This document shows, one piece after another, positions 1 through 64,000 of a stretch of 64,000 bases of DNA; position 1 is the first letter of the stretch; the number at the start of each line of letters is the position of its first letter. The stretch is from Lepiota brunneoincarnata (Eukaryota > Basidiomycota > Agaricomycetes > Agaricales > Agaricaceae). The translations under genes and the position numbers were made by a program. The notes beneath the pieces are model-generated. The model ran no database searches. It was not told where the DNA came from and saw only the letters and a list, made by a program, of their open reading frames with translations. The stretch lies in NCBI GenBank assembly GCA_023014365.1, contig JAEBUN010000018.1:558001-622000 (forward strand), given 5' to 3'.

Positions 1-697
1 TCTCAACTTTCAATAGCAGAGCTACTAGACGCTACTTTGATGCGATTTGGATTCTCGTTAAACCTTATTATTATACGATATGCGTCTCAGCTTCATGGGA
101 GTGCTACTGTATCTTCTATTAGAGGATGAAACTAATGAACTTATTTGGTGTCTGTAGAAGCCAAATAACCAAAGTGCGATAAACGAACCCCGAACCACTG
201 GCTGTGCAGGTGGCCAATCAAAAGCCGAAAAACTTCAGTGATCATGAGCCTGAAGGTGGTCGTGTACAGGGGCAAGTGCTCCCTCACGCCGTTTATGACC
301 TGATATGTAATAACGTACAACTTGAAGAGTCTCCTCTTGATGTTTTGTAGCTGGCCGAAGGTCGGACATCATGGTGACCGCCAGTCGATTCTTGTCACTG
401 ATAAACGCCTTCGATGCCAAGGGAAACTCGTTGCGGACCACGTGCCATCTCAGACCAGAAGAGCATTCACACCAGAAGGCTGAGATTTTCAGTATTGTTT
501 CCAAAGCTTCGGTGTCTGGAAACTCTTAGACATCGTGTCACTGGGACACAATACTGAAAGCGTCAACTTTCCAGCATCCGACTCACTACAGCATCCCTTT
601 TCGAAAGAAGTTCTATTTAGTGCTGGACATTCAATCGGGGGTTGACAGTGCTAATCAAGGGGTATGATGTATGTCAATCCGATCGTCACAGTTGGAC
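1..697. other. Intergenic stretch, no supported gene
   Basis: I see no gene I can support. A minus-strand open frame (235-504, 89 codons) has no recognisable domain, signal peptide or splice context, and could be the tail of a gene or another repeat relic. Confidence 0.4.
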
Positions 698-732
698 TTT
701 TTTTTTTTTTTTTTTTTTTAAATCATTTTATT
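698..732 (-). repeat. Poly(A) tract with AATAAA on the minus strand
   Basis: The plus strand has an uninterrupted run of 22 T (698-719). Read on the minus strand it is an A-tract, preceded 7 nt upstream by AATAAA (plus 727-732). It lies about 540 bp beyond the last ORF of the minus-strand gypsy relic. This is what the 3' end of a polyadenylated transcript copied back into DNA would look like. A simple slippage-expanded T run is the alternative. Confidence 0.5.
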
Positions 733-1235
733 CTGGAAGAACCAGACGCAGTTATGGGGTAAGGAGGCACCCAAGATCCGTGGGCAGTGTCTACACTACC
801 TATTCACCAGTGCTGTTACCCAGGTTAGGGGTTCGCTCTTGAGTAGCACGGGGTTCGACACAGGATGTCTATACAGACTTGGTCCTGTCCTACTGAGTGT
901 GACTTGGAGACGACAGAGCACTATAAGTCCAGCCGGTTATGGCAAAGAGGTATAGGAGGCAAGAACTTTATAACACTAAGATAAGTATACAAGGTATTGT
1001 ACTGTATCCTTATATACTTCTAAGTGTGGCTGTACTCCTACTATAATAGTTTGGACCAGAGTAACTATGAGTCAGAGATAAGAAAACATGAGGTGTAAAC
1101 TAAGAATAGTCCTTCTGATGTACACTACTGATGGTTTCATAGTGACATGGGAATGTAAACTAAAAGTAACCGTCCTTCTGATATGGCTTCTGATAACATT
1201 AGGTCCGTTTTTAGAGTTGTTTTCCATACAACTCA

Positions 1236-2504
1236 TTAGTTTCCTTCTTCCAGGTACTTGGCTAGGTAGTTTGGTTTGTAGTAATTGATCTGTGGTTGGT
1301 CGGTGGAGTCTGGTCTGGGGGGAATGACAGGAGAGAAGGTGGGAGTGGGGGTTCTGTGAAGATCGAGTATGGTGGCGGTTTCTGGGGATGGGGGTTGTCC
1401 TGGGTAAAAGATGTTGTATAGAAGGCGTCTGAAATGGGGACTTTCGATCCTTTCTTCTGGTGGGGTGATTGGGTTTTCTTCAGAAGGAACTGCATGGTTC
1501 TCCTGTAATGTTTGATTCGGCCACATCATCATAGCATTCCTTGTAGTAATCGTCATGGGTGAGGTCGATGTATCGATGATGAGTTGTGGGAGTGGTCGAG
1601 GGATGGGTTGTAGGATTTCTGGAGTAGGGGGCGTGTCGAGTCTTTTGACTTGGGCATTCAGTCTGTTTATGGTGCGGTTGGAAGACGGCGCAGTGGGGGC
1701 ATCTATATTTGATGCAGTCGTATGAGTAATGCCCTGGGGCATATTGCTTGCATCCGAGGCAGGCAAATTGGGGGCAATCCATGGCCCAGTGTCCTGTGTG
1801 TCTGCATTGGATGCAGACTGATCTGTCGGTGGTTTGGGGGTTGGTTCGTGGGTGAATGGGGTTGGGGGAGTTCCAAACTGGGACGTTGTTATTGGCGATG
1901 GTGTGGGTGGTGTCTTTGGTGGGGGTGAGAAGTCTGGAGGGATTTCTGATACTGGTGGGCTTTCTTCCCTTGTTGGGGACGGCGGTGATGATAGCGGCAG
2001 TGGTCATTGTGGTAGTGGTGGGGATGGTTGCAGTGGGGGGCTGCGAGGTATGTACCTCATTTCGTTTGGGTAGGTTCTTCGACACCTTGGACATGAGGCC
2101 CGATCTTGAGCGGAGAAGTCGCTTGAGTGATTCTGCCCAGGCACATTGTGTATTGTACACAGTAGCAAGAGCCTTAGTCTGTCGTATGTGGTGGGTATAG
2201 TTGTACCAGAGTTGTCAGTCGTATTCTGAAATTGAAGTGTGTTCCAATTTAGTTGTAAAGGCTCCGTCGGTGGCAGCCTCGCGCAGATCTCCGTCAGAAG
2301 GGTGATCTGGTCCATATGATCGTACTCCAGCTGTATGGTATCTAAGGGAGGTGGCTGGGGCAGCTGTTGGTTCTGGGGTGTCGTTGGGGTCAGGGGTCTT
2401 GTCCCTGAGGGAGGTGTATGTTGCAGCAAAGGTGTGAGAGGGGGTGTAGGGAGACAGGGCTGGAACGGGAGTTGTCTGAAGTGTAGTCTGTTCGATGCTT
2501 GCAT
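1236..2504 (-). pseudogene. Post-pol ORF b of the gypsy relic (+1 frame)
   Basis: Two open blocks (2504-2004 and 1766-1236) lie in the +1 frame relative to the zinc-knuckle ORF that they overlap. They are Pro/Thr-rich and contain no domain I recognise. The intact chromovirus in this window also has a long open frame in exactly the same +1 relation to its zinc-knuckle ORF (22749-24320), and that is the main reason to list this one. The frame is interrupted between about 1767 and 2003. The C- and A-rich composition of this strand lowers stop frequency, so chance openness is possible. Confidence 0.4.
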
Positions 2505-2631
2505 TGTTTATGATGACAATGGAGGATGATGAGGAAGTTGGTGAAGGTGTTGTTGAAAAAGGGGGAGTAGTTTGGGGGCGAGTGAGGTCAAGGTTCATGG
2601 GCATCTTTAAGTATGTTTGGTGTAGGAGCAA
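1480..2631 (-). pseudogene. Post-pol zinc-knuckle ORF a of the gypsy relic
   Basis: Two same-frame blocks (2631-2215 and 2160-1480) make a Pro/Thr-rich protein. Its C-terminal half has a CX2CX4HX4C knuckle (CIQCRHTGHWAMDC), a variant CX2CX6HX4C knuckle and a third Cys/His cluster. It starts inside the end of pol and occupies the position where retroviruses carry env. The young chromovirus has the same arrangement with two knuckles, so a nucleic-acid-binding accessory protein is likely for this family. A stop near 2215 splits the frame, so this copy is probably dead. Confidence 0.55.
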
Positions 2632-3410
2632 AGTTGTCTTTGGTTGGTTCTGGTGGGTTTCTGTTCTTTCTGGAGAATTCCATGAGCTTCTTTATACTCG
2701 GTTAAGTATTCTTCGGTGTTTGTGTGGAGTGTTTCATCGGTGATCCATTTGTTCTCTGTGTGGGGGTATCCCTTCCATTTGACATAGTATTGGAGTTTTC
2801 CGCGGTGTTGGCGGTGATTTAGAATGGCTTCTATTTCGTATTCTTCTTCTTCGTTGATGATGTCTGGTGGTGGTGGAGTCAGATGAGATCCGTATGCTTC
2901 TGTTTCGGTATATGGGGTTAGAAGGTTTCTGTGGAATACCAGGTGTATTTTCCATTTGATCGGAAGTTTTAGCTTGTAGGTGAGTGGTGATAAGACTTCT
3001 GAGATAAGGAAAGGTCCTAGTTGTTTTGGGGATATTTTGTTGGAAATGAAGGGGAGTTTGAGGTTCTTGGCTTCTAGCCATACCTTTTGACATGTTTCAA
3101 GGAGTTTGACAGTTCTTCTGGTTCTTTGTTTCATAATATCGGCGGAGAGTTGATGTGCCGCATGTGCTTCTTTTCTGGCATCATCAAGGAGTCTGATGCA
3201 TTCGTCTACTGATGGAAAGTTCGATGTTTTCATTACCGTGGGTATCGGTGGAGGGTTGTATCCCATGATTAGTTCAAATGGGGATTTCTGCCTTGAGGCA
3301 TGTATTTTGGAGTTGTGTGCAAACTTGGCGATAGGGAGGGTTTCTGACCAGTCAAGAGGGTTTCTGGTGCAGTATATGGCAAGGTAGGTTTGATTTTCTG
3401 ATTGTATCAT
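2607..3410 (-). pseudogene. Integrase C-terminus plus chromodomain (gypsy relic)
   Basis: This is the end of pol. It contains the integrase core tail, a GPY/F-like module (P-F-L-I-S-E-V-L-S-P-L-T-Y-K-L) and a chromodomain whose hallmarks are Y-E-I-E-A-I-L and Y-Y-V-K-W-K-G-Y followed by N-K-W. Chromodomains of this type steer integration to modified histones in fungal chromoviruses (family knowledge). The frame does not connect to the upstream integrase ORF: the catalytic-core end near 3411 reads through a stop where the family has Glu-Arg before the next methionine, consistent with a small deletion. Confidence 0.8.
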
Positions 3411-3484
3411 TCGGTGGACCCATCTGTCTGAGGATGGTATGCAGTTGAGAATGCCTGTTGGATATTTAGACGTTTGGCTAGTTG

Positions 3485-4162
3485 TCAGAGGGAGTTGGCA
3501 GCGAATCTGGGGTCTCGATCTGATATGATTTTATTGGGTAATCCAAATCTGGTGAAGACTTTTTCTATTAATAGTTGTCCGATGTCATTGGCATTTGATT
3601 GATCTGATGTTGGGATGAAAATTACCCCCTTTGTAAGGCTGTGGTCCACCATGGACAATATTGCATTATGGCCAGCGCTAGGCGGTAGACTAGTGATAAG
3701 ATCCCATGAGATCTGGGCAAATGGGCGTTTGGAGGATGATGGTGGGATTGGTTGAGTTGGTGCGCAATCTGGTCTGCATATGATTTTGTGTTGCTGACAC
3801 TCTGGACAGCCTTTGACATAGTTTTTTATGAACATCGACATTCCTGGCCAATATACTTCTTTCTTGGCAAGGCAGTATGTTTCCTGTTCTCCAGGGTGGC
3901 CACATGTAGGGTGGTTGTGGTATCTTGCGATGATATCACATCTGAGTTGGAGGTCTTCTGGAATAATGACATGTTCTTGGAACATGAGGAGCGGACCATT
4001 CGAGGTCGGAACTGTTCCGAAGTCTTTATTGGTGGCGTTAGGGTGGGTTTCTTTTAGGAGTTTGAACGCTTCGGTGGTTCTAGTGTCGTATTTGGGTGAT
4101 TCTGTGATTCTTTTTTGGAGTTCCATATCGACAGTGGCGATAAAGAGGTGTTCTGGAAGCAT
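3485..4162 (-). pseudogene. Integrase zinc-binding and catalytic core (gypsy relic)
   Basis: An HHCC zinc-binding region (H-N-H-P-T-C-G-H-P-G, then C-P-E-C-Q-Q-H) precedes the DDE core, with the first Asp in I-S-W-D-L-I and the second in S-D-R-D-P-R-F. The ORF stops at TGA after A-A-N-S-L, where the intact relative continues with the helix leading to the catalytic Glu. The upstream end is also a TGA (near 4163) beside the A-L-S-R motif. One or two residues near 3650 look inserted relative to the intact copy. Confidence 0.8.
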
Positions 4163-4207
4163 GGTGACATCTTCGTTATCATTATCCTCATCAGGGATAT
4201 GGTCTGG

Positions 4208-5359
4208 TCATCTTGATAGGGCATCTGGTGCAGGGATTTTTGATCCCGGGATGTGTTCTAATTTGAAGTTGTAGTCGGCAAGGGTCTGGACCCATCGTGC
4301 TTGTCGGCAGTTGATTTTCTGGGGTTTACGCCAGTATGTGAGGTTCTGGTGATCTGTTCTGATATGGACAGTGTGAGGGCTGCCAAGGAGGTAGTGGCGC
4401 CATTCTTCGAGGGCTTGGATAATAGCGAGGAGTTCCCTGTTGTAGATATCGTAGTTACATTCCGCTGGTGCAAACATCTTTGAATAGAATGATACGGGTT
4501 TCCATATTCCATTGATGTTGTGTTGATACAGGACAGCTCCTGATGCAAATTTGGAAGCATCGGCTTCTATTTCGAAAGGTTTTGTGGAGTCGGGCATGAG
4601 GAGTACCAGTTTCTTTAGGAATTCGTTCTTGAGTGTTTTGAATGCTTTCTGTTGTTCTTCTTTCCATTCGAATTTGTTTGATTTGGAAAGGAGTTGGTTC
4701 AGGGGTTTGGTGTGGTGGGAGTAGCTGCAGATGAACTTCCGGTAGAAGTTACAGAATCTGATGAATTTCTGAATGTGTCGGACTGTTTTTGGCACTGGCC
4801 AGTCTTCTATTCCCTTGAGTTTTCCGGGATCCATTTTGATCTCGTCTAGCGTGATGATCATGCTGAGATATTTGAGTTGTTGTTTGTTGAACTTGCATTT
4901 CTCCGTTTTGAGGTAGAGGTCATTTTCCTGCAGGATTTGCAGTACTTTTTCCGTAAGTCGGTCAGTTTCTTCCTGGGTTTTACTATAGATTAGGATATCA
5001 TCCATGTAGATGATGATTCCTCCTTTCTCCATTATTTTGGAGAATAACGTGTCCATCATATGTTGGAATGTTGCAGGACTGTTGCAGAGTCCGAAAAACA
5101 TAACAGTCAGTTTGAAAAGACCCATGGGAGTCTTGAACGCTGCTTTCCATTGATCGCCATCTTTGATTCTGACGTTATTGTATCCTAAGCGGACATCGAG
5201 CTTAGTGAAATACTTAGCTCCTTTGAGTTTGTCCATGATAGAGGAAATCATGGGGATTGGGTAAGCATTTTTGACAGTATGATCGTTTAGATAACAATAG
5301 TCTTGGCAGGGTCGGAGGTCTCCTCCTTTCTTGGCAACGAAGAAGAAGGGTGATGCCAT
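4208..5359 (-). pseudogene. Reverse transcriptase and RNase H (gypsy relic)
   Basis: The 383-codon block covers RT from M-A-S-P-F-F-F-V through the catalytic Y-M-D-D-I-L-I and thumb, then RNase H ([14 protein letters not shown]) up to [11 protein letters not shown]/RNase H is the best-preserved stretch of this relic. It is bounded by TGA codons on both sides: near 5360-5390, where the young element reads K-G-Y-I-R-P, and near 4200, where it reads S-R-R-P-D-H. Confidence 0.85.
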
Positions 5360-5389
5360 AGGGGATTTTGAGGGTCAGATGTACCCTTT

Positions 5390-5731
5390 TCAGAGGTTTT
5401 CATCTATGAATTCTTTTAGTGCTTTTTCTTCGGCAGGTGCCACTTGATAAGGTTTCATTGATTTTGCTTCGAATGTCGGTTTTAGTTCGATCTCATGATC
5501 AAATGTTCTTGATGGTGGGAATCGTTCAGAGGCTTTCTTGTTGAATATTCTGGCCCATCGGGTGAATCTCCAAGGGATTTTGGGTGGTTCCTTGTTTGAT
5601 TCCGGTTGTTCTCCTTTTTGGTTTGCTGATTTTGTTGGTTTGTGTTGCTCATTGTGGAGCGTTGTAGCGTGTGTCACTTTGGCATTTACTTCTAATGGGG
5701 TTAGAAGCATCGGGTTCATTTCTCTTTCCAA
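5390..5731 (-). pseudogene. Protease-RT linker of pol (gypsy relic)
   Basis: This 113-codon block corresponds to the region between protease and RT. It includes R-F-P-P-S-R-T-F-D-H-E-I-E-L and K-P-Y-Q-V, which match R-F-P-P-Q-R-P-W-D-H-K-I-E-L and K-S-Y-R-L in the intact pol at 19.9 kb. It ends at TGA after D-E-N-L and is separated from the protease block by a stop near 5770. Confidence 0.75.
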
Positions 5732-5770
5732 AGAGAAGGTGTCAAGGTCAATGTTTGATAGGTTGACATA

Positions 5771-6214
5771 TTATTCTTCAGGGTTTTCCTCAGGTTGAGA
5801 GGTCTTCCCAGCCATTCTGTCCATGGCTATGGAGTTGAGTTCGACAGGTCGTCGTAAGGTTCTGAGGAGTTTGGAAAAGTCCTGGTGATCGATTTGGGGT
5901 TTCCAAGAGAATGTCTTGGTCTTCCAGTTGATGTTGGGATTGTATTGTTCCAACCAGGGAAATCCAATGATGAGGTCTTTCTCACCAGTGTTTGTGATGT
6001 ACGCTTCTAGCATGCAATCTCTTCCATCAATGATGGTTCTGATTTTGATGTATTCATGGATCTTGCCATGTTGATTATCAGTTCCATCAATGTTACTGAG
6101 TGGAATTGGTTGGTCCAGCCGTTTGGTTTGATAACCATTTTGTTCAACGACTTTGTGGGAGATGAAATTCCCTTGGGCTCCTGAGTCTATCAGGGCGGTG
6201 ATGGCCACGGGTTT
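5771..6214 (-). pseudogene. Retroviral-type aspartic protease (gypsy relic)
   Basis: The block carries the protease active-site signature A-L-I-D-S-G-A-Q-G-N-F and the later I-I-G-F-P-W-L. Its open frame runs upstream without a stop across the boundary into the neighbouring LTR (to 6271), so the first 19 codons of the apparent ORF are LTR sequence. I take this as a chance in-frame fusion made by rearrangement, since gag and the normal leader are missing. Confidence 0.75.
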
Positions 6215-6911
6215 TGTTATGATCCGTGCTCCTTCTGTATCCGAGGATAACTGGAGACGGCCTTCAATCACTCTAAAGGTGTCCGAGACGGTTGGCCTTA
6301 TAGAGCTTAGTGGATCGCGCTCAATGAGATAACGAGGGAAGACGCCAAGTTAAGGCAGAGAGGTAAACGACCGCTGTTAACAAGATTAAAGCTTAAGGCT
6401 TTAATCTCTACTTGTACAGGCCTTATATACCTATGAGGTGCTATATACTCGTTATAGGTTACTTGGCTGTTCTACTGGTCGTGCGCAGTCCTGACCATGA
6501 TGCACATCCTGGCTGATGGCATCCTAGCGTTATTTATATTACAATGAGTCAGTACTCTCGCTACTGCTGTGCGATGTTCCATCGCTTTCCTCTGACTCAT
6601 AATCTTCTTCTCCCGATTGTATCTCCATGGAATCCTCTCCGTTCTCGCTCTCCATTCTCTCGGTGCTTCCATCCGTATCGGAGGTTGGGTCGGTTGATCC
6701 ATGGTTATCTTCCTCGTCCTCGGGGTATTCCAATATATCCTCCAAGGTTATCTCCATTCCTGCTTCTCTCGCCAGGTCCTGCATGGCGGTGTAATATTCC
6801 CCTTCCTCGTCTTCGTATTCTTGTGCCCGTAGTTGGTCTGTAGTCTCCTGTACCCATCTTGTAAAGTCGAACAGTAGTTCTTGTTCCTCCCGGTCTGGAC
6901 TGTTCATAACA
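6215..6911 (-). repeat. LTR of the young-chromovirus family at a two-element junction
   Basis: Minus strand TGTTATGAAC to GATCATAACA, 697 bp, aligned end to end with the 698-bp LTRs at 16404 and 23948 with roughly 13 substitutions and one 1-bp indel by my count. It is flanked by a gag-less gypsy protease on one side and mid-integrase of a copia element on the other. The flanking pentamers (GGTTT and GTTAT on the plus strand) do not form a target duplication. This argues for recombination between LTRs of two insertions rather than a simple solo LTR. Confidence 0.85.
6539..6907 (-). CDS. LTR-encoded acidic ORF, diverged copy
   Basis: A 122-codon ORF begins four bases inside the LTR and encodes a very acidic Glu/Asp/Ser-rich product. 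Compared with the copy in the 3' LTR at 24 kb I count eight differences in the coding part. Seven are synonymous and one changes Gly to Glu, a pattern expected only if the frame is translated and selected. In the young element the same segment forms the C-terminus of post-pol ORF b. On its own here it may be only a passenger copy. Confidence 0.5.
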   Translation of the reverse strand: MNSPDREEQELLFDFTRWVQETTDQLRAQEYEDEEGEYYTAMQDLAREAGMEITLEDILEYPEDEEDNHGSTDPTSDTDGSTERMESENGEDSMEIQSGEEDYESEESDGTSHSSSESTDSL

Positions 6912-8909
6912 GTTATGGGCAGAAGCTGTTGCCCATGTGGTCTGGTTGATGAACAGGACCGGAACCCGAGCAGTCAAAGGGAGAACACCGTTCGAGGCGG
7001 TATATGGTCGCAAGCCAGACCTACGTGCAGTACGTGAGTGGGGAGAGGAGGTGTGGGTACACCAGACAGGTGGAGACAAGCTCGGTGGGCGAGCAAAGAA
7101 AGGACGATGGGTCGGTTATGATGCAGAGAGCAATGGCTCCCGCATCTATTTTTCGGACACCGGTGCTATAAAAATTGAGCGAAATTTTCGTTTTATTAAT
7201 TTAGGTCGTCCTGGGCTCGAAGGGGAGCAGTTACCAGCAAGCGAGCCACAAAACGACCCTCCACACAGCACAAGCGCCACAATCGAGCCACCAGCACTCT
7301 CCCCCACCCCTCCCAACCAGCAGCCAGCCAATCCCCCAGCCGATCCTTGCGAAAACACAGCCACAGAAAATGCCAGTGCAGGGGAAACATTCAATGAGGA
7401 GAAGCTGCACACGCAACGGCCTCAACGTGCCAGAAATCCAAGCACAAAGGCAAAAGACATCCTAGAAGGAAGAGCAATTACTCTTGCTGAAGAGCTAGAC
7501 TGGGCTGATGTGCATGTTCTAGCAGCAGATATCGAGGAGACCGAGGGCTTGGAACCTGGGAGCCTGCAGGAGGCAAGGAAACGAGCAGACTGGGAGTTGT
7601 GGAAGAAGGCCATGGAGGAAGAACTTACCATGTTGGGCGATGCCAGAACGTGGGAACTCGTTGATCGGCCAATCGGAGCTAATGTCATCGGCTCAAAATG
7701 GGTTTTTAAGGCCAAGAAGGACGCTGCCAGAAATGTCGTCCGCTACAAGGCTCGACTTGTTGCTCAAGGATTTTCGCAGGTGCCAGGAGTTGACTACTTC
7801 GATACTTTCGCACCCGTTGCACGCCTCGCGTCCATCCAGACTGTTCTAGCAATTGCCGCTGCGCGAAATTATGAGATCCATCAGATCGACATCAAGGGTG
7901 CGTACCTAAACGGAAAACTAGGCCCTGGCGAGACGATCCATATGCGACAACCCCCCGGTTTCATATCCTCCACTCACCCTCAACGCGTCTGCCACCTCAA
8001 GAAGACCCTTTACGGACTCAAACAATCCGGCCGGCGATGGTATCAATGCCTTTGCGAGATTCTGGTCGACAACCTGGGCTTTACACGCTGTGAAGTCGAC
8101 CAAAGCGTTTTTTTCAAGATCACGGCACCAAATCTCATCATAATCCTCGTGCATGTCGATGATTGCACGCTTGTTGCCTCTACCATCGCGCTAATCAACT
8201 GGGTAAAAGGTGGTGTAAAGGAGTTTGTCGAGATTACGGATCTAGGAGAAATCCATTGGCTCCTAGGGATTGAGGTAAAAAGGGACAGAGAGCAGGGTAA
8301 GCTTTTCCTATCTCAACGGTCGTACATCGATGCCTCACTCAGATGTTACGGGCTCGAGAACGAGAAACCGCTCAGCACACCCATGGACCCTGCCATCCGA
8401 CTAATGAGCGAGCAATCACCTCAAACGACTGCCAACATTGCCCGCATGGCCAGCAAGCCATATCAGGAGGCCGTCGGCACGCTTATGTATGCAGCCCTGG
8501 GAACACGACCAGATATCGCTTACGCCGTTCAAGTCCTTTCAAAATTCACCAAGAATTATGGAGAGGCACATTGGGAAGCAGCTCGTCGAGTTTTTCGGTA
8601 TCTAAAAGGCACCCAGGACCTCTGGTTGACATATGGAGGTGATGGCGAGGGCCTTGAGGGTTTTACGGATGCCGACGGCAACATGGCAGAGGACCACCGT
8701 GCCACGTCCGGCTACACGTTCATGATCAACAGCAGCGCAGTTTCTTGGAGCGCGAAGCGACAGGAGATCGTCACGCTATCTACAACGGAATCCGAGTACG
8801 TCGGAGCCACTCATGCATCGAAGGAAGCCCTATGGCTTCGTTCACTTATTTCACAGGTTCTCGACACTGCCGTTCCCTCCACCACCATCTATTCCGACAA
8901 CCAATCCAC
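6912..8909 (+). pseudogene. Ty1/copia pol, integrase C-terminus to RNase H, first part
   Basis: The open frame starts mid-integrase (W-L-M-N-R-T, T-P-F-E-A-V-Y-G) and runs through the copia RT (W-V-F-K-A-K, Y-K-A-R-L-V-A-Q-G-F, L-V-H-V-D-D-C) into RNase H (A-D-G-N-M-A-E-D, S-T-T-E-S-E-Y). It stops being copia at S-D-N-Q-S-T, where an LTR begins (8910). Apart from that insertion no internal stop is seen. Gag, protease and the integrase core are missing at the left, replaced by the LTR ending at 6911. The remaining C-terminus is at 31039-31250. Confidence 0.9.
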
Positions 8910-10194
8910 TGAAAAGGTAAAAACGTTCGTATGTTTTAATATGGATAGTGGGCTTGTTTTCACTAAGCTTAGCCGAAATTCGATAAGCTTAAGCTAATAC
9001 AAGTGGAATGAGATAGATAAGGAACAGTTTCGTCTTTTAGGGTGTTCTGGGGGTGCGTTCTGACAGCGAAATTCAAGAGAGTACTGTTTTAGAGGTTAAC
9101 GAACAGCCGTTGAAGTTATCTTAGCCGTACGGTGCAACAATGAAAGGACAATCCCTGTCAATTCAAAGCGCGGGGTCTCTAGTCTCTGGTCTCTGGTCTC
9201 TGTCTCTGTCTCTGTCTCTAGCACTCTGGAACTCTAAACTCTGAACTCTGGTCTCTGTCTCTGTCTCTGGGTTGGTCGACGACCGAAGAATTCACACTTA
9301 ACGACGCACACTAAATAGCCCTCTGAAACCGTTCTTGATCACGGCTCGCAGACTTGCGTGTGGAAGCGGGGGTGAGACCTCTTGCTTCTCCACGAACAAG
9401 TGCGACCGTATTTATATTGTTTAGATACATACGAGAGATAGTAAATATGAAATAGAAAACAATAAGCTTAATTGTTACAGGCACTGTAGAACATTTTGGA
9501 AGGTTCGGCAGCATTTCTACCTTGCCCTGGGTTATGGGTTTTTCTCTGATTAACGAATGGCAATCCAGCCAGACGTGTTTCGTGCTCGTCTGCATTATTC
9601 TGCGTCCACGCGAGCGCGTTAAGACTCCGGATCAATTATGATCGGAATGTATAGTGGATGGACAGTCCCTTGATCCGTTGTAATTAATCTCAGTTAAGCA
9701 ATAGGCCGAGGTGCCGGGACCCACAAAGCACTTGTTAATTAGGAGTCTTTGATATTTCTAGGGTTTTGGGCATCAGGTGTCGCCTCCCGAACGTTGAACG
9801 TTCCGTTCCATGGTCCGGTCATCATTATTGGGCTCGCTTTCGACGTAATACTCCTGCGACAGCCGCTAGGTACATTCTTTATATTCAAACGCATCCGGGT
9901 TCATCAGAAAACTGCTCGTAAGGTCCCTTGATGCGACCGGAGTATACTCGATAGACTATGTAGAGTCCTGAATCCCTCTGGAAAGCGTTCCGATAGTTTG
10001 GTTCACTAAGCTTAGTGATAATGAACTGGTTTGAACACTTCCAAGGCTCGAATATCCTCAATTCGGTCGAACTGGCTACTACGGGACATAGTACCAATCC
10101 TCTATAGAGTTCTTTAATGATATAGCCAATGATTCTATGTAGAGAATCGTTCCAGAGTACGGAATTCATGTATAGGCGTGAAATCGGCGTATCA
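8910..10194 (-). repeat. 3' LTR of the large element
   Basis: 1285 bp, TG to CA on both strands, offset by exactly 20844 bp from the partner LTR. It contains a CT-rich microsatellite of CTCTGG/CTCTGT units (about 9175-9275) and four TAAGCTTA palindromes (8964, 8984, 9463, 10007). Four substitutions separate it from the other copy (for example in the runs at about 8.9-9.8 kb). The plus-strand ORF at the left end is chance read-through from the copia frame. Confidence 0.92.
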
Positions 10195-10208
10195 TCTCCC
10201 CCTAACCA
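10195..10208 (-). other. Polypurine tract of the large element
   Basis: Directly upstream of the 3' LTR on the minus strand is a purine-rich stretch ending AGGGGGAGA, the standard position for the plus-strand primer of an LTR retrotransposon. It confirms the minus-strand orientation deduced from gag-pol. Confidence 0.75.
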
Positions 10209-10519
10209 ATTGCTGACTGTCCTCAGTCATTATCTCCTTCAAATTCGCAGTATCTGAGTCTCTCTGACGCGCTCTATGGTCTAGAACGTTCACCAGCTTC
10301 GAGGGTAGCGCACTTTCGCTAAGCTTATTCCAAATGATGTCATGTCACCGAGTTTAAATGTATAGATCAACTGCTTGTTGCTATAGCTTAAATTTTTATC
10401 TCTTTATTGGGTCTTTTAAATGTCCCAAGGTCTCGTTTCCTCTCTTTCGTTCTCCCTCTCACTCTTTATTCGTTTTATCCTGCTCGCAGATCACTCCTTA
10501 ACGCCCACTTCTATCAACA

Positions 10520-12558
10520 ATGGACAGAAACACGCGCAGCAGCAAACGTGCCCGATACGAAGTAGACACGGACTCCTCCTCTGGTGAGTAGAGTTCGTGT
10601 TACAATCATCTTTGTTTTTCCTCACACTGTCCTCAGACTACGCTGGGCCTAGCACTGCCCCTCCGGCCTCTCAGGACGCGCCCTCTTCATCGATTGCACA
10701 ACGTAAGTCTCTTTTCTCTCGCTCTCGTTGTTTTCCTCATGCTTTCTTTGTCCTTAGGTCTCACTATTCGCCTCCCGGCGCGTCGCAACCTCCTTCCTCA
10801 ATGGGAACCACCAGCACCACGTGTTAGGAGAGCTAGAGGAGGGCGAGTGGGACGAGGAGCTTGCGGAAATCGCCAGGGAGGTGTGGATAGGACCCCTCCC
10901 CCACCGTACTCGCCGCCCCGCGAACCAACCCCTCGGCCGGCCACTCCCCTGTCCACTCCTGTGCCGCGACGCGTCATCTCGATCGCGTCACTGTGCAATC
11001 CAACTGACGAGAGTTCTGCCGGATTGTCCGCAGAACTTTCGTTAGGTATTCCTGTCGGCGGGCCCTCTGGTGGATTATCCACAGAGGCTCCGCCCAGTTC
11101 AATGTTGCTGCCTCCTCTCGCCGTCTCTCTGCGCACCCTGGACGGTGAAGGCTCGCTGGTGCTCCCTCCCCTGTGTATTGCGTCAGGTTCAGAGGTGCCG
11201 GGCCCTTCAACAAACCGCCCCTCCTCTCCTGTAGCCTCTTCGGCTACTTCTACGCGTAAGCTTAAGCCTTTTTCTGCTTATTTCTCCGCTCCTGCTAATA
11301 GTGTGCCTCATAGCTCGTATCCCTGCCGCTCTCAAAGGCAAGCAACGTGCACAGTCATCTGCGCCGCCCCTGTCGCCTCTGTTCCTGGCGAGTTCAAATT
11401 CGCCATCGCATTCTCCGGTCCCAGAGGTCTCCCAAGAAGACCTCTTCAAAATTTTTAACTGGTCCTCTACCCTGGTCGAGCGGAACGCATTGGCCTCTCC
11501 CAGGTGTCCTACGCCCTCGCTTCCTCACTTGGCTTCTGCTTCAGTCGAGTCTCTCCCAAGTCCCGCGGAGGCTTCGCCTTCTCCAGATTTGGAGCTCCTC
11601 TTGGAGCCTTCGCCTGTTCCCCAGGAGCCGGCGTTCGTTTTTCAAGACTCATTCTTAGCTTCTCCAACCCCCGTCCCCTCTCGTTTGCCAAGCCCGGTGG
11701 TCCCAGACACATCCCAGTCCTTGCCTCCCCAAGCCGGACCTTCAGGGTCGCGTCGCGCGCGCGTAACCCTACCGAAGAAAAGCTCTAACACGCGCCCAAA
11801 GAAATATACTCCCCGGGCGCGCATCCGACGTTCTGAAGCCGAAATAATCCGGGATCATGGATACCGGCACCCAGTCCCGCTCTTTTGTGAGGACTTTTCT
11901 AGGCTGCTGGCAGCTAGCCAGCTTTCGGTACGTTCTCCAAGTTTTTCTCGTGTTTCCTTATTAACTGTTTTGCCCCTTCCCTAGTACGTGCCGCCTCGGT
12001 CTCGGTGCACTACTTGCGCCGCTCGTAAATTGGAGTGCGAGCCTCTGGGCAAGGGTAAGAAGTGTCGCAGCTGCGACCTGTACAACTACCCCTGTACCTT
12101 CGCAGACCATCCGCGAGTCTCGGCTGGCGTTGCGAACGCCCTGGTCACATCCTCACTGACCAGTGAATACCGTAAGTTTCTCTGTTCACTGTTTTTCCCA
12201 TTTATTTACTTTTTATTTCCCAGATCTTGCTGCCTTCGCACGTGTTGCGTCCTCCAGCTTGGTCAGTCTGGAGGCCAATCATGTTGCCTACGAGGCATCG
12301 GCCTTCCACCACCGCCGTGTAATCTACCAGTTCGTCCAGGAGATGCAAGCTACCAGGACGGCCTTGGATGGTAACGACGTGGCGTTCGTGGAGATGGGTA
12401 TGGCCGAGTCCCTCGAAGATGTCCAGGCGTTCTTCGAGTTTGCTGACAACTTTCCGGGGGTCCCGACATACGAAGAATTTGAGGAGCTCAAATCGCTCCT
12501 CTTCCTCGCTTTCCCGATGACTCAGGATCCGGAGTCTGTCTTGGAGGACTTGAACTAG
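10520..12558 (+). CDS. Zn2Cys6-cluster protein, antisense gene in retrotransposon
   Basis: Six exons inferred by eye (10520-10583, 10637-10702, 10758-11255, 11314-11927, 11985-12171, 12224-12558) give 588 codons with all junctions in frame. Introns are 52-58 nt with GT/AG ends. The 587-residue product starts with a basic NLS-like K-R-A-R, continues Pro/Ser-rich to about residue 400, and then has Cys 422, 425, 432, 441, 444 and 451. That spacing, CX2CX6CX8CX2CX6C, fits the fungal Zn2Cys6 DNA-binding domain. An apparently helical segment of about 135 residues follows. Zn2Cys6 domains usually sit at the N-terminus, so the position is unusual. The gene lies between pol and the 3' LTR, antisense to the element transcript, which explains how its introns survive retrotransposition. 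Role unknown; a DNA-binding regulator is an inference. Intron 3 could alternatively end at 11301. Confidence 0.7.
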
Positions 12559-13127
12559 TGCCTGCTTCCCTTTCCTCTCTTGAATGTAATATATCCTCTT
12601 GTCCTGTATATAGTTACATTTCGCTTAACAATTCTTGTCTCTTGGTATCTTTCTGAGTTAAGCTTAAGGCCCTTCTGGAATATCCCAAGCTAAGCTAAGG
12701 CTTCCAGCTGCTTATACGCTCATCAGATATTTCTCTGATACTTCTGCTATGTTTATTGACATCTCAGCGCGCCACGATTCGCCATGTGTAGTGAACCGGT
12801 CATCCGTTCCAGCTTCATTTACAAGCCCGAACCCGAACCAGCCTGTACACGGGGTTTGACGCGCCATTTGCGCCACTTGGGGCCTGTCTCCCCCTAGCCA
12901 AATTGAAATCGGTGCCCTCACCGTTCCATCCGAATCCCTGTGCACACTGACAACCGCGAGACCCTGGCGACCTGTTACCCAATAAGGCAACTGTGGTTCA
13001 GCTAGTCTGTCGAAGGCTGGCTACTCAAGATTACAGGTTTCCTAGGCCTCTCAGGTCATAAGCTTAGGGTGGAGGGTGCTCTTTATCCACTCGTCATGAT
13101 TCGTCATCACTGCCGACAGCCTTTTCT
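12559..13127. other. Spacer between the two antisense genes
   Basis: It holds two TAAGCTTA palindromes (12659, 13059) and the related AAGCTAAGCTAAGG at about 12688. A minus-strand 92-codon frame here has no recognisable features. The right end leads into the promoter of the second gene. Confidence 0.5.
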
Positions 13128-13135
13128 TATAAAAG
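13128..13135 (+). promoter_or_regulatory. TATA box of the second antisense gene
   Basis: TATAAAAG lies 45 bp before the ATG at 13180, close to the normal TATA-to-start distance for a short leader. A TAAGCTTA palindrome is 69 bp further upstream (13059). Confidence 0.55.
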
Positions 13136-13179
13136 CGAGGGAGCGACGTCTCATTCTAGCAGACACTCTTCGTAAGAAA

Positions 13180-14527
13180 ATGGCTTCTTCGATCCCCAAC
13201 CTTCAAGTCGAGCTCGACGATCTCATCAGCAACACCAAAGGTCATCTTCAGCGCCTGCAAAACGGTCAAGTCGCTCGTCCCCTCATCGAGAAGGCTCTCC
13301 TCGCATTCGACGCCCCTGGGGTATGTCTATTCTTTTCATGCTTCTCTCGCTGTTCCTCAATCATTTCTAGTCTGCTTATATTGAAGCATTATCGGAGGAT
13401 AATGAAGCTATCAAGCTTCATGTCAACCAAGACTACGTCTTCCGTATTCGCAAGCTCTACGAAATTTACCAAAACAACTACCATTCGTCTTATGAGATGC
13501 CCGCGATCTATAAGGCGCTCTCTGAATGCTGTAGCCGCATTAATCGCGTCCGCTCTGAAGAATCCCACAAAACCCGTACCGAAGAGGCTCAGAACCCGTC
13601 GTCCACGACTGGCTCTACTTCCTCCAACGTTGCCGAAGGCTCTGCTGTCCCCAAACGCGTAAGCTTAGCGTTCTTTTGGCTTCAAATCGTCTTCTCATGC
13701 ATAAGCTTAGCCTCGCAAGGGTCGCAAGGCCCCTATCTCTGCTGCTGTTGTGGTAGACACCGATACCGAGCCTGCGGAGAGTATGAATAGTGCCTCCAAC
13801 TCCCGAGCAACTGGTGCTGACACGGTAATCTAGCTGCTTCTCAACCTATTACATTGGCTGAGATCATCGCTCGCCTTCAGGACATGATGGTCGACGAGGA
13901 GGTCTCTCAAGCTATCGTCGAAGAGGTTCGTGTAGTTCCGCCTTATCGCAAGCGTCGTTTGTCTACCTCCGACATGGTGCGCCAGCTCCACTCCCCCCAA
14001 CCACTGATTCTGACTTCCTCTCTCTCTAGGAGACTGTCAAAAAGTCCTCATCGTCTAAAGGCTCTGTCCGTCTTCTTCCCTATTGTCAAGTTCCCAATAT
14101 GAACACTAAACACTGCTGTTATGTCCGGGCTGAACAGGTTCTAGCCAAAGCCAGCGCCAATACTGCCAAATGCGCCCGTACCGAGTCTGCTTCTGATGAG
14201 CGCACCTTCGCAGGCTTATCCGGTGGGCAATTTCTCACTTCTGTTCGTTAAGCTTAGCGGTTCTGACACTTTTCCCGGGCAGCTCGTTTGCTCCAGGAAC
14301 TCCAAAACCTCCTGTCTCACTCTCGCGACGAGTACGAGTCTGAATCTTGCAGTGACGACGCTCGGTCTGTCAAATGCGACCTCAATTCGCTCAGCCGGGA
14401 CTTCATCGAGGCTATTCCCTCGCTCGAAGCTAACTTAAAGAGGTTCCAATTCCTCATTCAAGAGCGCATCCGTCTCAAAAGTCTTTTGCGCAACCTCTCC
14501 GACTTGGACAAGCCCCTCCCCACTTAA
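13180..14527 (+). CDS. Unknown spliced gene antisense to pol in retrotransposon
   Basis: Six exons (13180-13320, 13371-13658, 13711-13780, 13834-13976, 14030-14222, 14283-14527) join to exactly 360 codons. Introns are 50-60 nt, three with a visible CTGAC-type branch site. The 359-residue product has no domain I recognise. It looks largely helical, with a basic NLS-like P-P-Y-R-K-R-R and a leucine-rich C-terminus. Intron 2 begins GTAAGCTTAG and ends ATAAGCTTAG, so TAAGCTTA palindromes form both splice borders; another lies in intron 5 and a fourth spans the TAA stop. The gene converges on the integrase ORF, with 77 bp between the two stops. I cannot assign a function. Confidence 0.65.
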
Positions 14528-14604
14528 GCTTAACGCTTTTACAGTCCCTAGGATAGTTTTCCGTCGATAAGTAGATAGTTCTGTCCACAATATCAGGTTT
14601 TTTT

Positions 14605-16403
14605 CTATCCTTCCAACTCTTCCAGCTCCCATCTGTCACTAGGCTCATCCTCAGTAGTCTCCTCCAGGGTCTTCAGTCCCTCTGGCGACAGATCTATCAA
14701 CTCTTGTAATTCCGGCGGCAACGGTATATGTTTCCTGGCTAAGTAGGGAATTACTCTGAACGCCGCCACTTTATTCTGCCATACCGAACCGTCCAACTCT
14801 GCCAGGATATAAGATCCTCCCTTTGATCTAGATATGACCACCATGGGTCCTAGATACCTGGGTTTCATCTTCCTGTCTGCTGAGCTCTCTATAGCCGTAT
14901 TTCTCACTAATACTAAATCTCCCGCGCCGAAGCGATAGTCTTTTATCTTATGCGCTGCTTGCCGTTCCATTTCCCAAGCCTTGCTAAGCTTAGTGTCTGA
15001 AACACGCTGACGCATCTCCTCAACATGCCGAACATGTTTTGCCAAAGCCTGAGCTCGATATCCTATCAACTCGGCCGTGGTCAAGTACTTATTCGGTAGC
15101 TGCACCGGCCAAGTGGCCTCTTTGACATCCAAAGGTAGCGTCGGGTGCGCTCCGGTTACCAAAAAGTACAGGGAACACCCCATTCCTTTTCTAATGGTGA
15201 TCCGATCTGCCCACATAACGTGCGGTAGGTGCCAATACCACTTTTTGACGTCTCCATCTGTAGCTTTGTACAACATTTGTCGCACATCCCAGTGGGGTCG
15301 CTCAATAATCCCGTTCGCTTTGGAATTGTAAGGAGATATCGTTACTCCCTTTATCCCATATTTTTCTTCCAGCCATCGAACAGCTTTCTTAAATGGAGAA
15401 CCATTGTCCGTGACAATCTTCACTATACAGCCCCATCGGCAAATGATATCTTCGAATAACCACTGCGCGATCGAACTGGCGTTCTCTTTTCTCAACGCCT
15501 TTGCCTCCATCCAAGATGACAGTCCACACCTTCCATGCACAATATAACTACACCCATTAGAACTTGGCGTCATATGTAGTGTGTCCACATGTAGCACTTG
15601 GAATATCGACGGCATGGGCGTTACTATTGGCGGCGTCTCGATGATCACCTTTTGCCGTTGCTGGCATAGATGGCACGATTGCACATACCAAGCTACGTCT
15701 CCTTCAACTTCCGGCCACCAGAACCTCTGCGTTATAAGCTTAGTGGTTGCGTATATTCCTCTGTGCCCTAGGAAGTCGTGGCTGGCTCGCAACATATACA
15801 TACATTGCTCCTTATCCACTACTAGCTGATGCTGACCGCTAGGACTCGTCCTATACAGCCTCCCCTCTTTATCCAAGAAGAAATGCTCTACCATATGCTT
15901 AAGCTTACGCAGATCTGGCTCATCCAAGCCTTCAGCTGCGCTACTGCCCCCTGTTTTCAGGTATTCCCTGACTTTGGGTATCCTTTCATCTTGTATTCGC
16001 GCTGTATCTGTCCTGCGCGACTCATCATATGTTTCCTCTATCTCGGCCGACTTTTCCTCTTCGAAATCTGGCACTAGCCTGACATCCGTCATTAAGCTTA
16101 GTACTTGTCGATGGTTTTCTGGACAGGCTGGGTCTTCTATAACCCTAAGCTTAGCCTGTTGTTCATCCAAGTACTCTTCCCGGGCTTGATCCAGCTCATA
16201 CTCAAAATCATACACATCACGCGCCAGACCCTGGTTGAAGCCAGAGCGACTGTCGATCTCATCGCAGAAGGCTTCCAAGGGTAAAGGATCTGCAGCCCCT
16301 GGATCTTCTTTGATCAGTTCGAACTCCTCTCCTTCATCCTCGGATCCATCGTCGAAGCGACGGGCTGTCTCATCACCGGGATAGTAGCGTCGCCTGGACA
16401 GTC
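14605..16403 (-). CDS. Integrase of the large element (second part of pol)
   Basis: The block contains an HX4H...CX2C zinc finger (H-D-F-L-G-H, then C-H-L-C-Q-Q-R), a DDE core with Asp in V-L-H-V-D-T-L, Asp in V-T-D-N-G-S-P-F and Glu in N-G-I-I-E-R, and a GPM/GPY-like module near the end. All catalytic residues are present. The N-terminal codons directly continue the RNase H of 24651-24858: the chromovirus insertion splits the G-P-D-G-L / S-R-R motif, and joining the two sides across one CAGTC copy keeps the frame. No chromodomain follows. The ORF track start at 16434 lies in the inserted LTR and is not the real start. Confidence 0.88.
16399..16403. repeat. Target-site duplication CAGTC, left copy
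   Basis: CAGTC directly precedes the 5' LTR at 16404 and is repeated at 24646-24650 directly after the 3' LTR. A 5-bp duplication is standard for Ty3 integrases. Confidence 0.95.
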
Positions 16404-16407
16404 TGTT

Positions 16408-16776
16408 ATGAACAGTCCAGACCGGGAGGAACAAGAATTACTGTTCGACTTTACAAGATGGGTACAGGAGACTACAGACCAACTACGGGCACAAGAATAC
16501 GAAGACGAGGAAGGGGAATACTACACCGCCATGCAGGACCTGGCAAGAGAAGCAGGAATGGAGATAACCTTGGAGGATATATTGGAATACCCCGAGGACG
16601 AAGAAGATAACCATGGATCAACCGATCCAACCTCCGATACGGATGGAAGCACTGAGAGAATGGAGAGCGAGAACGGAGAGGACTCCATGGAGATACAATT
16701 GGGAGAAGGAGATTATGAGTCAGAGGAAAGCGATGGAACATCGCACAGCAGTAGCGAGAGTACTGACTCATTGTAA
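16408..16776 (+). CDS. LTR-encoded acidic ORF (5' LTR copy)
   Basis: A 122-codon frame starts at the fifth base of the LTR. The product is about one-third Asp/Glu, with a Ser/Thr-rich tail, and no domain is recognised. In the 3' LTR the identical frame is the C-terminal 122 codons of post-pol ORF b, so here it is probably a promoter-less duplicate. Conservation between LTR families is described for the copy at 6539-6907. Confidence 0.45.
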
Positions 16777-16885
16777 TATAAATAACACTAGGATGCCATC
16801 AGCCAGGATGTGCATCATGGTCAGGACTGCGGACGACCAGTAGAACAGCCAAGTAACCTATAACGAGTATATAGCACCTCATAGG

Positions 16886-16893
16886 TATATAAG
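16886..16893 (+). promoter_or_regulatory. LTR TATA box
   Basis: TATATAAG, 28-35 bp upstream of 16921, where the 12-nt sequence complementary to the primer site begins. The same box is present at the matching places in the other LTR copies. Confidence 0.65.
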
Positions 16894-17103
16894 GCCTGTA
16901 CAAGTAGAGATTAAAGCCCTAAGCTTTAATCTTGTTAACAGCGGTCGTTTACCTCTCTGCCTTAACTTGGCGTCTTCCCTCGTTATCTCATTGAGCGCGA
17001 TCCACTAAGCTCTATAAGGCCAACCGTCTCGGACACCTTGTAGAGTGATTGAAGGCCGTCTCCAGTTATCTTCGGATACAGAAGGAGCACGGATCATAAC
17101 ATT

Positions 17104-17115
17104 AGATTAAAGCTT
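17104..17115 (+). other. Self-priming primer-binding site (Tf1-like)
   Basis: Two bases after the 5' LTR lies AGATTAAAGCTT. It is the perfect 12/12 reverse complement of AAGCTTTAATCT at 16921-16932, the position where transcription should start given the TATA box. No TGG-type tRNA primer site is seen there. In Tf1 of fission yeast the first 11 bases of the mRNA fold back to prime reverse transcription (established). The same mechanism is inferred here. Confidence 0.7.
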
Positions 17116-17291
17116 CCTTTGGACAACCTCCATCGTACACCCCGTGGTATCGGTACGCCTTGTCGCTACCCTTCCACACCGGCAGACGATACGCTTTATC
17201 GCTATCCGAGTGCCAACCGTATCTGACGACACGCCTTGTCGCTGTCCGGTGATACACCCCCGTAGAGCAGGCCACCATACCCTCTGCACCC

Positions 17292-19058
17292 TTGGTCAGA
17301 CGCACCGAAAGCGTTGATAGGTCATCCACACCTTTAAGTGTTGATTGGGATAACGCACCCGTAAGCGTTGTATACAGGTCATCCGCACCTTCAAGCGTCG
17401 ATTGGGATAACACACCCGCAAGCGTTGTTTATTCACCCTCACCTTCACCTTCAACTTCTTCCCTCTTCACCCTGTCTACAAACCGAAACGACCCCCTTGC
17501 CACCGACTACGAAGAATCCAACAGTTCTGACTGGTCGACAACCGACTCCGAACCCGACTTCACACCCCCTCCACCACGGACCCTAAAAAGAAAACAAAAC
17601 CTATACCCCTCACTCATTCACCCTCTGGTTCCGCACCGTACCCTACACAACCTACCGAGAGAGTTCAACGTCGAACAGAAGACCCAGGATACCCAGCACC
17701 CCCAGCATCAGTTCTTCAATCCCTACCTAAACAACCACCACCTGAAAGAACTGCCACCTCTACCCGCTCAAAGCTCGGGGAGCCGATTCATAGAACATCT
17801 ACCCCATCCTCCGGTCCTCAACCCTCAACAAGTACAAGAACTAGCGACAACACTTCGCAACAGAAACCCCCAAGAACATTCTCACCCCTCACATCACCAC
17901 TTGGATCACCGGTACACTCACCGCCTCGATCCAGTTCCCCTGTACAATCCGAACCATCCGAAGTTAGCCCCACTACCGGGTCTATTCACACTTCCGACGA
18001 GGAATCCACAACCTCTGACATTGACAATATGGCCTCCTCCGCAAAAATCAATACACCCCCAACCTTTAATGGAGAGACCGACTACTTCCGCCTCTGGAAG
18101 GATGCAGTACAATTATACATCGATGCAAAGCCAGGAGCCTTTTCCGACGACAAGACCAAGATACAATTCGCCCTTTCATACATGTCCACCGGCCCCGCCG
18201 CAACATGGAGAGGAGCATTCTTGGAATCAAACAAAGAACTTGATGGAAGCCAGACCCTTCCAACATGGAAGAAATTTCTCGAAGGACTCGATACATCCTT
18301 CGCCCCAAACAATGTCCCCGCCGATGCAATGGACAGAATCCGCCACCTCAAACAGAATGGACGATATATCGATGATTACATATCCCAGTTCCAGATACTT
18401 GCCTATCAGGCCGACCTTGGAGATGGAGTGGCGGCGGTCAACTATTTCAAGAACGGGCTGGATCGCCCCGTCGCAATCAAGACAATTAGCCTCAATCCAG
18501 GAAACAAACTCAGCGACTGGTTCAAGCAAGCTCGAACAGCATATCAAATACTACAAACTCAACGCGACTATATGCAAACTCGAGGAACTCCCTCGTTTCC
18601 AACGACTTCGCGCACTCGCCCATTTAAAGGGAAAAGAAATGCTTTTACGCGCCGTGTCCCACTGCCCTATCAAGCAACAGACCCTAACGCAATGGATATT
18701 GACCAACTCGCCGAAGCAGTCTACAACCTCGACTTTGAGGACGAGCCAGATCTACTCGCCGAGGAAGCTGATGAAGACGAGGAGACCGAAGAAGACAGAC
18801 TCCACCAGTTGGTACAAGAACGCACCCGCGAAGCCCTCAATGCAATCCTCACGGACGCCCAAAGAAAGGATCTCAAAGAAAAGAGATGCTTCAACTGCCG
18901 CAAGACTGGACACTTCGCCCGCGAATGCCCCACCAAAAAGACAATATATCGCCGATCCGAACTACCCCGCAATTTGGATGCCAGAAACCGGTCAAATGCG
19001 ATATCCAGAAGAAGACAAGCAAGCTACAGGAAAAAGAACTCGCTATACAACATACTAG
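17292..19058 (+). other. Long open frame upstream of and overlapping gag
   Basis: 588 codons are open from a TTG in the leader through most of gag in another frame. The N-terminal part contains two imperfect copies of about 20 residues with the core S-V-D-W-D-N, encoded by a tandem repeat at about 17313-17425. The rest is Pro/His-rich. The gag frame is also open upstream of its ATG as far as 17532. It could be a leader-encoded protein, or only a consequence of a C- and A-rich strand with few stops. I would not call it a gene without expression or conservation data. Confidence 0.3.
17313..17425 (+). repeat. Imperfect tandem repeat in the retrotransposon leader
   Basis: Two copies of roughly 55-60 bp share the core GATTGGGATAAC and the flanking words GGTCATCC, CACC and AAGCGTTG. 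They lie between the primer site and gag, in the leader where packaging or translational signals are expected. Confidence 0.6.
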
Positions 19059-19153
19059 AAGATGCAACCGACGAAGAAGTCGAGGACATCTACGAACATT
19101 TTGCAAATGAATCCAACCACCCAGATGCCCCTCTGGTTAAGGATTTTGCCTAA
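18029..19153 (+). CDS. gag: Gag of the young chromovirus
   Basis: The 374-residue protein opens M-A-S-S-A-K and has the Ty3-family capsid region (T-F-N-G-E-T-D-Y-F-R-L-W-K, S-Y-M-S-T-G-P-A-A-T-W). An acidic linker and one CCHC knuckle (C-F-N-C-R-K-T-G-H-F-A-R-E-C) follow near residue 290. It forms the virus-like particle and binds element RNA. The stop (19151-19153) lies directly after the frameshift heptamer GGATTTT, so pol should be made as a gag-pol fusion. The ATG at 18029 is the first in a frame that is open further upstream; I chose it because the family usually starts just before the capsid motif. Confidence 0.88.
   Translation: MASSAKINTPPTFNGETDYFRLWKDAVQLYIDAKPGAFSDDKTKIQFALSYMSTGPAATWRGAFLESNKELDGSQTLPTWKKFLEGLDTSFAPNNVPADAMDRIRHLKQNGRYIDDYISQFQILAYQADLGDGVAAVNYFKNGLDRPVAIKTISLNPGNKLSDWFKQARTAYQILQTQRDYMQTRGTPSFPTTSRTRPFKGKRNAFTRRVPLPYQATDPNAMDIDQLAEAVYNLDFEDEPDLLAEEADEDEETEEDRLHQLVQERTREALNAILTDAQRKDLKEKRCFNCRKTGHFARECPTKKTIYRRSELPRNLDARNRSNAISRRRQASYRKKNSLYNILEDATDEEVEDIYEHFANESNHPDAPLVKDFA
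19141..19147 (+). promoter_or_regulatory. -1 frameshift site GGATTTT between gag and pol
   Basis: In the gag frame the heptamer reads G GAT TTT, the X XXY YYZ form for simultaneous tRNA slippage. The pol frame has a stop at 19138-19140 and gag stops at 19151-19153, so only 13 bases overlap. The heptamer fills that window. A -1 slip continues with TGC at 19147 in the pol frame. Confidence 0.7.
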
Positions 19154-22100
19154 GGAGACTAGCCACCACGTCTAGCCCTCCACAAAGACCTCCTTCCCTT
19201 TCCTATTCACAAAATGATATTAATGTTGTAAAGTTACAGGAATCGTCAGCACGCGTAATACATCTACCCTGTCGAATCCGAAAACACAAGTTCACTAAGG
19301 AAGGACCCGAAAGCGTGGAACTACTCGCCCTACTCGACTCAGGAGCAGCAGGAAACTTCATTGACCCCGGAATGGTCAAACAACATTCATTCAAAACAAC
19401 ACCCCTCGATCGACCCATCGAAGTACGAAATGCCGATGGATCTGTTAACGAAAATGGAACAGCCACCCACTACACGACCCTCAACCTAACGGTTAACGGA
19501 AAGAACATGGAGATCAAACCAAAAGTAGTCTCCCTCGGAAGCCCAAGACTCATCCTTGGATTCCCTTGGCTTGCAGAACACAACCCAGACATCGACTGGG
19601 ATGCCAAACAATTACGCTGGAGAAACGAACGTTGGGACAACACTATATTCCGAGAACTCATCCAATCCATGGAACCCGATTGGATCTACAACGACCAACT
19701 CAACCACATCTCCACACTAGAACCCACAAGCTTCGAAGAAATCAACTTCAAAGCCTCCGCGTCACAATTCCTCGCCGTACAACACGGAGAAAAGAAAAAC
19801 GACGACCCAAGAAAAGTCGTACCCACAGAATTCCACGAATACCTCACAGTATTTAGCAAGAAACAAGCCAAACGATTCCCCCCACAACGACCATGGGATC
19901 ACAAAATTGAACTCAAGGAAGCATTCAAACCAATTGCCATGAAGTCCTACCGACTCTCCCTCAATGAAGAAAAAGAACTCGACACGTTCCTAGAAGAAAA
20001 CCTTCAAAAGGGATACATTCGACCATCCGAATCGCCAATGGCATCACCTTTCTTCTTCGTAGGAAAGAAAGATGGAAAACTACGCCCCTGTCAAGACTAC
20101 AGATACCTCAACGAGCATACCGTCAAAAATGCGTACAACCTCCCCCTCATCTCTCATATTCTCGACAAACTCCGAGGATCAAAGTACTTTACCAAACTCG
20201 ACGTACGAGCAGGATACAACAACATCCGCATACGCAAAGGAGATGAATGGAAAGGAGCCTTCAGGACACCCCGAGGATTATTCGAACCCACGGTTATGTT
20301 CTTTGGAATGTGTAACTCCCCAGCAACATTCCAAACCATGATGGACTCATTATTCCGGAAACTCATCGACAATGGAGGAGTAATCGTTTACATGGACGAC
20401 ATCCTCATTCACGCAAAAACAAAACAAGAACTTCGACGCCTCACAAGAGAAGTACTCAAGATACTCAAGGACAACGATCTATACCTCAAAACCGAGAAAT
20501 GCGAATTTGAACGACAACGACTCGAATATCTAGGAGTTATTATCACTCCCGACTCAGTTTCGATGGACCCAGCAAAGCTCAAAGGCATCGCTGAATGGCC
20601 AACACCAACTACCCCACGCGACGTACGAAAATTCATAGGATTTTGCAACTTCTATCGAAAATTCATACACCAATACGCCACATGGGCAAAACCTCTCAAT
20701 GCCCTAATGTCCAAAACCAAGAAATTCGAATGGACAGAAGAATGCCAGAACGCCTTCGATACTCTCAAAAGAAAATTCCAAAGCGAACCGGTATTAATGG
20801 TCCCCGACCGAGACAAACCCTTCGAAATCGAATGCGACGCATCACTATTTGCATCAGGAGCAGTCCTACTCCAACGCGACAACAATGGAGTTAAACACCC
20901 AGTCGCATACTTCTCAAAAGGATTCTCACCAGCAGAACGCAACTATCATTGCTCCGAACAGGAACTCTTCGCCATTATCCGAGCACTCAAAGAATGGCGC
21001 CACCACATAGAAGGATCATCACACAAGACCATCGTATGGTCAGATCACGATAACCTTCGCCGCTGGAGAAAACCTGAAGACCTCAGCAGAAGACAAGCCC
21101 GATGGATTGCCTACATGCAACGATTCGACATCGAAATCCGACATATCCCTGGAAAGAAAAATGGACCAGCGGATGCCCTTTCCAGACGACCCGATCATGA
21201 ACCCAAGACAAGAGACAATAAACAGGTCGTTGCACTCCCTGACAAATTCTTCACCCCAGAACAGCCACAACATATCCATATTATCGACGAAAACACTAAA
21301 AAGGAAATAAAAGAGCTGTGGAAGAAAAAGAAACAGACCGACATCGCCCAAGAAGATGACTCAGGACACCCACGCGTTCAAGGAAAGCTATTTATACCAC
21401 AAGATCTACACCTCAGACGCCGCTTACTGCAAAGAGTACACGACTCACCCACCTCAGGACACCCTGGAATCGCAGAAACAACTAGAAAACTCCAGGAATA
21501 CGCCTACTGGCCCGGGATGCGATCATTTGTCAAAAACTACGTCAAAGGATGTGGCGCTTGCCAACAATACAAGATCAATCGCCACCCCCTAAAAACACCG
21601 CTTCAACCTATCCCTGGACCCCGTTCTACCCGTCCATTCTCGAATATCTCGATGGATCTTATCACAGACCTACCCCCGGACGGACCCCATGATTCTATAC
21701 TGGTCGTGGTCGACCAGCTTACGAAGGGGATAATTCTAGAACCTACTGCGAAAACCGCCAACGCGGACAAGATCGCCGAAATTCTTATCAAACGGCTATT
21801 CTCTAGATTTGGCCTTCCCGAGAAAGTTCTCAGTGATCGCGACCCAAGATTCGCCGCCAAATCCATGAAAGAATTCTACAAACAACTCGGAATCGAACAA
21901 GCACTCTCTACCGCCTACCACCCCCAGACAGACGGACAAACAGAGCGATTCAATCAAGAAATAGAACTCTACCTTGGCATCTATTGCTCATCGAACCCGA
22001 ACAAATGGGTAAAGGCACTCCCACTCCTGGAATACGTCCACAACTCGAAAACACATGCCGAACACCAACATACCCCATTTGAACTCCTCTATGGATCAAG

Positions 22101-22809
22101 CCCCAAAGGATTTCCGACCTCCGAGGAGCCAACGAACATTCCAGCAATAGGAGAGAAGTTTAAATACCTCGCCAAGATACGCCAAGAAGCCCAAGCTGCG
22201 CATGAACAAGCCAGACTAAAAATGGCTGCAAGATATAACCGGCCAGATATCAATCTAAAAGTTGGACAGAAGGTTTGGCTCGACAACCGCAACCTCCCAA
22301 TTCAGTACGCCTCAAAGAAACTGGCCCAACGCCGAGAAGGTCCCTTCACCATAACAAGAAAACTCGGACCTGTAACCTACGAACTAAAATTACCCATCAA
22401 ATGGAAGATCCACAACAAGTTTCATGCGAGCCTCCTAATGCCTGCAGAAGAGAACGACACACATGGGGAATACAACACAGCCCCACCACCCGACCTTGTA
22501 AATGGAGAAGAAGAATACGAGGTCGAGTCAATACTGCGCCACAGAAAATTCCGGAACAAGTATCAATTCCTAGTCAGATGGAAAGGATACCTTCCCACCG
22601 AGGATTCCTGGGAACCAGAAGCAAACCTGGAGAACGCCAAGGAAGTCATTGAAGAATATAAAAGGGCCCACAAACTAGACAACCCCACCAATGACCCAAC
22701 CACCCAACACTCGAGCAACCACTCCAGACCTCCCAGAGCCAGACAACGATGGACGCCTTCTCATCCGGGAAAGAATCCTATCCCTGGCGAACCGCGTCGA
22801 AGGAAATAG
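19141..22809 (+). CDS. pol: Pol: protease, RT, RNase H, integrase, chromodomain
   Basis: The frame is open from 19141. No ATG is needed if it is entered by -1 frameshift. Domains in order, counted from codon 19315: protease L-L-D-S-G-A-A-G (about residue 7), RT with Y-M-D-D-I-L (about 359), RNase H (F-E-I-E-C-D-A-S to G-P-A-D-A-L-S-R-R, about 500-620), the integrase zinc finger (H...H, C-G-A-C-Q-Q, about 708-750), the DDE core (S-M-D-L-I, S-D-R-D-P-R-F, T-D-G-Q-T-E-R-F), and a chromodomain (Y-E-V-E-S-I-L, F-L-V-R-W-K-G-Y, about 1067-1115). All catalytic residues are present. The last 61 bases overlap both post-pol ORFs. Confidence 0.93.
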   Translation, partial: GFCLRRLATTSSPPQRPPSLSYSQNDINVVKLQESSARVIHLPCRIRKHKFTKEGPESVELLALLDSGAAGNFIDPGMVKQHSFKTTPLDRPIEVRNADGSVNENGTATHYTTLNLTVNGKNMEIKPKVVSLGSPRLILGFPWLAEHNPDIDWDAKQLRWRNERWDNTIFRELIQSMEPDWIYNDQLNHISTLEPTSFEEINFKASASQFLAVQHGEKKNDDPRKVVPTEFHEYLTVFSKKQAKRFPPQRPWDHKIELKEAFKPIAMKSYRLSLNEEKELDTFLEENLQKGYIRPSESPMASPFFFVGKKDGKLRPCQDYRYLNEHTVKNAYNLPLISHILDKLRGSKYFTKLDVRAGYNNIRIRKGDEWKGAFRTPRGLFEPTVMFFGMCNSPATFQTMMDSLFRKLIDNGGVIVYMDDILIHAKTKQELRRLTREVLKILKDNDLYLKTEKCEFERQRLEYLGVIITPDSVSMDPAKLKGIAEWPTPTTPRDVRKFIGFCNFYRKFIHQYATWAKPLNALMSKTKKFEWTEECQNAFDTLKRKFQSEPVLMVPDRDKPFEIECDASLFASGAVLLQRDNNGVKHPVAYFSKGFSPAERNYHCSEQELFAIIRALKEWRHHIEGSSHKTIVWSDHDNLRRWRKPEDLSRRQARWIAYMQRFDIEIRHIPGKKNGPADALSRRPDHEPKTRDNKQVVALPDKFFTPEQPQHIHIIDENTKKEIKELWKKKKQTDIAQEDDSGHPRVQGKLFIPQDLHLRRRLLQRVHDSPTSGHPGIAETTRKLQEYAYWPGMRSFVKNYVKGCGACQQYKINRHPLKTPLQPIPGPRSTRPFSNISMDLITDLPPDGPHDSILVVVDQLTKGIILEPTAKTANADKIAEILIKRLFSRFGLPEKVLSDRDPRFAAKSMKEFYKQLGIEQALSTAYHPQTDGQTERFNQEIELYLGIYCSSNPNKWVKALPLLEYVHNSKTHAEHQHTPFELLYGSSPKGFPTSEEPTNIPAIGEKFKYLAKIRQEAQAAHEQARLKMAARYNRPDINLKVGQKVWLDNRNLPIQYASKKLAQRREGPFTITRKLGPVTYELKLPIKWKIHNKFHASLLMPAEENDTHGEYNTAPPPDLVNGEEEYEVESILRHRKFRNKYQFLVRWKGYLPTEDSWEPEANLENAKEVIEEYKRAHKLDNPTNDPTTQHSSNHSRPPRARQRWTPSHPGKNPIPGEPRRRK

Positions 22810-23905
22810 CCAACCTAACCCTGCCACCGATACCGCTGACAACCAACCAGACAGGACCAACAGTCCTTATATCATCCGGCATACCTTCCTTCCCTCCAAC
22901 CAACCCGAGATACGATCCATCCTTCTACACGAAGTTCCCTTTCATATTACCGGAACCCGTCTTAAACGCAGTCCAGCGATGGTACCCCTGGTCGACACCT
23001 GCTGGAAGACATTTACTGCTCTTCTGTATCACAAGCGCCTCGTCCACGACCGAACAACAGAATTCGAAGAACTATGCGCCACTATTCTTTCTAGCGCAAC
23101 AGAGGAACAGGACCGCAACACCATTTCTGCCATGCTATCAACCGCTCTCACCGAATTCCCGTTCGAGAGTCCGATCCCAAGCCCGAGCAATGGAAGCGGA
23201 AGTCAGGACCGCCCTATCCTACCTATCGGGACCACCACCCAACCTTCCAACCCTCCCATGGTGGATACGAGTAACCAACCATCAAGTGTTGTACAAGCTA
23301 TATCTGCTTCTAATGACGCCCCCGTCGGGACTACCACCACTCATTTATCCACCACCCGAACTCGCTGCAATTGCTGCCGTCGATTCGGCCATATCAAAGC
23401 AGGATGCCCGCGCTACCAATGTCGATATTGTCGAAAGATTGCCCCAGGCCATTACGAGAAGCACTGCGAGAGAAACCCTTACCAGCATCAACCCGCAAGT
23501 ATGGTACCTGGCCTGTATCGCCGCCCACGAGGAATACCAAACAGAGCTCGATCCCTCACACGCGAAACCACAAACAACAATATTCGACACATTGTTGCAA
23601 GCACCGAGCAGCGCCCCGCTTCAGCCAGACCCCTCCGCACCCGAATTCAAAATGCCCCCGTCGTCATTCCGACCACCAACGCCACCACCACATCTGCTAG
23701 TGGAAGCCACCGACTTCCTGAATCGATCCTTCGGCACACCCGCCACCATTCACTCCAGAGAACCCATCGTCATCGACCTCACCCAAGACCCGCCATCCCC
23801 AGACCACCAAGTTACCGAAGCGACTCCCCAGAACCCGACCCATACTTCGACTGGGACCCCATCGCCGAATCAAACATTACAGGAGAGCCTGTCGGACTAT
23901 ACTGA
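22691..23905 (+). CDS. Post-pol ORF a, zinc-knuckle protein
   Basis: 404 codons with an ATG start inside the end of pol. The middle carries two knuckles, C-N-C-C-R-R-F-G-H-I-K-A-G-C (CX2CX4HX4C) and C-R-Y-C-R-K-I-A-P-G-H-Y-E-K-H-C (CX2CX6HX4C). The C-terminus ends near E-S-N-I-T-G-E-P. The older gypsy relic at the left has the same two knuckle types and a matching E-S-N-I-T-G-E-P end, so this is a shared family gene rather than chance. Probable nucleic-acid-binding accessory protein. Most of it overlaps ORF b in another frame. How it is translated downstream of gag-pol is not visible. Confidence 0.7.
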   Translation: MTQPPNTRATTPDLPEPDNDGRLLIRERILSLANRVEGNSQPNPATDTADNQPDRTNSPYIIRHTFLPSNQPEIRSILLHEVPFHITGTRLKRSPAMVPLVDTCWKTFTALLYHKRLVHDRTTEFEELCATILSSATEEQDRNTISAMLSTALTEFPFESPIPSPSNGSGSQDRPILPIGTTTQPSNPPMVDTSNQPSSVVQAISASNDAPVGTTTTHLSTTRTRCNCCRRFGHIKAGCPRYQCRYCRKIAPGHYEKHCERNPYQHQPASMVPGLYRRPRGIPNRARSLTRETTNNNIRHIVASTEQRPASARPLRTRIQNAPVVIPTTNATTTSASGSHRLPESILRHTRHHSLQRTHRHRPHPRPAIPRPPSYRSDSPEPDPYFDWDPIAESNITGEPVGLY

Positions 23906-24320
23906 GGATATGTCTGATGAGGACATCAGACCTTACGAAGGGGATAATGTTATGAACAGTCCAGACCGGGAGGAACAAGAATTACTGTTCGACTTTACAA
24001 GATGGGTACAGGAGACTACAGACCAACTACGGGCACAAGAATACGAAGACGAGGAAGGGGAATACTACACCGCCATGCAGGACCTGGCAAGAGAAGCAGG
24101 AATGGAGATAACCTTGGAGGATATATTGGAATACCCCGAGGACGAAGAAGATAACCATGGATCAACCGATCCAACCTCCGATACGGATGGAAGCACTGAG
24201 AGAATGGAGAGCGAGAACGGAGAGGACTCCATGGAGATACAATCGGGAGAAGGAGATTATGAGTCAGAGGAAAGCGATGGAACATCGCACAGCAGTAGCG
24301 AGAGTACTGACTCATTGTAA
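22749..24320 (+). CDS. Post-pol ORF b, ends inside the 3' LTR
   Basis: 523 codons with an ATG, in the +1 frame relative to ORF a, overlapping it for about 1150 bp and overlapping the pol end for 61 bp. It continues into the 3' LTR, whose first 122 codons form its acidic C-terminus. No domain is recognised. Two points suggest it is real: the relic element keeps an open frame in the same +1 relation, and the LTR-encoded part shows seven synonymous against one amino-acid-changing difference between LTR copies. Composition-driven openness remains an alternative for the part outside the LTR. Confidence 0.5.
   Translation: MDAFSSGKESYPWRTASKEIANLTLPPIPLTTNQTGPTVLISSGIPSFPPTNPRYDPSFYTKFPFILPEPVLNAVQRWYPWSTPAGRHLLLFCITSASSTTEQQNSKNYAPLFFLAQQRNRTATPFLPCYQPLSPNSRSRVRSQARAMEAEVRTALSYLSGPPPNLPTLPWWIRVTNHQVLYKLYLLLMTPPSGLPPLIYPPPELAAIAAVDSAISKQDARATNVDIVERLPQAITRSTARETLTSINPQVWYLACIAAHEEYQTELDPSHAKPQTTIFDTLLQAPSSAPLQPDPSAPEFKMPPSSFRPPTPPPHLLVEATDFLNRSFGTPATIHSREPIVIDLTQDPPSPDHQVTEATPQNPTHTSTGTPSPNQTLQESLSDYTEDMSDEDIRPYEGDNVMNSPDREEQELLFDFTRWVQETTDQLRAQEYEDEEGEYYTAMQDLAREAGMEITLEDILEYPEDEEDNHGSTDPTSDTDGSTERMESENGEDSMEIQSGEGDYESEESDGTSHSSSESTDSL
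23935..23947 (+). other. Polypurine tract of the young chromovirus
   Basis: GAAGGGGATAA immediately precedes the 3' LTR, the normal place for plus-strand priming. Confidence 0.7.
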
Positions 24321-24645
24321 TATAAATAACACTAGGATGCCATCAGCCAGGATGTGCATCATGGTCAGGACTGCGGACGACCAGTAGAACAGCCAAGTAA
24401 CCTATAACGAGTATATAGCACCTCATAGGTATATAAGGCCTGTACAAGTAGAGATTAAAGCCCTAAGCTTTAATCTTGTTAACAGCGGTCGTTTACCTCT
24501 CTGCCTTAACTTGGCGTCTTCCCTCGTTATCTCATTGAGCGCGATCCACTAAGCTCTATAAGGCCAACCGTCTCGGACACCTTGTAGAGTGATTGAAGGC
24601 CGTCTCCAGTTATCTTCGGATACAGAAGGAGCACGGATCATAACA
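23948..24645 (+). repeat. 3' LTR of the young chromovirus
   Basis: 698 bp, identical to the 5' LTR except for one base seen in the acidic ORF. It is followed by CAGTC (24646-24650), the right copy of the target duplication. Confidence 0.95.
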
Positions 24646-24650
24646 CAGTC

Positions 24651-26600
24651 CGTCCGGTCCAAAGTTCTTCCCTTCTTTGTGTACTAGCGTGAAGTGGAAC
24701 GACCTAATGAAGTCCACCCAGCGGTTTACTGTGGCATTCGGGAGCTTCCCTGGGTTGTTTAACATCCCGAAGAGAAACTTCGCATCTCGTCCCACCACTA
24801 AGTTTCTTGATCCCACAGTAAATATTTCTCTTGTTCCAGCACCATTCTTAAGCCGCATAGCTCTCGCTTGGGCTGAGAGTATCTCTGCTGTCTTTCATCC
24901 AATAATATTGACCCAAACTTCACATAATGTATAAGCTTAGCGTCTTCTCCATCTTTCTGATATATGTAGTATCCCACCGCCCTCCATGAGGTATCCACGG
25001 CTACTACTATGGGTTGTTTACTCGGAAATTCGGGGTTCCTGGTCGGGAAACAGCGCTGAATCGCATCTTTCAGCTCCTGCTGCACTTTCCGTTCGTTTTC
25101 TCCCCACTCAAACTCTTGCCCTTTTTTAAGCTTTTCGTACAGAGGTGCCGCTATGGCTATGAACTTTGGGATATGATTCCTGCAGCGCGTAGCTGTTCCT
25201 AGAAAACCCCTTAGCTCGGAGACATTCTCGCAATCCCCCCATCTTAATATCTTCCCAATGGTGTCTGTAGCAGGCAACCGTCCTTTATATGAGCATTCAA
25301 AACCCACCACGGTGATTTCATCAGCGCAGATAGTCGTCTTGGGCCCAGAGAAGGTCCCTCCTACGTATTTCATCCTCTGTAGAATCCTATTGACGGTCTG
25401 CATGTGTTCCCATACAAATCTTCGGATCCCTGGGTTCTCTTTCAACGTCTCTTCCGTGCCATCTGGCAACTCATATCTAGTTTTCGGCCCTCTGATAGGT
25501 ACATCATCTATGTACGGCATCGTGTATTCTGGTATCTCACTGGCTAGGATCGCTGTTACATCCTCATGGAATATAGGCACTGAGTTGGTCCATCCCATGG
25601 GTAATGTCACTAAGCGTAGCGCTCCAAAAGGCGTCTGGAACGTTGTTAAGTCCCGAGACGACTCAGCTAACAGTCGCTCGTCATAGCCAACATATAGATC
25701 CAGAATGCCTCCGCAAGCTCTGCCTGCGAAGTGCATCGCCAAATCTTCCGTTGCTGGCGGCAGTCCTGAATGCGCTATCGTCACTCTGTTCAGCGGCTCC
25801 AAGCTGTGTACCAGTCTCAAACTTTTCCCATCTTTCTTCACCACACAGAACCATCGGGATCTATAGGATGAGTTCGACGGCTCGTATACACCAGCACTAA
25901 TCTTTCTCTTTATAATGGCACAGACTTCATCATAGATCGCTGGTGGAATCGGAATGGGCTTCTCCACCCACGGAGTATGTTCTACCGTCGGTATCTCGAT
26001 CGGCGGGAAGAAGTCTTCCCTAAAACATCCCCTCTCCTCATCTGTCCATGCGAATGCCCTTTCCTGAAGCATCATGACTTGGTGCATCAGCTTTCTTTCT
26101 TCTGGCCACAAGAGATCCCCTGCATGGGCTTCATCCAGCTTAAGCTTGCGCTCCTCTGTATATCTGCCTGTCGGGACAAACTCTGGAGGATGCATGCTAA
26201 GCTTAGGCATTTCTGCCAGCGGATCCCCTTTTATTTCTCGTTTTATCCTGAATTTCTCCGGTAAATCACCTAACACTGGCCTCACTTTTAAAGCGACTGG
26301 TTTATATTTCTTCCCAGCCAGGCATTGTACAATATCTTCGTCATCCCCTTCAGTTTCGAAGACAGTCATTCCCTGACCCTCCGTATCCTGTGCGTTGGCG
26401 ATGCGCCCTAGGCACGATAACGCCGTTGCTCTATCTTCCTGTGGGCAGTCCTCATCGCGTATGACTCGGTCAATGAACATTAGCTGTAGCTCGGCCTCTG
26501 AGAAGCTTCCTTTTGCTAAGCTTAGTGTTTGTGCGACGACAGGGCCCTTCTCATCATCATAGTCTATTATACAAGCCACCTCTCCTTGTCCCTCAGTCAA
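24651..26600 (-). pseudogene. RT and RNase H of the large element, one frameshift
   Basis: On the minus strand the 600-codon block 26600-24798 holds RT (K-K-D-G-K-S-L-R-L-V, D-L-Y-V-G-Y-D-E, catalytic P-Y-I-D-D-V-P-I) and RNase H (V-A-V-D-T-S-W-R). It then stops. The frame is picked up in the -1 phase by 24858-24651, which continues R-N-L-V-V-G-R-D-A-K-F to G-P-D-G-L at the chromovirus insertion. One missing G in a GGGG run near 24810 would explain the break. The Y-I-D-D box and the following R-G-P-K-T differ clearly from the chromoviruses here. The block begins in the -1 frame relative to pro. Confidence 0.85.
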
Positions 26601-27730
26601 CTCATCAAGGTTTCTTGAAAATTTTGACTGTTTTCCCTAAGCTTAGGAGGATTACACTCTCCTCGAGCATAAGTTGGTAACACAGCCCGTTCTCTGGTAT
26701 TTGGGTCCGTAATAACCAAGGTTTGCTCGCCACTGGCACTATTCCTGACTTCGCTAGCCGTCATTACATCAAAGGGTCGTCCCAAGAGTACTCGATACGC
26801 GGGGTTACGAACGATGTGAACTTGCAAATAGATTGTGACTCCCCCGCAGGTAAAGCCTACGTTCTTTGCCAGTCCACAAGTCTTTTCAACCTGCCCATTC
26901 GCACTCTGCAAATTTATCGTAGTATCTGGATCCCAAGAAACTTGACATGCAATCGCCGCTTCCTGACTCATGGAGACGATCTGTGACCCGCTATCTAGCA
27001 AGGCCTCTTCCTGCCGAATCCCATTTATCAGAGTTGGCACTACTCTCAATGGCTCGCATTCTTTCGCAATAAACACTTGCCGTCCCCTGTCTCTTCGAGG
27101 AAGTGACTCCAAGTACTGCATGATTGGATCCTGCGCTACCCAGGCTTGGGTTGCCGAGCCTTCTCGGAGCACTGTATCATACTTCCAAGTGCCGTCTGCT
27201 AGCTCCGTTATCATGACTTGTACTGGCCCACTATTAATCTCTATATCTTCTGTATCATCGTCCCAGGGCCCTACTCCTGCTATTAAGCTTTGACTCGTGG
27301 GTACCCGTTTTCTCATAATGCGCTCCCTATAAGCGTTCCTGTATATCGGTGACAATGCCAAGAGTTCTCCATGCGATACTGAGGCTTCTCGCTTCAATAC
27401 CCTGCTGAGTACTTCCTCCACATCGACACTCCTCTCTATAGGGGCCTGGTGCTTATACGCAGGCTCCTTCTTAGATGGTTCCATCCTTCTGACAGGCAAC
27501 GGTGGCACCTCAACGACCGGGCGCAGTGGTTTCACATTTCTATATGGTAATTCCCCTGCTGCGGCACGCACTGGTTCCTCCGTTGTCTGCCCTATTTCCT
27601 CATTTTCTGATTCTTCTGATCGCTCGGAATCCGACGCGTCCTCAGGAGTCTGTCCTCTGGCGAAGGCGACCTTCTTCTTCAGAGCCGGCTCCTTCCTCGA
27701 ACCCTTTAGAAACCCGACTCCGAGTTCCAA
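26597..27730 (-). CDS. Protease region of the large element, middle frame
   Basis: This is a 377-codon frame with a long charged N-terminal spacer and the retropepsin signature A-L-L-D-S-G-S-Q-I-V-S, followed by L-L-G-R-P-F-D-V. There is no ATG at the upstream end. It overlaps the end of gag in the -1 frame, so it is most likely expressed as gag-pro. It overlaps the RT frame at its 3' end, again -1. The arrangement resembles retroviruses with separate pro and pol frames. Confidence 0.8.
   Translation of the reverse strand: MELGVGFLKGSRKEPALKKKVAFARGQTPEDASDSERSEESENEEIGQTTEEPVRAAAGELPYRNVKPLRPVVEVPPLPVRRMEPSKKEPAYKHQAPIERSVDVEEVLSRVLKREASVSHGELLALSPIYRNAYRERIMRKRVPTSQSLIAGVGPWDDDTEDIEINSGPVQVMITELADGTWKYDTVLREGSATQAWVAQDPIMQYLESLPRRDRGRQVFIAKECEPLRVVPTLINGIRQEEALLDSGSQIVSMSQEAAIACQVSWDPDTTINLQSANGQVEKTCGLAKNVGFTCGGVTIYLQVHIVRNPAYRVLLGRPFDVMTASEVRNSASGEQTLVITDPNTRERAVLPTYARGECNPPKLRENSQNFQETLMS
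26618..26624 (-). promoter_or_regulatory. -1 frameshift site AAATTTT between pro and pol
   Basis: In the pro frame the bases read A AAT TTT, 18 nt before the TGA stop (26597-26599). The RT frame is open across this region in the -1 phase, so a slip here would produce gag-pro-pol. Confidence 0.55.
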
Positions 27731-29187
27731 GTCTTCGCGCCACTCCTGGTGTCCAAATACTGGCTTGCCGAGGGCGTACCATCCGTCAGACCACTAAGCT
27801 TAGCCTGTATCTGGGCCAATTGCTCGGCCAAAGACTGTATCTCGACGTTATCATCCTTTCTTGTCATAAGCTTAACCTTTGGGGTACTCCCAGCGTGGAT
27901 GGCAGCTGTCTCCAACATTTCCATGCGCTGCTTCAGACGGCGGATTTCTTCTTCCGCTGGCGACCTTTGGTTTTCTGACCTCGGGAACGCTCTCTGTGCA
28001 AACACTGCTGACGTTGGTACTTGCGGTAACTCAGGCTCAACCTCCGGCAGTTCTGGTATCTGAACGAAGAGTTGTCCCTTTGTCGCATAGTACTTTGCCA
28101 CTTTCTCTTTAATAGGCCCTTCTCCTCGAGGGATACTCGAGCCGTCTCCCATATATATTTTGTTCCCTTCGACTCTAATTCGGCTGGCTTGTTTATCCGC
28201 CTCCATGTCCGGGCAGAATAACCAACTATGCCCTAATAACCAGCAGTAGAAACACTTGCAATCGGAAAGCGACCCTGCCGGCCCACTTCCGGTATTCCTC
28301 TGGGCGTGATTATAACCGGCATGATTATGTCCGTCTTTCGCCGAGCTCTCTAAATATGTTTTTAAGGTATGCCCCTGGATATTCATGAGGTCCTTAAGCT
28401 CAGCGAGGCCACCTGCCATCTGCGAGACTTCATCCTGAAATTTCTGCTTTAAGCTTTGCAGTTCTCGCTTTACCACCGGGTCATAAGTCCCTGTTCCGGA
28501 CGTCGCAGGTGGATGGCTCATCGATGCCGAGTTTACCGGCCTCAAATCCTGATGAAGGGATTGCATAAGTGTTTTGCCAATCGAAATTTCGACAGCTTTA
28601 TCCACGACAATCCTCCAATCATAGGGGTCCTCTTCGCGTAAATCCTTCGCAGTCAGTGCCGACCCATCACTTGCGGTTCTACGCGCCCCGGTGATCGCTA
28701 ATCTCGCATTGAGCACATCCTGGAACACCAAGTCCAGTGCGCTTGTAAATAACTTGACTAGCTCTCGGTTCGAGACTACCGCCGGCGACTTTAGACACTT
28801 CTCTGCTTCGAGAATGAATCGCCTTTTAAAGTCCAAGACTTTATGCTCCTCATTCATCGCAATGCCTCTACTCTCTGCGCAGAGTTCCCTCAAGCGTCGC
28901 ACTGAGCCCTGCTCGGCTGCCACAGCCTCGGGATACTCTTTCTTTAATCTCTCTACGAAGCCTGTCCAGCTTCCTGCTAAGAACTCCACAAAACTCATCC
29001 ACTCTTCACGGATATCCTGGTCCACATATGACACTGCCCAATTTATTCTTTCTGCCTCGTCCGTCGTCTTCGTTATCGTGAAGAGACGTTCCAGCGTCCA
29101 GAGATAATTTCTCAATGTCTGTGGTTTTGATGCATCCCACCTGGGAGCATTATTGCTAAAGGGAATTGGCATACGCTCGTGTCCCAT
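27706..29187 (-). CDS. gag: Gag of the large element
   Basis: A capsid-like region (R-N-Y-L-W-T-L-E-R-L-F, Y-V-D-Q-D-I-R-E-E-W, F-V-E-R-L-K-K-E-Y-P) and a CX2CX4HX4C knuckle (C-F-Y-C-W-L-L-G-H-S-W-L-F-C, about 28200-28260) are followed by a coiled-coil-like tail. I start at the first in-frame ATG (29187, M-G-H-E-R-M). The frame is open without ATG back towards the primer site, so the true start may be upstream or the original ATG lost. The stop lies directly after the heptamer GGGTTTC. Confidence 0.8.
   Translation of the reverse strand: MGHERMPIPFSNNAPRWDASKPQTLRNYLWTLERLFTITKTTDEAERINWAVSYVDQDIREEWMSFVEFLAGSWTGFVERLKKEYPEAVAAEQGSVRRLRELCAESRGIAMNEEHKVLDFKRRFILEAEKCLKSPAVVSNRELVKLFTSALDLVFQDVLNARLAITGARRTASDGSALTAKDLREEDPYDWRIVVDKAVEISIGKTLMQSLHQDLRPVNSASMSHPPATSGTGTYDPVVKRELQSLKQKFQDEVSQMAGGLAELKDLMNIQGHTLKTYLESSAKDGHNHAGYNHAQRNTGSGPAGSLSDCKCFYCWLLGHSWLFCPDMEADKQASRIRVEGNKIYMGDGSSIPRGEGPIKEKVAKYYATKGQLFVQIPELPEVEPELPQVPTSAVFAQRAFPRSENQRSPAEEEIRRLKQRMEMLETAAIHAGSTPKVKLMTRKDDNVEIQSLAEQLAQIQAKLSGLTDGTPSASQYLDTRSGAKTWNSESGF
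27709..27715 (-). promoter_or_regulatory. -1 frameshift site GGGTTTC between gag and pro
   Basis: In the gag frame it reads G GGT TTC followed at once by TAA. Slippage by -1 continues CTA AAG in the pro frame. The heptamer has the canonical X XXY YYZ form. Confidence 0.7.
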
Positions 29188-29734
29188 TTTTCTAGCTGTA
29201 GTCGTCGTCGACGGCGTAGTTTGGTTTGTCTGTACAGTCGGAGTTGACTGTGATATCTGTGGTACCGTGGGGGCACCAAAAGGGTTCGTATGAAACGAGT
29301 TTTGGTTTGGTAACGCTAAGCTTAGCGTAGGAACGGTCTGACCGTCCTGGTTTTCGGTGTGCAGAATATGCGCTATGTTGCAAGCTGAGGCTGGCAGCCT
29401 TATAGTAATTCTGGGAGCAGTAGAGATCGGCGGTACGGCTTCTCTCAAAGCTGCAACTGCTGAACCACTTGCTGTGTTCGCAGCTAAAGCGCTAACGGGA
29501 TCTTTTCGCTTTCGAGAGGTACTAGCGGCGATGAGGCCTTCAGAACCTTCTGGACGATTGGAGTTCCAAGTAGTTCTCTGTTTTGGTGGGTCGACCTTCC
29601 TGAGACTGCTCTCGAAGGACGTTTTGGGTGACTTTACGGTCTTTGCTTGAACCTTTTTCTGCTTCGCAGGTGAAAGGCGGGCCAGTGTCCAAGTCTTTTG
29701 GTGTTTTGTCTCGTGAAATTCAACTGAAAACCCC

Positions 29735-29751
29735 CCTCGCGGTGGGCTCCA
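29735..29751 (-). other. Candidate tRNA primer-binding site of the large element
   Basis: Two bases after the 5' LTR the minus strand reads TGGAGCCCACCGCGAGG. It begins TGG, complementary to the CCA end of a tRNA, as expected for tRNA-primed elements. The tRNA cannot be named by eye. Confidence 0.55.
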
Positions 29752-29753
29752 GA

Positions 29754-31038
29754 TGAAAAGGTAAAAACGTTCGTATGTTTTAATATGGATAGTGGGCTTG
29801 TTTTCACTAAGCTTAGCCGAAATTCGATAAGCTTAAGCTAATACAAGTGGAATGAGATAGATAAGGAACAGTTTCGTCTTTTAGGGTGTTCTGGGGGTGC
29901 GTTCTGACAGCGAAATTCAAGAGAGTAGTGTTTTAGAGGTTAACGAACAGCCGTTGAAGTTATCTTAGCCGTACGGTGCAACAATGAAAGGACAATCCCT
30001 GTCAATTCAAAGCGCAGGGTCTCTAGTCTCTGGTCTCTGGTCTCTGTCTCTGTCTCTGTCTCTAGCACTCTGGAACTCTAAACTCTGAACTCTGGTCTCT
30101 GTCTCTGTCTCTGGGTTGGTCGACGACCGAAGAATTCACACTTAACGACGCACACTAAATAGCCCTCTGAAACCGTTCTTGATCACGGCTCGCAGACTTG
30201 CGTGTGGAAGCGGGGGTGAGACCTCTTGCTTCTCCACGAACAAGTGCGACCGTATTTATATTGTTTAGATACATACGAGAGATAGTAAATATGAAATAGA
30301 AAACAATAAGCTTAATTGTTACAGGCACTGTAGAACATTTTGGAAGGTTCGGCAGCATTTCTACCTTGCCCTGGGTTATGGGTTTTTCTCTGATTAACGA
30401 ATGGCAATCCAGCCAGACGTGTTTCGTGCTCGTCTGCATTATTCTGCGTCCACGCGAGCGCGTTAAGACTCCGGATCAATTATGATCGGAATGTATAGTG
30501 GATGGACAGTCCCTTGATCCGTTGTAATTAATCTCAGTTAAGCAATAGGCCGAGGTGCCGGGACCCACAAAGCACTTGTTAATTAGGAGTCTTTGATATT
30601 TCTAGGGTTTTGGGCATCGGGTGTCGCCTCCCGAACGTTGAACGTTCCGTTCCGTGGTCCGGTCATCATTATTGGGCTCGCTTTCGACGTAATACTCCTG
30701 CGACAGCCGCTAGGTACATTCTTTATATTCAAACGCATCCGGGTTCATCAGAAAACTGCTCGTAAGGTCCCTTGATGCGACCGGAGTATACTCGATAGAC
30801 TATGTAGAGTCCTGAATCCCTCTGGAAAGCGTTCCGATAGTTTGGTTCACTAAGCTTAGTGATAATGAACTGGTTTGAACACTTCCAAGGCTCGAATATC
30901 CTCAATTCGGTCGAACTGGCTACTACGGGACATAGTACCAATCCTCTATAGAGTTCTTTAATGATATAGCCAATGATTCTATGTAGAGAATCGTTCCAGA
31001 GTACGGAATTCATGTATAGGCGTGAAATCGGCGTATCA
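29754..31038 (-). repeat. 5' LTR of the large element
   Basis: 1285 bp, partner of 8910-10194. It carries palindromes at 29808, 29828, 30307 and 30851. Beyond its right end the copia sequence resumes at once (31039). Confidence 0.92.
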
Positions 31039-31250
31039 CCGCTATCGCTCTTTCCAAAGACCACCAGTATCACGCGCGAACGAAACACATCGATGTTCGT
31101 TATCATTTTATTCACTGGATCATCGAAGAAGGCAAGATTCGGCTCGTTTACTGTCCTACTGAGGACATGGTGGCCGACGTTTTTACCAAAGCACTCCCCT
31201 CGCCGAAAGTCAAACATTTCGCACGAGAACTCGGACTCGCTACGGTTTGA
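31039..31250 (+). pseudogene. Ty1/copia RNase H C-terminus, second part
   Basis: The frame resumes A-I-A-L-S-K-D-H-Q-Y-H-A-R-T-K-H-I-D, the canonical copia sequence after S-D-N-Q-S-T, and ends with V-F-T-K-A-L-P and a TGA at 31248. It is followed by a purine tract (AAGGGGAG) and the 3' LTR. With the insert removed the RT-RNase H frame is uninterrupted. Confidence 0.92.
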
Positions 31251-31257
31251 AGGGGAG

Positions 31258-31612
31258 TGTCGGCATTCGCAAACACATCCCGAGTCCCGCTGTACATCTT
31301 ACTTGTATGTTTACTGCCATCTTGGTTCTTTTGTACCTCACATGTTCCTGCCGCCGTTATTGTTCTATCATGTTATTGTGTTTATTGTCCTTCGGACAAT
31401 CACCTGTAGACCAGTGTAGATATAAATACTGTCTTATTCGTGTAGTTATACTTCAGCTCTCGCGCCGAGGCTGAAGTAAGTCTCCTTATATGCTCTCTTA
31501 ATTACTGTACTAATCACGCTACGTAGTATATACGTTTCATATCTTTACAGGTACTTCATCGAGCTCTCAGCTCTCGCGCCGAGGCTGAATATATACGTTT
31601 CATATCTTTACA
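31258..31612 (+). repeat. 3' LTR of the copia element
   Basis: It begins TGTCGGCA right after the polypurine tract and probably ends at TTTACA, near 31549 or 31612. An internal duplication of CTCTCGCGCCGAGGCTGA and TATATACGTTTCATATCTTTACA makes the end ambiguous. A TATAAATA box lies at about 31420. The 5' LTR is not in the window. Confidence 0.7.
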
Positions 31613-33127
31613 AATATAGGACCCAAAAACTCCCTCTCAGTCTCACTCTCCCTCTCTCTCTCGCTCTCTCGCAATTATCTCGTCTTTCCCGGTTTTCGAA
31701 GCCCAGTGGTTGTTCCGCCAACCACACTCGCCCCTTTGTTTGTTCGTGTTAGCGCTGTTTCGATCGTGTTTCGATCGTGTTTCGGTTTCGTTTCGGCGCC
31801 TTTCACGTGCTGAAGAGTCGAGTTCTCTTCACTGGGCCTGCCGTATGATGTGTCCGCAAGAACATCGAGATCTCTCCCAGGGCCAATTTCGGATATCAAG
31901 CGCCGGTGTAGAGGTGGACAAGTAGCTACTCATGTCGTGGCCACCACTCATTACCTATCGCCCTGATGAACCCGGAACGAACCTCGGAGCGCCCGTGTCC
32001 AAGGAAGACATCCATTTCGACAACCTCCACATTCCACTCCCGTCCTCGCATATTCAAATCTTCTCACTCCATTTCATCCCATCCTCTGAACGCCATCGTA
32101 GAAGAAACAATTCTCTCTGTTTATGGTTCTCTATGCTTCGCAGACCGCCTCCCTTTATCTTTCCTAGTCCTTCACTCACGTATCTACGAAAATTTCCCAT
32201 TTCTTCCCCTGTTTCACATTCTCCGACTCTCAAGTAGTTTAGGCTCATTTTTCTCTCTCATTTTCCTATCGCTTTCCAACATAGGAGAAGAATAATATAT
32301 TGTAACTCTGTATGTGTATAAAGGACACCACTTGAAGACTCGTTCTCCAGTCATACACGACCCAGCCTCTCATCTCTTTCTTTTCTCAATCGCTCTCCTC
32401 TCGCCAGTCGGACTACACGGTTTCTGTAGCCCTGTGACCGTTCCGTCAATCACACTCGCACCTCGAACCCCTTGTTTCGCCTTGTTTCGTTTGGCTCCAG
32501 CGCTACGTACTTGTAGAAGAGGCTGTCTCTCTTCACCGATGTGTTGGTATCGTGCAGGCCATATTGCGAGCAGTATGACAATGTTTTTCTTGCACCATGA
32601 TGGGACATCATGCGTGCACGCCTTTGCAGTTCTACTGGGCAGAGAAGTATGCCATGAAAATGACGGAGCTGAAGGGAGGACTAGGAGATATCGTTGAAGC
32701 AGAAAGTATTGTTGAGAAGCTGCGTGATCACAATATATAGCTTGTATATGCATGCTCTTCACCAACTTGTGGTTCTCCTGTTCATTGAGAATGATAATGG
32801 TTAAAGTATGGAGCAAGAATTCGCTCATGCTCTCCTGGCTGATACATCACACTCTGGGTTCACCGGAACCTCCGCTTCGTATAGCATCCGAGAACTAGCT
32901 AGGTGAGCAGCTCAAAGGAGCGTTCAGTTCGCAAGCGCTAAGAGCAGCTTGGGTAAGTAGTGCCGGCAAGTTAGATTAGGCAGAACGTGAATGTAAGCTC
33001 GCAAGAGCATAATTTGGGTAATGAAACATTTTAACATGACTGATCTACTGGGCTGTAAACGCGCTTACGTTCTCCCAAAAGCTAAGATCGCATCAGTAAC
33101 ACAACCAAACTCAAAAGTGGTCTACAC
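31613..33127. other. Intergenic stretch with a diverged duplication
   Basis: No gene supported. A roughly 100-bp segment at 31670-31770 reappears in diverged form at 32397-32503 (shared words CGGTTT, GTTCCG, ACACTCGC, TTGTTTC), so old repeat or retroposon debris is likely. CT-rich tracts are at 31625-31670. Confidence 0.4.
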
Positions 33128-34047
33128 TCACTCGCAACGACTCATCAAATCGTTGTCCGTTTTTCCCAACTCGAACACAGGCGCATCCGCCTCCGTTTTG
33201 TTAAACACCATTTCCACTCGACTCCCCTTATTCCACCTCGGCCACTGAGGCAAAGTTTTTGATGGGTCCCACTTCACGTTCGGATTCATCGCCAAGACAA
33301 AATTCATGAACGATTGGCTAAAGTTGTTGACGAACTCAGAATTATTCAACGGGGGGGATACTGTAACAATCGCCAAACAAGGGGTGAGAGTACGAGAAAT
33401 GAAGAACGTACTGCGGGAAGTAGTAGAGAACATCGTTTCCATGGAGTGCAGGTGGAATGGCGAATTCGCCCTATTGTCGAGAGTCCAAAACTATATTCTA
33501 AAATGTAAAAAGCATCCACCCACCTTGAAACCTTTGCCCTTGAATGCACGAAGCAAGAAATCTGTCGGACAAATTAAGATCGCTAGGTAACATTTTCAGT
33601 ATGAGCACTAATGAGAGAAAGTCGCAGACCCACCTTCGCCCATGATAGCTCTGGCTTGATCAATTGGCACACCGAGGCCCGCATACTGGCAGAATTCCGG
33701 AAATAAAATTGCAATATATTTTGGAGTCGTACCGGTATCAGCGGTGCGGCTGTCAACGAGGATCGTGCCCTCGAAGCTATTTGTCACAGCACGGAGCGCC
33801 TTCTGACCAATTTCCACATGGGTAAATTCCCAAATGTTATAAAAAAAAGAAAGGGACACGCACCCCATTCAGTCTTCCTTGGCGCAGTTGTTGAGTTGGC
33901 CGTTTCGTTATGAGTTTGCCATCCACGACAGAAACGAAGATACAGGTCCCGAAGAATTGGTTTTCAGTGGTGTTGAGGTTGACTTTGTTGAGAATGTTGA
34001 TGTCCACTTGGCGTAGACAGGTGAGAGTACCTGGTGCAGAGGAACAC
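33128..34047 (-). pseudogene. Type-B carboxylesterase, C-terminal half
   Basis: Minus-strand exons encode L-T-C-L-R, V-V-D-G-K-L-I-T-K-R-P-T, S-F-E-G-T-I, then G-E-F-A-I-P-P-A-L-H-G-N-D with the catalytic His, and finally F-V-L-A-M-N-P-N, W-P-R-W-N and N-K-T-E-A-D. This is the order in fungal carboxylesterase/lipase type-B enzymes (alpha/beta hydrolases that cleave esters). Introns of about 50-60 nt separate the pieces. The N-terminal half with the oxyanion hole and nucleophilic Ser elbow is absent upstream of 34047, so I call it a truncated gene. Confidence 0.75.
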
Positions 34048-34590
34048 CTGTTGAACCGATACATTGTGTCAGTTAAGAGTACGAAAACGACTATTACGCG
34101 TACCCTGATTGGTCAACCACGTCTTTGAACCACTACAGACAATTATTGCAGCACTCCGTGAGAGGGTTGTTGACTGTAGGGTTAGGTCACAGTATTATTG
34201 TCGAGCAATAACGTCAGGATGTCTCGCACTCATACCTTATTACCTTCGCTAAGGAATCCATTCCCTCTCTTTACTTTCATTCCTCCTGTGCTGTGCGCCA
34301 CAACGCAGCAAATTCAATGTCAGACCTTACTTCTCCCCATGGCAGTCCCACTATTCCCGAGAATCTATCCCGAAGAGGATGTACACAACTCGACACTATA
34401 ACAGGAGCAGACGAGGTAGTAGAGGTGGCCAGGGGGATGACAGATCCGTTCAAGACTTTCTTCTCTAAAGAGTGTGACGACGATTTTCAGCAACGGGTGA
34501 AATTAACAATAAGTACTGGATCATAAGAAGACGAAATGGTAGGCATATAGATATAGTGTCAATCCCAATTATATAACCCATCCTATTGTC
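34048..34590. other. Intergenic between carboxylesterase relic and P450
   Basis: I looked for the missing N-terminal esterase exons on the minus strand and did not find them. Nothing else is supported. Confidence 0.4.
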
Positions 34591-36706
34591 TTAAGCGCAA
34601 TCCATAAATTCCGAGTTACAAATAAGTTCCTCCGCTGCCTTGGAGCGCGGAGTAATCCTGCACGAGAACGGGACAGGATACCTGCAATGATATATAGAAC
34701 ATCAGCATGGGGGACGAAGGGGCCTAAAAAAAAAACGGCTCAAAAAAACCACGCACGTTATCACTCCGTCCGTAACATCCGCCTCAAACTTCACCTCATT
34801 ACCGTTCTCATCCAACCCAGGTTTAATATCATAAACTGCCAGCACACTTGCGATGACCGCAAACAACGTATTGTCGCTGAAGAATCGACCAGGACAGATT
34901 CTCCTTCCGTATCCGAACGCGGCAACAGTCGGGTCACGAACGTCGGGGTTGATCTTGCCGTCTTTTAGATAGCGTTCTGGAATGTACTCCATCGGGTCCT
35001 CGAATACGTCTGGGTCATGTAAGATAGTCCTGCACCGCATGAAAGAGTCAGAACTCCGGTGTGAAATTTGAAGTGTTTCAAACATACCAGACATTTCCGA
35101 ACACGAGAGTACCCTTCGGGATATGGAATCCATCATACTCATCGTCGTTTGTCGTTGTGTGAGCTACAGCTGGTAGCACAATTTGAGCAAAGTTGGTGGT
35201 AGGTTTAAGAAGGAGCATACCAAGAGGCGTGACAGGTTGCCATCGCATAGTCTCTTTCACCACTGCATTAATATATGGAAGATAAGGCCGATCACCGAAT
35301 TCGGGGAGACGGCCGTGGAGGACGGCATCGAGCTCTGCCTGAGCTTTCTTCTGAACCTCGGGATACAAGCACATCGACATGAAGAACGTTTGTACCGACG
35401 AAACCGTCTAGAAAATACCAGGTGAGTGATTATGCCAACACACTTGATCTGTTATCATTTACCGTATCGGCGCCACCTTTGAAATCACGGATGAGCTATG
35501 GTGCATAGGCCGAGGAAATATTCAACAGGGTACTAACCTACATAAGCCACCGCACACACGTCCCTCGCGATCGTTTCTGCCTCTTCACGCTGAGGAGAAT
35601 TATCAGGCGGCAACTCTTCGATCAGTGTCGTAGCAATGGATGGGACAGCTACTCCTTCTCTCTACGATTTAGGGATGGCAGGTTATCAGACGCGGGCTTG
35701 CAGAGGGATGACAAACAAAAAGCTTACCATCTGCTGCTTCACGAATTCAAATGGCTTTGTGTGAACCTCGTAATTGATGTCTCGCCAGCGGTTGGCCTTC
35801 CGCCTCCATCCGGCGCCTGGGAACCAACTTGGGATGCGTTTCATGATAGGGAACGTGTCCACGAGGAATTTTCCAGGCATCGCTGCCTCTGCGAATCCTC
35901 GCATAGATTCTTCGATGTTTGATACGTATGGGTCGTCCATGCTATCGACTTTGATACCGTATATGACATTCATGATCGTTTTGGCAAAAGATCTAAATAT
36001 TGCATTGAGCGCAATTCAAGTGGGGGGGGGGGACGTGCTCCGGATGGGTGTGGGGGCTCATATACTCACAGACGGATCAAGTGCCGAAAGTCTTCCGGCG
36101 CCTTTAGGAGATCTCGGAGGAAGGCACGAGCGCTGGTGAGCTGATGGGGATGGTATTTGGGTACGATGCTTGCATTGAATAAATCGTGGAAGCTGCGACG
36201 GTGACGACGCCACCAACTCCCATAAGGGAGTAAACCAATATTGTAATCCCATCCCATCCTGATAGGTTGAAGCGTGTCAGCATTCGACGAACGACACAAG
36301 AGATTTGCACAACTCACAATTCGAGCATATGCATGCGGGGGCGATCTGCGTAATTGTTTGAGCGTTTCTCGAAGATATCGTTCGTCCTTTCCAGACTTCC
36401 AAGAATCAAGAAACCTTGACCCAGCACGTTGAGATAAACCATGTCCCCTGTGAAGAATGTCGGAATATGTTTCAAGGAAAAAAGATATCCAACCAACTCA
36501 CCATAGATCTTGAACCAATCCCTATACACGAGCCATGACTTTATGGAGGGGAGGTCGAACAAATTCCGAACGATTGGATAACCCTTCGGTCCAGGTGGTA
36601 ACGGTAATCGATTGGGATTCGCCCTGCGCTCTCGGATGTAGGAACCCAACCAACAGACGAACGCAAAACCCAGCGCATATAGGGCAGGGCGTGGAAGCGA
36701 CTCCAT
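34591..36706 (-). CDS. Cytochrome P450 monooxygenase, multi-exon
   Basis: The ATG at 36706 (M-E-S-L-P-R-P) starts an N-terminal membrane anchor followed by the Pro-rich hinge L-P-L-P-P-G-P-K-G-Y-P. Later come the I-helix G-G-A-D-T-T-V-S, the ExxR motif K-E-T-M-R-W, P-E-R-Y, and the haem loop F-G-Y-G-R-R-I-C-P-G-R. At least nine small introns are present. One exon in the I-helix (G-G-A-D-T) is only about 14 nt. The last short exon ends at TAA (34591-34593). All key residues are intact, so this is probably a functional ER-bound haem monooxygenase. It resembles the basidiomycete P450s often annotated as O-methylsterigmatocystin oxidoreductase-like; substrate unknown. An in-frame ATG 66 nt upstream is less likely as start. 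Confidence 0.88.
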
Positions 36707-37684
36707 GGGTGAGTTGCTGTTTTGAAACCCGGTCTGAGCTCTTGAATTTATACGAGTAACGGTTAGTTCCAAAGAGGGAAGGCGGAGCTTTGACCAAAGG
36801 TCGAGTCTCTGCTAGGACATTCCCCAAAGAAAGAATTAGACGCGCCACTTGGAATGGTCATGTCATTTTAAAGCGAGTATTTCCTTTACAGGCCGAGCCG
36901 GCACATATCGGTGGTTGGGTTTAAATTAGAAGCAGGTCTGTTGAATGGGCTAATTGTTAGTGAACAAGCGATCTCAAGAGCCGCGCGCCTGAGAATGGGT
37001 ATGATAATCACCACCAAAGGCTCTGATCTCATCTCTAAGGAAAAGTTAAGTCGCACCATTCGTGGGTTGTTCTCCTTTTCGTCCGACATAAAGCAGCCGA
37101 GGCGCGATGGATTCGGACAACGCGAAATGCTTTGAATGGGCCTGATTCGGATGGAGCAGTGGGCGTCGTTCGATCAAGAGGACAATTGGAGGGCGCGACT
37201 AGACCACCGTGAAATCACGTGATGTCCATCCCATGTGGCCAGCAGGGTTGGACCCAATGCGACGAGATAGGAGGAATGGCGTTGGAGTTGTTCGGCTGTT
37301 GGGACCTTTGAATCGGCATCGTCCATTGGCTGCTGTAGACAATTAGCTATTGTTATATGTGCGGACATATTTCAAATACACCATACCTTCACGTACACAC
37401 TCTTACCCCGCACGCCACAAAATCATTCTCAGCATTGCTGGCAAACATGATCCCTGCCAAAAAGTTCCGACCAACTTTTGGAGGTGGCCGATTAAAAGTA
37501 CTATATTAAAGGATGTGGCTCGACCCCGCCAAGCAAGATGCGCGACAAATTCCCCCGACACCCCGGCTGGCCGGATATGATCTAGGAAAGCTATCGGTAT
37601 CGGCCTATTACCGATAAAATATTTCAAGAACCGAATATCGACACATCGTGAATTCAATCTCGTACTAGAGTCGCTGCAATTGTT
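36707..37684. other. Intergenic, P450 upstream region
   Basis: No gene is supported. The first few hundred bases should contain the P450 promoter; I see no clear TATA or operator. Confidence 0.4.
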
Positions 37685-38263
37685 GACATACGTCTAAGCC
37701 ATGTCGAGTGGTAATTCACGCAGCGTTCTCTTCCTTCATGAGCGAGGGATGCGAGCAATCCGGAATTGTCTTATGTCTGGCTTCATTAGGATAGGAAAAT
37801 ACCTTTGCGCCGATCAAAGAAACATCGGACCGAGAACCTCCAAGTCCGGCGCTTCCACACTGGACAATAACGACTCACGGCATCCAGAACTAAACGAAGG
37901 TTCCCCGAGTATTCTCAATATGACGTCATAGTTGATTTCGGTGGGCTGTTGTGTAAGTATGTATATGTACGACCAAATGGAAGACGATTTGGGTTTCATT
38001 CGATGTTTGTCAAGGGATGGGCGGGAGAAGGAACAATTGGATGAGAAGGAAAAGAACGCGAGAAGATCGTTCGTTGCTCGACTGGCCCCTGCGTTGGAGC
38101 AATCGTGACTGGTGCCCTTACTGTGCTATTCATCCGACCACGACAACCCCCTTATGTTTGCACCTGCCCGCTCGCTCACCTACAGCAAACCGCGCCCAAG
38201 ACTCATCGAGGGATATAACTAGATTCAAGTAACGATGCAATTTTATCCTCACCACTACTTCTT

Positions 38264-38980
38264 CTAATCAAACGGCACAGGTCTAATCGCAGGTCCTCTC
38301 AAACCCACTCCAGGCGCCCCCAGCTGCCCCTGCTGTCCTGCCCTGGTCGCACCAAAATCAGGTGGCACAGGACTCCCACAACAGTCACCCCACCTCTCCT
38401 CTCTCTCTGTCCAGGTCCACCCGGATCTCCGTGCGTGTGCGCGCGCCAACGATTATGTGGGTAGTCTTGCTGGGAGTCGCTGGACGCCGGAGAGTGGGGG
38501 CTATTCGTTGCGAAAGAGAGAGCCGACAAAAAGATGTTGGACGACGAGGTTTGCCCAAAACTTCGGTGAGGTTCATTTTAATCATCCCAGAGTTGACTTT
38601 GTCCCATGTTTTGACGTGGTAGGGGGTAGGTTTGCGGTGGGGGTGATACTATGTGCTAGGGGCGCGGTTCATGAAGTTCAGGAGGCACCTATTTCCTCTG
38701 CGTTGACCATGTTCAATTAACAACGCACACAACTCGTGAACCTTGTCATAGAATGCCCTGAAGGCAGGCTTCCCTAACCCGGACGTAGCGTTGTCAACTG
38801 GGGGAGTATCCTTGCAGAATTCTTCTACTTTATCCAACGCGTCGAGAATGGCTTTCGTCCCTTGCAGTAGAAAGATCAGATACGCGTATCCAACGCGATG
38901 GACATCAGCGAACGAAAAAGGAGCGCCACAATTGAGGAGGTCCTTCTGTCGCATGGGTATCTCGCCATTAGATGCCATAT
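38264..38980 (-). pseudogene. PTPA (PP2A activator) relic, copy 1
   Basis: On the minus strand the N-side exon carries V-E-E-F-C-K-D-T-P-P-V-D-N and F-R-A-F-Y-D-K-V, which match the PTPA motif D-E-T-P-P-V-D...R-F-G-N-K-A-Y-R-T-W-Y. The last exon has G-D-C-C-G-S-P-V-P and ends R-P-V-P-F-D-stop, typical of fungal PTPA C-termini. The large central catalytic part is missing. PTPA is a peptidyl-prolyl isomerase-type activator of protein phosphatase 2A. Four further relics in this window share the same breakage. Confidence 0.65.
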
Positions 38981-39452
38981 CGAAAGTCGCGTCAGATGTC
39001 TGTGCGTCAGGAACATGCCTGGCGACACATCCGGGGGGTTTGTGAGTCCCAATTCATTTGCGGGTGGTGCGAGGGTAGATGTCCACGAATAAGGTACGAT
39101 TGTCGTCCTCTTCGGGAAGAGGCAGAGTCCCACAACAGTGGAGAGAAGACACTGGCCGGTCCTAACCTGACGTTGGCTTCCACGTGACTTACTTTTGCGG
39201 CACGCCCCCTCGAAAAGAAGGTGCAGAATCCAGATAGGAACCAAGCAGCAAAAAGCAATGGTAATCCGAGAGCCACCAAGTACCAGTTGATATCAGTGTT
39301 CAAGTGCCAAATGATACGTGAGAGTGACCATTACACCGAGGCGCGCATGTGGGTGTTTGAACCTAAATCCTACCTCAGAGTTAACGGTGGGTGGCTATGA
39401 AATATATTAGGTATAAATTGTGCGTGGGAGAGAACGCCACCCGAGATAGACA

Positions 39453-39842
39453 ATGTTCATGCTAAGAAAGCACGGAATACATGAAGTGAACGTGACAGAG
39501 GCATCCATCGAATGGTGTGCTCAGTGGAGAACCTATCCATCCTACCCCATTGTTCCGATGCTCATTGTTCTCCTCATTCTCGCTGCCCTCAACTTGTCTT
39601 CGAGCGCTCCCGTGGCTGTCCCTGATACTGACGATGATCGAGTGCTACTTGTCTTGTTCAGACGCGCGCTCCCAGAAGAGGAAAAGCAGAGGTGGGTCAC
39701 TCACAAGTTTGATGATGCAAAGAAACATGGATGGACCACGCGACTGGCTGTTGTTCCATATCGGCTTGCTCAAGCGGCCCTCCGTCCAATAGGTGAATGT
39801 GCTACGGTTCCAGGCTTCCCCTTGACTCCCTACGGGTGCTAA
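39453..39842 (+). CDS. Small putative secreted protein, family copy 1
   Basis: 129 codons. An inner ATG (39558, M-L-I-V-L-L-I-L-A-A-L) gives a good signal peptide followed by S-A-P-V-A-V-P and an acidic D-T-D-D-D. The segment S-A-P-x-A-V-P...L-V-L-F-x-R-A-L-P-E is shared with the copies at 50472 and 57133; after it the C-terminus differs (E-E-K-Q-R-W here). I do not recognise the family. It may contain introns I could not place. Confidence 0.4.
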   Translation: MFMLRKHGIHEVNVTEASIEWCAQWRTYPSYPIVPMLIVLLILAALNLSSSAPVAVPDTDDDRVLLVLFRRALPEEEKQRWVTHKFDDAKKHGWTTRLAVVPYRLAQAALRPIGECATVPGFPLTPYGC

Positions 39843-41296
39843 TGTTCTATGCTGAGAACACTGGAGGAAAAGAGTCCATTCTTACCCTAATCATCGCTGT
39901 CTCGTTCGGCGCAATTCGCCTCGCTCCATGGTCATTCCCATTCCCATCCATCACCGAGCGCTGGCTATGGCGTTCCTCGGCACTTCTAACACAGCCGTAT
40001 CTTTCACGGTTTACCTCCGCGATCTCGCCCTCGCCCTCAAGGAGTCCAGTGACGCCCGATTTTATAAGCTTCTAGTCAATACATCCAGCCCTTCTTGCCT
40101 CCGTTGGTATCCTATTCTATATTTTCGCCCGCCTTATACTCTTTGTCCTTGCATTCTCCATCTCGAGTGGCCCCCGTCCAGATTGTCTTTGCAGCGGTAG
40201 AATGGACATCATGCATATGATTTTTCGACTATCAGCCTATTTATATGCCGGCTATGCATAGCGCTTTGTTGAATTCAGCATTTATTTCTGTATCATTACA
40301 CGTCTCTCCCTGTTACTCTTTTCTTGTAGGCCCATCAACTAAGCATTTTGCAAAAATGAGAGAAAGCCAGCGAGTATCATCACGCCAGAGCGTTGCTTCA
40401 GATGGGATTGTGCTACGACTTTGCAATATGGCGGGGGGAAGCTGAATAGGGCCCATGCTGAACGCCGTTCTGGTCGGGTGATTCTCCCTGCATTGTAGCA
40501 TGACTGGAGGGACCGGTTGGGATGTGACTGTCGACATGCCGGATATTTGAAATCGCAGGCATGCCTGAGCCTCGAGTCCGGCATCCATGCTGGGCGACTC
40601 TATTTTCTAAGCTTTAGCTACACCGCTCTCCATCACGTTTTTATGTCTCTGAGTGCCTCGCAAGGCACGGAGGTCCTTCTAGTACCAATGATCTGGTACG
40701 CAGGCGCTCGAAGTTAAGAGGTTTTAGCTTTTACTGAATGCCCGTCACACGAGGCCAATCCCTCCAGCAAGCGCCCTAGCCGTGTTTAGGATGTAAGTAA
40801 CATTAGAGTTCTCCGCTGGCCATTTTGCAACTGATGGAGGCTGACACGATGTCTCAATCTTTGGCTGCCTCCGTCCAAACACAATTGATCAAGACGACTT
40901 GGCATTCAGGTATTACACCCGACATGGTTGGCCGTGCAAGGCTGTACTGTGCGTCTTATTTCCTGAGGTCAATATCCGAGCCCTCGGGAACACAACGCAG
41001 GCCAACCAACGTCTTGCGAAGGACCAAAATGAGGCTTTTTAATTACCGAATCAGAGGTTCATAGATAGGTACTCCCCTCTTTTGTCAACTCAATCATTCG
41101 TACGTCCACCACGCAGATTCCTGAGATCCCGTGAGGTAGAGCTCTGTGCGCCTGATACCGTTATAGTCTTTAGCGGTGTCTCATCTTCTAGCTCCCTTTC
41201 TGACATCTGTACCTGAACATGCTTGGCCCCGCTCTCCACCCCAAACCAATATTGAAATTTTGCAAAGTGCGTGGCCTGTTCACCCCCTGCAGAAGG
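39843..41296. other. Relic-rich spacer upstream of the RSG gene
   Basis: It contains sequence repeated at about 50990-51480 and 57720-58240 (shared words CCAATGATCTGGTACGCAGG and TCTCCGCTGGCCATTTTGCA). Short frames here have no recognisable domain. The last 200 bp are the conserved promoter of the Arg/Ser/Gly-rich gene. Confidence 0.4.
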
Positions 41297-41303
41297 TATA
41301 AAA
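41297..41303 (+). promoter_or_regulatory. TATA box, RSG gene copy 1
   Basis: TATAAAA about 95 bp before the ATG, within about 250 bp of promoter conserved in all three copies (TATA also at 51742 and 58440). A CCAAT word lies about 50 bp upstream in copies 1 and 3. Confidence 0.6.
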
Positions 41304-41396
41304 CGTACCCTCCAAGCACCAGGAAAGAACCCAGAAACCTCTAAAGTTTCTTCTCTCATCGTACCAAAGCTTCTAAAGCCAAACTTAGCATTCATC

Positions 41397-41913
41397 ATGC
41401 AGATCTTCTCTTCTCTTGCATTCCTCGTCGTCACCTCTCTTCTCGCCATCACCGTCGTCGCTGCCCCGGCCCCGTTGGGCACCGCAGACACGGCACTTGC
41501 GGCCCGAGGACTTGAGGAGCGCGCCGCCGAGGCATACGCCGTCGAACGTCGCCACCCAGGAGGCAGAGGTCGTGGGAAAGGCCGTGGAAGGGGCCGTGGT
41601 GGAAGGGGCCGCTCCCGCTCAAGGGGTTCTCGGTCCAGGTCCAGGTCCAGGTCTCGCTCAAGGGGTGGCAGATCTAGGTCCAGGTCCAGGGGTGGCAGGT
41701 CCAGGTCCAGGTCCAGAGGTTCAAGGTCTAGGTCTAGGTCCTGGTCGAGGTCCAGGTCCAGGGGAGGCAACCGAAAGCCATACCGCCCTGGGTGAGTTTC
41801 TCTGTCCTCGTATTGAACAAGGGTGCTGATGAGGTTGCTCCAACAGCAAGGGGCCGAAGACCAATGGGCCGAAGACCAACGGGCCGAAGCCGAACGGACC
41901 GAAGCGAAACTAA
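41397..41913 (+). CDS. Secreted Arg/Ser/Gly-rich protein, copy 1
   Basis: Two exons (41397-41791, 41847-41913) give 153 residues. A signal peptide (M-Q-I-F-S-S-L-A-F-L, cleavage near A-A-P-A-P) is followed by a short spacer with E-R-R, an R-G-R-G-K-G block, and a long run of Arg-Ser pairs built from a 6-bp CCAGGT-type repeat. The apparent stop after Y-R-P-G is the first codon of a 55-nt GTGAGT...CAG intron. The second exon adds four N-G-P-K-type units of 15 bp, ending K-R-N. Such basic RGG/RS tails bind nucleic acids when intracellular; a secreted one is unusual and its role is unknown. Confidence 0.75.
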
Positions 41914-42227
41914 AGTCAAAGGGGCGCTAGTCGTTCGCGCCCTTTACTACGCTGATGATGTCGTTGGAGATGGACATTATGAATCATGAAACAATTTCGC
42001 CTTTCAGAACGCATGTATGAATGTGTACCTGCTCCCTTGCCTGTACTCTTGTGTCGCTTGTTTGTTGTAACGTTCTTTGTACCTTGGACTACAAATTTAG
42101 TTGTATCGGAATGCCTTGACTCCCGTGGCGCTTACTGTCAAGCTTCGACCAAGATTCATCAAAAGATGCAGTTCGATGTTCAAGCTATAATACAGTTTTA
42201 TCCCCACTACTACTACTTCTTCTAGTC

Positions 42228-43459
42228 AAAAGGAACAGGTCTAAGCTCAAGTCCTCCCAAACCCACTCCAGATGCCTTCAACTACTCCCGCTGTCCTGCC
42301 TTGGCCGCACCAAAAACAGATGGCACAGGAATCCCACAACAGTCACCCCACCCCATCTCTCTCTGCCCAGGTCTACCCGGATCCCCATGTGCGTGCGCAT
42401 GCCCATGATGTTGGTTGTCTTGGCGAGAGTCATTGGACGCTGGAGGAGTGGGGCCATCGTAGGGGAGGAGGGAGCTGAACAGGAAATGTTGGCCGATTGG
42501 GAGTCTGCCCAGGGATCCTGATGAGGCATGTTTCAATCACCTCAGAGTTGGCCTTGTCCGGACGCATGGCAGAGATATCACCCAGCGTTGGAAGTGCTAG
42601 CGTAGGGATGAAGTCTTGGTCTGGACATAGCAGGTATTAGTTCCTATTACGATGTGCAGAGACTGCAGTGCGGAGCTTACAGAGTTAATAAACGCGATGC
42701 AGGCGAATTACATGTAGTGCTTAGGAAATTCTCCACCACCTCAGGATCGTGAACCGACTTTGGTCGAATACAGTTATGGCCTGAGAAAACGCTCAAAACA
42801 AGTCTTGAAAAAAGTTACGTTCAAGGCAAAAACCAACCGCGAAGTTGAGCAGCACCCCACAAGGTACGTCGACTGTAGAATGCGCATCACGGTCAGGTAT
42901 TTATATACGTGACGATGAGCACAGGGCCATCCTGGCGGAACTATAGACCCACCTCCAAAAAAAAGCGGATAACAAGTGTCCTGCGGTCGCTTGGGCCGAC
43001 AACACCGGGTTGTTCCGGGCAATACCTATCGTAGTCGTTAGCGGGATAAACGAACGCGCTGAACAGTCACTCACATCCAATATAAAAGGTATAACTGCAT
43101 GCCACTCCCATAATCCATTGTTGCCATGTTTCCCCAAGCTTCGCCAAAAACATGTAGCGACTTTGGCAAATGCTCTCCTTCGGCAGGCTAGGGAGCGATT
43201 CATGAAGTTCAGGAGACACCTATAGTATTGGGTGTCGCCGCCTGCGTTGGCTATGCTTACTTAACGACTCATATACCTCGTGAACCTTGTCATAGAATGT
43301 CCTGAAAGCAGGGTTCCCGAACCTGGACGCAGCGTTGTCAACTGGAGGAGTATCCCTGCAGAATTCTTCTACTTGATCCAACACGCCGGGAATGGCTTTC
43401 ACCCCCTGCCACAGAAAGATCAGATACACGATGAGATTAGAGTCAAGGCTCCCCCTCAC
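42228..43459 (-). pseudogene. PTPA relic, copy 2
   Basis: The minus strand carries G-V-L-D-Q-V-E-E-F-C-R-D-T-P-P-V-D-N and R-F-G-N-P-A-F-R-T-F-Y-D-K-V (about 43270-43420), with the upstream S-P-L-S word. A C-terminal exon remnant (C-G-I-P-V-P-S) lies at about 42230-42350. The middle is missing and replaced by unrelated sequence. The relic lies just 3' of copy 1 of the RSG gene and next to hydrolase copy 1. Confidence 0.6.
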
Positions 43460-43752
43460 TCAGCGGCGATTCCTCATACGAACGGTGAGCTTGATGTCGA
43501 AACAGCTGGAGTGCCTCGATATACGAAACAACGTTCTTCTGCGTCTGAGAAGCGTGAAATCACTCCAGCTGTTCCTTTGCAAGGATGCACTTGCAAGTTG
43601 TGAACCAAGGGGTGTGGTGGATTGAGCACTCGAGTGCTCAGGTCAACCTGGCTTTCCCAACACAGTTGACGAGTTCCAAGACACAATTTGGATTATCAAT
43701 ATTCTAGTTACATTCGACTAGATCCGCTACCCCTGGAGGCATATTCTGATCA

Positions 43753-45005
43753 TTACGGTACAGCGGCAAAAGCCCGCGTAAGCGCAGCACCTGCATCAGA
43801 CACAAGTTTCTTTCCGGCAGTTAAGACACTGCTGAAGAGTCAGTAAAGACAATAGATCACTCTATCATACTCACCCTGTATGCAGACGAAAGCCAGAAAG
43901 GATCAGTTGGTGATATCAAGTAAAAACATCCAAAACACACCGTCCAGAACAATGGCAAGGTGCATCGCACCTCGATAGAGTTCGACCTCGACTTCAACCC
44001 CTTCTTTCCTCAACTTCTCACCATACTCAATACCATCGTCTCTCAAGACATCTATCTCACAAACCGCAATCCACGCCTTCGGTACTTTGCGTACAAGCTC
44101 TGCAGGCGCAAAGGCCGGCGAGGCATCCCACTTGGTCCAGTCTTCTTCATTCGGGAGGTAGTTGCGCCTGAACCAAAGTATTTGAGCAGGGGTCAGGAAC
44201 GGAGCGTGCTGGGTTTCTGCCCAGAGGTCATCGACCGAGGCTGTATTGTTCGTCGCCGGAACAACAAGCATCTGGAAAATCAGGGGGATATTCTTTTCCA
44301 CGGCCTTCAGAGCCAGAACGGCTGCAAGGTTACCGCCACTGTAATACTATGTTAGGTCGATCGTGCCCCTAGCTGGACGTTTTGGACTAGCCTTGACACA
44401 CCACCGACGGCAATACGAGCGGGATTGACAGCTATCTTGTTCGGACCTTCACTGACCACCCATTCCAGCGCTTCCACTGCATCTTCTACTGCAGCCGGGT
44501 ACGGATTTTCTGGTGCAAGTCGGTAGTCAACAGAGACGACAACACAACTAGCAGCTAAATGGAAGGTTAGCAGCGGGTGAAGGACGTCATGGTATGGCAC
44601 TAACCAGTAACCATGCGGGTGATGAACGACGTCTCAGAGCTGAAGTCCCCCAGTGTCCATCCACCTAGAATTAGATGTAACCAAGCAGTAGAGCGGAATA
44701 TTAGGAACAAACTGACCACCGTGGAGCCAAACAAGGACTGGCCATCCCTCCGCTGGTTGAACTCCTTTCTGGGTGAAGACACGGACTTTCGCCTTGGACA
44801 GGGTGTAATCCTCGGTATTACCGATTTCCAAGGGTTCTGAAGTCCCGGGAGGAGGGGGGGTTAAACGGTATTTCGGATCCCAAGGAAGGAGCTCGGGTGG
44901 GACGGAGTTCAAGAAATGGGCGTTGTGAAAGGCAATGTATTCTGAATCGAGTTTATTGATGACTGAGGGGTGAATAGAATTGTCGTACTTGATATCAGAG
45001 GTCAT
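43753..45005 (-). CDS. HSL-type alpha/beta hydrolase, copy 1
   Basis: Minus-strand exons 45005-44717, 44664-44605, 44554-44392, 44338-43941 and a last exon 43831-43753. The oxyanion-hole H-G-G-G-W is split by intron 1. The nucleophile elbow G-V-S-S-G-G is split by intron 3. Y-R-L-A-P-E-N, the acid in C-E-I-D-V-L and the His in Y-R-G-A-M-H complete an HSL/fold-3 esterase, with no signal peptide. Intron 3 starts GC instead of GT; the paralogue has GT. To keep frame into the last exon ([11 protein letters not shown]) a single base between two introns must be retained, so the 3' model is uncertain. The size, about 329 residues, is normal for the family. Confidence 0.75.
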
Positions 45006-45931
45006 GGTGGATTGTCATCAAGTGTATCCTTGCTTTGCGGATAATCCCACGAATTTCGATGCGGCCTGCTTGTCTGAGTAGGAATCAAATACTCCAACCT
45101 GTAAGGACCCTTTTGTGGGGGTCCTCACGAACGAGACGTATCCGACTAAGAGATCAACGAGCACGAGAGGTATATTATTTAGAGCGAGAATACAGTGTGA
45201 TGCGATGATGGGTGTTAGGAACAAGAAGATGAAAGATAACGTTCCTTCCGTCCGTCCATATGTCAGTAGTCACGTGGTCTGTGTAAGGAGCGTCCTGACT
45301 CCTTACACAACCTAGGATAACAATCTGCCCGTGACGTAGCCTGAAAGGAGTTGAGGGGGCGTCAAACTACCAGAAACAGTCTGCTCTTCCGGTTTTCCAA
45401 GCCTAAGTTAAAATTAAAGCGTGCTGCACGGACTATAGATATATTTATTACACACCTGTTTTTAGCACTCCGGATATCCGGCCAGATTTGGGATGAGCAG
45501 AGTTAAATATCCCGCGCTCATGGGTACCATATTCATACAATCCCACTTACAGCTTGAGACTTTAGCGTAGGTATAACAAGGTAATAAAACAAGAGCACGA
45601 ACCCTGGACTAGTTCTTCAAGTGTATCCCAAGTGGATGGTCAGGTCTTCAGAGACCATTGGGGTTCGATTCCAGGCAGCCTGGCCTTTCCAGAACTTGAG
45701 ATTGTCTCATGTCCGGCTTCATTGGAATAGGAAAATACCTCTTAACGCTTTTTGCACCCGATCCAGTGTGGAAGCGCTGGAATTCGGAGGTTCTCGCTCC
45801 GATTTTTTTTTTGACAAGAACGGCTCTCACGGCATCCAGAACTAAATGATGGGAGCAAACAAACAAAAATAAAGGAGAATCTTTCATCAAATACTTTAAA
45901 GCGTTCTTGCCCGAGTCCTTACACATACTTA
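45006..45931. other. Hydrolase upstream region and duplicated relic
   Basis: About 45590-45850 repeats the stretch at 37685-37900 and 55830-56060, interrupted by small indels. No gene is supported. A T-arm-like GGTTCGATTCC at about 45662 is not part of a tRNA fold that I can build. Confidence 0.45.
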
Positions 45932-47532
45932 CAGTGGCGTCCAAAAGTATCGCACCGTCACATGACCAACGGATCAACTCTCTCTTGTTCTTCGAGATCA
46001 TTGTTGTTTCATCCATAAATTATATTGACAGAGAGCTAAGCATGTAGGGAATCAATATATAGTAGTAGAGAGACATAATATACAGAATTTAAATCAAAAA
46101 ATGAGGAGGAGTGTGAAAAGGATGGTGCAATACTTTTGGACATCACCTATTAAGAGATAAGATTAGAGCATTGTGGGATGAAAACAAAACCATTCACCTT
46201 GAAACAAGTTAGTACTTGGTGTTTCCACCCCGGGCCTTAATTACTGCCTCAACACGATGAGGCATACTCTCAAAAAGGGTGTCCAAATTTTCTTGAGATA
46301 TATTACCCCATTCCTCCTGAAGAGCAGCCCACATCTCATCCCGGTTGCGAGGAAGAGGGTCACGGGCACGCACAAGACGATCCAATTGGTCCCATGCATG
46401 CTCTATAATGTTCATATCAGGGCTTGAGGGTGGCCAGTCCAAGCGGCGAATTTTTTTCTTCTTGAAAAATTCCTCAGCAACTTTACTCCTGTGTTTCGGA
46501 TCATTATCCTGCTGGAAAATCGGTGCGCTTCAACCTGTGGATCTCAGATTAAGATCCTTGAGAGTCCCTAGATAAGACTTTTCAAGGATCTTGACATAAT
46601 CCGGACCACACATGATGCCGGATATCTGATGTAACCTCCCTACCCCCCGACTAGTGATGCACCCCCAAACCATAATATTCCCCCCCCCATGTTTGATGTT
46701 CTTCTTGGTAAATCGAGGGTCCAGGGCCTGTCTGGGCTTCATCCAAGCATATTGACGGCCATCTGACTTGAAAAGGAGGAATTTAGATTCATCGGAGAAA
46801 ATTACCTCCTTCCAGTCATCAACCGTCCAATCAGAATGCTGGCGTGCCCACACAAGTCGCTTCTTCTGATTGATTGGAGAAATGTAGGGATGGGGCCTCC
46901 TGACTTGGCATATCAATCCTTTCTCCTTTAGGGAGCATGCTACTGTTTGGCGTGACACACCCGGGAAGGTGGTTTTAGCCAATTCAGTTGCATTGGATAC
47001 CTCCGTTCGGGCAAGAAGCCGGGCCCCAACTTGCACTTGGCGCTCATCCAGCTTTCGAGGGCGACCGGATTTGGGCCTGACATAATATGGATCTTCAGTT
47101 TTGGAGAATCTGTCGAGTACACGGCTGACAGTAGAGTGATGGATACTGATCCTTGACCCGATCTGTCTATGGGTCATCCCGGAAGACCGGAGTTCAACAA
47201 TGCGAGCGACTTTAGATGGGGAAGTATAGACCATGGTGTAATGAGGCTGAATGATGCAAAAAACTTGAGGTTTGTTCACTCTGGCTTCGCCTATATAGCT
47301 TCAAAGGTGATTGAACTTAGATGTCCAAAAGAAATGCACCATAGGTGTGGCACTAAAACATGAATTTTATTCCTAGAATACATTATACAGCAAAGTTTCA
47401 TTGCCATGATGATTCCTTGTGTCCTGGAGCACAAAACAGCATACTTTGTTTCACCTCAAGTGTTACATGAAATAGATAAGCGAGATCAAGAGATCAGGTC
47501 ACATGATGGTGCGATACTTTTGGACGCCACTG
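45932..47532 (-). mobile_element. Tc1/mariner-type DNA transposon, 1601 bp
   Basis: The terminal inverted repeats begin CAGTGGCGTCCAAAAGTATC and match for about 27 bp before the first mismatch. TA duplications flank both ends (45930-45931, 47533-47534). The uninterrupted paralogous site is present near 60871. One transposase gene lies on the minus strand. Confidence 0.95.
46209..47234 (-). pseudogene. Tc1-type transposase with one in-frame stop
   Basis: The minus-strand ATG at 47234 (M-V-Y-T-S-P-S-K) starts two helix-turn-helix modules with the GRPRK-like linker G-R-P-R-K, followed by the DDE core: F-S-D-E-S-K-F, Q-Q-D-N-D-P-K-H and S-P-D-M-N-I-I-E-H-A-W. Cut-and-paste transposase by family knowledge. 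The frame is intact over its whole length except for a TGA at 46530-46532, between the first and second catalytic Asp, after which it runs in frame to TAG at 46209. A single substitution may have killed it, or the copy is transactivated by others. Confidence 0.9.
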
Positions 47533-47809
47533 TACTTGGACGAGGGTAAACCGATAATTATTCTTTGGCTGACAATGGACATTCAACATTTTGTGCTGAT
47601 TTGCACACGTTATGCTCAAACCTGTGCGTGGCGGTCGGTGGGCAACTACCCTGGGCGATAGGGCCTTGGGCATTATGATTCAAAAAGGTTTTACTCCCAA
47701 TAATTCTCGGTATGTATCAATCACGGCACATGCATTTGATTTCGAAGTACAAATGATAATATGTATGCCAGCCAGGCTCATAAGTCATTACACCCGTCTG
47801 CTGGATCGG

Positions 47810-48025
47810 TTAGAGGCAGCAGCGTTGGAAACCCAAGCACGGGGAAACATCTTCAATGAAAACTGGGCGAAAGCCCGGAGGGCAGGGAACGTTAGGGCTG
47901 CTGATACAACGAAACCCCCGAGGGCCAGCTAGTTCACCGCAGGATAAGGCGTGGGTGCTACTTGCGCCGTAGGTTATAGCGACCGCGAGAACGATGAGCG
48001 CGTTAGGAATGGGGTTGACCTTCAT
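47810..48025 (-). CDS. Six-cysteine small secreted protein, copy 1
   Basis: 71 residues with a signal peptide of about 26 residues (M-K-V-N-P-I-P-N-A-L-I-V-L). The mature part is L-S-C-G-E-L-A-G-P-R-G-F-R-C and ends Q-R-C-C-L. The six Cys are spaced for up to three disulfides. Copies at 59353 and 61160 share all six Cys and the G-P-R-G-x-R-C core. No intron. The family is unknown to me; it looks like an effector or toxin-like small secreted protein, but that is a guess from size and Cys content only. A TATAAA-like box on the minus strand lies at about 48156-48162. Confidence 0.7.
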   Translation of the reverse strand: MKVNPIPNALIVLAVAITYGASSTHALSCGELAGPRGFRCISSPNVPCPPGFRPVFIEDVSPCLGFQRCCL

Positions 48026-48180
48026 TGTAAGCTGTGCCCGTGTGCCACTAGAGTCAGTAGAGAAGAGTCAATCCAGAGACGAATGGTTGCATACGGAAAA
48101 GAGTGGACGTAAATCTGGCGGTTGTAGTCAGGAGGTCTTTAGACCAGAGTCTTGCTTTATAACTTGAAGCAGAATATGTC

Positions 48181-48300
48181 GTAACAAGGTGGTGAAACAT
48201 CTTTAGGGGATGAAAACCGCAGCAACCTCCAATCTACCCAGCATCGATGAATCATGTCTTATTAGATGATTATACTTACGTTAAAGCGCTTAGGCTATAT
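48181..48300 (-). repeat. About 110-bp repeat upstream of SSP gene, copy a
   Basis: It carries the words GGTGAAACATC, GATGAAAACCGCAGCAACCTCCAATC and TTATTAGATGATTATACTTACG (broken into short words here). Related copies are at 48355-48470, 59757-59870, 61538-61640 and 61690-61810, each 150-450 bp upstream of a six-cysteine SSP start. It could be a promoter module or a leftover of the duplicated block. Confidence 0.6.
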
Positions 48301-48354
48301 CAATTGTCATTTGGGCGGAGTAAATAATCTTGATATCTCTGAAGCAGAACTGAC

Positions 48355-48470
48355 CCTAAGGCGGTGAAGCATCCGGATGAAAACTGAAGCAACCTCAAGT
48401 CCATCCCTCATCAATGAGCCAGAGCCTATTAGATGATCAGACTTAGGTTAGTAGCGTTCACGAGCATTAA
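48355..48470 (-). repeat. About 110-bp repeat upstream of SSP gene, copy b
   Basis: Diverged second copy 55 bp from copy a (GCGGTGAAGCATCC, GAAGCAACCTCAAGTCC, TTAGATGATCAGACTTAGG). The pair is repeated as a pair at 61538-61810. Confidence 0.55.
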
Positions 48471-49065
48471 TCCTTGGAGCGGACTTGAACGAATCTTGAC
48501 ATCTCCATTTCCTTAGTTTGCTATGTATACAGACGCTGTAGGCAGAGAGACGGGGGGCCATAGCGTGGCTGGGGATGTTGCAGGGAGATTCTGGACTCAA
48601 GGCTCACAAGAGGTTACTAAGATAATACGGGTTTGAAGAGCAAGATTCGAACCTTGCTGGTATGGAATTGTCTTACCCAAATGTTACTCTAGACAGTGAG
48701 GAAGGGTGCAATTTGGCCTATCAATCTCCTTGAAAAGGTCAGTTAGGGAGCCAGGCTCCTCTTTTTGTCGGTAGACTGGGGGGATCAATTACATGGTTGT
48801 CGTACATAGGCTTGGCATGCGACGACTCTTTCGACCTCCATGCATCTAGCGATTCCATTCCAGTGGTGAATCTCATCTCTGATAACTACCAAGCGAGATA
48901 TAGTAAGGCTTCAAACACCTATGCATCGTCCATTAGGTCAAGGCCCTTAAGTTCCAGAGCGCTTGGATCCGTATCAATAACTTCTCCCTGTTTTATTGTA
49001 GTACTGTGCCCTTGGTACTACGAGGATCCAATTAGCATACACTATACTTGATTAGCGTTGTCCAA
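48471..49065. other. Non-coding stretch, duplicated at 61.8-62.4 kb
   Basis: It aligns by eye with 61860-62420 (shared GGAGCCAGGCTCCTCTTTTTG, split here as two words, and GCATCTAGCGATTCCATTCC). A short palindrome AGCAAG...CTTGCT surrounds a GTTCGAA loop at about 48642. No gene is supported. Confidence 0.45.
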
Positions 49066-49660
49066 CTAATCAAACGGAACAAGTCTAATCCCAGGTCTCC
49101 TCAAACCCACCCCAGATGCCCCAACTGCCCTTGCTGTCCTACCCAGGCCACACCAAAAGCAGATGGCACAGGCATCCCACAATAATCACCCCACCCCATC
49201 CCACCCCTCTCTCTCTCTGCCCAGGTCCACCCAGATCCCTGTGCCCATGCGCGTGCCCATGATGTAGGTCGTTTTGCTGGGAGTCGTTGAACACCGGAGG
49301 AGTGGGGGCCATCATAGGGGAGGAGGGAGCCGAAGAGGAAATGTTGGACGATGAGGAAGTTTGCCCAGGACCTCGGTGAGGTACATTTTAATCATCCCAG
49401 AGTTGAATTTGTCCCGTATTTTGACCTGTTCGTGGTAAGGGATAAGTTTGCGATGGAAGTGATACTTATGGGTTAGGGTCCCGCGGATCATGGAGTTTAT
49501 GAGGCATCTATATCCTTGCGTGTCGTCGTGTGCGTTGGCCATGCTCAATCAACAACCCACACGCCCCATGAACCCGGACGTAACATTGTCAACTGGGGCC
49601 TTGCAGAACTCTTCCACTTTTGCACACCGAGAATGGCTTTCACCCCTTGCAGTAGAAAGA
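49066..49660 (-). pseudogene. PTPA relic, copy 3
   Basis: C-terminal exon remnant at about 49066-49200 and an N-side exon remnant at about 49540-49650, with the words for V-E-E-F-C and A-I-L-G-V. More degraded than copies 1 and 2, with indels in both exons. Confidence 0.5.
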
Positions 49661-50471
49661 TCAGATACACTGTAGCGTGGATATAATGAGACGATAAGAA
49701 AAAAGCACTAACCTCTTTACCTAGGAAAATATCAAGTAGACTTGCCCAAGACCACCCTATATCTTCATCATCTACATTGTCCACTAGTTTAAATTCAGAG
49801 GATACGAAGAAGCTGACTGGCAACATGTGCCACAGGTTCTAATGATTTCAGTGCCATCCAACACGTATCCAACGCGATAGACGTCAGCGAACGAGAAATG
49901 GGCACTAACACTGAGGAGTGTCCTTCCTTTGCATGTGTATCCCGTGCAGTCAGGTGCCATATCGAAAGTCGCGCCAGATGTCCGTGCGTTAGGGACATTC
50001 CTGGTAACGCGTCTGAGGGGGGTTTGTGAGTCCCAATTTATTTGCGGGTGGTGCAAGGGCTAGATGTCCGCGAATAGGGCGTTTCCTTCTGGGGTCCCTG
50101 GGAAGAGGTACTAGAGTCCCACAACAGCGGAGAGGAAGAGCACTGGCCCGGTCCTAAGACTTTGGCTTCCACGTGAGACTTGCTTTTGCAGCATGCCCCT
50201 CTCTCGGAAAGAAGGTGCAGATGGGAGATCAGCCGGTAAAACAAATGGTATGTCGAGAGCCAGCATGTACTAGTGAATGTTTGAACCCAAATCCTGCCTC
50301 CGAGTTAGAGTAAGCGGGCGGTGGCCAGGGAGTATACCAACATCAGTAAGGATAAATCGTGAGTGCGAGAGAACGCCACGCGAGATAGATGATATACATG
50401 CTAAGAAAGCACAGAATACGTGAGGTGAACATGGATGGAATGCTGTGCTCAGCGGAGAGGCCTATCCACCT
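49661..50471. other. Unassigned relic, second copy
   Basis: About 49780-50250 is a diverged copy of 38980-39300 and of 56560-57000 (shared CCCTCTCTCGGAAAGAAGG-like and GATGTCCGCGAATAGGG words). Its minus-strand translation (I-W-H-L-T-A, N-W-D-S-Q-T-P) recurs in all three copies but matches no family I know. It is probably a broken gene between PTPA and the small secreted protein. Confidence 0.45.
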
Positions 50472-50699
50472 ATGTCATTGTTCCGGTGGTTGCTGTTCTG
50501 GTTCTCGCTGCCCTCAAACTTGTCCTTGAGCGCTCCCGTGGCTGTCCCTGATATCGACGATGACCGAGTGCCACTTGTCTTGTTCGGACGCGCACTCCCA
50601 GAATGCTTTAGCGTAACATGTAATTGGACATTCGCCAGGGCCAGGGGATCCTGCATTGGCAAGGCTAAAGCGAAAGACAAAATGACTTATGACGAGTAG
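50472..50699 (+). CDS. Small putative secreted protein, family copy 2
   Basis: From ATG 50472 (M-S-L-F-R-W-L-L-F-W-F-S-L-P) the 75-residue product has a hydrophobic leader, S-A-P-V-A-V-P, D-I-D-D-D and A-L-P-E, then a C-terminus with three Cys (C-F-S-V-T-C-N-W-T-F-A-R-A-R-G-S-C) shared with copy 3 but not copy 1. A one-base insertion relative to copy 1 in the leader makes the signal sequence read in another frame; a new ATG compensates. Function unknown. Confidence 0.4.
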   Translation: MSLFRWLLFWFSLPSNLSLSAPVAVPDIDDDRVPLVLFGRALPECFSVTCNWTFARARGSCIGKAKAKDKMTYDE

Positions 50700-51741
50700 C
50701 AAATATTTTCCAGAGGTTAGATCATGATAGAGACATTGTCGGTTGTAGCCAAGGAGCTCACCTTTTCATTGATTCAAGAGGGATCTCGTGGAGCACCTTG
50801 AGGACATTTCTCTCAAGAAGTAGAGAATAGCATTAAATTGATTAATTTGGAATCTACTTCCTAGTAAAATGTTTTGCTCTGAATCAGGCTCCGAGCGATT
50901 GTGAATTTATATTTTCTGTCGACTTGACCCGTTTGCGCTTGAACTCGACCTTAATCGATTAATCTTTGATGACCTCCGGCGATCATGGATGACTGAGCTC
51001 ATGTCCTGGGCGCTTTAGCAACACCACTCTCCACCATGTTTTCCTGTTTGCGGGTGCTTCGCAAGGCACAGAGATCCCTCTAGTGCCAATGATCTGGTAC
51101 GCAGGCGCTCGATGGTAGGAGGTTTTAGCTTTTACTGTATACCCGTTACACGAGACCAGGCCCTCCAGCAAACGCTCTAGCCGTGTTTAGCAGGTAAGTA
51201 ATATAGAATTCTCCGCTGGCCATTTGGCATCTGATGGACCCTGACACGATGTTGCTGCCTGCCCTCCAAGACAATTGATCATGTCCGCAAGGACATCGTC
51301 GTAAGATGATTTGGCATTCAAGTACCGTACCCAACATGCTTGGCCGTGCCAGGCTGTACGTTTTATTGCATTTCCTGAGAGCATTATCCGAGCCCCTGGG
51401 TACGCGGCGCGGATCAATTAACCCAATGTGAATGACCGAAAATGGCTTTTTACATTACCGAGTGAGAAGTTAGTAGATGGGTACCCCCCCCTTTGTCAAG
51501 CCCATGACTTCTTCATACGCCAACCACACAAGCCTCTGAGATCTAGTGGGGTCTCTGGGCCCCAAATACCGTTATAGTCTTTAGCGGTGGCTCACCGTTC
51601 AGCTCCTTTTCTGACATCAGAGGATCTGCGTTAGTGCAACGGATGCGAAGATTGTACCTGAACGTGCTTGTCTCCGCTCCCCACCCCAGGACCAATGCCG
51701 ATATTCGCACAATGCGTGGCCTGTTAACCGCTTCCAGCAGG
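50700..51741. other. Spacer and promoter of RSG gene copy 2
   Basis: Diverged copy of 40500-41296. No gene is supported in the first part. The last 200 bp match the promoters of the other two RSG genes, with TATAAAA at 51742. Confidence 0.45.
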
Positions 51742-51842
51742 TATAAAACGCACCCTCCAGGCACCAGGAAGGAACCCAGAAACCTCCCAAGTTTCTTCTC
51801 CTCATCGTACCAAAGCTTCTAAAGCCAAACTTAGCATCCATC

Positions 51843-52319
51843 ATGCAGATCCTCTCTTCTCTTGCGTTCATTGTCGTCACCTCTCTTCTTGCCATCACTG
51901 TTGTCTCTGCCCCGGCTCCGTTGGGCACCACGGACACGGCACTTGCGGCCCGAGGGCTTGAGGAGCGCGCCGCCGAGGCATACGCCATCGAAAGTCGCGG
52001 CCCAGGAGGCAGAGGCCGTGGGAAAGGCCGTGGAAGGGGCCGTGGTGGAAGGGGCCGCTCCCGCTCAAGGGGTTCTCGGTCCAGGTCCAGGTCTCGCTCA
52101 AGGGGCTCTAGGTCCAGGTCCAGGTCAAGGTCAAGGTCCAGGGGTTCAAGGTCAAGGTCAAGGTCAAGGTCTAGGTCCTGGTCCAGATCCAGGTCCCGGG
52201 GAGGAAACCGAAAGCCATACCGCCCTGGGTGAGTTTGCTCTGTCTCGTATTGAACAAAGGTGCTGATGAGGTGCTCCACCAGCAAGGGGCCGAAGCAGAA
52301 CGGGCCGAAGCGAAACTAA
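51843..52319 (+). CDS. Secreted Arg/Ser/Gly-rich protein, copy 2
   Basis: Exons 51843-52228 and 52283-52319, 140 residues. The layout is the same as copy 1: signal peptide, A-A-R-G-L-E-E-R spacer, RG block, RS block. The dibasic E-R-R of copies 1 and 3 is E-S-R here, so a Kex2-type site may be lost. The 54-nt intron starts GTGAGT, and the second exon encodes two N-G-P-K units. Conservation of frame, intron and promoter suggests all three copies are used. Confidence 0.75.
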
Positions 52320-52615
52320 AGTCACAAAGGGGGCTAGTCATTCGCGCCTTTTACGCTGATGATATCGTTGAAAATGGACATCATGAAACAATTTTTGTCT
52401 TTCAGAACGCATGTATGAATGTGTACCAGCTTGCTCACCTGTACTCCTGTGTCGTTTGTTTGTTGTAACGTTCTTTGTACCTTGGACTACAAATTTAGTT
52501 GTATCGGAATGCCTTGACTCTGCGACGCTTACTGTCAAGCTTCGACTAAGATTCATCGAAAGATGCAGTTAGATATTCAAGTTATAATACAAATTTATCC
52601 TCACCACTACTTCTT

Positions 52616-53470
52616 CTAATCAAACGGAACCGGTCTAATCCCGCGTCCTCCCAAACCCACTCCAGGTGTCGTCAAGTGCTCCCACCGTCCTGCCTTGGCC
52701 GCACCAAAAGCAGATGGCACAGGAATCCCACAACAGTCACCCCAGATCCCCATGTGCGCGCGCGTGCCCACGATGTAGGTCGTCTTGGCGAGAGTCGTTG
52801 GACGCTGGAGGAGTGGGGCCATCGTAGGGGAGGAGCAAGCCGAGGAGGAAATGTTGGACGATTGGGAGTCTGCCCGGGATCTCGGCGAGGTACATTTTAA
52901 TCATCCCAGAGTTAACCTTGTCCAGACACACGGCAGAGATATCGTCCAACATTGGAAGTGCCAGCGTAGGGATATAGCAAATATTAGTTCCTATTATGAT
53001 GTGCAGAGAGTGCAGTGTGGAGTTTACAGAATTGATAGACGCGATTTCCTCGCCATGTTTCCCCAAGCTTCGTTAAAGTATGTAGCGACCTCGGTAATGC
53101 TCTCCTTCGGCTGGCTATGGGGTGATGCACGAAGTTCGGGAGATACCTATAGCCTTGCATGTCGTCGTCTGCGTTGACTATGTTCAATTAGTAACTCACA
53201 CACCCCGTGGACCCTGCCATAGGATCCCGAACCCGGACACAGCGTCAACTGGAGGAGCATCCTTGCGGCATTCTCCCACTTGATCCAACACGCCGAGAAT
53301 GGCTTTCGCTCCCTGTAGTAGAAAGATCAGATAGATTAGAGTCAAGGCTCCCCCTACTTACCGGTGATTCCTCACATGGATCGCTGAGCTTGGCACCGAC
53401 AACGGCTTCATTGAGTGCCTCGACATACGAATCAATGTTCTTCTGCATCTGAGCACCATGAAAACAGCTG
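52616..53470 (-). pseudogene. PTPA relic, copy 4
   Basis: The minus strand carries Y-V-E-A-L-N-E-A-V-V-G-A-K-L-S-D-P-C-E-E-S-P (about 53370-53440), which matches the PTPA segment A-L-N-E-S-V, plus the C-terminal exon (C-C-G-I-P-V-P-S-A-F, ending R-P-V-P-F-D) at 52616-52740. It is the most informative copy for identifying the parent gene. The central part is missing. Confidence 0.65.
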
Positions 53471-54112
53471 TTCCTTTGTGAGGATGCACTTGCGAGTCGT
53501 GAGCCAAAGGGTGGTAACCCTAACCATAGTTTGTCGTCTGACTCGTACTTTATTCCAAGTGGACAAAAGATCGAGGGCTTGACAGGATCCTTGACCCGGC
53601 CTTTCTGGCTCCCTCTATTGTCTATCAGATGGCTGCTAACGCTATTTGTTGTCATGAGCCTCCAGGGTTGTTATGATTCTCTAATTCTTGGAGATTATTC
53701 TTGCAATCGCCGTGTCTGGCTGGTGAGTATCTACTTCCATCTACTACCAGAGGGCAAGGTGATTGGATATGAAAATCGATGAATGATTTCAAGTCACAAA
53801 TGTGGGAGTGAAACCAGCTTTCAAGCATTGTGACACACGTTGCCGTTCTTCACCTGCAGGTGCTTATCATGCTCAAGATGTAACCAAGTAGCATTAGGTG
53901 TCACCTTCGGCTCGCATGGTCAGGACTGCCACCGCATAACTTTTCTTTCTCTACTTTCCCAACCTCAATCGTGTCAGGATCGAGTACTTGAGTGCTCAGG
54001 TCAACCTGGTTTTCCACACACAGTTAACGAGATTTTCCAAGACACAGTTTGGATTATCGATGTCCAAGTTACATCCAACTCCGTTCGCTACCCCGGAGGC
54101 AAATTTTGGTCA
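53471..54112. other. Spacer between PTPA relic and hydrolase copy 2
   Basis: Its right part (about 53980-54110) repeats 43630-43750. About 53490-53970 has no counterpart in the first unit, and no gene is supported. Confidence 0.4.
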
Positions 54113-55361
54113 TTATGATGCGGCGGCAAAGGCCCGCGCAAGCGCAGCACCTGCATCAGATACAAGCATTTTTCCGGCAGTTAAGACACTGCTGACGAGT
54201 CAGGAAAGACAATAGATCACTCTGTCTTACTCACCCTGTATGCAGACGAAAGCGTCAGTTGGTGATATCAAGTAAAAATATCTGAAACACACCGTCCAGA
54301 ACAATGGCAAGGTGCATCGCACCCCGATAGAGATCGACCTCGACTTCAACCCCTTCTTTTCTCAACTTCTCACCGTACTGAATACCATCCTCTCTCAAGA
54401 CATCTATCTCACAAACGGCAATCCACGCCTTTGGTACTTTACGTACAAGCTCTGCAGGCGCAAAGGCCGGCGAGGCATCCCACTTGGTCCAGTCTTCTTC
54501 ATTTGGGAGGTAGTTGCACCTGAACCAAAGCATTTGAGCAGGGGTCAAGAACGGAGCGTGCTGGGTTTCCGCCCAGAGGTCATTGACCGAGGCCGTATTG
54601 TTCGTCGCTGGGACAACGAGCATCTGAAAAATCAGGGGAATATTATTTTCCACGGCCTTCAGAGCCAGAACTGCTGCAAGGTTACCGCCACTGTAATACT
54701 ATATAAGGTTTATGGAGTCCCTAGCTGGACGCTTATGGATAACCTTGACAAACCACCGACAGCAATACGAGCGGGATTAATAGATATCTTGTTTGGGCCT
54801 TCGCTGATCACCCATTCCAGCGCTTCCACTGCTTCTTCCACTGCAGCCGGGTACGGGTTTTCTGGTGCAAGCCGGTAGTCGACAGAGACCACAACACAGC
54901 TAGCAGCTAAACGGAAGGTAAGCAGCGGGTGAAGGACGTTATGGTATGGCACTAACCAGTAACCATGCGGGTGATGAACGACGTCTCAGCGCTGAAGTCC
55001 CCCAGTGTCCACCCACCCGGAATTGGATGTAAACAAGCAAGCAGTTGAGCGGCATATTAGGCACAGACTGACCACCATGGAACCAAACAAGGACTGGCCA
55101 TCCCCCCGCTGGATGGGCTCCTTTCGGTGTGAAGACACGGACTTTTATTTTCGACAGACTGTAATCCTCGGTATTGCCAATACCCAACGGTTCTGAGGAC
55201 CCGATGCGCGGGGGGGCCAAACGGTAGTTCGGATCCCAAGGAAGGAGCTCGAGTGGGACGACGTTTAAGAAATGAGTATTGTGGAAGGTTATATATTCTG
55301 GGTCGAGCTTATCAATGACGGAAGGGTGAATCGAGTTGTCGTATTTGATATCAGAGGTCAT
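54113..55361 (-). pseudogene. HSL-type alpha/beta hydrolase, copy 2
   Basis: The exon order is as in copy 1, with Y-R-L-A-P-E-N, G-L-S-S-G-G across intron 3 (GT donor intact), C-E-I-D-V-L and Y-R-G-A-M-H. The start (55361) and N-terminus are conserved. The acceptor of intron 1, TAG in copy 1, is CGG here, so H-G-G / G-W can no longer be joined by normal splicing. Unless a cryptic acceptor is used the product is truncated before the catalytic Ser. I therefore call it a probable pseudogene, recent because the remaining coding sequence is intact. Confidence 0.65.
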
Positions 55362-56412
55362 GGTCGATTGTCACCAAGCGTATCCTTGCTTTGCAGGTAA
55401 TGCACGATTTTCGATGCGGCCCGCTTGTCTGAGTGGGAATAAAATACTCCAGCCTAGAATAACGATCTACCTGTGACGTAGCCTTGAAGGAGTTGAGTGG
55501 GCGCAATATTACTAGAAACAGTCTGCTCTTCCGGTTGTCCAAGCCCAAATGGATAAAGCGTGCTGCACGGACTATTGGTCTGTTACACACCTGTTTTTAG
55601 CACTTCGGATGAACGAAATCCAGCTAAATTTGGGTACAAGCCCACTTTTCAGCTTGATTCTCTTTTTTATCGACAACTTGTTACCACTCCAGTCCACATC
55701 CGGGACCTGTCAGGGACCATTACACACTGTACAAAGGATCCAGCGGATTTTGGGAGCGAAGCGGAATCATAGGTATACTCGAAACTTTAGTGTAGATACC
55801 ATAAGGCAATCAAACAACCCTTGACCGGTTCTCCGAGTGTATCTCAAGAGAGGGTGGTCAGACCTTCAGAGACCATTGGGTTCGGTTCCAGGCGGGCCCT
55901 TCCAGAACTTGAGATTGTCTGATATCTGGCTTCATTATGATAAGAAAACACCTCTGAACGCCTTTTTGTGCCCGATCAAAGAAACATCTGACCGAGAACC
56001 TCCAAGTCCGGCGCTTCCACACTGGACAATAACGACTCTCACAGCATCTGAGACTGAATGGGGGTATTCTCGCTATGACGTCACAGTTGGTTCTGATGGA
56101 CTGTTGTGTGGGTATGTGTGTACGAGCAAATGGAAGACGATTTGAGTTTCATTCGATGTTTGTTGGGGAACAATTGGATGAGAGGGAAAAGAACACGAGA
56201 GGATTTCCCTAGTTCGTAGCTCGGCTGGCCACGGCATTGGAGCAATCGTGATGGGTGCCCTTGTTGTGGTATTCATCCGACCACGGCAACTCCCTTGTGT
56301 TTGCCTCTGCCCGCTCGCTCACTCGCAGCAAGCGGCACTCAAGCTTCGACCACGATTCATCGAAAGATACAGTTAGATTCAACTTACAGTACAATTTTAT
56401 CCACTACTTCTT
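55362..56412. other. Hydrolase copy 2 upstream region and duplicated relic
   Basis: About 55835-56412 aligns with 37690-38263 almost throughout and with 45590-45850 in part. No gene is supported. Confidence 0.45.
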
Positions 56413-56550
56413 CTAATCAAACGGAACAGGTCTAATCCCAGGTCCCCTCAAACTCACTCCAGGTGCCTTCAACTACTCCTGCTGTCCTGCCCTGGCCACA
56501 CCAAAACCAGATGGCACAGGCATCCCACAACAGTCACCCCACCCCACCCA
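56413..56550 (-). pseudogene. PTPA relic, copy 5 (last exon only)
   Basis: Only the C-terminal exon remains (C-C-G-M-P-V-P-S-G-F words), directly followed by the unassigned relic that elsewhere lies beyond the N-side exon, so the intervening 400-500 bp were deleted. Confidence 0.5.
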
Positions 56551-57132
56551 GATCCCCATGTGCATGTGCGAGCCCACGATGTGGGTCGCCTTTCCGGGAA
56601 TCATTGGACACTTGAGGAGCGCTAACATCGAGGAGGTGCTTTTGTCGCATGGATATCCCCCAGTCAGATGCCATATCGAAAGTCGCGCCAGATGTCGGTG
56701 CATCAGGGACATTCCTGACGACGCGTCCAGGGGGTTTGTGAGTCCCAATTTATTTGCAGGTGATGCGAGGGTTAGATGTCCGCGAATAGGGTACGATTGT
56801 TCTTTTATTCTGGGGTATTTGGGAAGAGGCAGAGTCCCACAACAGCGGAGAGAAGGGCACTGGCCCGGTCCCTAAGACGTGGGCTTCCACGTGCCTTGCT
56901 TTTGCAGCACGCCCCTCTCTCGAAAAGAAGGTGCAAGTGGGGGTCAGGCAGCAAAAGCAATGGTAAGCCGAGCCAAGAGCCAGCAAGTACTAGCGAATGC
57001 TTGAGCCTGAATCCTACCTCAGGGTTATAGTAAGCGGTGAGTGCCCAGGAATATATACCAATATTATATAAGGATAAATTGTGAGTGGGAGAGAACGCCA
57101 CACGAGATAGACGATGTACATGCTAAGCAAGC

Positions 57133-57432
57133 ATGGAATACATGAAGGTGGACGTGGCAGAGGCATGGGTGGGATGTTGTGCTCAGCGGAGAGCCTATCC
57201 ACCTACGTCATTGTCCCAATGCTTGTCGTTCTCCTCATTCTCGCTGCCCCTCAACTTGTCCTTGAGCGCTCCCTTGGCTGTCCCTGTTACCGACGATGAC
57301 CAAGTGCCACTTGTCTTGTTCGGACTGGCACTCCCAGAATGCCTTAGCGTAGCACGTAGTTGGACATTTGCCAGGGCCAGGGGATCCTGCATTGACAAGG
57401 CTGAAGCGAAAGGCAATAAATATGACGAGTAG
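57133..57432 (+). CDS. Small putative secreted protein, family copy 3
   Basis: 99 codons from ATG 57133. The C-terminal half matches copy 2 (S-A-P-L-A-V-P, L-V-L-F-G-L-A-L-P-E-C, A-R-A-R-G-S-C). A one-base insertion relative to copy 1 shifts the hydrophobic leader out of frame, and no nearby ATG gives a clean signal peptide. It may be non-functional or start differently. Confidence 0.35.
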   Translation: MEYMKVDVAEAWVGCCAQRRAYPPTSLSQCLSFSSFSLPLNLSLSAPLAVPVTDDDQVPLVLFGLALPECLSVARSWTFARARGSCIDKAEAKGNKYDE

Positions 57433-58439
57433 CAAATATTTTCCAGAGGTTAGATCATGATAGAGACATTGTCGGTTGTAGCCAAATAGCTCACCTTTTC
57501 ATTGATTCTGCGAGGATCTCGGTGAGTGCCTTAAGGACACTCCTCTCAAGAAGTAGAGAATAGCATTAAATTGATTAATTTGGAATATACTTTCTGGTGA
57601 AATGTTTTGCTCTCAATCAGGCTCCGAGCGATTGGGAATTTATGTTTTCTTTCAAATTGTCACGCTCGAGTCACATGATGACCCCGTTTGCGCCTTAGTC
57701 TTTGATGACCTCCGGCGTTCAAACGTTCATACATGGCTATGTTCGTGTCCTGGGCTTTAGCGACACCACTCTCCACCGCGTTTTCCTGTCTGCGAGTGCT
57801 TCTCAAGGCACAGAGATCCTTCTAGTGCCAATGATCTGGTACGCAGGCGCTCGATGGTAGGAGGTTTTAGCTTTTACTGTATACCTGTTACACGAGACCA
57901 GTCCCTCCAGCAAACGCTCTAACCGTGTTTGGCACGTAAGTAATATAGAGTTCTCCGCTGGCCATTTTGCATCTGATGGAGGCTGACACGATGTTTTAAT
58001 CTTTCGCTGCCTCCCTCCAAGGCAATTGATCCTGTCCGCAAAGTCATCTTCGTAATATGACTCGGCACTCAAGTATCACACCCCAACATGCTTGGCCGTG
58101 CGAGGCTGTACGTTGTACTGTATTTCATGAGAGCATCATCCGAGTCACCCGGCAACGCAACACATCCCAACTAACGTCTTGTAAATGACCGAAATGGGCT
58201 TTTTACATTACCGAGGGAGAGGTTAGTGAACGAATATCCCCCATCACGTCTTCATACGCAGACTTTCGAGATCCGGTGAGGTCTCTGGGCTCCTGATACC
58301 GTTTTAGTCTTTAGCGGTGGCTCACCGTCTAGCTCCTTTTCTGACATCTGTACCTGGACATGCTTGGCAACCCGCTCCCCACCCCAAACCAATATTGGTA
58401 TTTTGCAAAGTGCGTGGCCTGTTTAACGCTTCCAGCCGA
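57433..58439. other. Spacer and promoter of RSG gene copy 3
   Basis: Third copy of the relic at 40500 and 50990, then the conserved RSG promoter. No gene is supported. Confidence 0.45.
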
Positions 58440-58539
58440 TATAAAACGCACCCTCCAAGCACCAGGATAGAACCCAGAAACCTCTAAAGTTTCTTCTCTC
58501 AGCGCACCAAAGCTTCTAAAGCTAGGTTGAGCATCCATC

Positions 58540-59003
58540 ATGCAGATCCTCTCTTCTCTTGCGTTCCTTGTTGTCACCTCTCTTCTCGCCATCACCGTTG
58601 TCGCTGCCCCGGCTCCGGTAGGCACCGCGGACACGGCAGTTGCGGCCCGAGGGATTGAGGAGCGCGCCGCCGAGGCATACGCCATCGAACGTCGCGGCCC
58701 AGGAGGCAGAGGCCGTGGAGGAGGCCGTGGAAGGGGCCGTGGAAGGGGCCGTGGAAGGGGCCGCGGAAGGGGCCGCTCCCGCTCAAGGGGTTCTCGGTCC
58801 AGGTCCAGGTCTCGCTCGAGGGGCGACAGGTCTAGGTCCAGATCCAGGTCCAGGGGCGGCAGGTCGAGGTCGAGGTCAAGGTCAAGGTCGAGGTCAAGGG
58901 GAGGCAACCGAAAGCCAGGACGCCCTGGGTAAGTTTTCTCTGTCTCGTATTGAACAAGGTGTTGATGAGGTGCTCCAACAGCAACGGGCCGAAACGAAAC
59001 TAA
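58540..59003 (+). CDS. Secreted Arg/Ser/Gly-rich protein, copy 3
   Basis: Exons 58540-58928 and 58982-59003, 136 residues. The RG block is expanded (repeated G-R-G-R) and the RS block shortened relative to copy 1. The 53-nt intron starts GTAAGT where the others have GTGAGT. The change turns the in-frame TGA into TAA but keeps a good donor, which supports splicing rather than termination at this point. The second exon encodes one G-P-K-R-N unit. TATA box at 58440. Confidence 0.75.
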
Positions 59004-59352
59004 AGTCAAAGGGGGCTAGTCATTCGCGCCCTTTACGCCCATGATATCGTTGGAAATGGCTATTGTGAATCATGAAATAATTTTGTCTTTCAGAACGCAT
59101 TATGAATGTGTACCAGCTTGCTTACCTGTTCTCCTGTGTCGCTTGTTTGTTGTAAAGTTTTTTGTACCTTGGATTGCAAATTTGCTTGTATCGGAATGAT
59201 ATGGACCTAGCCTTTATTCCGGGAACAATCAACTTCAATTTCTTCCCAACAGTCCCTAGGACATATCGATCACAGTACACCACATTTAAAGTACAAATGT
59301 CAATTGGTAATATGTGAGCCAGGCGGGTTATTGCACCTGCCGACTGGGTCAA

Positions 59353-59565
59353 TTAGAGACAGCAGCGCTGACCATCCAAGCAAGGGTAGACATCATCGAT
59401 CCAAACCGGGCGAAAGGGGAAAGGACAACTTTGGCCCGAATCAACACAGCGAAACCCCCGAGGGCCAGCTTGATCGCCACAAGATAAGGCGTAGCCGCCA
59501 GTCGCACCGTAGGTCATAGCAACCACGAGAATGGTGAGCGTATTGGAGATGAGATTGAGCTTCAT
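59353..59565 (-). CDS. Six-cysteine small secreted protein, copy 2
   Basis: 70 residues with a signal peptide (M-K-L-N-L-I-S-N-T-L-T-I-L) and a mature part L-S-C-G-D-Q-A-G-P-R-G-F-R-C...C-C-L with all six Cys kept. It is more diverged from copies 1 and 3 than they are from each other, mostly in the middle loop (Q-S-C-P-F-P-F). The upstream region holds one 110-bp repeat (59757-59870). Confidence 0.7.
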   Translation of the reverse strand: MKLNLISNTLTILVVAMTYGATGGYALSCGDQAGPRGFRCVDSGQSCPFPFRPVWIDDVYPCLDGQRCCL

Positions 59566-61159
59566 TGTAACCCTGCATCGTTGAACCGCCAGGGATCAGT
59601 AAGGAATACTTGATCAAGAAGACAAAAAGTTGCATACAGGAAAGAATTCGAGGTGAATCTGACCGCGGTACTGTCGAACTTCAGGCCATAATCTTCTTTT
59701 ATACATCATACCTAAGAGCAGCCCCTTCCAACTTGAGCGGAATCGATCCCAACAAGGGGGGTGAAACATCTTTCTGTGATGAAAGCGCAGCAGCCTCCAA
59801 TCCATCCCGCATCGGTGAGTCATGACAAGTTAGATGATTACACTTATGTTGGGGCGTTCACGAACATCAATTGCCGATTAGTTTTGGAGCGGACTTTGAG
59901 TAACGAATCTTGATATCTCCATTTTCTTCAGACTTTGCCTGCAATGGCTTAGCGATGATAGGTATCGCACGCATACTCTTGATATTGCACAATGCATAAT
60001 ATCACCCCCTTGCGACAACACAACCTCTCCCCGCACGCGCTTGTTTTTGTGCCCCTCATTGTCCAGCGAGTCTCAGCTATAGAGCCATCATGTACGCAAA
60101 GATACATAGGCGCGACGTCCAAGTGAGCTCCCACCCGTGGATCATCCCCCGGAGGGGTCTAATGGAGAGCATTGCGAGGGTGATAGGGTATTGGTCGAGA
60201 TAACGTCCTGCGCATCATCACCGTCCTTGACATGCAGATCCATGTGAGGGGGAATCGAACCATGCCCTGTCTTGCTTGAGGATCCCAGAACGTGCGTCTC
60301 CCAGAGCTTGGTGACCCAACACAACCATGATGCACGAGGGCTTCACCCAGAACTACAATACCCAACAGAATACATCAACATCTCACATGTTTTGAGCGCT
60401 GGTGGCAGGTACGAGGCGGCGATGTGGGTCATAAAACAGAAGCGCACACCTAAAAGTCTCCTCAATCTTTGCATAGAAGGACGTTCTGCATGAGCGTGGT
60501 CATGACTGCTGCGCGATGCTCCTCTGATGAACGCTGATTGACGGACATCTGCGGCGTTGAGATCAGAGGCACATCGACCCCTAAGCTGTTGAGTATGAGG
60601 GGGTAACGGGCGACACTCACTGAGCCATTTTCCATCACCCTCTGTCCTGTCGACCTCTACTGCCACATTGAATCGCGCGCGAACAAGTTCTGGGCCCGTA
60701 CTGCATAACAATATTATGCGTCGGGGCAAGCGAGCAAATAAACAAAAACAGAGGAGCCCATCGAGTACTTTAAAACGTTCTTGTCCAAATTATTGAGGCC
60801 CCCTCCCGTAACAATTGTTAGTGCTCAGGTCCTACCTCCGGACTTTCTGGGCCGAGTCCTTACACATACTCACTTGGACGAGGGTAAAGGGGAGGAGAAT
60901 GCGAAAGTTATTCTTTGGAAGTTGGCAATGGACATTCGACATTTTGTGCTGATTTGCACATCCTATGCTCAAGCCTAAGTGAGTAGGCAACTACCCTGCG
61001 CGATAGGGCCTGGATCATTGTGTTTCAAACAACTAACTTGAGTTTTCTCCCAATAATTCTTGGCACGTATCAATCACTGCACATGCATTTGATTTCGATG
61101 TACAAACGATAATATTCCAGCCAAGATCCGTATTTTATTACACCCTCCTACCGGATCAG
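59566..61159. other. SSP promoter region, spacer and Tc1 empty site
   Basis: It holds a 110-bp repeat (59757-59870). The empty paralogous target of the Tc1 element, ACACATACT-CACTTGGACG, is at about 60862-60880. Minus-strand frames at 60142-60365 and 60343-60729 (128 codons) have no features I can name. Confidence 0.45.
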
Positions 61160-61375
61160 TTAGAGGCAACAGCGCTGGTCACCCGAGCACGGAGAAAGGT
61201 CTTCGATAAAAGCTTGGCGAAAGCCTGGAGGGCAGGGGACCCCAGGGCTGCTGATACAACGAACCCCCCGAGGGCCAGCTAGTTCACCGCAGGATAAGGC
61301 GTAGGTGCTAGCTGCGCCATAGATTATAGCGACCACGAGAACGGTGAGCGCGTTAGGGACGGGATTGAACTTCAT
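61160..61375 (-). CDS. Six-cysteine small secreted protein, copy 3
   Basis: 71 residues, very close to copy 1 (M-K-F-N-P-V-P-N-A-L-T-V-L leader, A-G-P-R-G-V-R-C, Q-R-C-C-L). A TATAAA-like box on the minus strand lies about 130 bp upstream, and two 110-bp repeats are further upstream (61538-61810). The block 61000-62420 is a copy of about 47560-49050 without the transposon. Confidence 0.7.
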   Translation of the reverse strand: MKFNPVPNALTVLVVAIIYGAASTYALSCGELAGPRGVRCISSPGVPCPPGFRQAFIEDLSPCSGDQRCCL

Positions 61376-61537
61376 TGTAACCTGCGTCTGTGTGCCACCA
61401 GGGTCAGTAAAGAAGAGTCAATCCAAAGACGAAAGGTTGCATACGGAAAAGAGTTGAACGTAAATCTGACGGTTGTAGTCTGGAGGTCTTTAGACCAGAA
61501 TCTTCCTTTATAACTTGGGGTGAGGCAGAATAGGTCT

Positions 61538-61810
61538 TAACGAGGCGGTGAAACATCTTGAAAACCGCAGCAACCTCCAATCCGCCCAGCATAAGCCATG
61601 TCTTATTAGATGATTATACTTACGTTGAAGCATTTAGGGATATCAATTGTTACTTGGAGTCTTGACATCTCCGAAATAGAATTGATCCTAACGTAGTCAA
61701 GCATCCCTTGGGGATAAAGACCGAGGCAACCCTAAGTCCGTCCCGCATCAATGAGCCAGAGCTTATTAGATGATCCGACTTATGTAGGTTAGTGGCGTTC
61801 ACGAACATTA
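61538..61810 (-). repeat. Paired 110-bp repeats upstream of SSP copy 3
   Basis: Two copies (61538-61640, 61690-61810) match 48181-48300 and 48355-48470 in order and spacing. Confidence 0.55.
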
Positions 61811-62422
61811 ACCCTTGGAGCAGACCCGAACGAATCTTGACGCCTCCATTTCCTTAGTTTGTTATTCGGGCGCTGTAGGTGGAGTGATGGGAAGTCGTAG
61901 CATGGCTGGAGATGCTACAGGGGGCGTCTGGAATCTAAGCTCACAAGAGGTTGCTAGGATAATATGGGTTTGAAAAACAAGGTTCAAACCTTGCTGGTAT
62001 GAAAATTTCTTATCCAAATGTGACTCTAGACAGTGAGGAAGGGCGTGGTTTGACCCATCAATCCCCTTGAAAATGTCAGTTAGGGAGCCAGGCTCCTCTT
62101 TTTGTAGGTAGACGGGGGGACCAATTACATGGTTGTAATACATATGCCTGTCATGCGATGGCTCTTTCGACCTCCACGCGTCTAGCGATTCCATTCCAGT
62201 GGTGACTCCCATCTCTGCTAACTACCAAACGAGATATAGTAAGGCTTCAAATACCTATGCATTGTCCATTGGGTCAAGGCCCCCAAGTTCCAGACCACTT
62301 GGATCCATATCAATAACTTCTCCTCCTTGTATTATTGTGGCACTGTGCATACATACTAATCGATGAGTTCTTTCAACCTGAACCAGCCTTCCTTGGTACT
62401 ACAAGGATCCAATTAGCATACA

Positions 62423-62693
62423 CTATACTTGACATCCAAGCCCCCCAGTCGAAAGTCTAGTAGCGGACCTTGAAAACAGATTCACTAACATGCCATAGTC
62501 CAGCGCTGGAAGGTTGGCATTTTTGGTACATGTTGTTATCCGGGGGTACTGTGTCCGAGAGTATCTGCTTTGGAAACAATATAAAAAATGGAGGACAGAG
62601 GCCAATGCAGCGAAATCCTTGAGGTCCAGCCAGGTCAATACAACCCAAGGCATGGGTGCCAGTCGAGCCGCAGACTGCTGGACCAGCTAACAA
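62423..62693 (-). pseudogene. Decayed six-cysteine SSP, copy 4
   Basis: The minus strand reads H-A-L-G-C-I-D-L-A-G-P-Q-G-F-R-C-I, recognisably the mature start of the family. The signal peptide is broken and the sequence after the second Cys is unrelated or frame-shifted, without the C-C-L end. Confidence 0.5.
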
Positions 62694-64000
62694 TGCCGGG
62701 GTGTATCCGGGACCTTGCAGGCGGGCCTAAGTGCCACAGGGGTTGGATCCGTACCAGTGCATGCCTTCTCCTTGCATTAGAGCTAAACTGATGGACAAGT
62801 CCTTTTGGCCTGAACCAGCCTTCCCTGCAGTGACCAAGTGGTGGCTCATGGTGGGGGGAAATCAACCAGACAATCATTCAGAATTTCCTGGTACAGTCTG
62901 TGTGAATAGTGTGGATATGTTCCCTGACCAACTGTGACAATGACGCTTCTTGATCTTCTACCACCACCATCTGGCTGTGGGAACTTGTCACTCCTGCTAT
63001 GGCCATGCTCTATACTACCTAACACCTGCCATTAATGTTAAATAAAGTGACAGATCACTTATTAGCTAGTAATGAATTATGATATATAAGTAATTAGTTG
63101 TTATGTACACCCATCCCTTGGGGATGTCAATTAGTGGACACCGAGTTTCACACCTTGTGTCCATTTTGACAGGATGGGACCTTAGACTAGCCAAATCCTA
63201 TTATGTGAAGGGGAGTTACATATGAAGAACCTTTACACTTGACCAAATCAGTGGGCTTATCAAATCACACTATTATTAACAATGTGTGAATACATCAGTG
63301 ATTGTTGATCAATTTGAGCTAGTGACTAGTGATCAGTGTGTCACTGATACTATTGACTCTACTCAGTTCAACAATTAATCGACATCATCCTCCATCGGGC
63401 CACGTATATGGCTCGTATCACCCTCCATTTATCACATCCATCCCTATTTTCACTTATCAGAACAGATCACGACTGGATGCGCAGTCTGTTCCATCTTTGC
63501 TCTGCTGGAGGCAGGATGGTCCTGCTCACAACACTTTAAACATGCCTTAGGCACTCTCGACAAGGCCCCGACTAAACCTGTGTGCTCTGCTTCGCGCAGA
63601 CCCTTTGGGGGCACAACCATAGCAATTTCAATTCACCCGCAACACATGAAGAGGGAGGGGAGCTAGCACCCGATTCAGGAACCGTCCCTGCACAACCTTA
63701 CCTCTTGGGAAGACAGCTAGCAAGTCGAAACATGTCAAGTTGTTATGGGCAGTAGGATAGGAAACAGTGGGAAGATGGGGGAGTGAACAGGGGGAGAAAC
63801 GACTTACGGTGGATCAGGGACCAGAAACGCAGAGTAGAAGGCAGAGTCACTCATTTGACTATTTTCTTTTCCAATCCATCAAGTGCACTAGGTGGAATAC
63901 CCACCCTGGTACCCAGAGAATGGGATGGAACTCCTCTGAAATCTGGCAGGATGTGGGACGCGCCCGTTAGTGAGTTGGCCAGTACACCAACTATGCAGGA
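62694..64000. other. Intergenic stretch, no supported gene
   Basis: About 62740-62830 repeats words of 62340-62400 (GAACCAGCCTTCC). About 63040-63330 is AT-rich. I see no coding, tRNA or LTR structure I can defend. Confidence 0.4.

Follow-up and report, generated by a model that had tools for sequence, protein, structure and literature searches.

A conserved eight-letter palindrome dispersed along a fungal Ty3/Gypsy-type retrotransposon, and a candidate reader encoded by the element

An eight-letter word confined to one retrotransposon

The eight-letter palindrome TAAGCTTA occurs at 28 exact sites in the window (the whole 64 kb stretch of DNA that was analyzed). All 28 lie within the two parts (8910-16403 and 24651-31038; 13,882 bp) of a single LTR retrotransposon, and an exact-word count finds none in the remaining 50,118 bp. 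The constraint on the word acts on nucleic acid, not on protein. We consider it a serious possibility, though one short of probable, that TAAGCTTA is bound by a predicted zinc-cluster protein encoded antisense to the element (gene A). The bound protein would label copies of its own element and sustain their expression despite host silencing.

The number and confinement of the sites had been reported in an earlier sequence-only reading, and our recount gave the same result. The expectation of about 0.2 sites in the element given there is close to the value of 0.25 from an order-2 Markov model. In the shuffled window the word appears 0.62 times on average and 4 times at most (100 shuffles), and it is the top 8-mer of the element by z-score enrichment. 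It is a sharp word, since its 24 one-mismatch neighbours sum to merely 10 in the element. Many sites had been described as extended; the CTAAGCTTAG form is present at 11 of the 28. As each LTR carries the same four sites, the 28 sites represent 24 distinct positions, the flanks of which are unrelated. Spacing is indistinguishable from random (CV 0.81; 20% of random placements are equally even). On the sense strand, the 5' flank is Y at 22/24 sites and the 3' flank is R at 15/24, a weak strand asymmetry.

The whole 55.6 Mb genome contains 5370 copies of TAAGCTTA, and the control words ATTCGAAT, TTAGCTAA (a palindrome of the same composition) and AATCGATT number 842, 419 and 675, respectively. 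CTAAGCTTAG occurs 2011 times versus 39 for its reversed form. This abundance is in keeping with a family that has at least 72 copies of the reverse transcriptase (RT) frame (72 among 1350 candidates scored) and 133 genome matches to a gene A exon. A literature search found no report of an LTR retrotransposon with a dispersed word of this kind.

Structure of the element and location of the sites

The features of the element are as follows.

8910-16403 and 24651-31038, minus strand: the element, a Ty3/Gypsy-type LTR retrotransposon of 13.9 kb
8910..10194, minus: 3' LTR with 4 sites, 99.7% identical to 29754-31038
29754..31038, minus: 5' LTR with 4 sites, pair of 8910-10194
27706..29832, minus: gag-like open frame, stop to stop, extending into the LTR; zinc knuckle CX2CX4HX4C read from the sequence
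26597..27793, minus: aspartic protease frame (Pfam PF13975, E=2.7e-8)
24798..26636, minus: RT/RNase H frame adjoining the nested element (PF17919 and PF17917 above cut-off, PF00078 below)
14605..16437, minus: integrase frame (Pfam PF17921, E=4.4e-16)
10520..12558, plus: gene A, antisense to the element, predicted introns and exon borders, Zn2Cys6-like
11985..12170, plus: gene A exon with a six-cysteine cluster, predicted DNA-binding domain (Pfam, cysteine spacing)
13180..14527, plus: predicted gene B, antisense to the element, predicted introns, without known domain
16404..24650, plus: nested younger Ty3/Gypsy element, 0 sites, not part of the word system

The LTRs (1285 bp each) show 4 differences, none inside a TAAGCTTA site, and have TG..CA ends (TGAAAAGG...GTATCA). 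By eye, a candidate primer site TGGAGCCC is found 2 nt inside the 5' LTR, and a polypurine tract GGGGGAGA adjoins the 3' LTR. No target-site duplication is present at the ends of the window copy (flanks TCCAC vs CCGCT); these ends may have recombined. The domain order (protease, RT, RNase H, integrase) is that of Ty3/Gypsy elements. The gag-like frame has no Pfam gag match, and no Pfam match to the rve core was obtained in the element's frames. The lineage is divergent, because the RVT_1 score is under its cut-off. The LTRs of the nested element (16404-17101 and 23948-24645) are 99.9% identical.

The sites are listed below by coordinates (no strand assigned), location and state in other copies. 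L031 is a diverged copy.

8964..8971, LTR; exact word count
8984..8991, LTR; exact word count
9463..9470, LTR; intact in L031
10007..10014, LTR, TCACTAAGCTTAGTGA; intact in L031
10320..10327, non-coding, upstream of gene A; intact in L031
11257..11264, gene A predicted coding (RKLK); intact in L031, flanks changed
12659..12666, non-coding, past gene A; lost in L031
13059..13066, non-coding, upstream of gene B; intact in L031
13660..13667, predicted 5' splice border of a gene B intron (GTAAGC); intact in 15/15 copies covered
13702..13709, predicted 3' splice border (CTTAG) of the gene B intron listed with the 13660 site; 15/15
14249..14256, gene B region; intact 16/16
14525..14532, TAA is the predicted gene B stop; intact 15/15
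14985..14992, integrase (TKLS); intact 16/16
15735..15742, integrase (TKLI); intact 18/18
15900..15907, integrase (RKLK); intact 18/18
16093..16100, integrase (LSL); intact 18/18
16146..16153, integrase (AKLR); intact 18/18
24932..24939, RNase H part (AKLI); intact fraction 0.90, n=20
26198..26205, RT frame (PKLS); lost in 14/20 copies
26517..26524, RT frame (LSL); intact fraction 0.90, n=20
26638..26645, end of protease frame (PKLR); intact fraction 0.95, n=20
27795..27802, gag (AKLS); intact fraction 0.95, n=20
27867..27874, gag (VKLM); intact 19/19
29317..29324, gag (LSL); intact 19/19
29808..29815, LTR copy; intact 17/17
29828..29835, LTR copy; intact fraction 0.94, n=17
30307..30314, LTR copy; intact 15/15
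30851..30858, LTR copy; intact 14/14

Thirteen of the 28 sites fall in frames for gag, protease, RT or integrase; of these thirteen, 29808 is within the LTR. The site-by-site table agrees with the spread described previously (LTRs, gag, pro, RT, integrase, introns, splice borders, a stop codon and spacers).

The word is conserved as nucleic acid

When 16 diverged copies are compared, 8 changes are seen among 2108 site positions, against 115.7 or 113.8 changes expected from trinucleotide or pentanucleotide context, respectively. This conservation was matched by none of 50,000 draws of context-matched 8-mers and by none of 20,000 draws from all 8-mers. Within site codons of 20 copies, synonymous changes were found in 1 of 503 cells versus 49 expected, and non-synonymous changes numbered 16 versus 16 expected; 14 of the copies have lost site 26198 (all 14 have a site at 26141 instead). 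It is these few changes, at site positions and at synonymous ones, that identify the constraint as acting on nucleic acid. The word persists at synonymous positions, in the LTRs, between genes and within predicted introns. Copy comparison, synonymous changes and context-matched controls all bear out the initial view, in which the sites are due neither to protein constraint nor to a simple repeat. Evidence to the contrary, according to the sequence-only reading, would be other copies that have lost most sites, and this is not what is seen: six that are ~5% diverged retain 18-19 of the 19-20 window sites covered, and L031, 82% identical across the gene A half, has 5/6 intact.

Judging by related proteins, the amino acids at word sites are not old. 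At five of the seven testable RT/integrase sites, the word could be encoded in place by no more than one relative among 32-45 at each site; at the other two, by 15/110 and 20/119. Where the word-bearing family has AKL, its five closest RT relatives have PKQ, PKI, PRK, PKE and PKR. Control KL tripeptides outside sites are as poorly kept in relatives as those at sites (0/119, 49/119 and 0/118), so this comparison speaks for the absence of protein constraint and not for selection on the word.

CpG transitions in the copies reach 16.7% versus 4.2% at other C/G, which we count as silencing pressure in favor of the anti-silencing explanation. Against it, there is no clear dip of CpG decay close to TAAGCTTA sites in these copies: the rate is 0.20 at 9-25 bp and 0.14-0.18 farther away (rank correlation 0.07, p 0.03), and non-CpG bases trend similarly.

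The antisense genes

The gene A cysteines in 11985-12170 are arranged as C-X2-C-X6-C-X8-C-X2-C-X6-C (CTTCAARKLECEPLGKGKKCRSCDLYNYPC), which fits the Zn2Cys6 pattern CX2CX6CX5-12CX2CX6-8C. The exon scores 18.9 bits with Pfam Zn_clus, under the 21-bit cut-off; another zinc domain, zf-ChsH2, scores higher (22.6 bits) and also misses its cut-off (23.2). Amino acid identity of the zinc exon is 87-90% in the diverged copies L024 and L031, both readable there. The Zn2Cys6 reader previously proposed at 10520-12558 is therefore a plausible gene, with six cysteines in this spacing and conservation in two copies, although its Zn_clus score remains below the cut-off. The sole PDB match has E=6.3 (the zinc-cluster protein RSC30), the fold model has pLDDT 54, and no homologue was found among proteins of matching length (222-residue query). 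The gene B exon 13371-13658 is retained in copies. Outside elements, gene A has a stand-alone homologue at two near-identical loci, with dN/dS ~0.06 on few changes (~5 synonymous, 1 non-synonymous) and a Zn_clus score of 16.8 bits.

Sister families

TAAGCTTA is near-absent from families 2 and 3. Family 2, a sister family with ~65% DNA identity, has one per 8-10 kb. Its sequences are suggestive of a private word of its own, TAGKTAAC, which is scattered along family-2 copy L025 (11 occurrences vs 0.67 expected, above all 12 simulations), 9 of the 11 in one orientation. In the window element and in four family-1 copies (L005, L010, L017, L022) it is absent, and L024 has 2 (5 of 20 family-1 copies counted). 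All nine aligned sites are kept between L025 and L030, a comparison of low power given near-identical copies and a base rate of 74%. Unrelated window regions also exceed simulations (scores 10.7, 13.0 and 15.9 vs 9.8 for the family-2 word), owing to coding repeats and A runs, and in L030 C runs rank above TAGKTAAC. Because family-2 copies are 96-98% alike, the result represents about one lineage.

The gene A match in family 2 is weak (E=6e-6 for the C-terminal part, E=0.004 for the zinc exon, which has one cysteine missing), and tblastn at E 0.01 missed it. The gene B homologue there is 36% identical.

Possible explanations of the word

Since TAAGCTTA is a palindrome, the predicted gene A protein might bind it as a dimer. 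Many molecules bound along 14 kb would act on the whole element, not on one promoter, and their role would then be anti-silencing or kin marking, as for VANC in VANDAL transposons, instead of ordinary promoter activation. Word and reader may change together between families, as suggested by the diverged gene A and different private word of the sister family. A wider reading is conceivable but rather doubtful. The LTR retrotransposon family would have written a private identity word across its genome, codons included, and would carry its reader, a zinc-cluster gene of host-like type taken up antisense, where introns survive retrotransposition. The differing words of sister families would form a self-versus-other code among retrotransposons, and the stand-alone host homologue would be either the source or a counter-weapon.

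The main rival to a DNA reader is recognition at the RNA level, such as packaging. The self-complementary UAAGCUUA would be read in genomic RNA by Gag, or would act through RNA-RNA pairing, so that only RNA of the same element is packaged, dimerised or copied. We regard this as unlikely, yet well worth weighing: the full genomic RNA contains every site, Gag carries the CX2CX4HX4C knuckle, each transmitted copy would be under selection, and both the sense-strand flank asymmetry and the mainly one-way family-2 word suit RNA. However, known packaging signals are mostly 5' and structured, whereas the sites are dispersed, neither clustered nor in one place, and lack conserved flanking stems (complementary pairs at distances 2-6 at 5-9 of 24 sites, ~6 expected by estimate).

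The stand-alone gene A homologue, with its low dN/dS, makes a host-side reader possible, and Drosophila gypsy uses sites of the host protein Su(Hw). The element would then exploit a host activator or insulator and encode no reader itself. This is improbable, as sites for host insulators or activators usually occur in clusters and not spread through a whole element and its codons, gene A of the element shows conservation of its own in the copies read, and the stand-alone loci are devoid of TAAGCTTA (0 in 5.0 kb and 0 in 3.5 kb).

The sequence-only reading also named a genome-defence or silencing target. Such a target on the host side is less likely, because site loss would be favored, yet the sites are retained. 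In a host-friendly variant, a silencing or self-inactivation target persists as a copy-number regulator acting via the antisense genes. These oppose gag-pol and could limit it, and one study argues that VANC-type specificity limits host damage (PMC5735166). A pure silencing target should nevertheless disappear, and with sites kept in the 20 copies examined we give this variant little chance.

A functionless mutational or copying artefact, with a word hard to mutate or spread by gene conversion, is hardly credible and already largely refuted: CpG decay is a large share of divergence (3863 of 9318 changes) and the word contains no CpG, but context controls still expect ~114 changes against 8 observed, unrelated flanks show that no longer unit was copied, and residues at sites are unlike those of the closest relatives.

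If an element-encoded DNA reader is indeed at work, retrotransposons, and fungi, would have evolved VANC-like sequence-specific self-recognition independently, and such recognition can cover an entire element, codons included. The family would then offer a clean test system for sequence-specific escape of transposons from silencing, and its natural pair of word and reader could serve as an epigenetic tool. A palindrome preserved at synonymous sites over 14 kb would, even with an RNA-binding reader, amount to an unusual code for packaging.

Comparison with known systems

The element shares TG..CA LTRs, primer site, purine tract and the protease-RT-RNase H-integrase series with basidiomycete Ty3/Gypsy elements (Metaviridae), its named relatives being in Armillaria ostoyae, Meripilus lineatus and Moniliophthora perniciosa. 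Unlike them, it adds two antisense genes with predicted introns and the dispersed word. Gene A resembles Gal4-class fungal Zn2Cys6 factors in six-cysteine spacing and a weak Zn_clus match, whereas binding sites of Zn2Cys6 proteins are mostly CGG-based. Repeated protein-binding sites are also known in elements such as Drosophila gypsy (the Su(Hw) insulator), En/Spm (TNPA) and Ac (transposase), but those are clustered in the leader or subterminal region, while TAAGCTTA threads LTRs, codons and introns. DNA uptake sequences and Chi are likewise short, exact and sharp words over coding and non-coding DNA, yet they belong to bacterial chromosomes and serve other functions.

The closest parallel is VANC/VANDAL of Arabidopsis. 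VANC21 recognises the motif YAGTATTAY and lifts silencing along VANDAL21, and the motifs of VANC6 targets are reported to differ (PMC5735166). VANDALs are Mutator-type plant DNA transposons and not LTR retrotransposons of a fungus. VANDAL motifs form part of tandem repeats in non-coding DNA, in contrast to single palindromes that also occupy codons under synonymous constraint. VANC reader and effect are proven, whereas the candidate here is an unrelated zinc-cluster protein known from sequence. Among the gene A and gene B exons, the three scanned in frame gave no Pfam match to DUF1985/DUF287 (VANC), and gene A would resemble VANC only in the way it works. In both systems, a transposable element carries a short motif many times along its length, and the reader or candidate reader is an extra element gene with some parts better conserved than others. 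Related VANDAL families have different motifs, and one sister lineage hints that the same may hold here.

Occurrence of the word within a single element

The palindrome TAAGCTTA is a word of one Ty3/Gypsy-type element (family 1) that lies on the minus strand and is interrupted by a younger insertion. Its main features are as follows.

8910-10194 and 29754-31038, minus strand: LTR pair of the word-bearing element; four sites in each LTR
16404-24650: nested younger Ty3/Gypsy element inside the word-bearing element; no TAAGCTTA
10520-12558, strand opposite to the element, between integrase and 3' LTR: gene A, with predicted introns
13180-14527, strand opposite to the element, between integrase and 3' LTR: gene B, with predicted introns

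Protease, RT/RNase H and integrase matches are on the minus strand; by eye, the element also shows a primer site beginning with TGG immediately inside the 5' LTR, and a purine tract adjoins the 3' LTR. The sequences bordering the element, TCCAC (8905-8909) and CCGCT (31039-31043), do not form a matching target-site duplication. CAGTC is present on both flanks of the nested element. All three named RT relatives of the family-1 element are basidiomycete, and on this basis the host is taken as one too. A protein search of the genome with the family-1 RT gave at least 72 matches (72 of 1350 candidates scored). In viral contigs, 32 pattern matches to possible relatives were found and none was confirmed. 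Elsewhere in the window, a duplicated array (37804-62348) consists of pieces about 75-88% identical, with arginine-serine-rich open frames at 41256-41795 and 51747-52232, and an open frame at 46530-47300 resembles, by eye from its translation, a Tc1/mariner-type transposase.

The sequence-only reading had reported 28 exact sites, strongly enriched and not explained by a simple repeat. We recovered the same 28, every one within the single element, against 0.25 expected; TAAGCTTA is the top enriched 8-mer of the element. These counts rule out chance or base composition as the source of the sites. The 24 one-mismatch variants together occur only 10 times in the element, and no palindrome has a comparable excess in the window's five control regions, of which the nested element is one. 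Genome-wide, TAAGCTTA occurs 5370 times and the control TTAGCTAA 419 times. A longer repeat or tandem unit was likewise ruled out, as the flanks of distinct sites differ, and no even spacing of sites was found in the element.

Besides the LTRs, sites are present in integrase (five), RT (three), the protease end (one) and gag (three); those in gag and pol coding sequence translate as KL or LSL, in two frames. One site is upstream of gene A, one within it (RKLK), two between the antisense genes and four in gene B. Among the latter, one contributes the TAA of the predicted gene B stop, and two mark the ends of a single predicted intron. This 52-nt intron (13659-13710) has GTAAGCTTAG at its start and ATAAGCTTAG at its end, both predicted splice borders thus coming from the word.

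Conservation of the sites among copies

Twenty of the RT matches, picked to span 87-99% identity, were fetched as 10-kb stretches and aligned piecewise. The earlier reading would have been contradicted by loss of most sites in other copies; the sites turned out to be kept. In six copies at 94.5-94.7% overall identity, 18 or 19 of the 19-20 covered window sites are intact, where 12.3-13.7 would be expected. The 20 sites each covered in at least eight copies are intact at a mean fraction of 0.947, compared with 0.677 for all 8-mers, and none of 20,000 draws of all 8-mers reached the former value.

The main confounder is low mutability of a word that contains no CpG. For this comparison we used a diverged set of 16 copies, leaving out the four at about 99% identity as well as site 26198, and counted gaps as changes. 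Site positions changed in 8 of 2108 cases (0.4%) and flank positions in 651 of 8927 (7.3%). Context rates predict 115.7 (trinucleotide) or 113.8 (pentanucleotide) changes at the site positions, and in 50,000 draws for each context, matched 8-mers (903 and 220, respectively) were never as well conserved as the 19 sites. Low mutability is thus ruled out by the context-matched controls.

Across the 20 copies, site codons show one synonymous change in 503 cells, where 49 would be expected from the same codons elsewhere; since the copies are related, codon cells are not independent, and the argument rests on comparison with other positions of the same alignment. Amino-acid changes in site codons number 16, equal to the 16 expected, and mostly reflect the 14 copies that have lost site 26198. 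The gene A half was compared in one diverged copy (L031) and part of a second (L024). It is only 82% identical in L031, and five of six sites are intact there, one of them within gene A amid changed flanks.

Site 26198 is intact in six of the 20 copies, and 16 carry a site at 26141, 57 bp away. No copy lacks both. L019 and L024 carry both, which speaks against a single site having moved by 57 bp. The neighbouring sites were probably lost reciprocally between subfamilies, a turnover suggestive of some local redundancy. Other than 26141, the 20 stretches have extra sites at three places only, all in L022 and L023 and beyond the parts aligned. No sign of insertion directed to the word was seen, with about 300 bp of outer flank covered per copy.

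Age of the word in family 1

We listed 120 related proteins and checked whether they could encode the word in place at the RT and integrase sites. The numbers able to do so are 15/110, 20/119, 0/45, 1/36, 0/41, 0/32 and 1/34; one further site had no aligned relatives. As controls, three tripeptides with this pattern that lie away from the window sites gave 0/119 (the 26141 place), 49/119 and 0/118. As the controls are equally poorly kept, the test shows a lack of old protein constraint and not selection for the word. Together with the synonymous-codon result, it bears out the earlier view that protein constraint does not explain the sites. Where family 1 has AKL, its nearest relatives (68-73% in RT) have PKQ, PKI, PRK, PKE or PKR. 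Judged from these alignments, the word is recent to family 1, whose proteins appear to have been bent to carry it.

Gene A and its stand-alone homologue

The exon of gene A at 11985-12170 contains six cysteines spaced as in Zn2Cys6 clusters. Its profile scores fall below the cut-offs both for Zn_clus (18.9 bits; cut-off 21) and for the zinc-ribbon model zf-ChsH2 (22.6; cut-off 23.2). This exon is the best-kept part of gene A in L031 (90%; other parts 84% and 71%) and not in L024 (87%; other parts 90% and 82%). Structure predictions are of low confidence for the exons of both gene A (54) and gene B (61). Protein searches returned no homologue, either with 222 residues of gene A (E ≤ 0.001) or with the 62-residue stand-alone exon; these searches consider only proteins whose length is 0.55-1.75 times that of the query and might overlook full-length relatives. 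Within this genome the exon has 133 matches. Two of these, on C35 and C60, belong to a stand-alone gene.

L032:1918-3472 (C35:356617-358171): stand-alone gene A homologue, conserved exons open
L033:2069-2837 (C60): stand-alone gene A homologue, conserved exons open

It shares the three conserved parts of gene A at 60-66% identity, with an intron at the same place. In the 5.0 and 3.5 kb read around the two loci, TAAGCTTA is absent, and RT, integrase, gag and gene B all lack a significant match. Coding parts of the two genes differ by about five synonymous changes and one non-synonymous change (dN/dS 0.06, from few events), and the DNA around them matches piecewise at 90-100%; the two could be alleles or could stem from a recent duplication. 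The stand-alone gene would be either a host gene captured by the element or an element gene tamed by the host. Antisense orientation would allow a captured host gene to enter the element with its introns.

Sister families

A genome search with more distant RTs revealed a sister family whose RT is about 65% identical in DNA (family 2: L025, L027, L028 and L030). Three stretches of 8-10 kb from it contain a single TAAGCTTA each. L025 holds 11 copies of another word, TAGKTAAC, spread over the element and mostly in one orientation (0.67 expected); simulations never reached 11. L028 adds three. Among the family-1 copies counted, the window element, L005, L010, L017 and L022 have no TAGKTAAC and L024 has two. 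Genome-wide this word is scarce (1722 on both strands, compared with 4781 for the reversed control). L030 keeps all nine aligned sites, a weak contrast with the base rate of 74%. Two observations speak against TAGKTAAC as a private word: runs of C outscore it in L030, and some unrelated window regions hold words above simulation. A 98% family-2 copy (L034) has two in 5 kb (0.25 expected) and adds little as a test. In a third family (L026), the best word score, 6.5, is at simulation level.

Family-2 gene B is 36% identical in amino acids in the aligned exon (genome search E=6.1e-8), and the genome has seven homologues of this type at 30-34% identity. Single comparisons gave gene A-like matches for the C-terminal part (E=6e-6) and the zinc exon (E=0.004). 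Family 2 thus probably has a much diverged gene A, which by eye lacks one cysteine in the copy read.

CpG decay and a possible role of the word

Among the copies, transitions affect 16.7% of CpG positions and 4.2% of other C or G. CpG observed/expected is 0.41 in L022 and 0.26 in L030, compared with 0.92-0.94 in L005 and L007; L024 is not depleted (0.95) though diverged. Strong depletion in some diverged copies is a pointer to CpG methylation, and the decay looks to be of the kind expected from it. Local CpG protection close to the sites was not clearly seen.

The simplest account covering codons, introns, LTRs and spacers together would be a factor that binds a specific sequence and acts over the element as a whole. 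The palindromic word would suit a dimer on double-stranded DNA, and the natural candidate is the predicted zinc-cluster protein of gene A. We tentatively suggest, at somewhat below even chances, that this protein binds the conserved TAAGCTTA, marking the element's own copies and keeping them expressed against silencing. The wider scheme is somewhat less likely: a private identity word with a captured reader, sister families using other words, and the stand-alone homologue as source or counter-weapon. Both are rated slightly lower because control regions are also word-enriched and gene A is matched only weakly in family 2. The main rival is a word acting at the RNA level (UAAGCUUA) and read by Gag. 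Strand asymmetries of the sites are weak in both families; these, along with the unclear CpG protection, weaken the account of an anti-silencing binder.

Such a system does exist in Arabidopsis. According to PMC5735166, the transposon-encoded VANC21 binds YAGTATTAY sites and strips silencing along its transposon, VANDAL21. For LTR retrotransposons, no description of a comparable word turned up in literature drawn largely from outside subscription journals. The likeness to VANC systems lies in how the family-1 word would work; the family-1 element differs in that no VANC homology was seen for its candidate reader, over the three gene A and gene B exons scanned in frame, and its sites are not in tandem repeats. 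We therefore file the family-1 system as putatively VANC-like in its working, but not as a VANC member.
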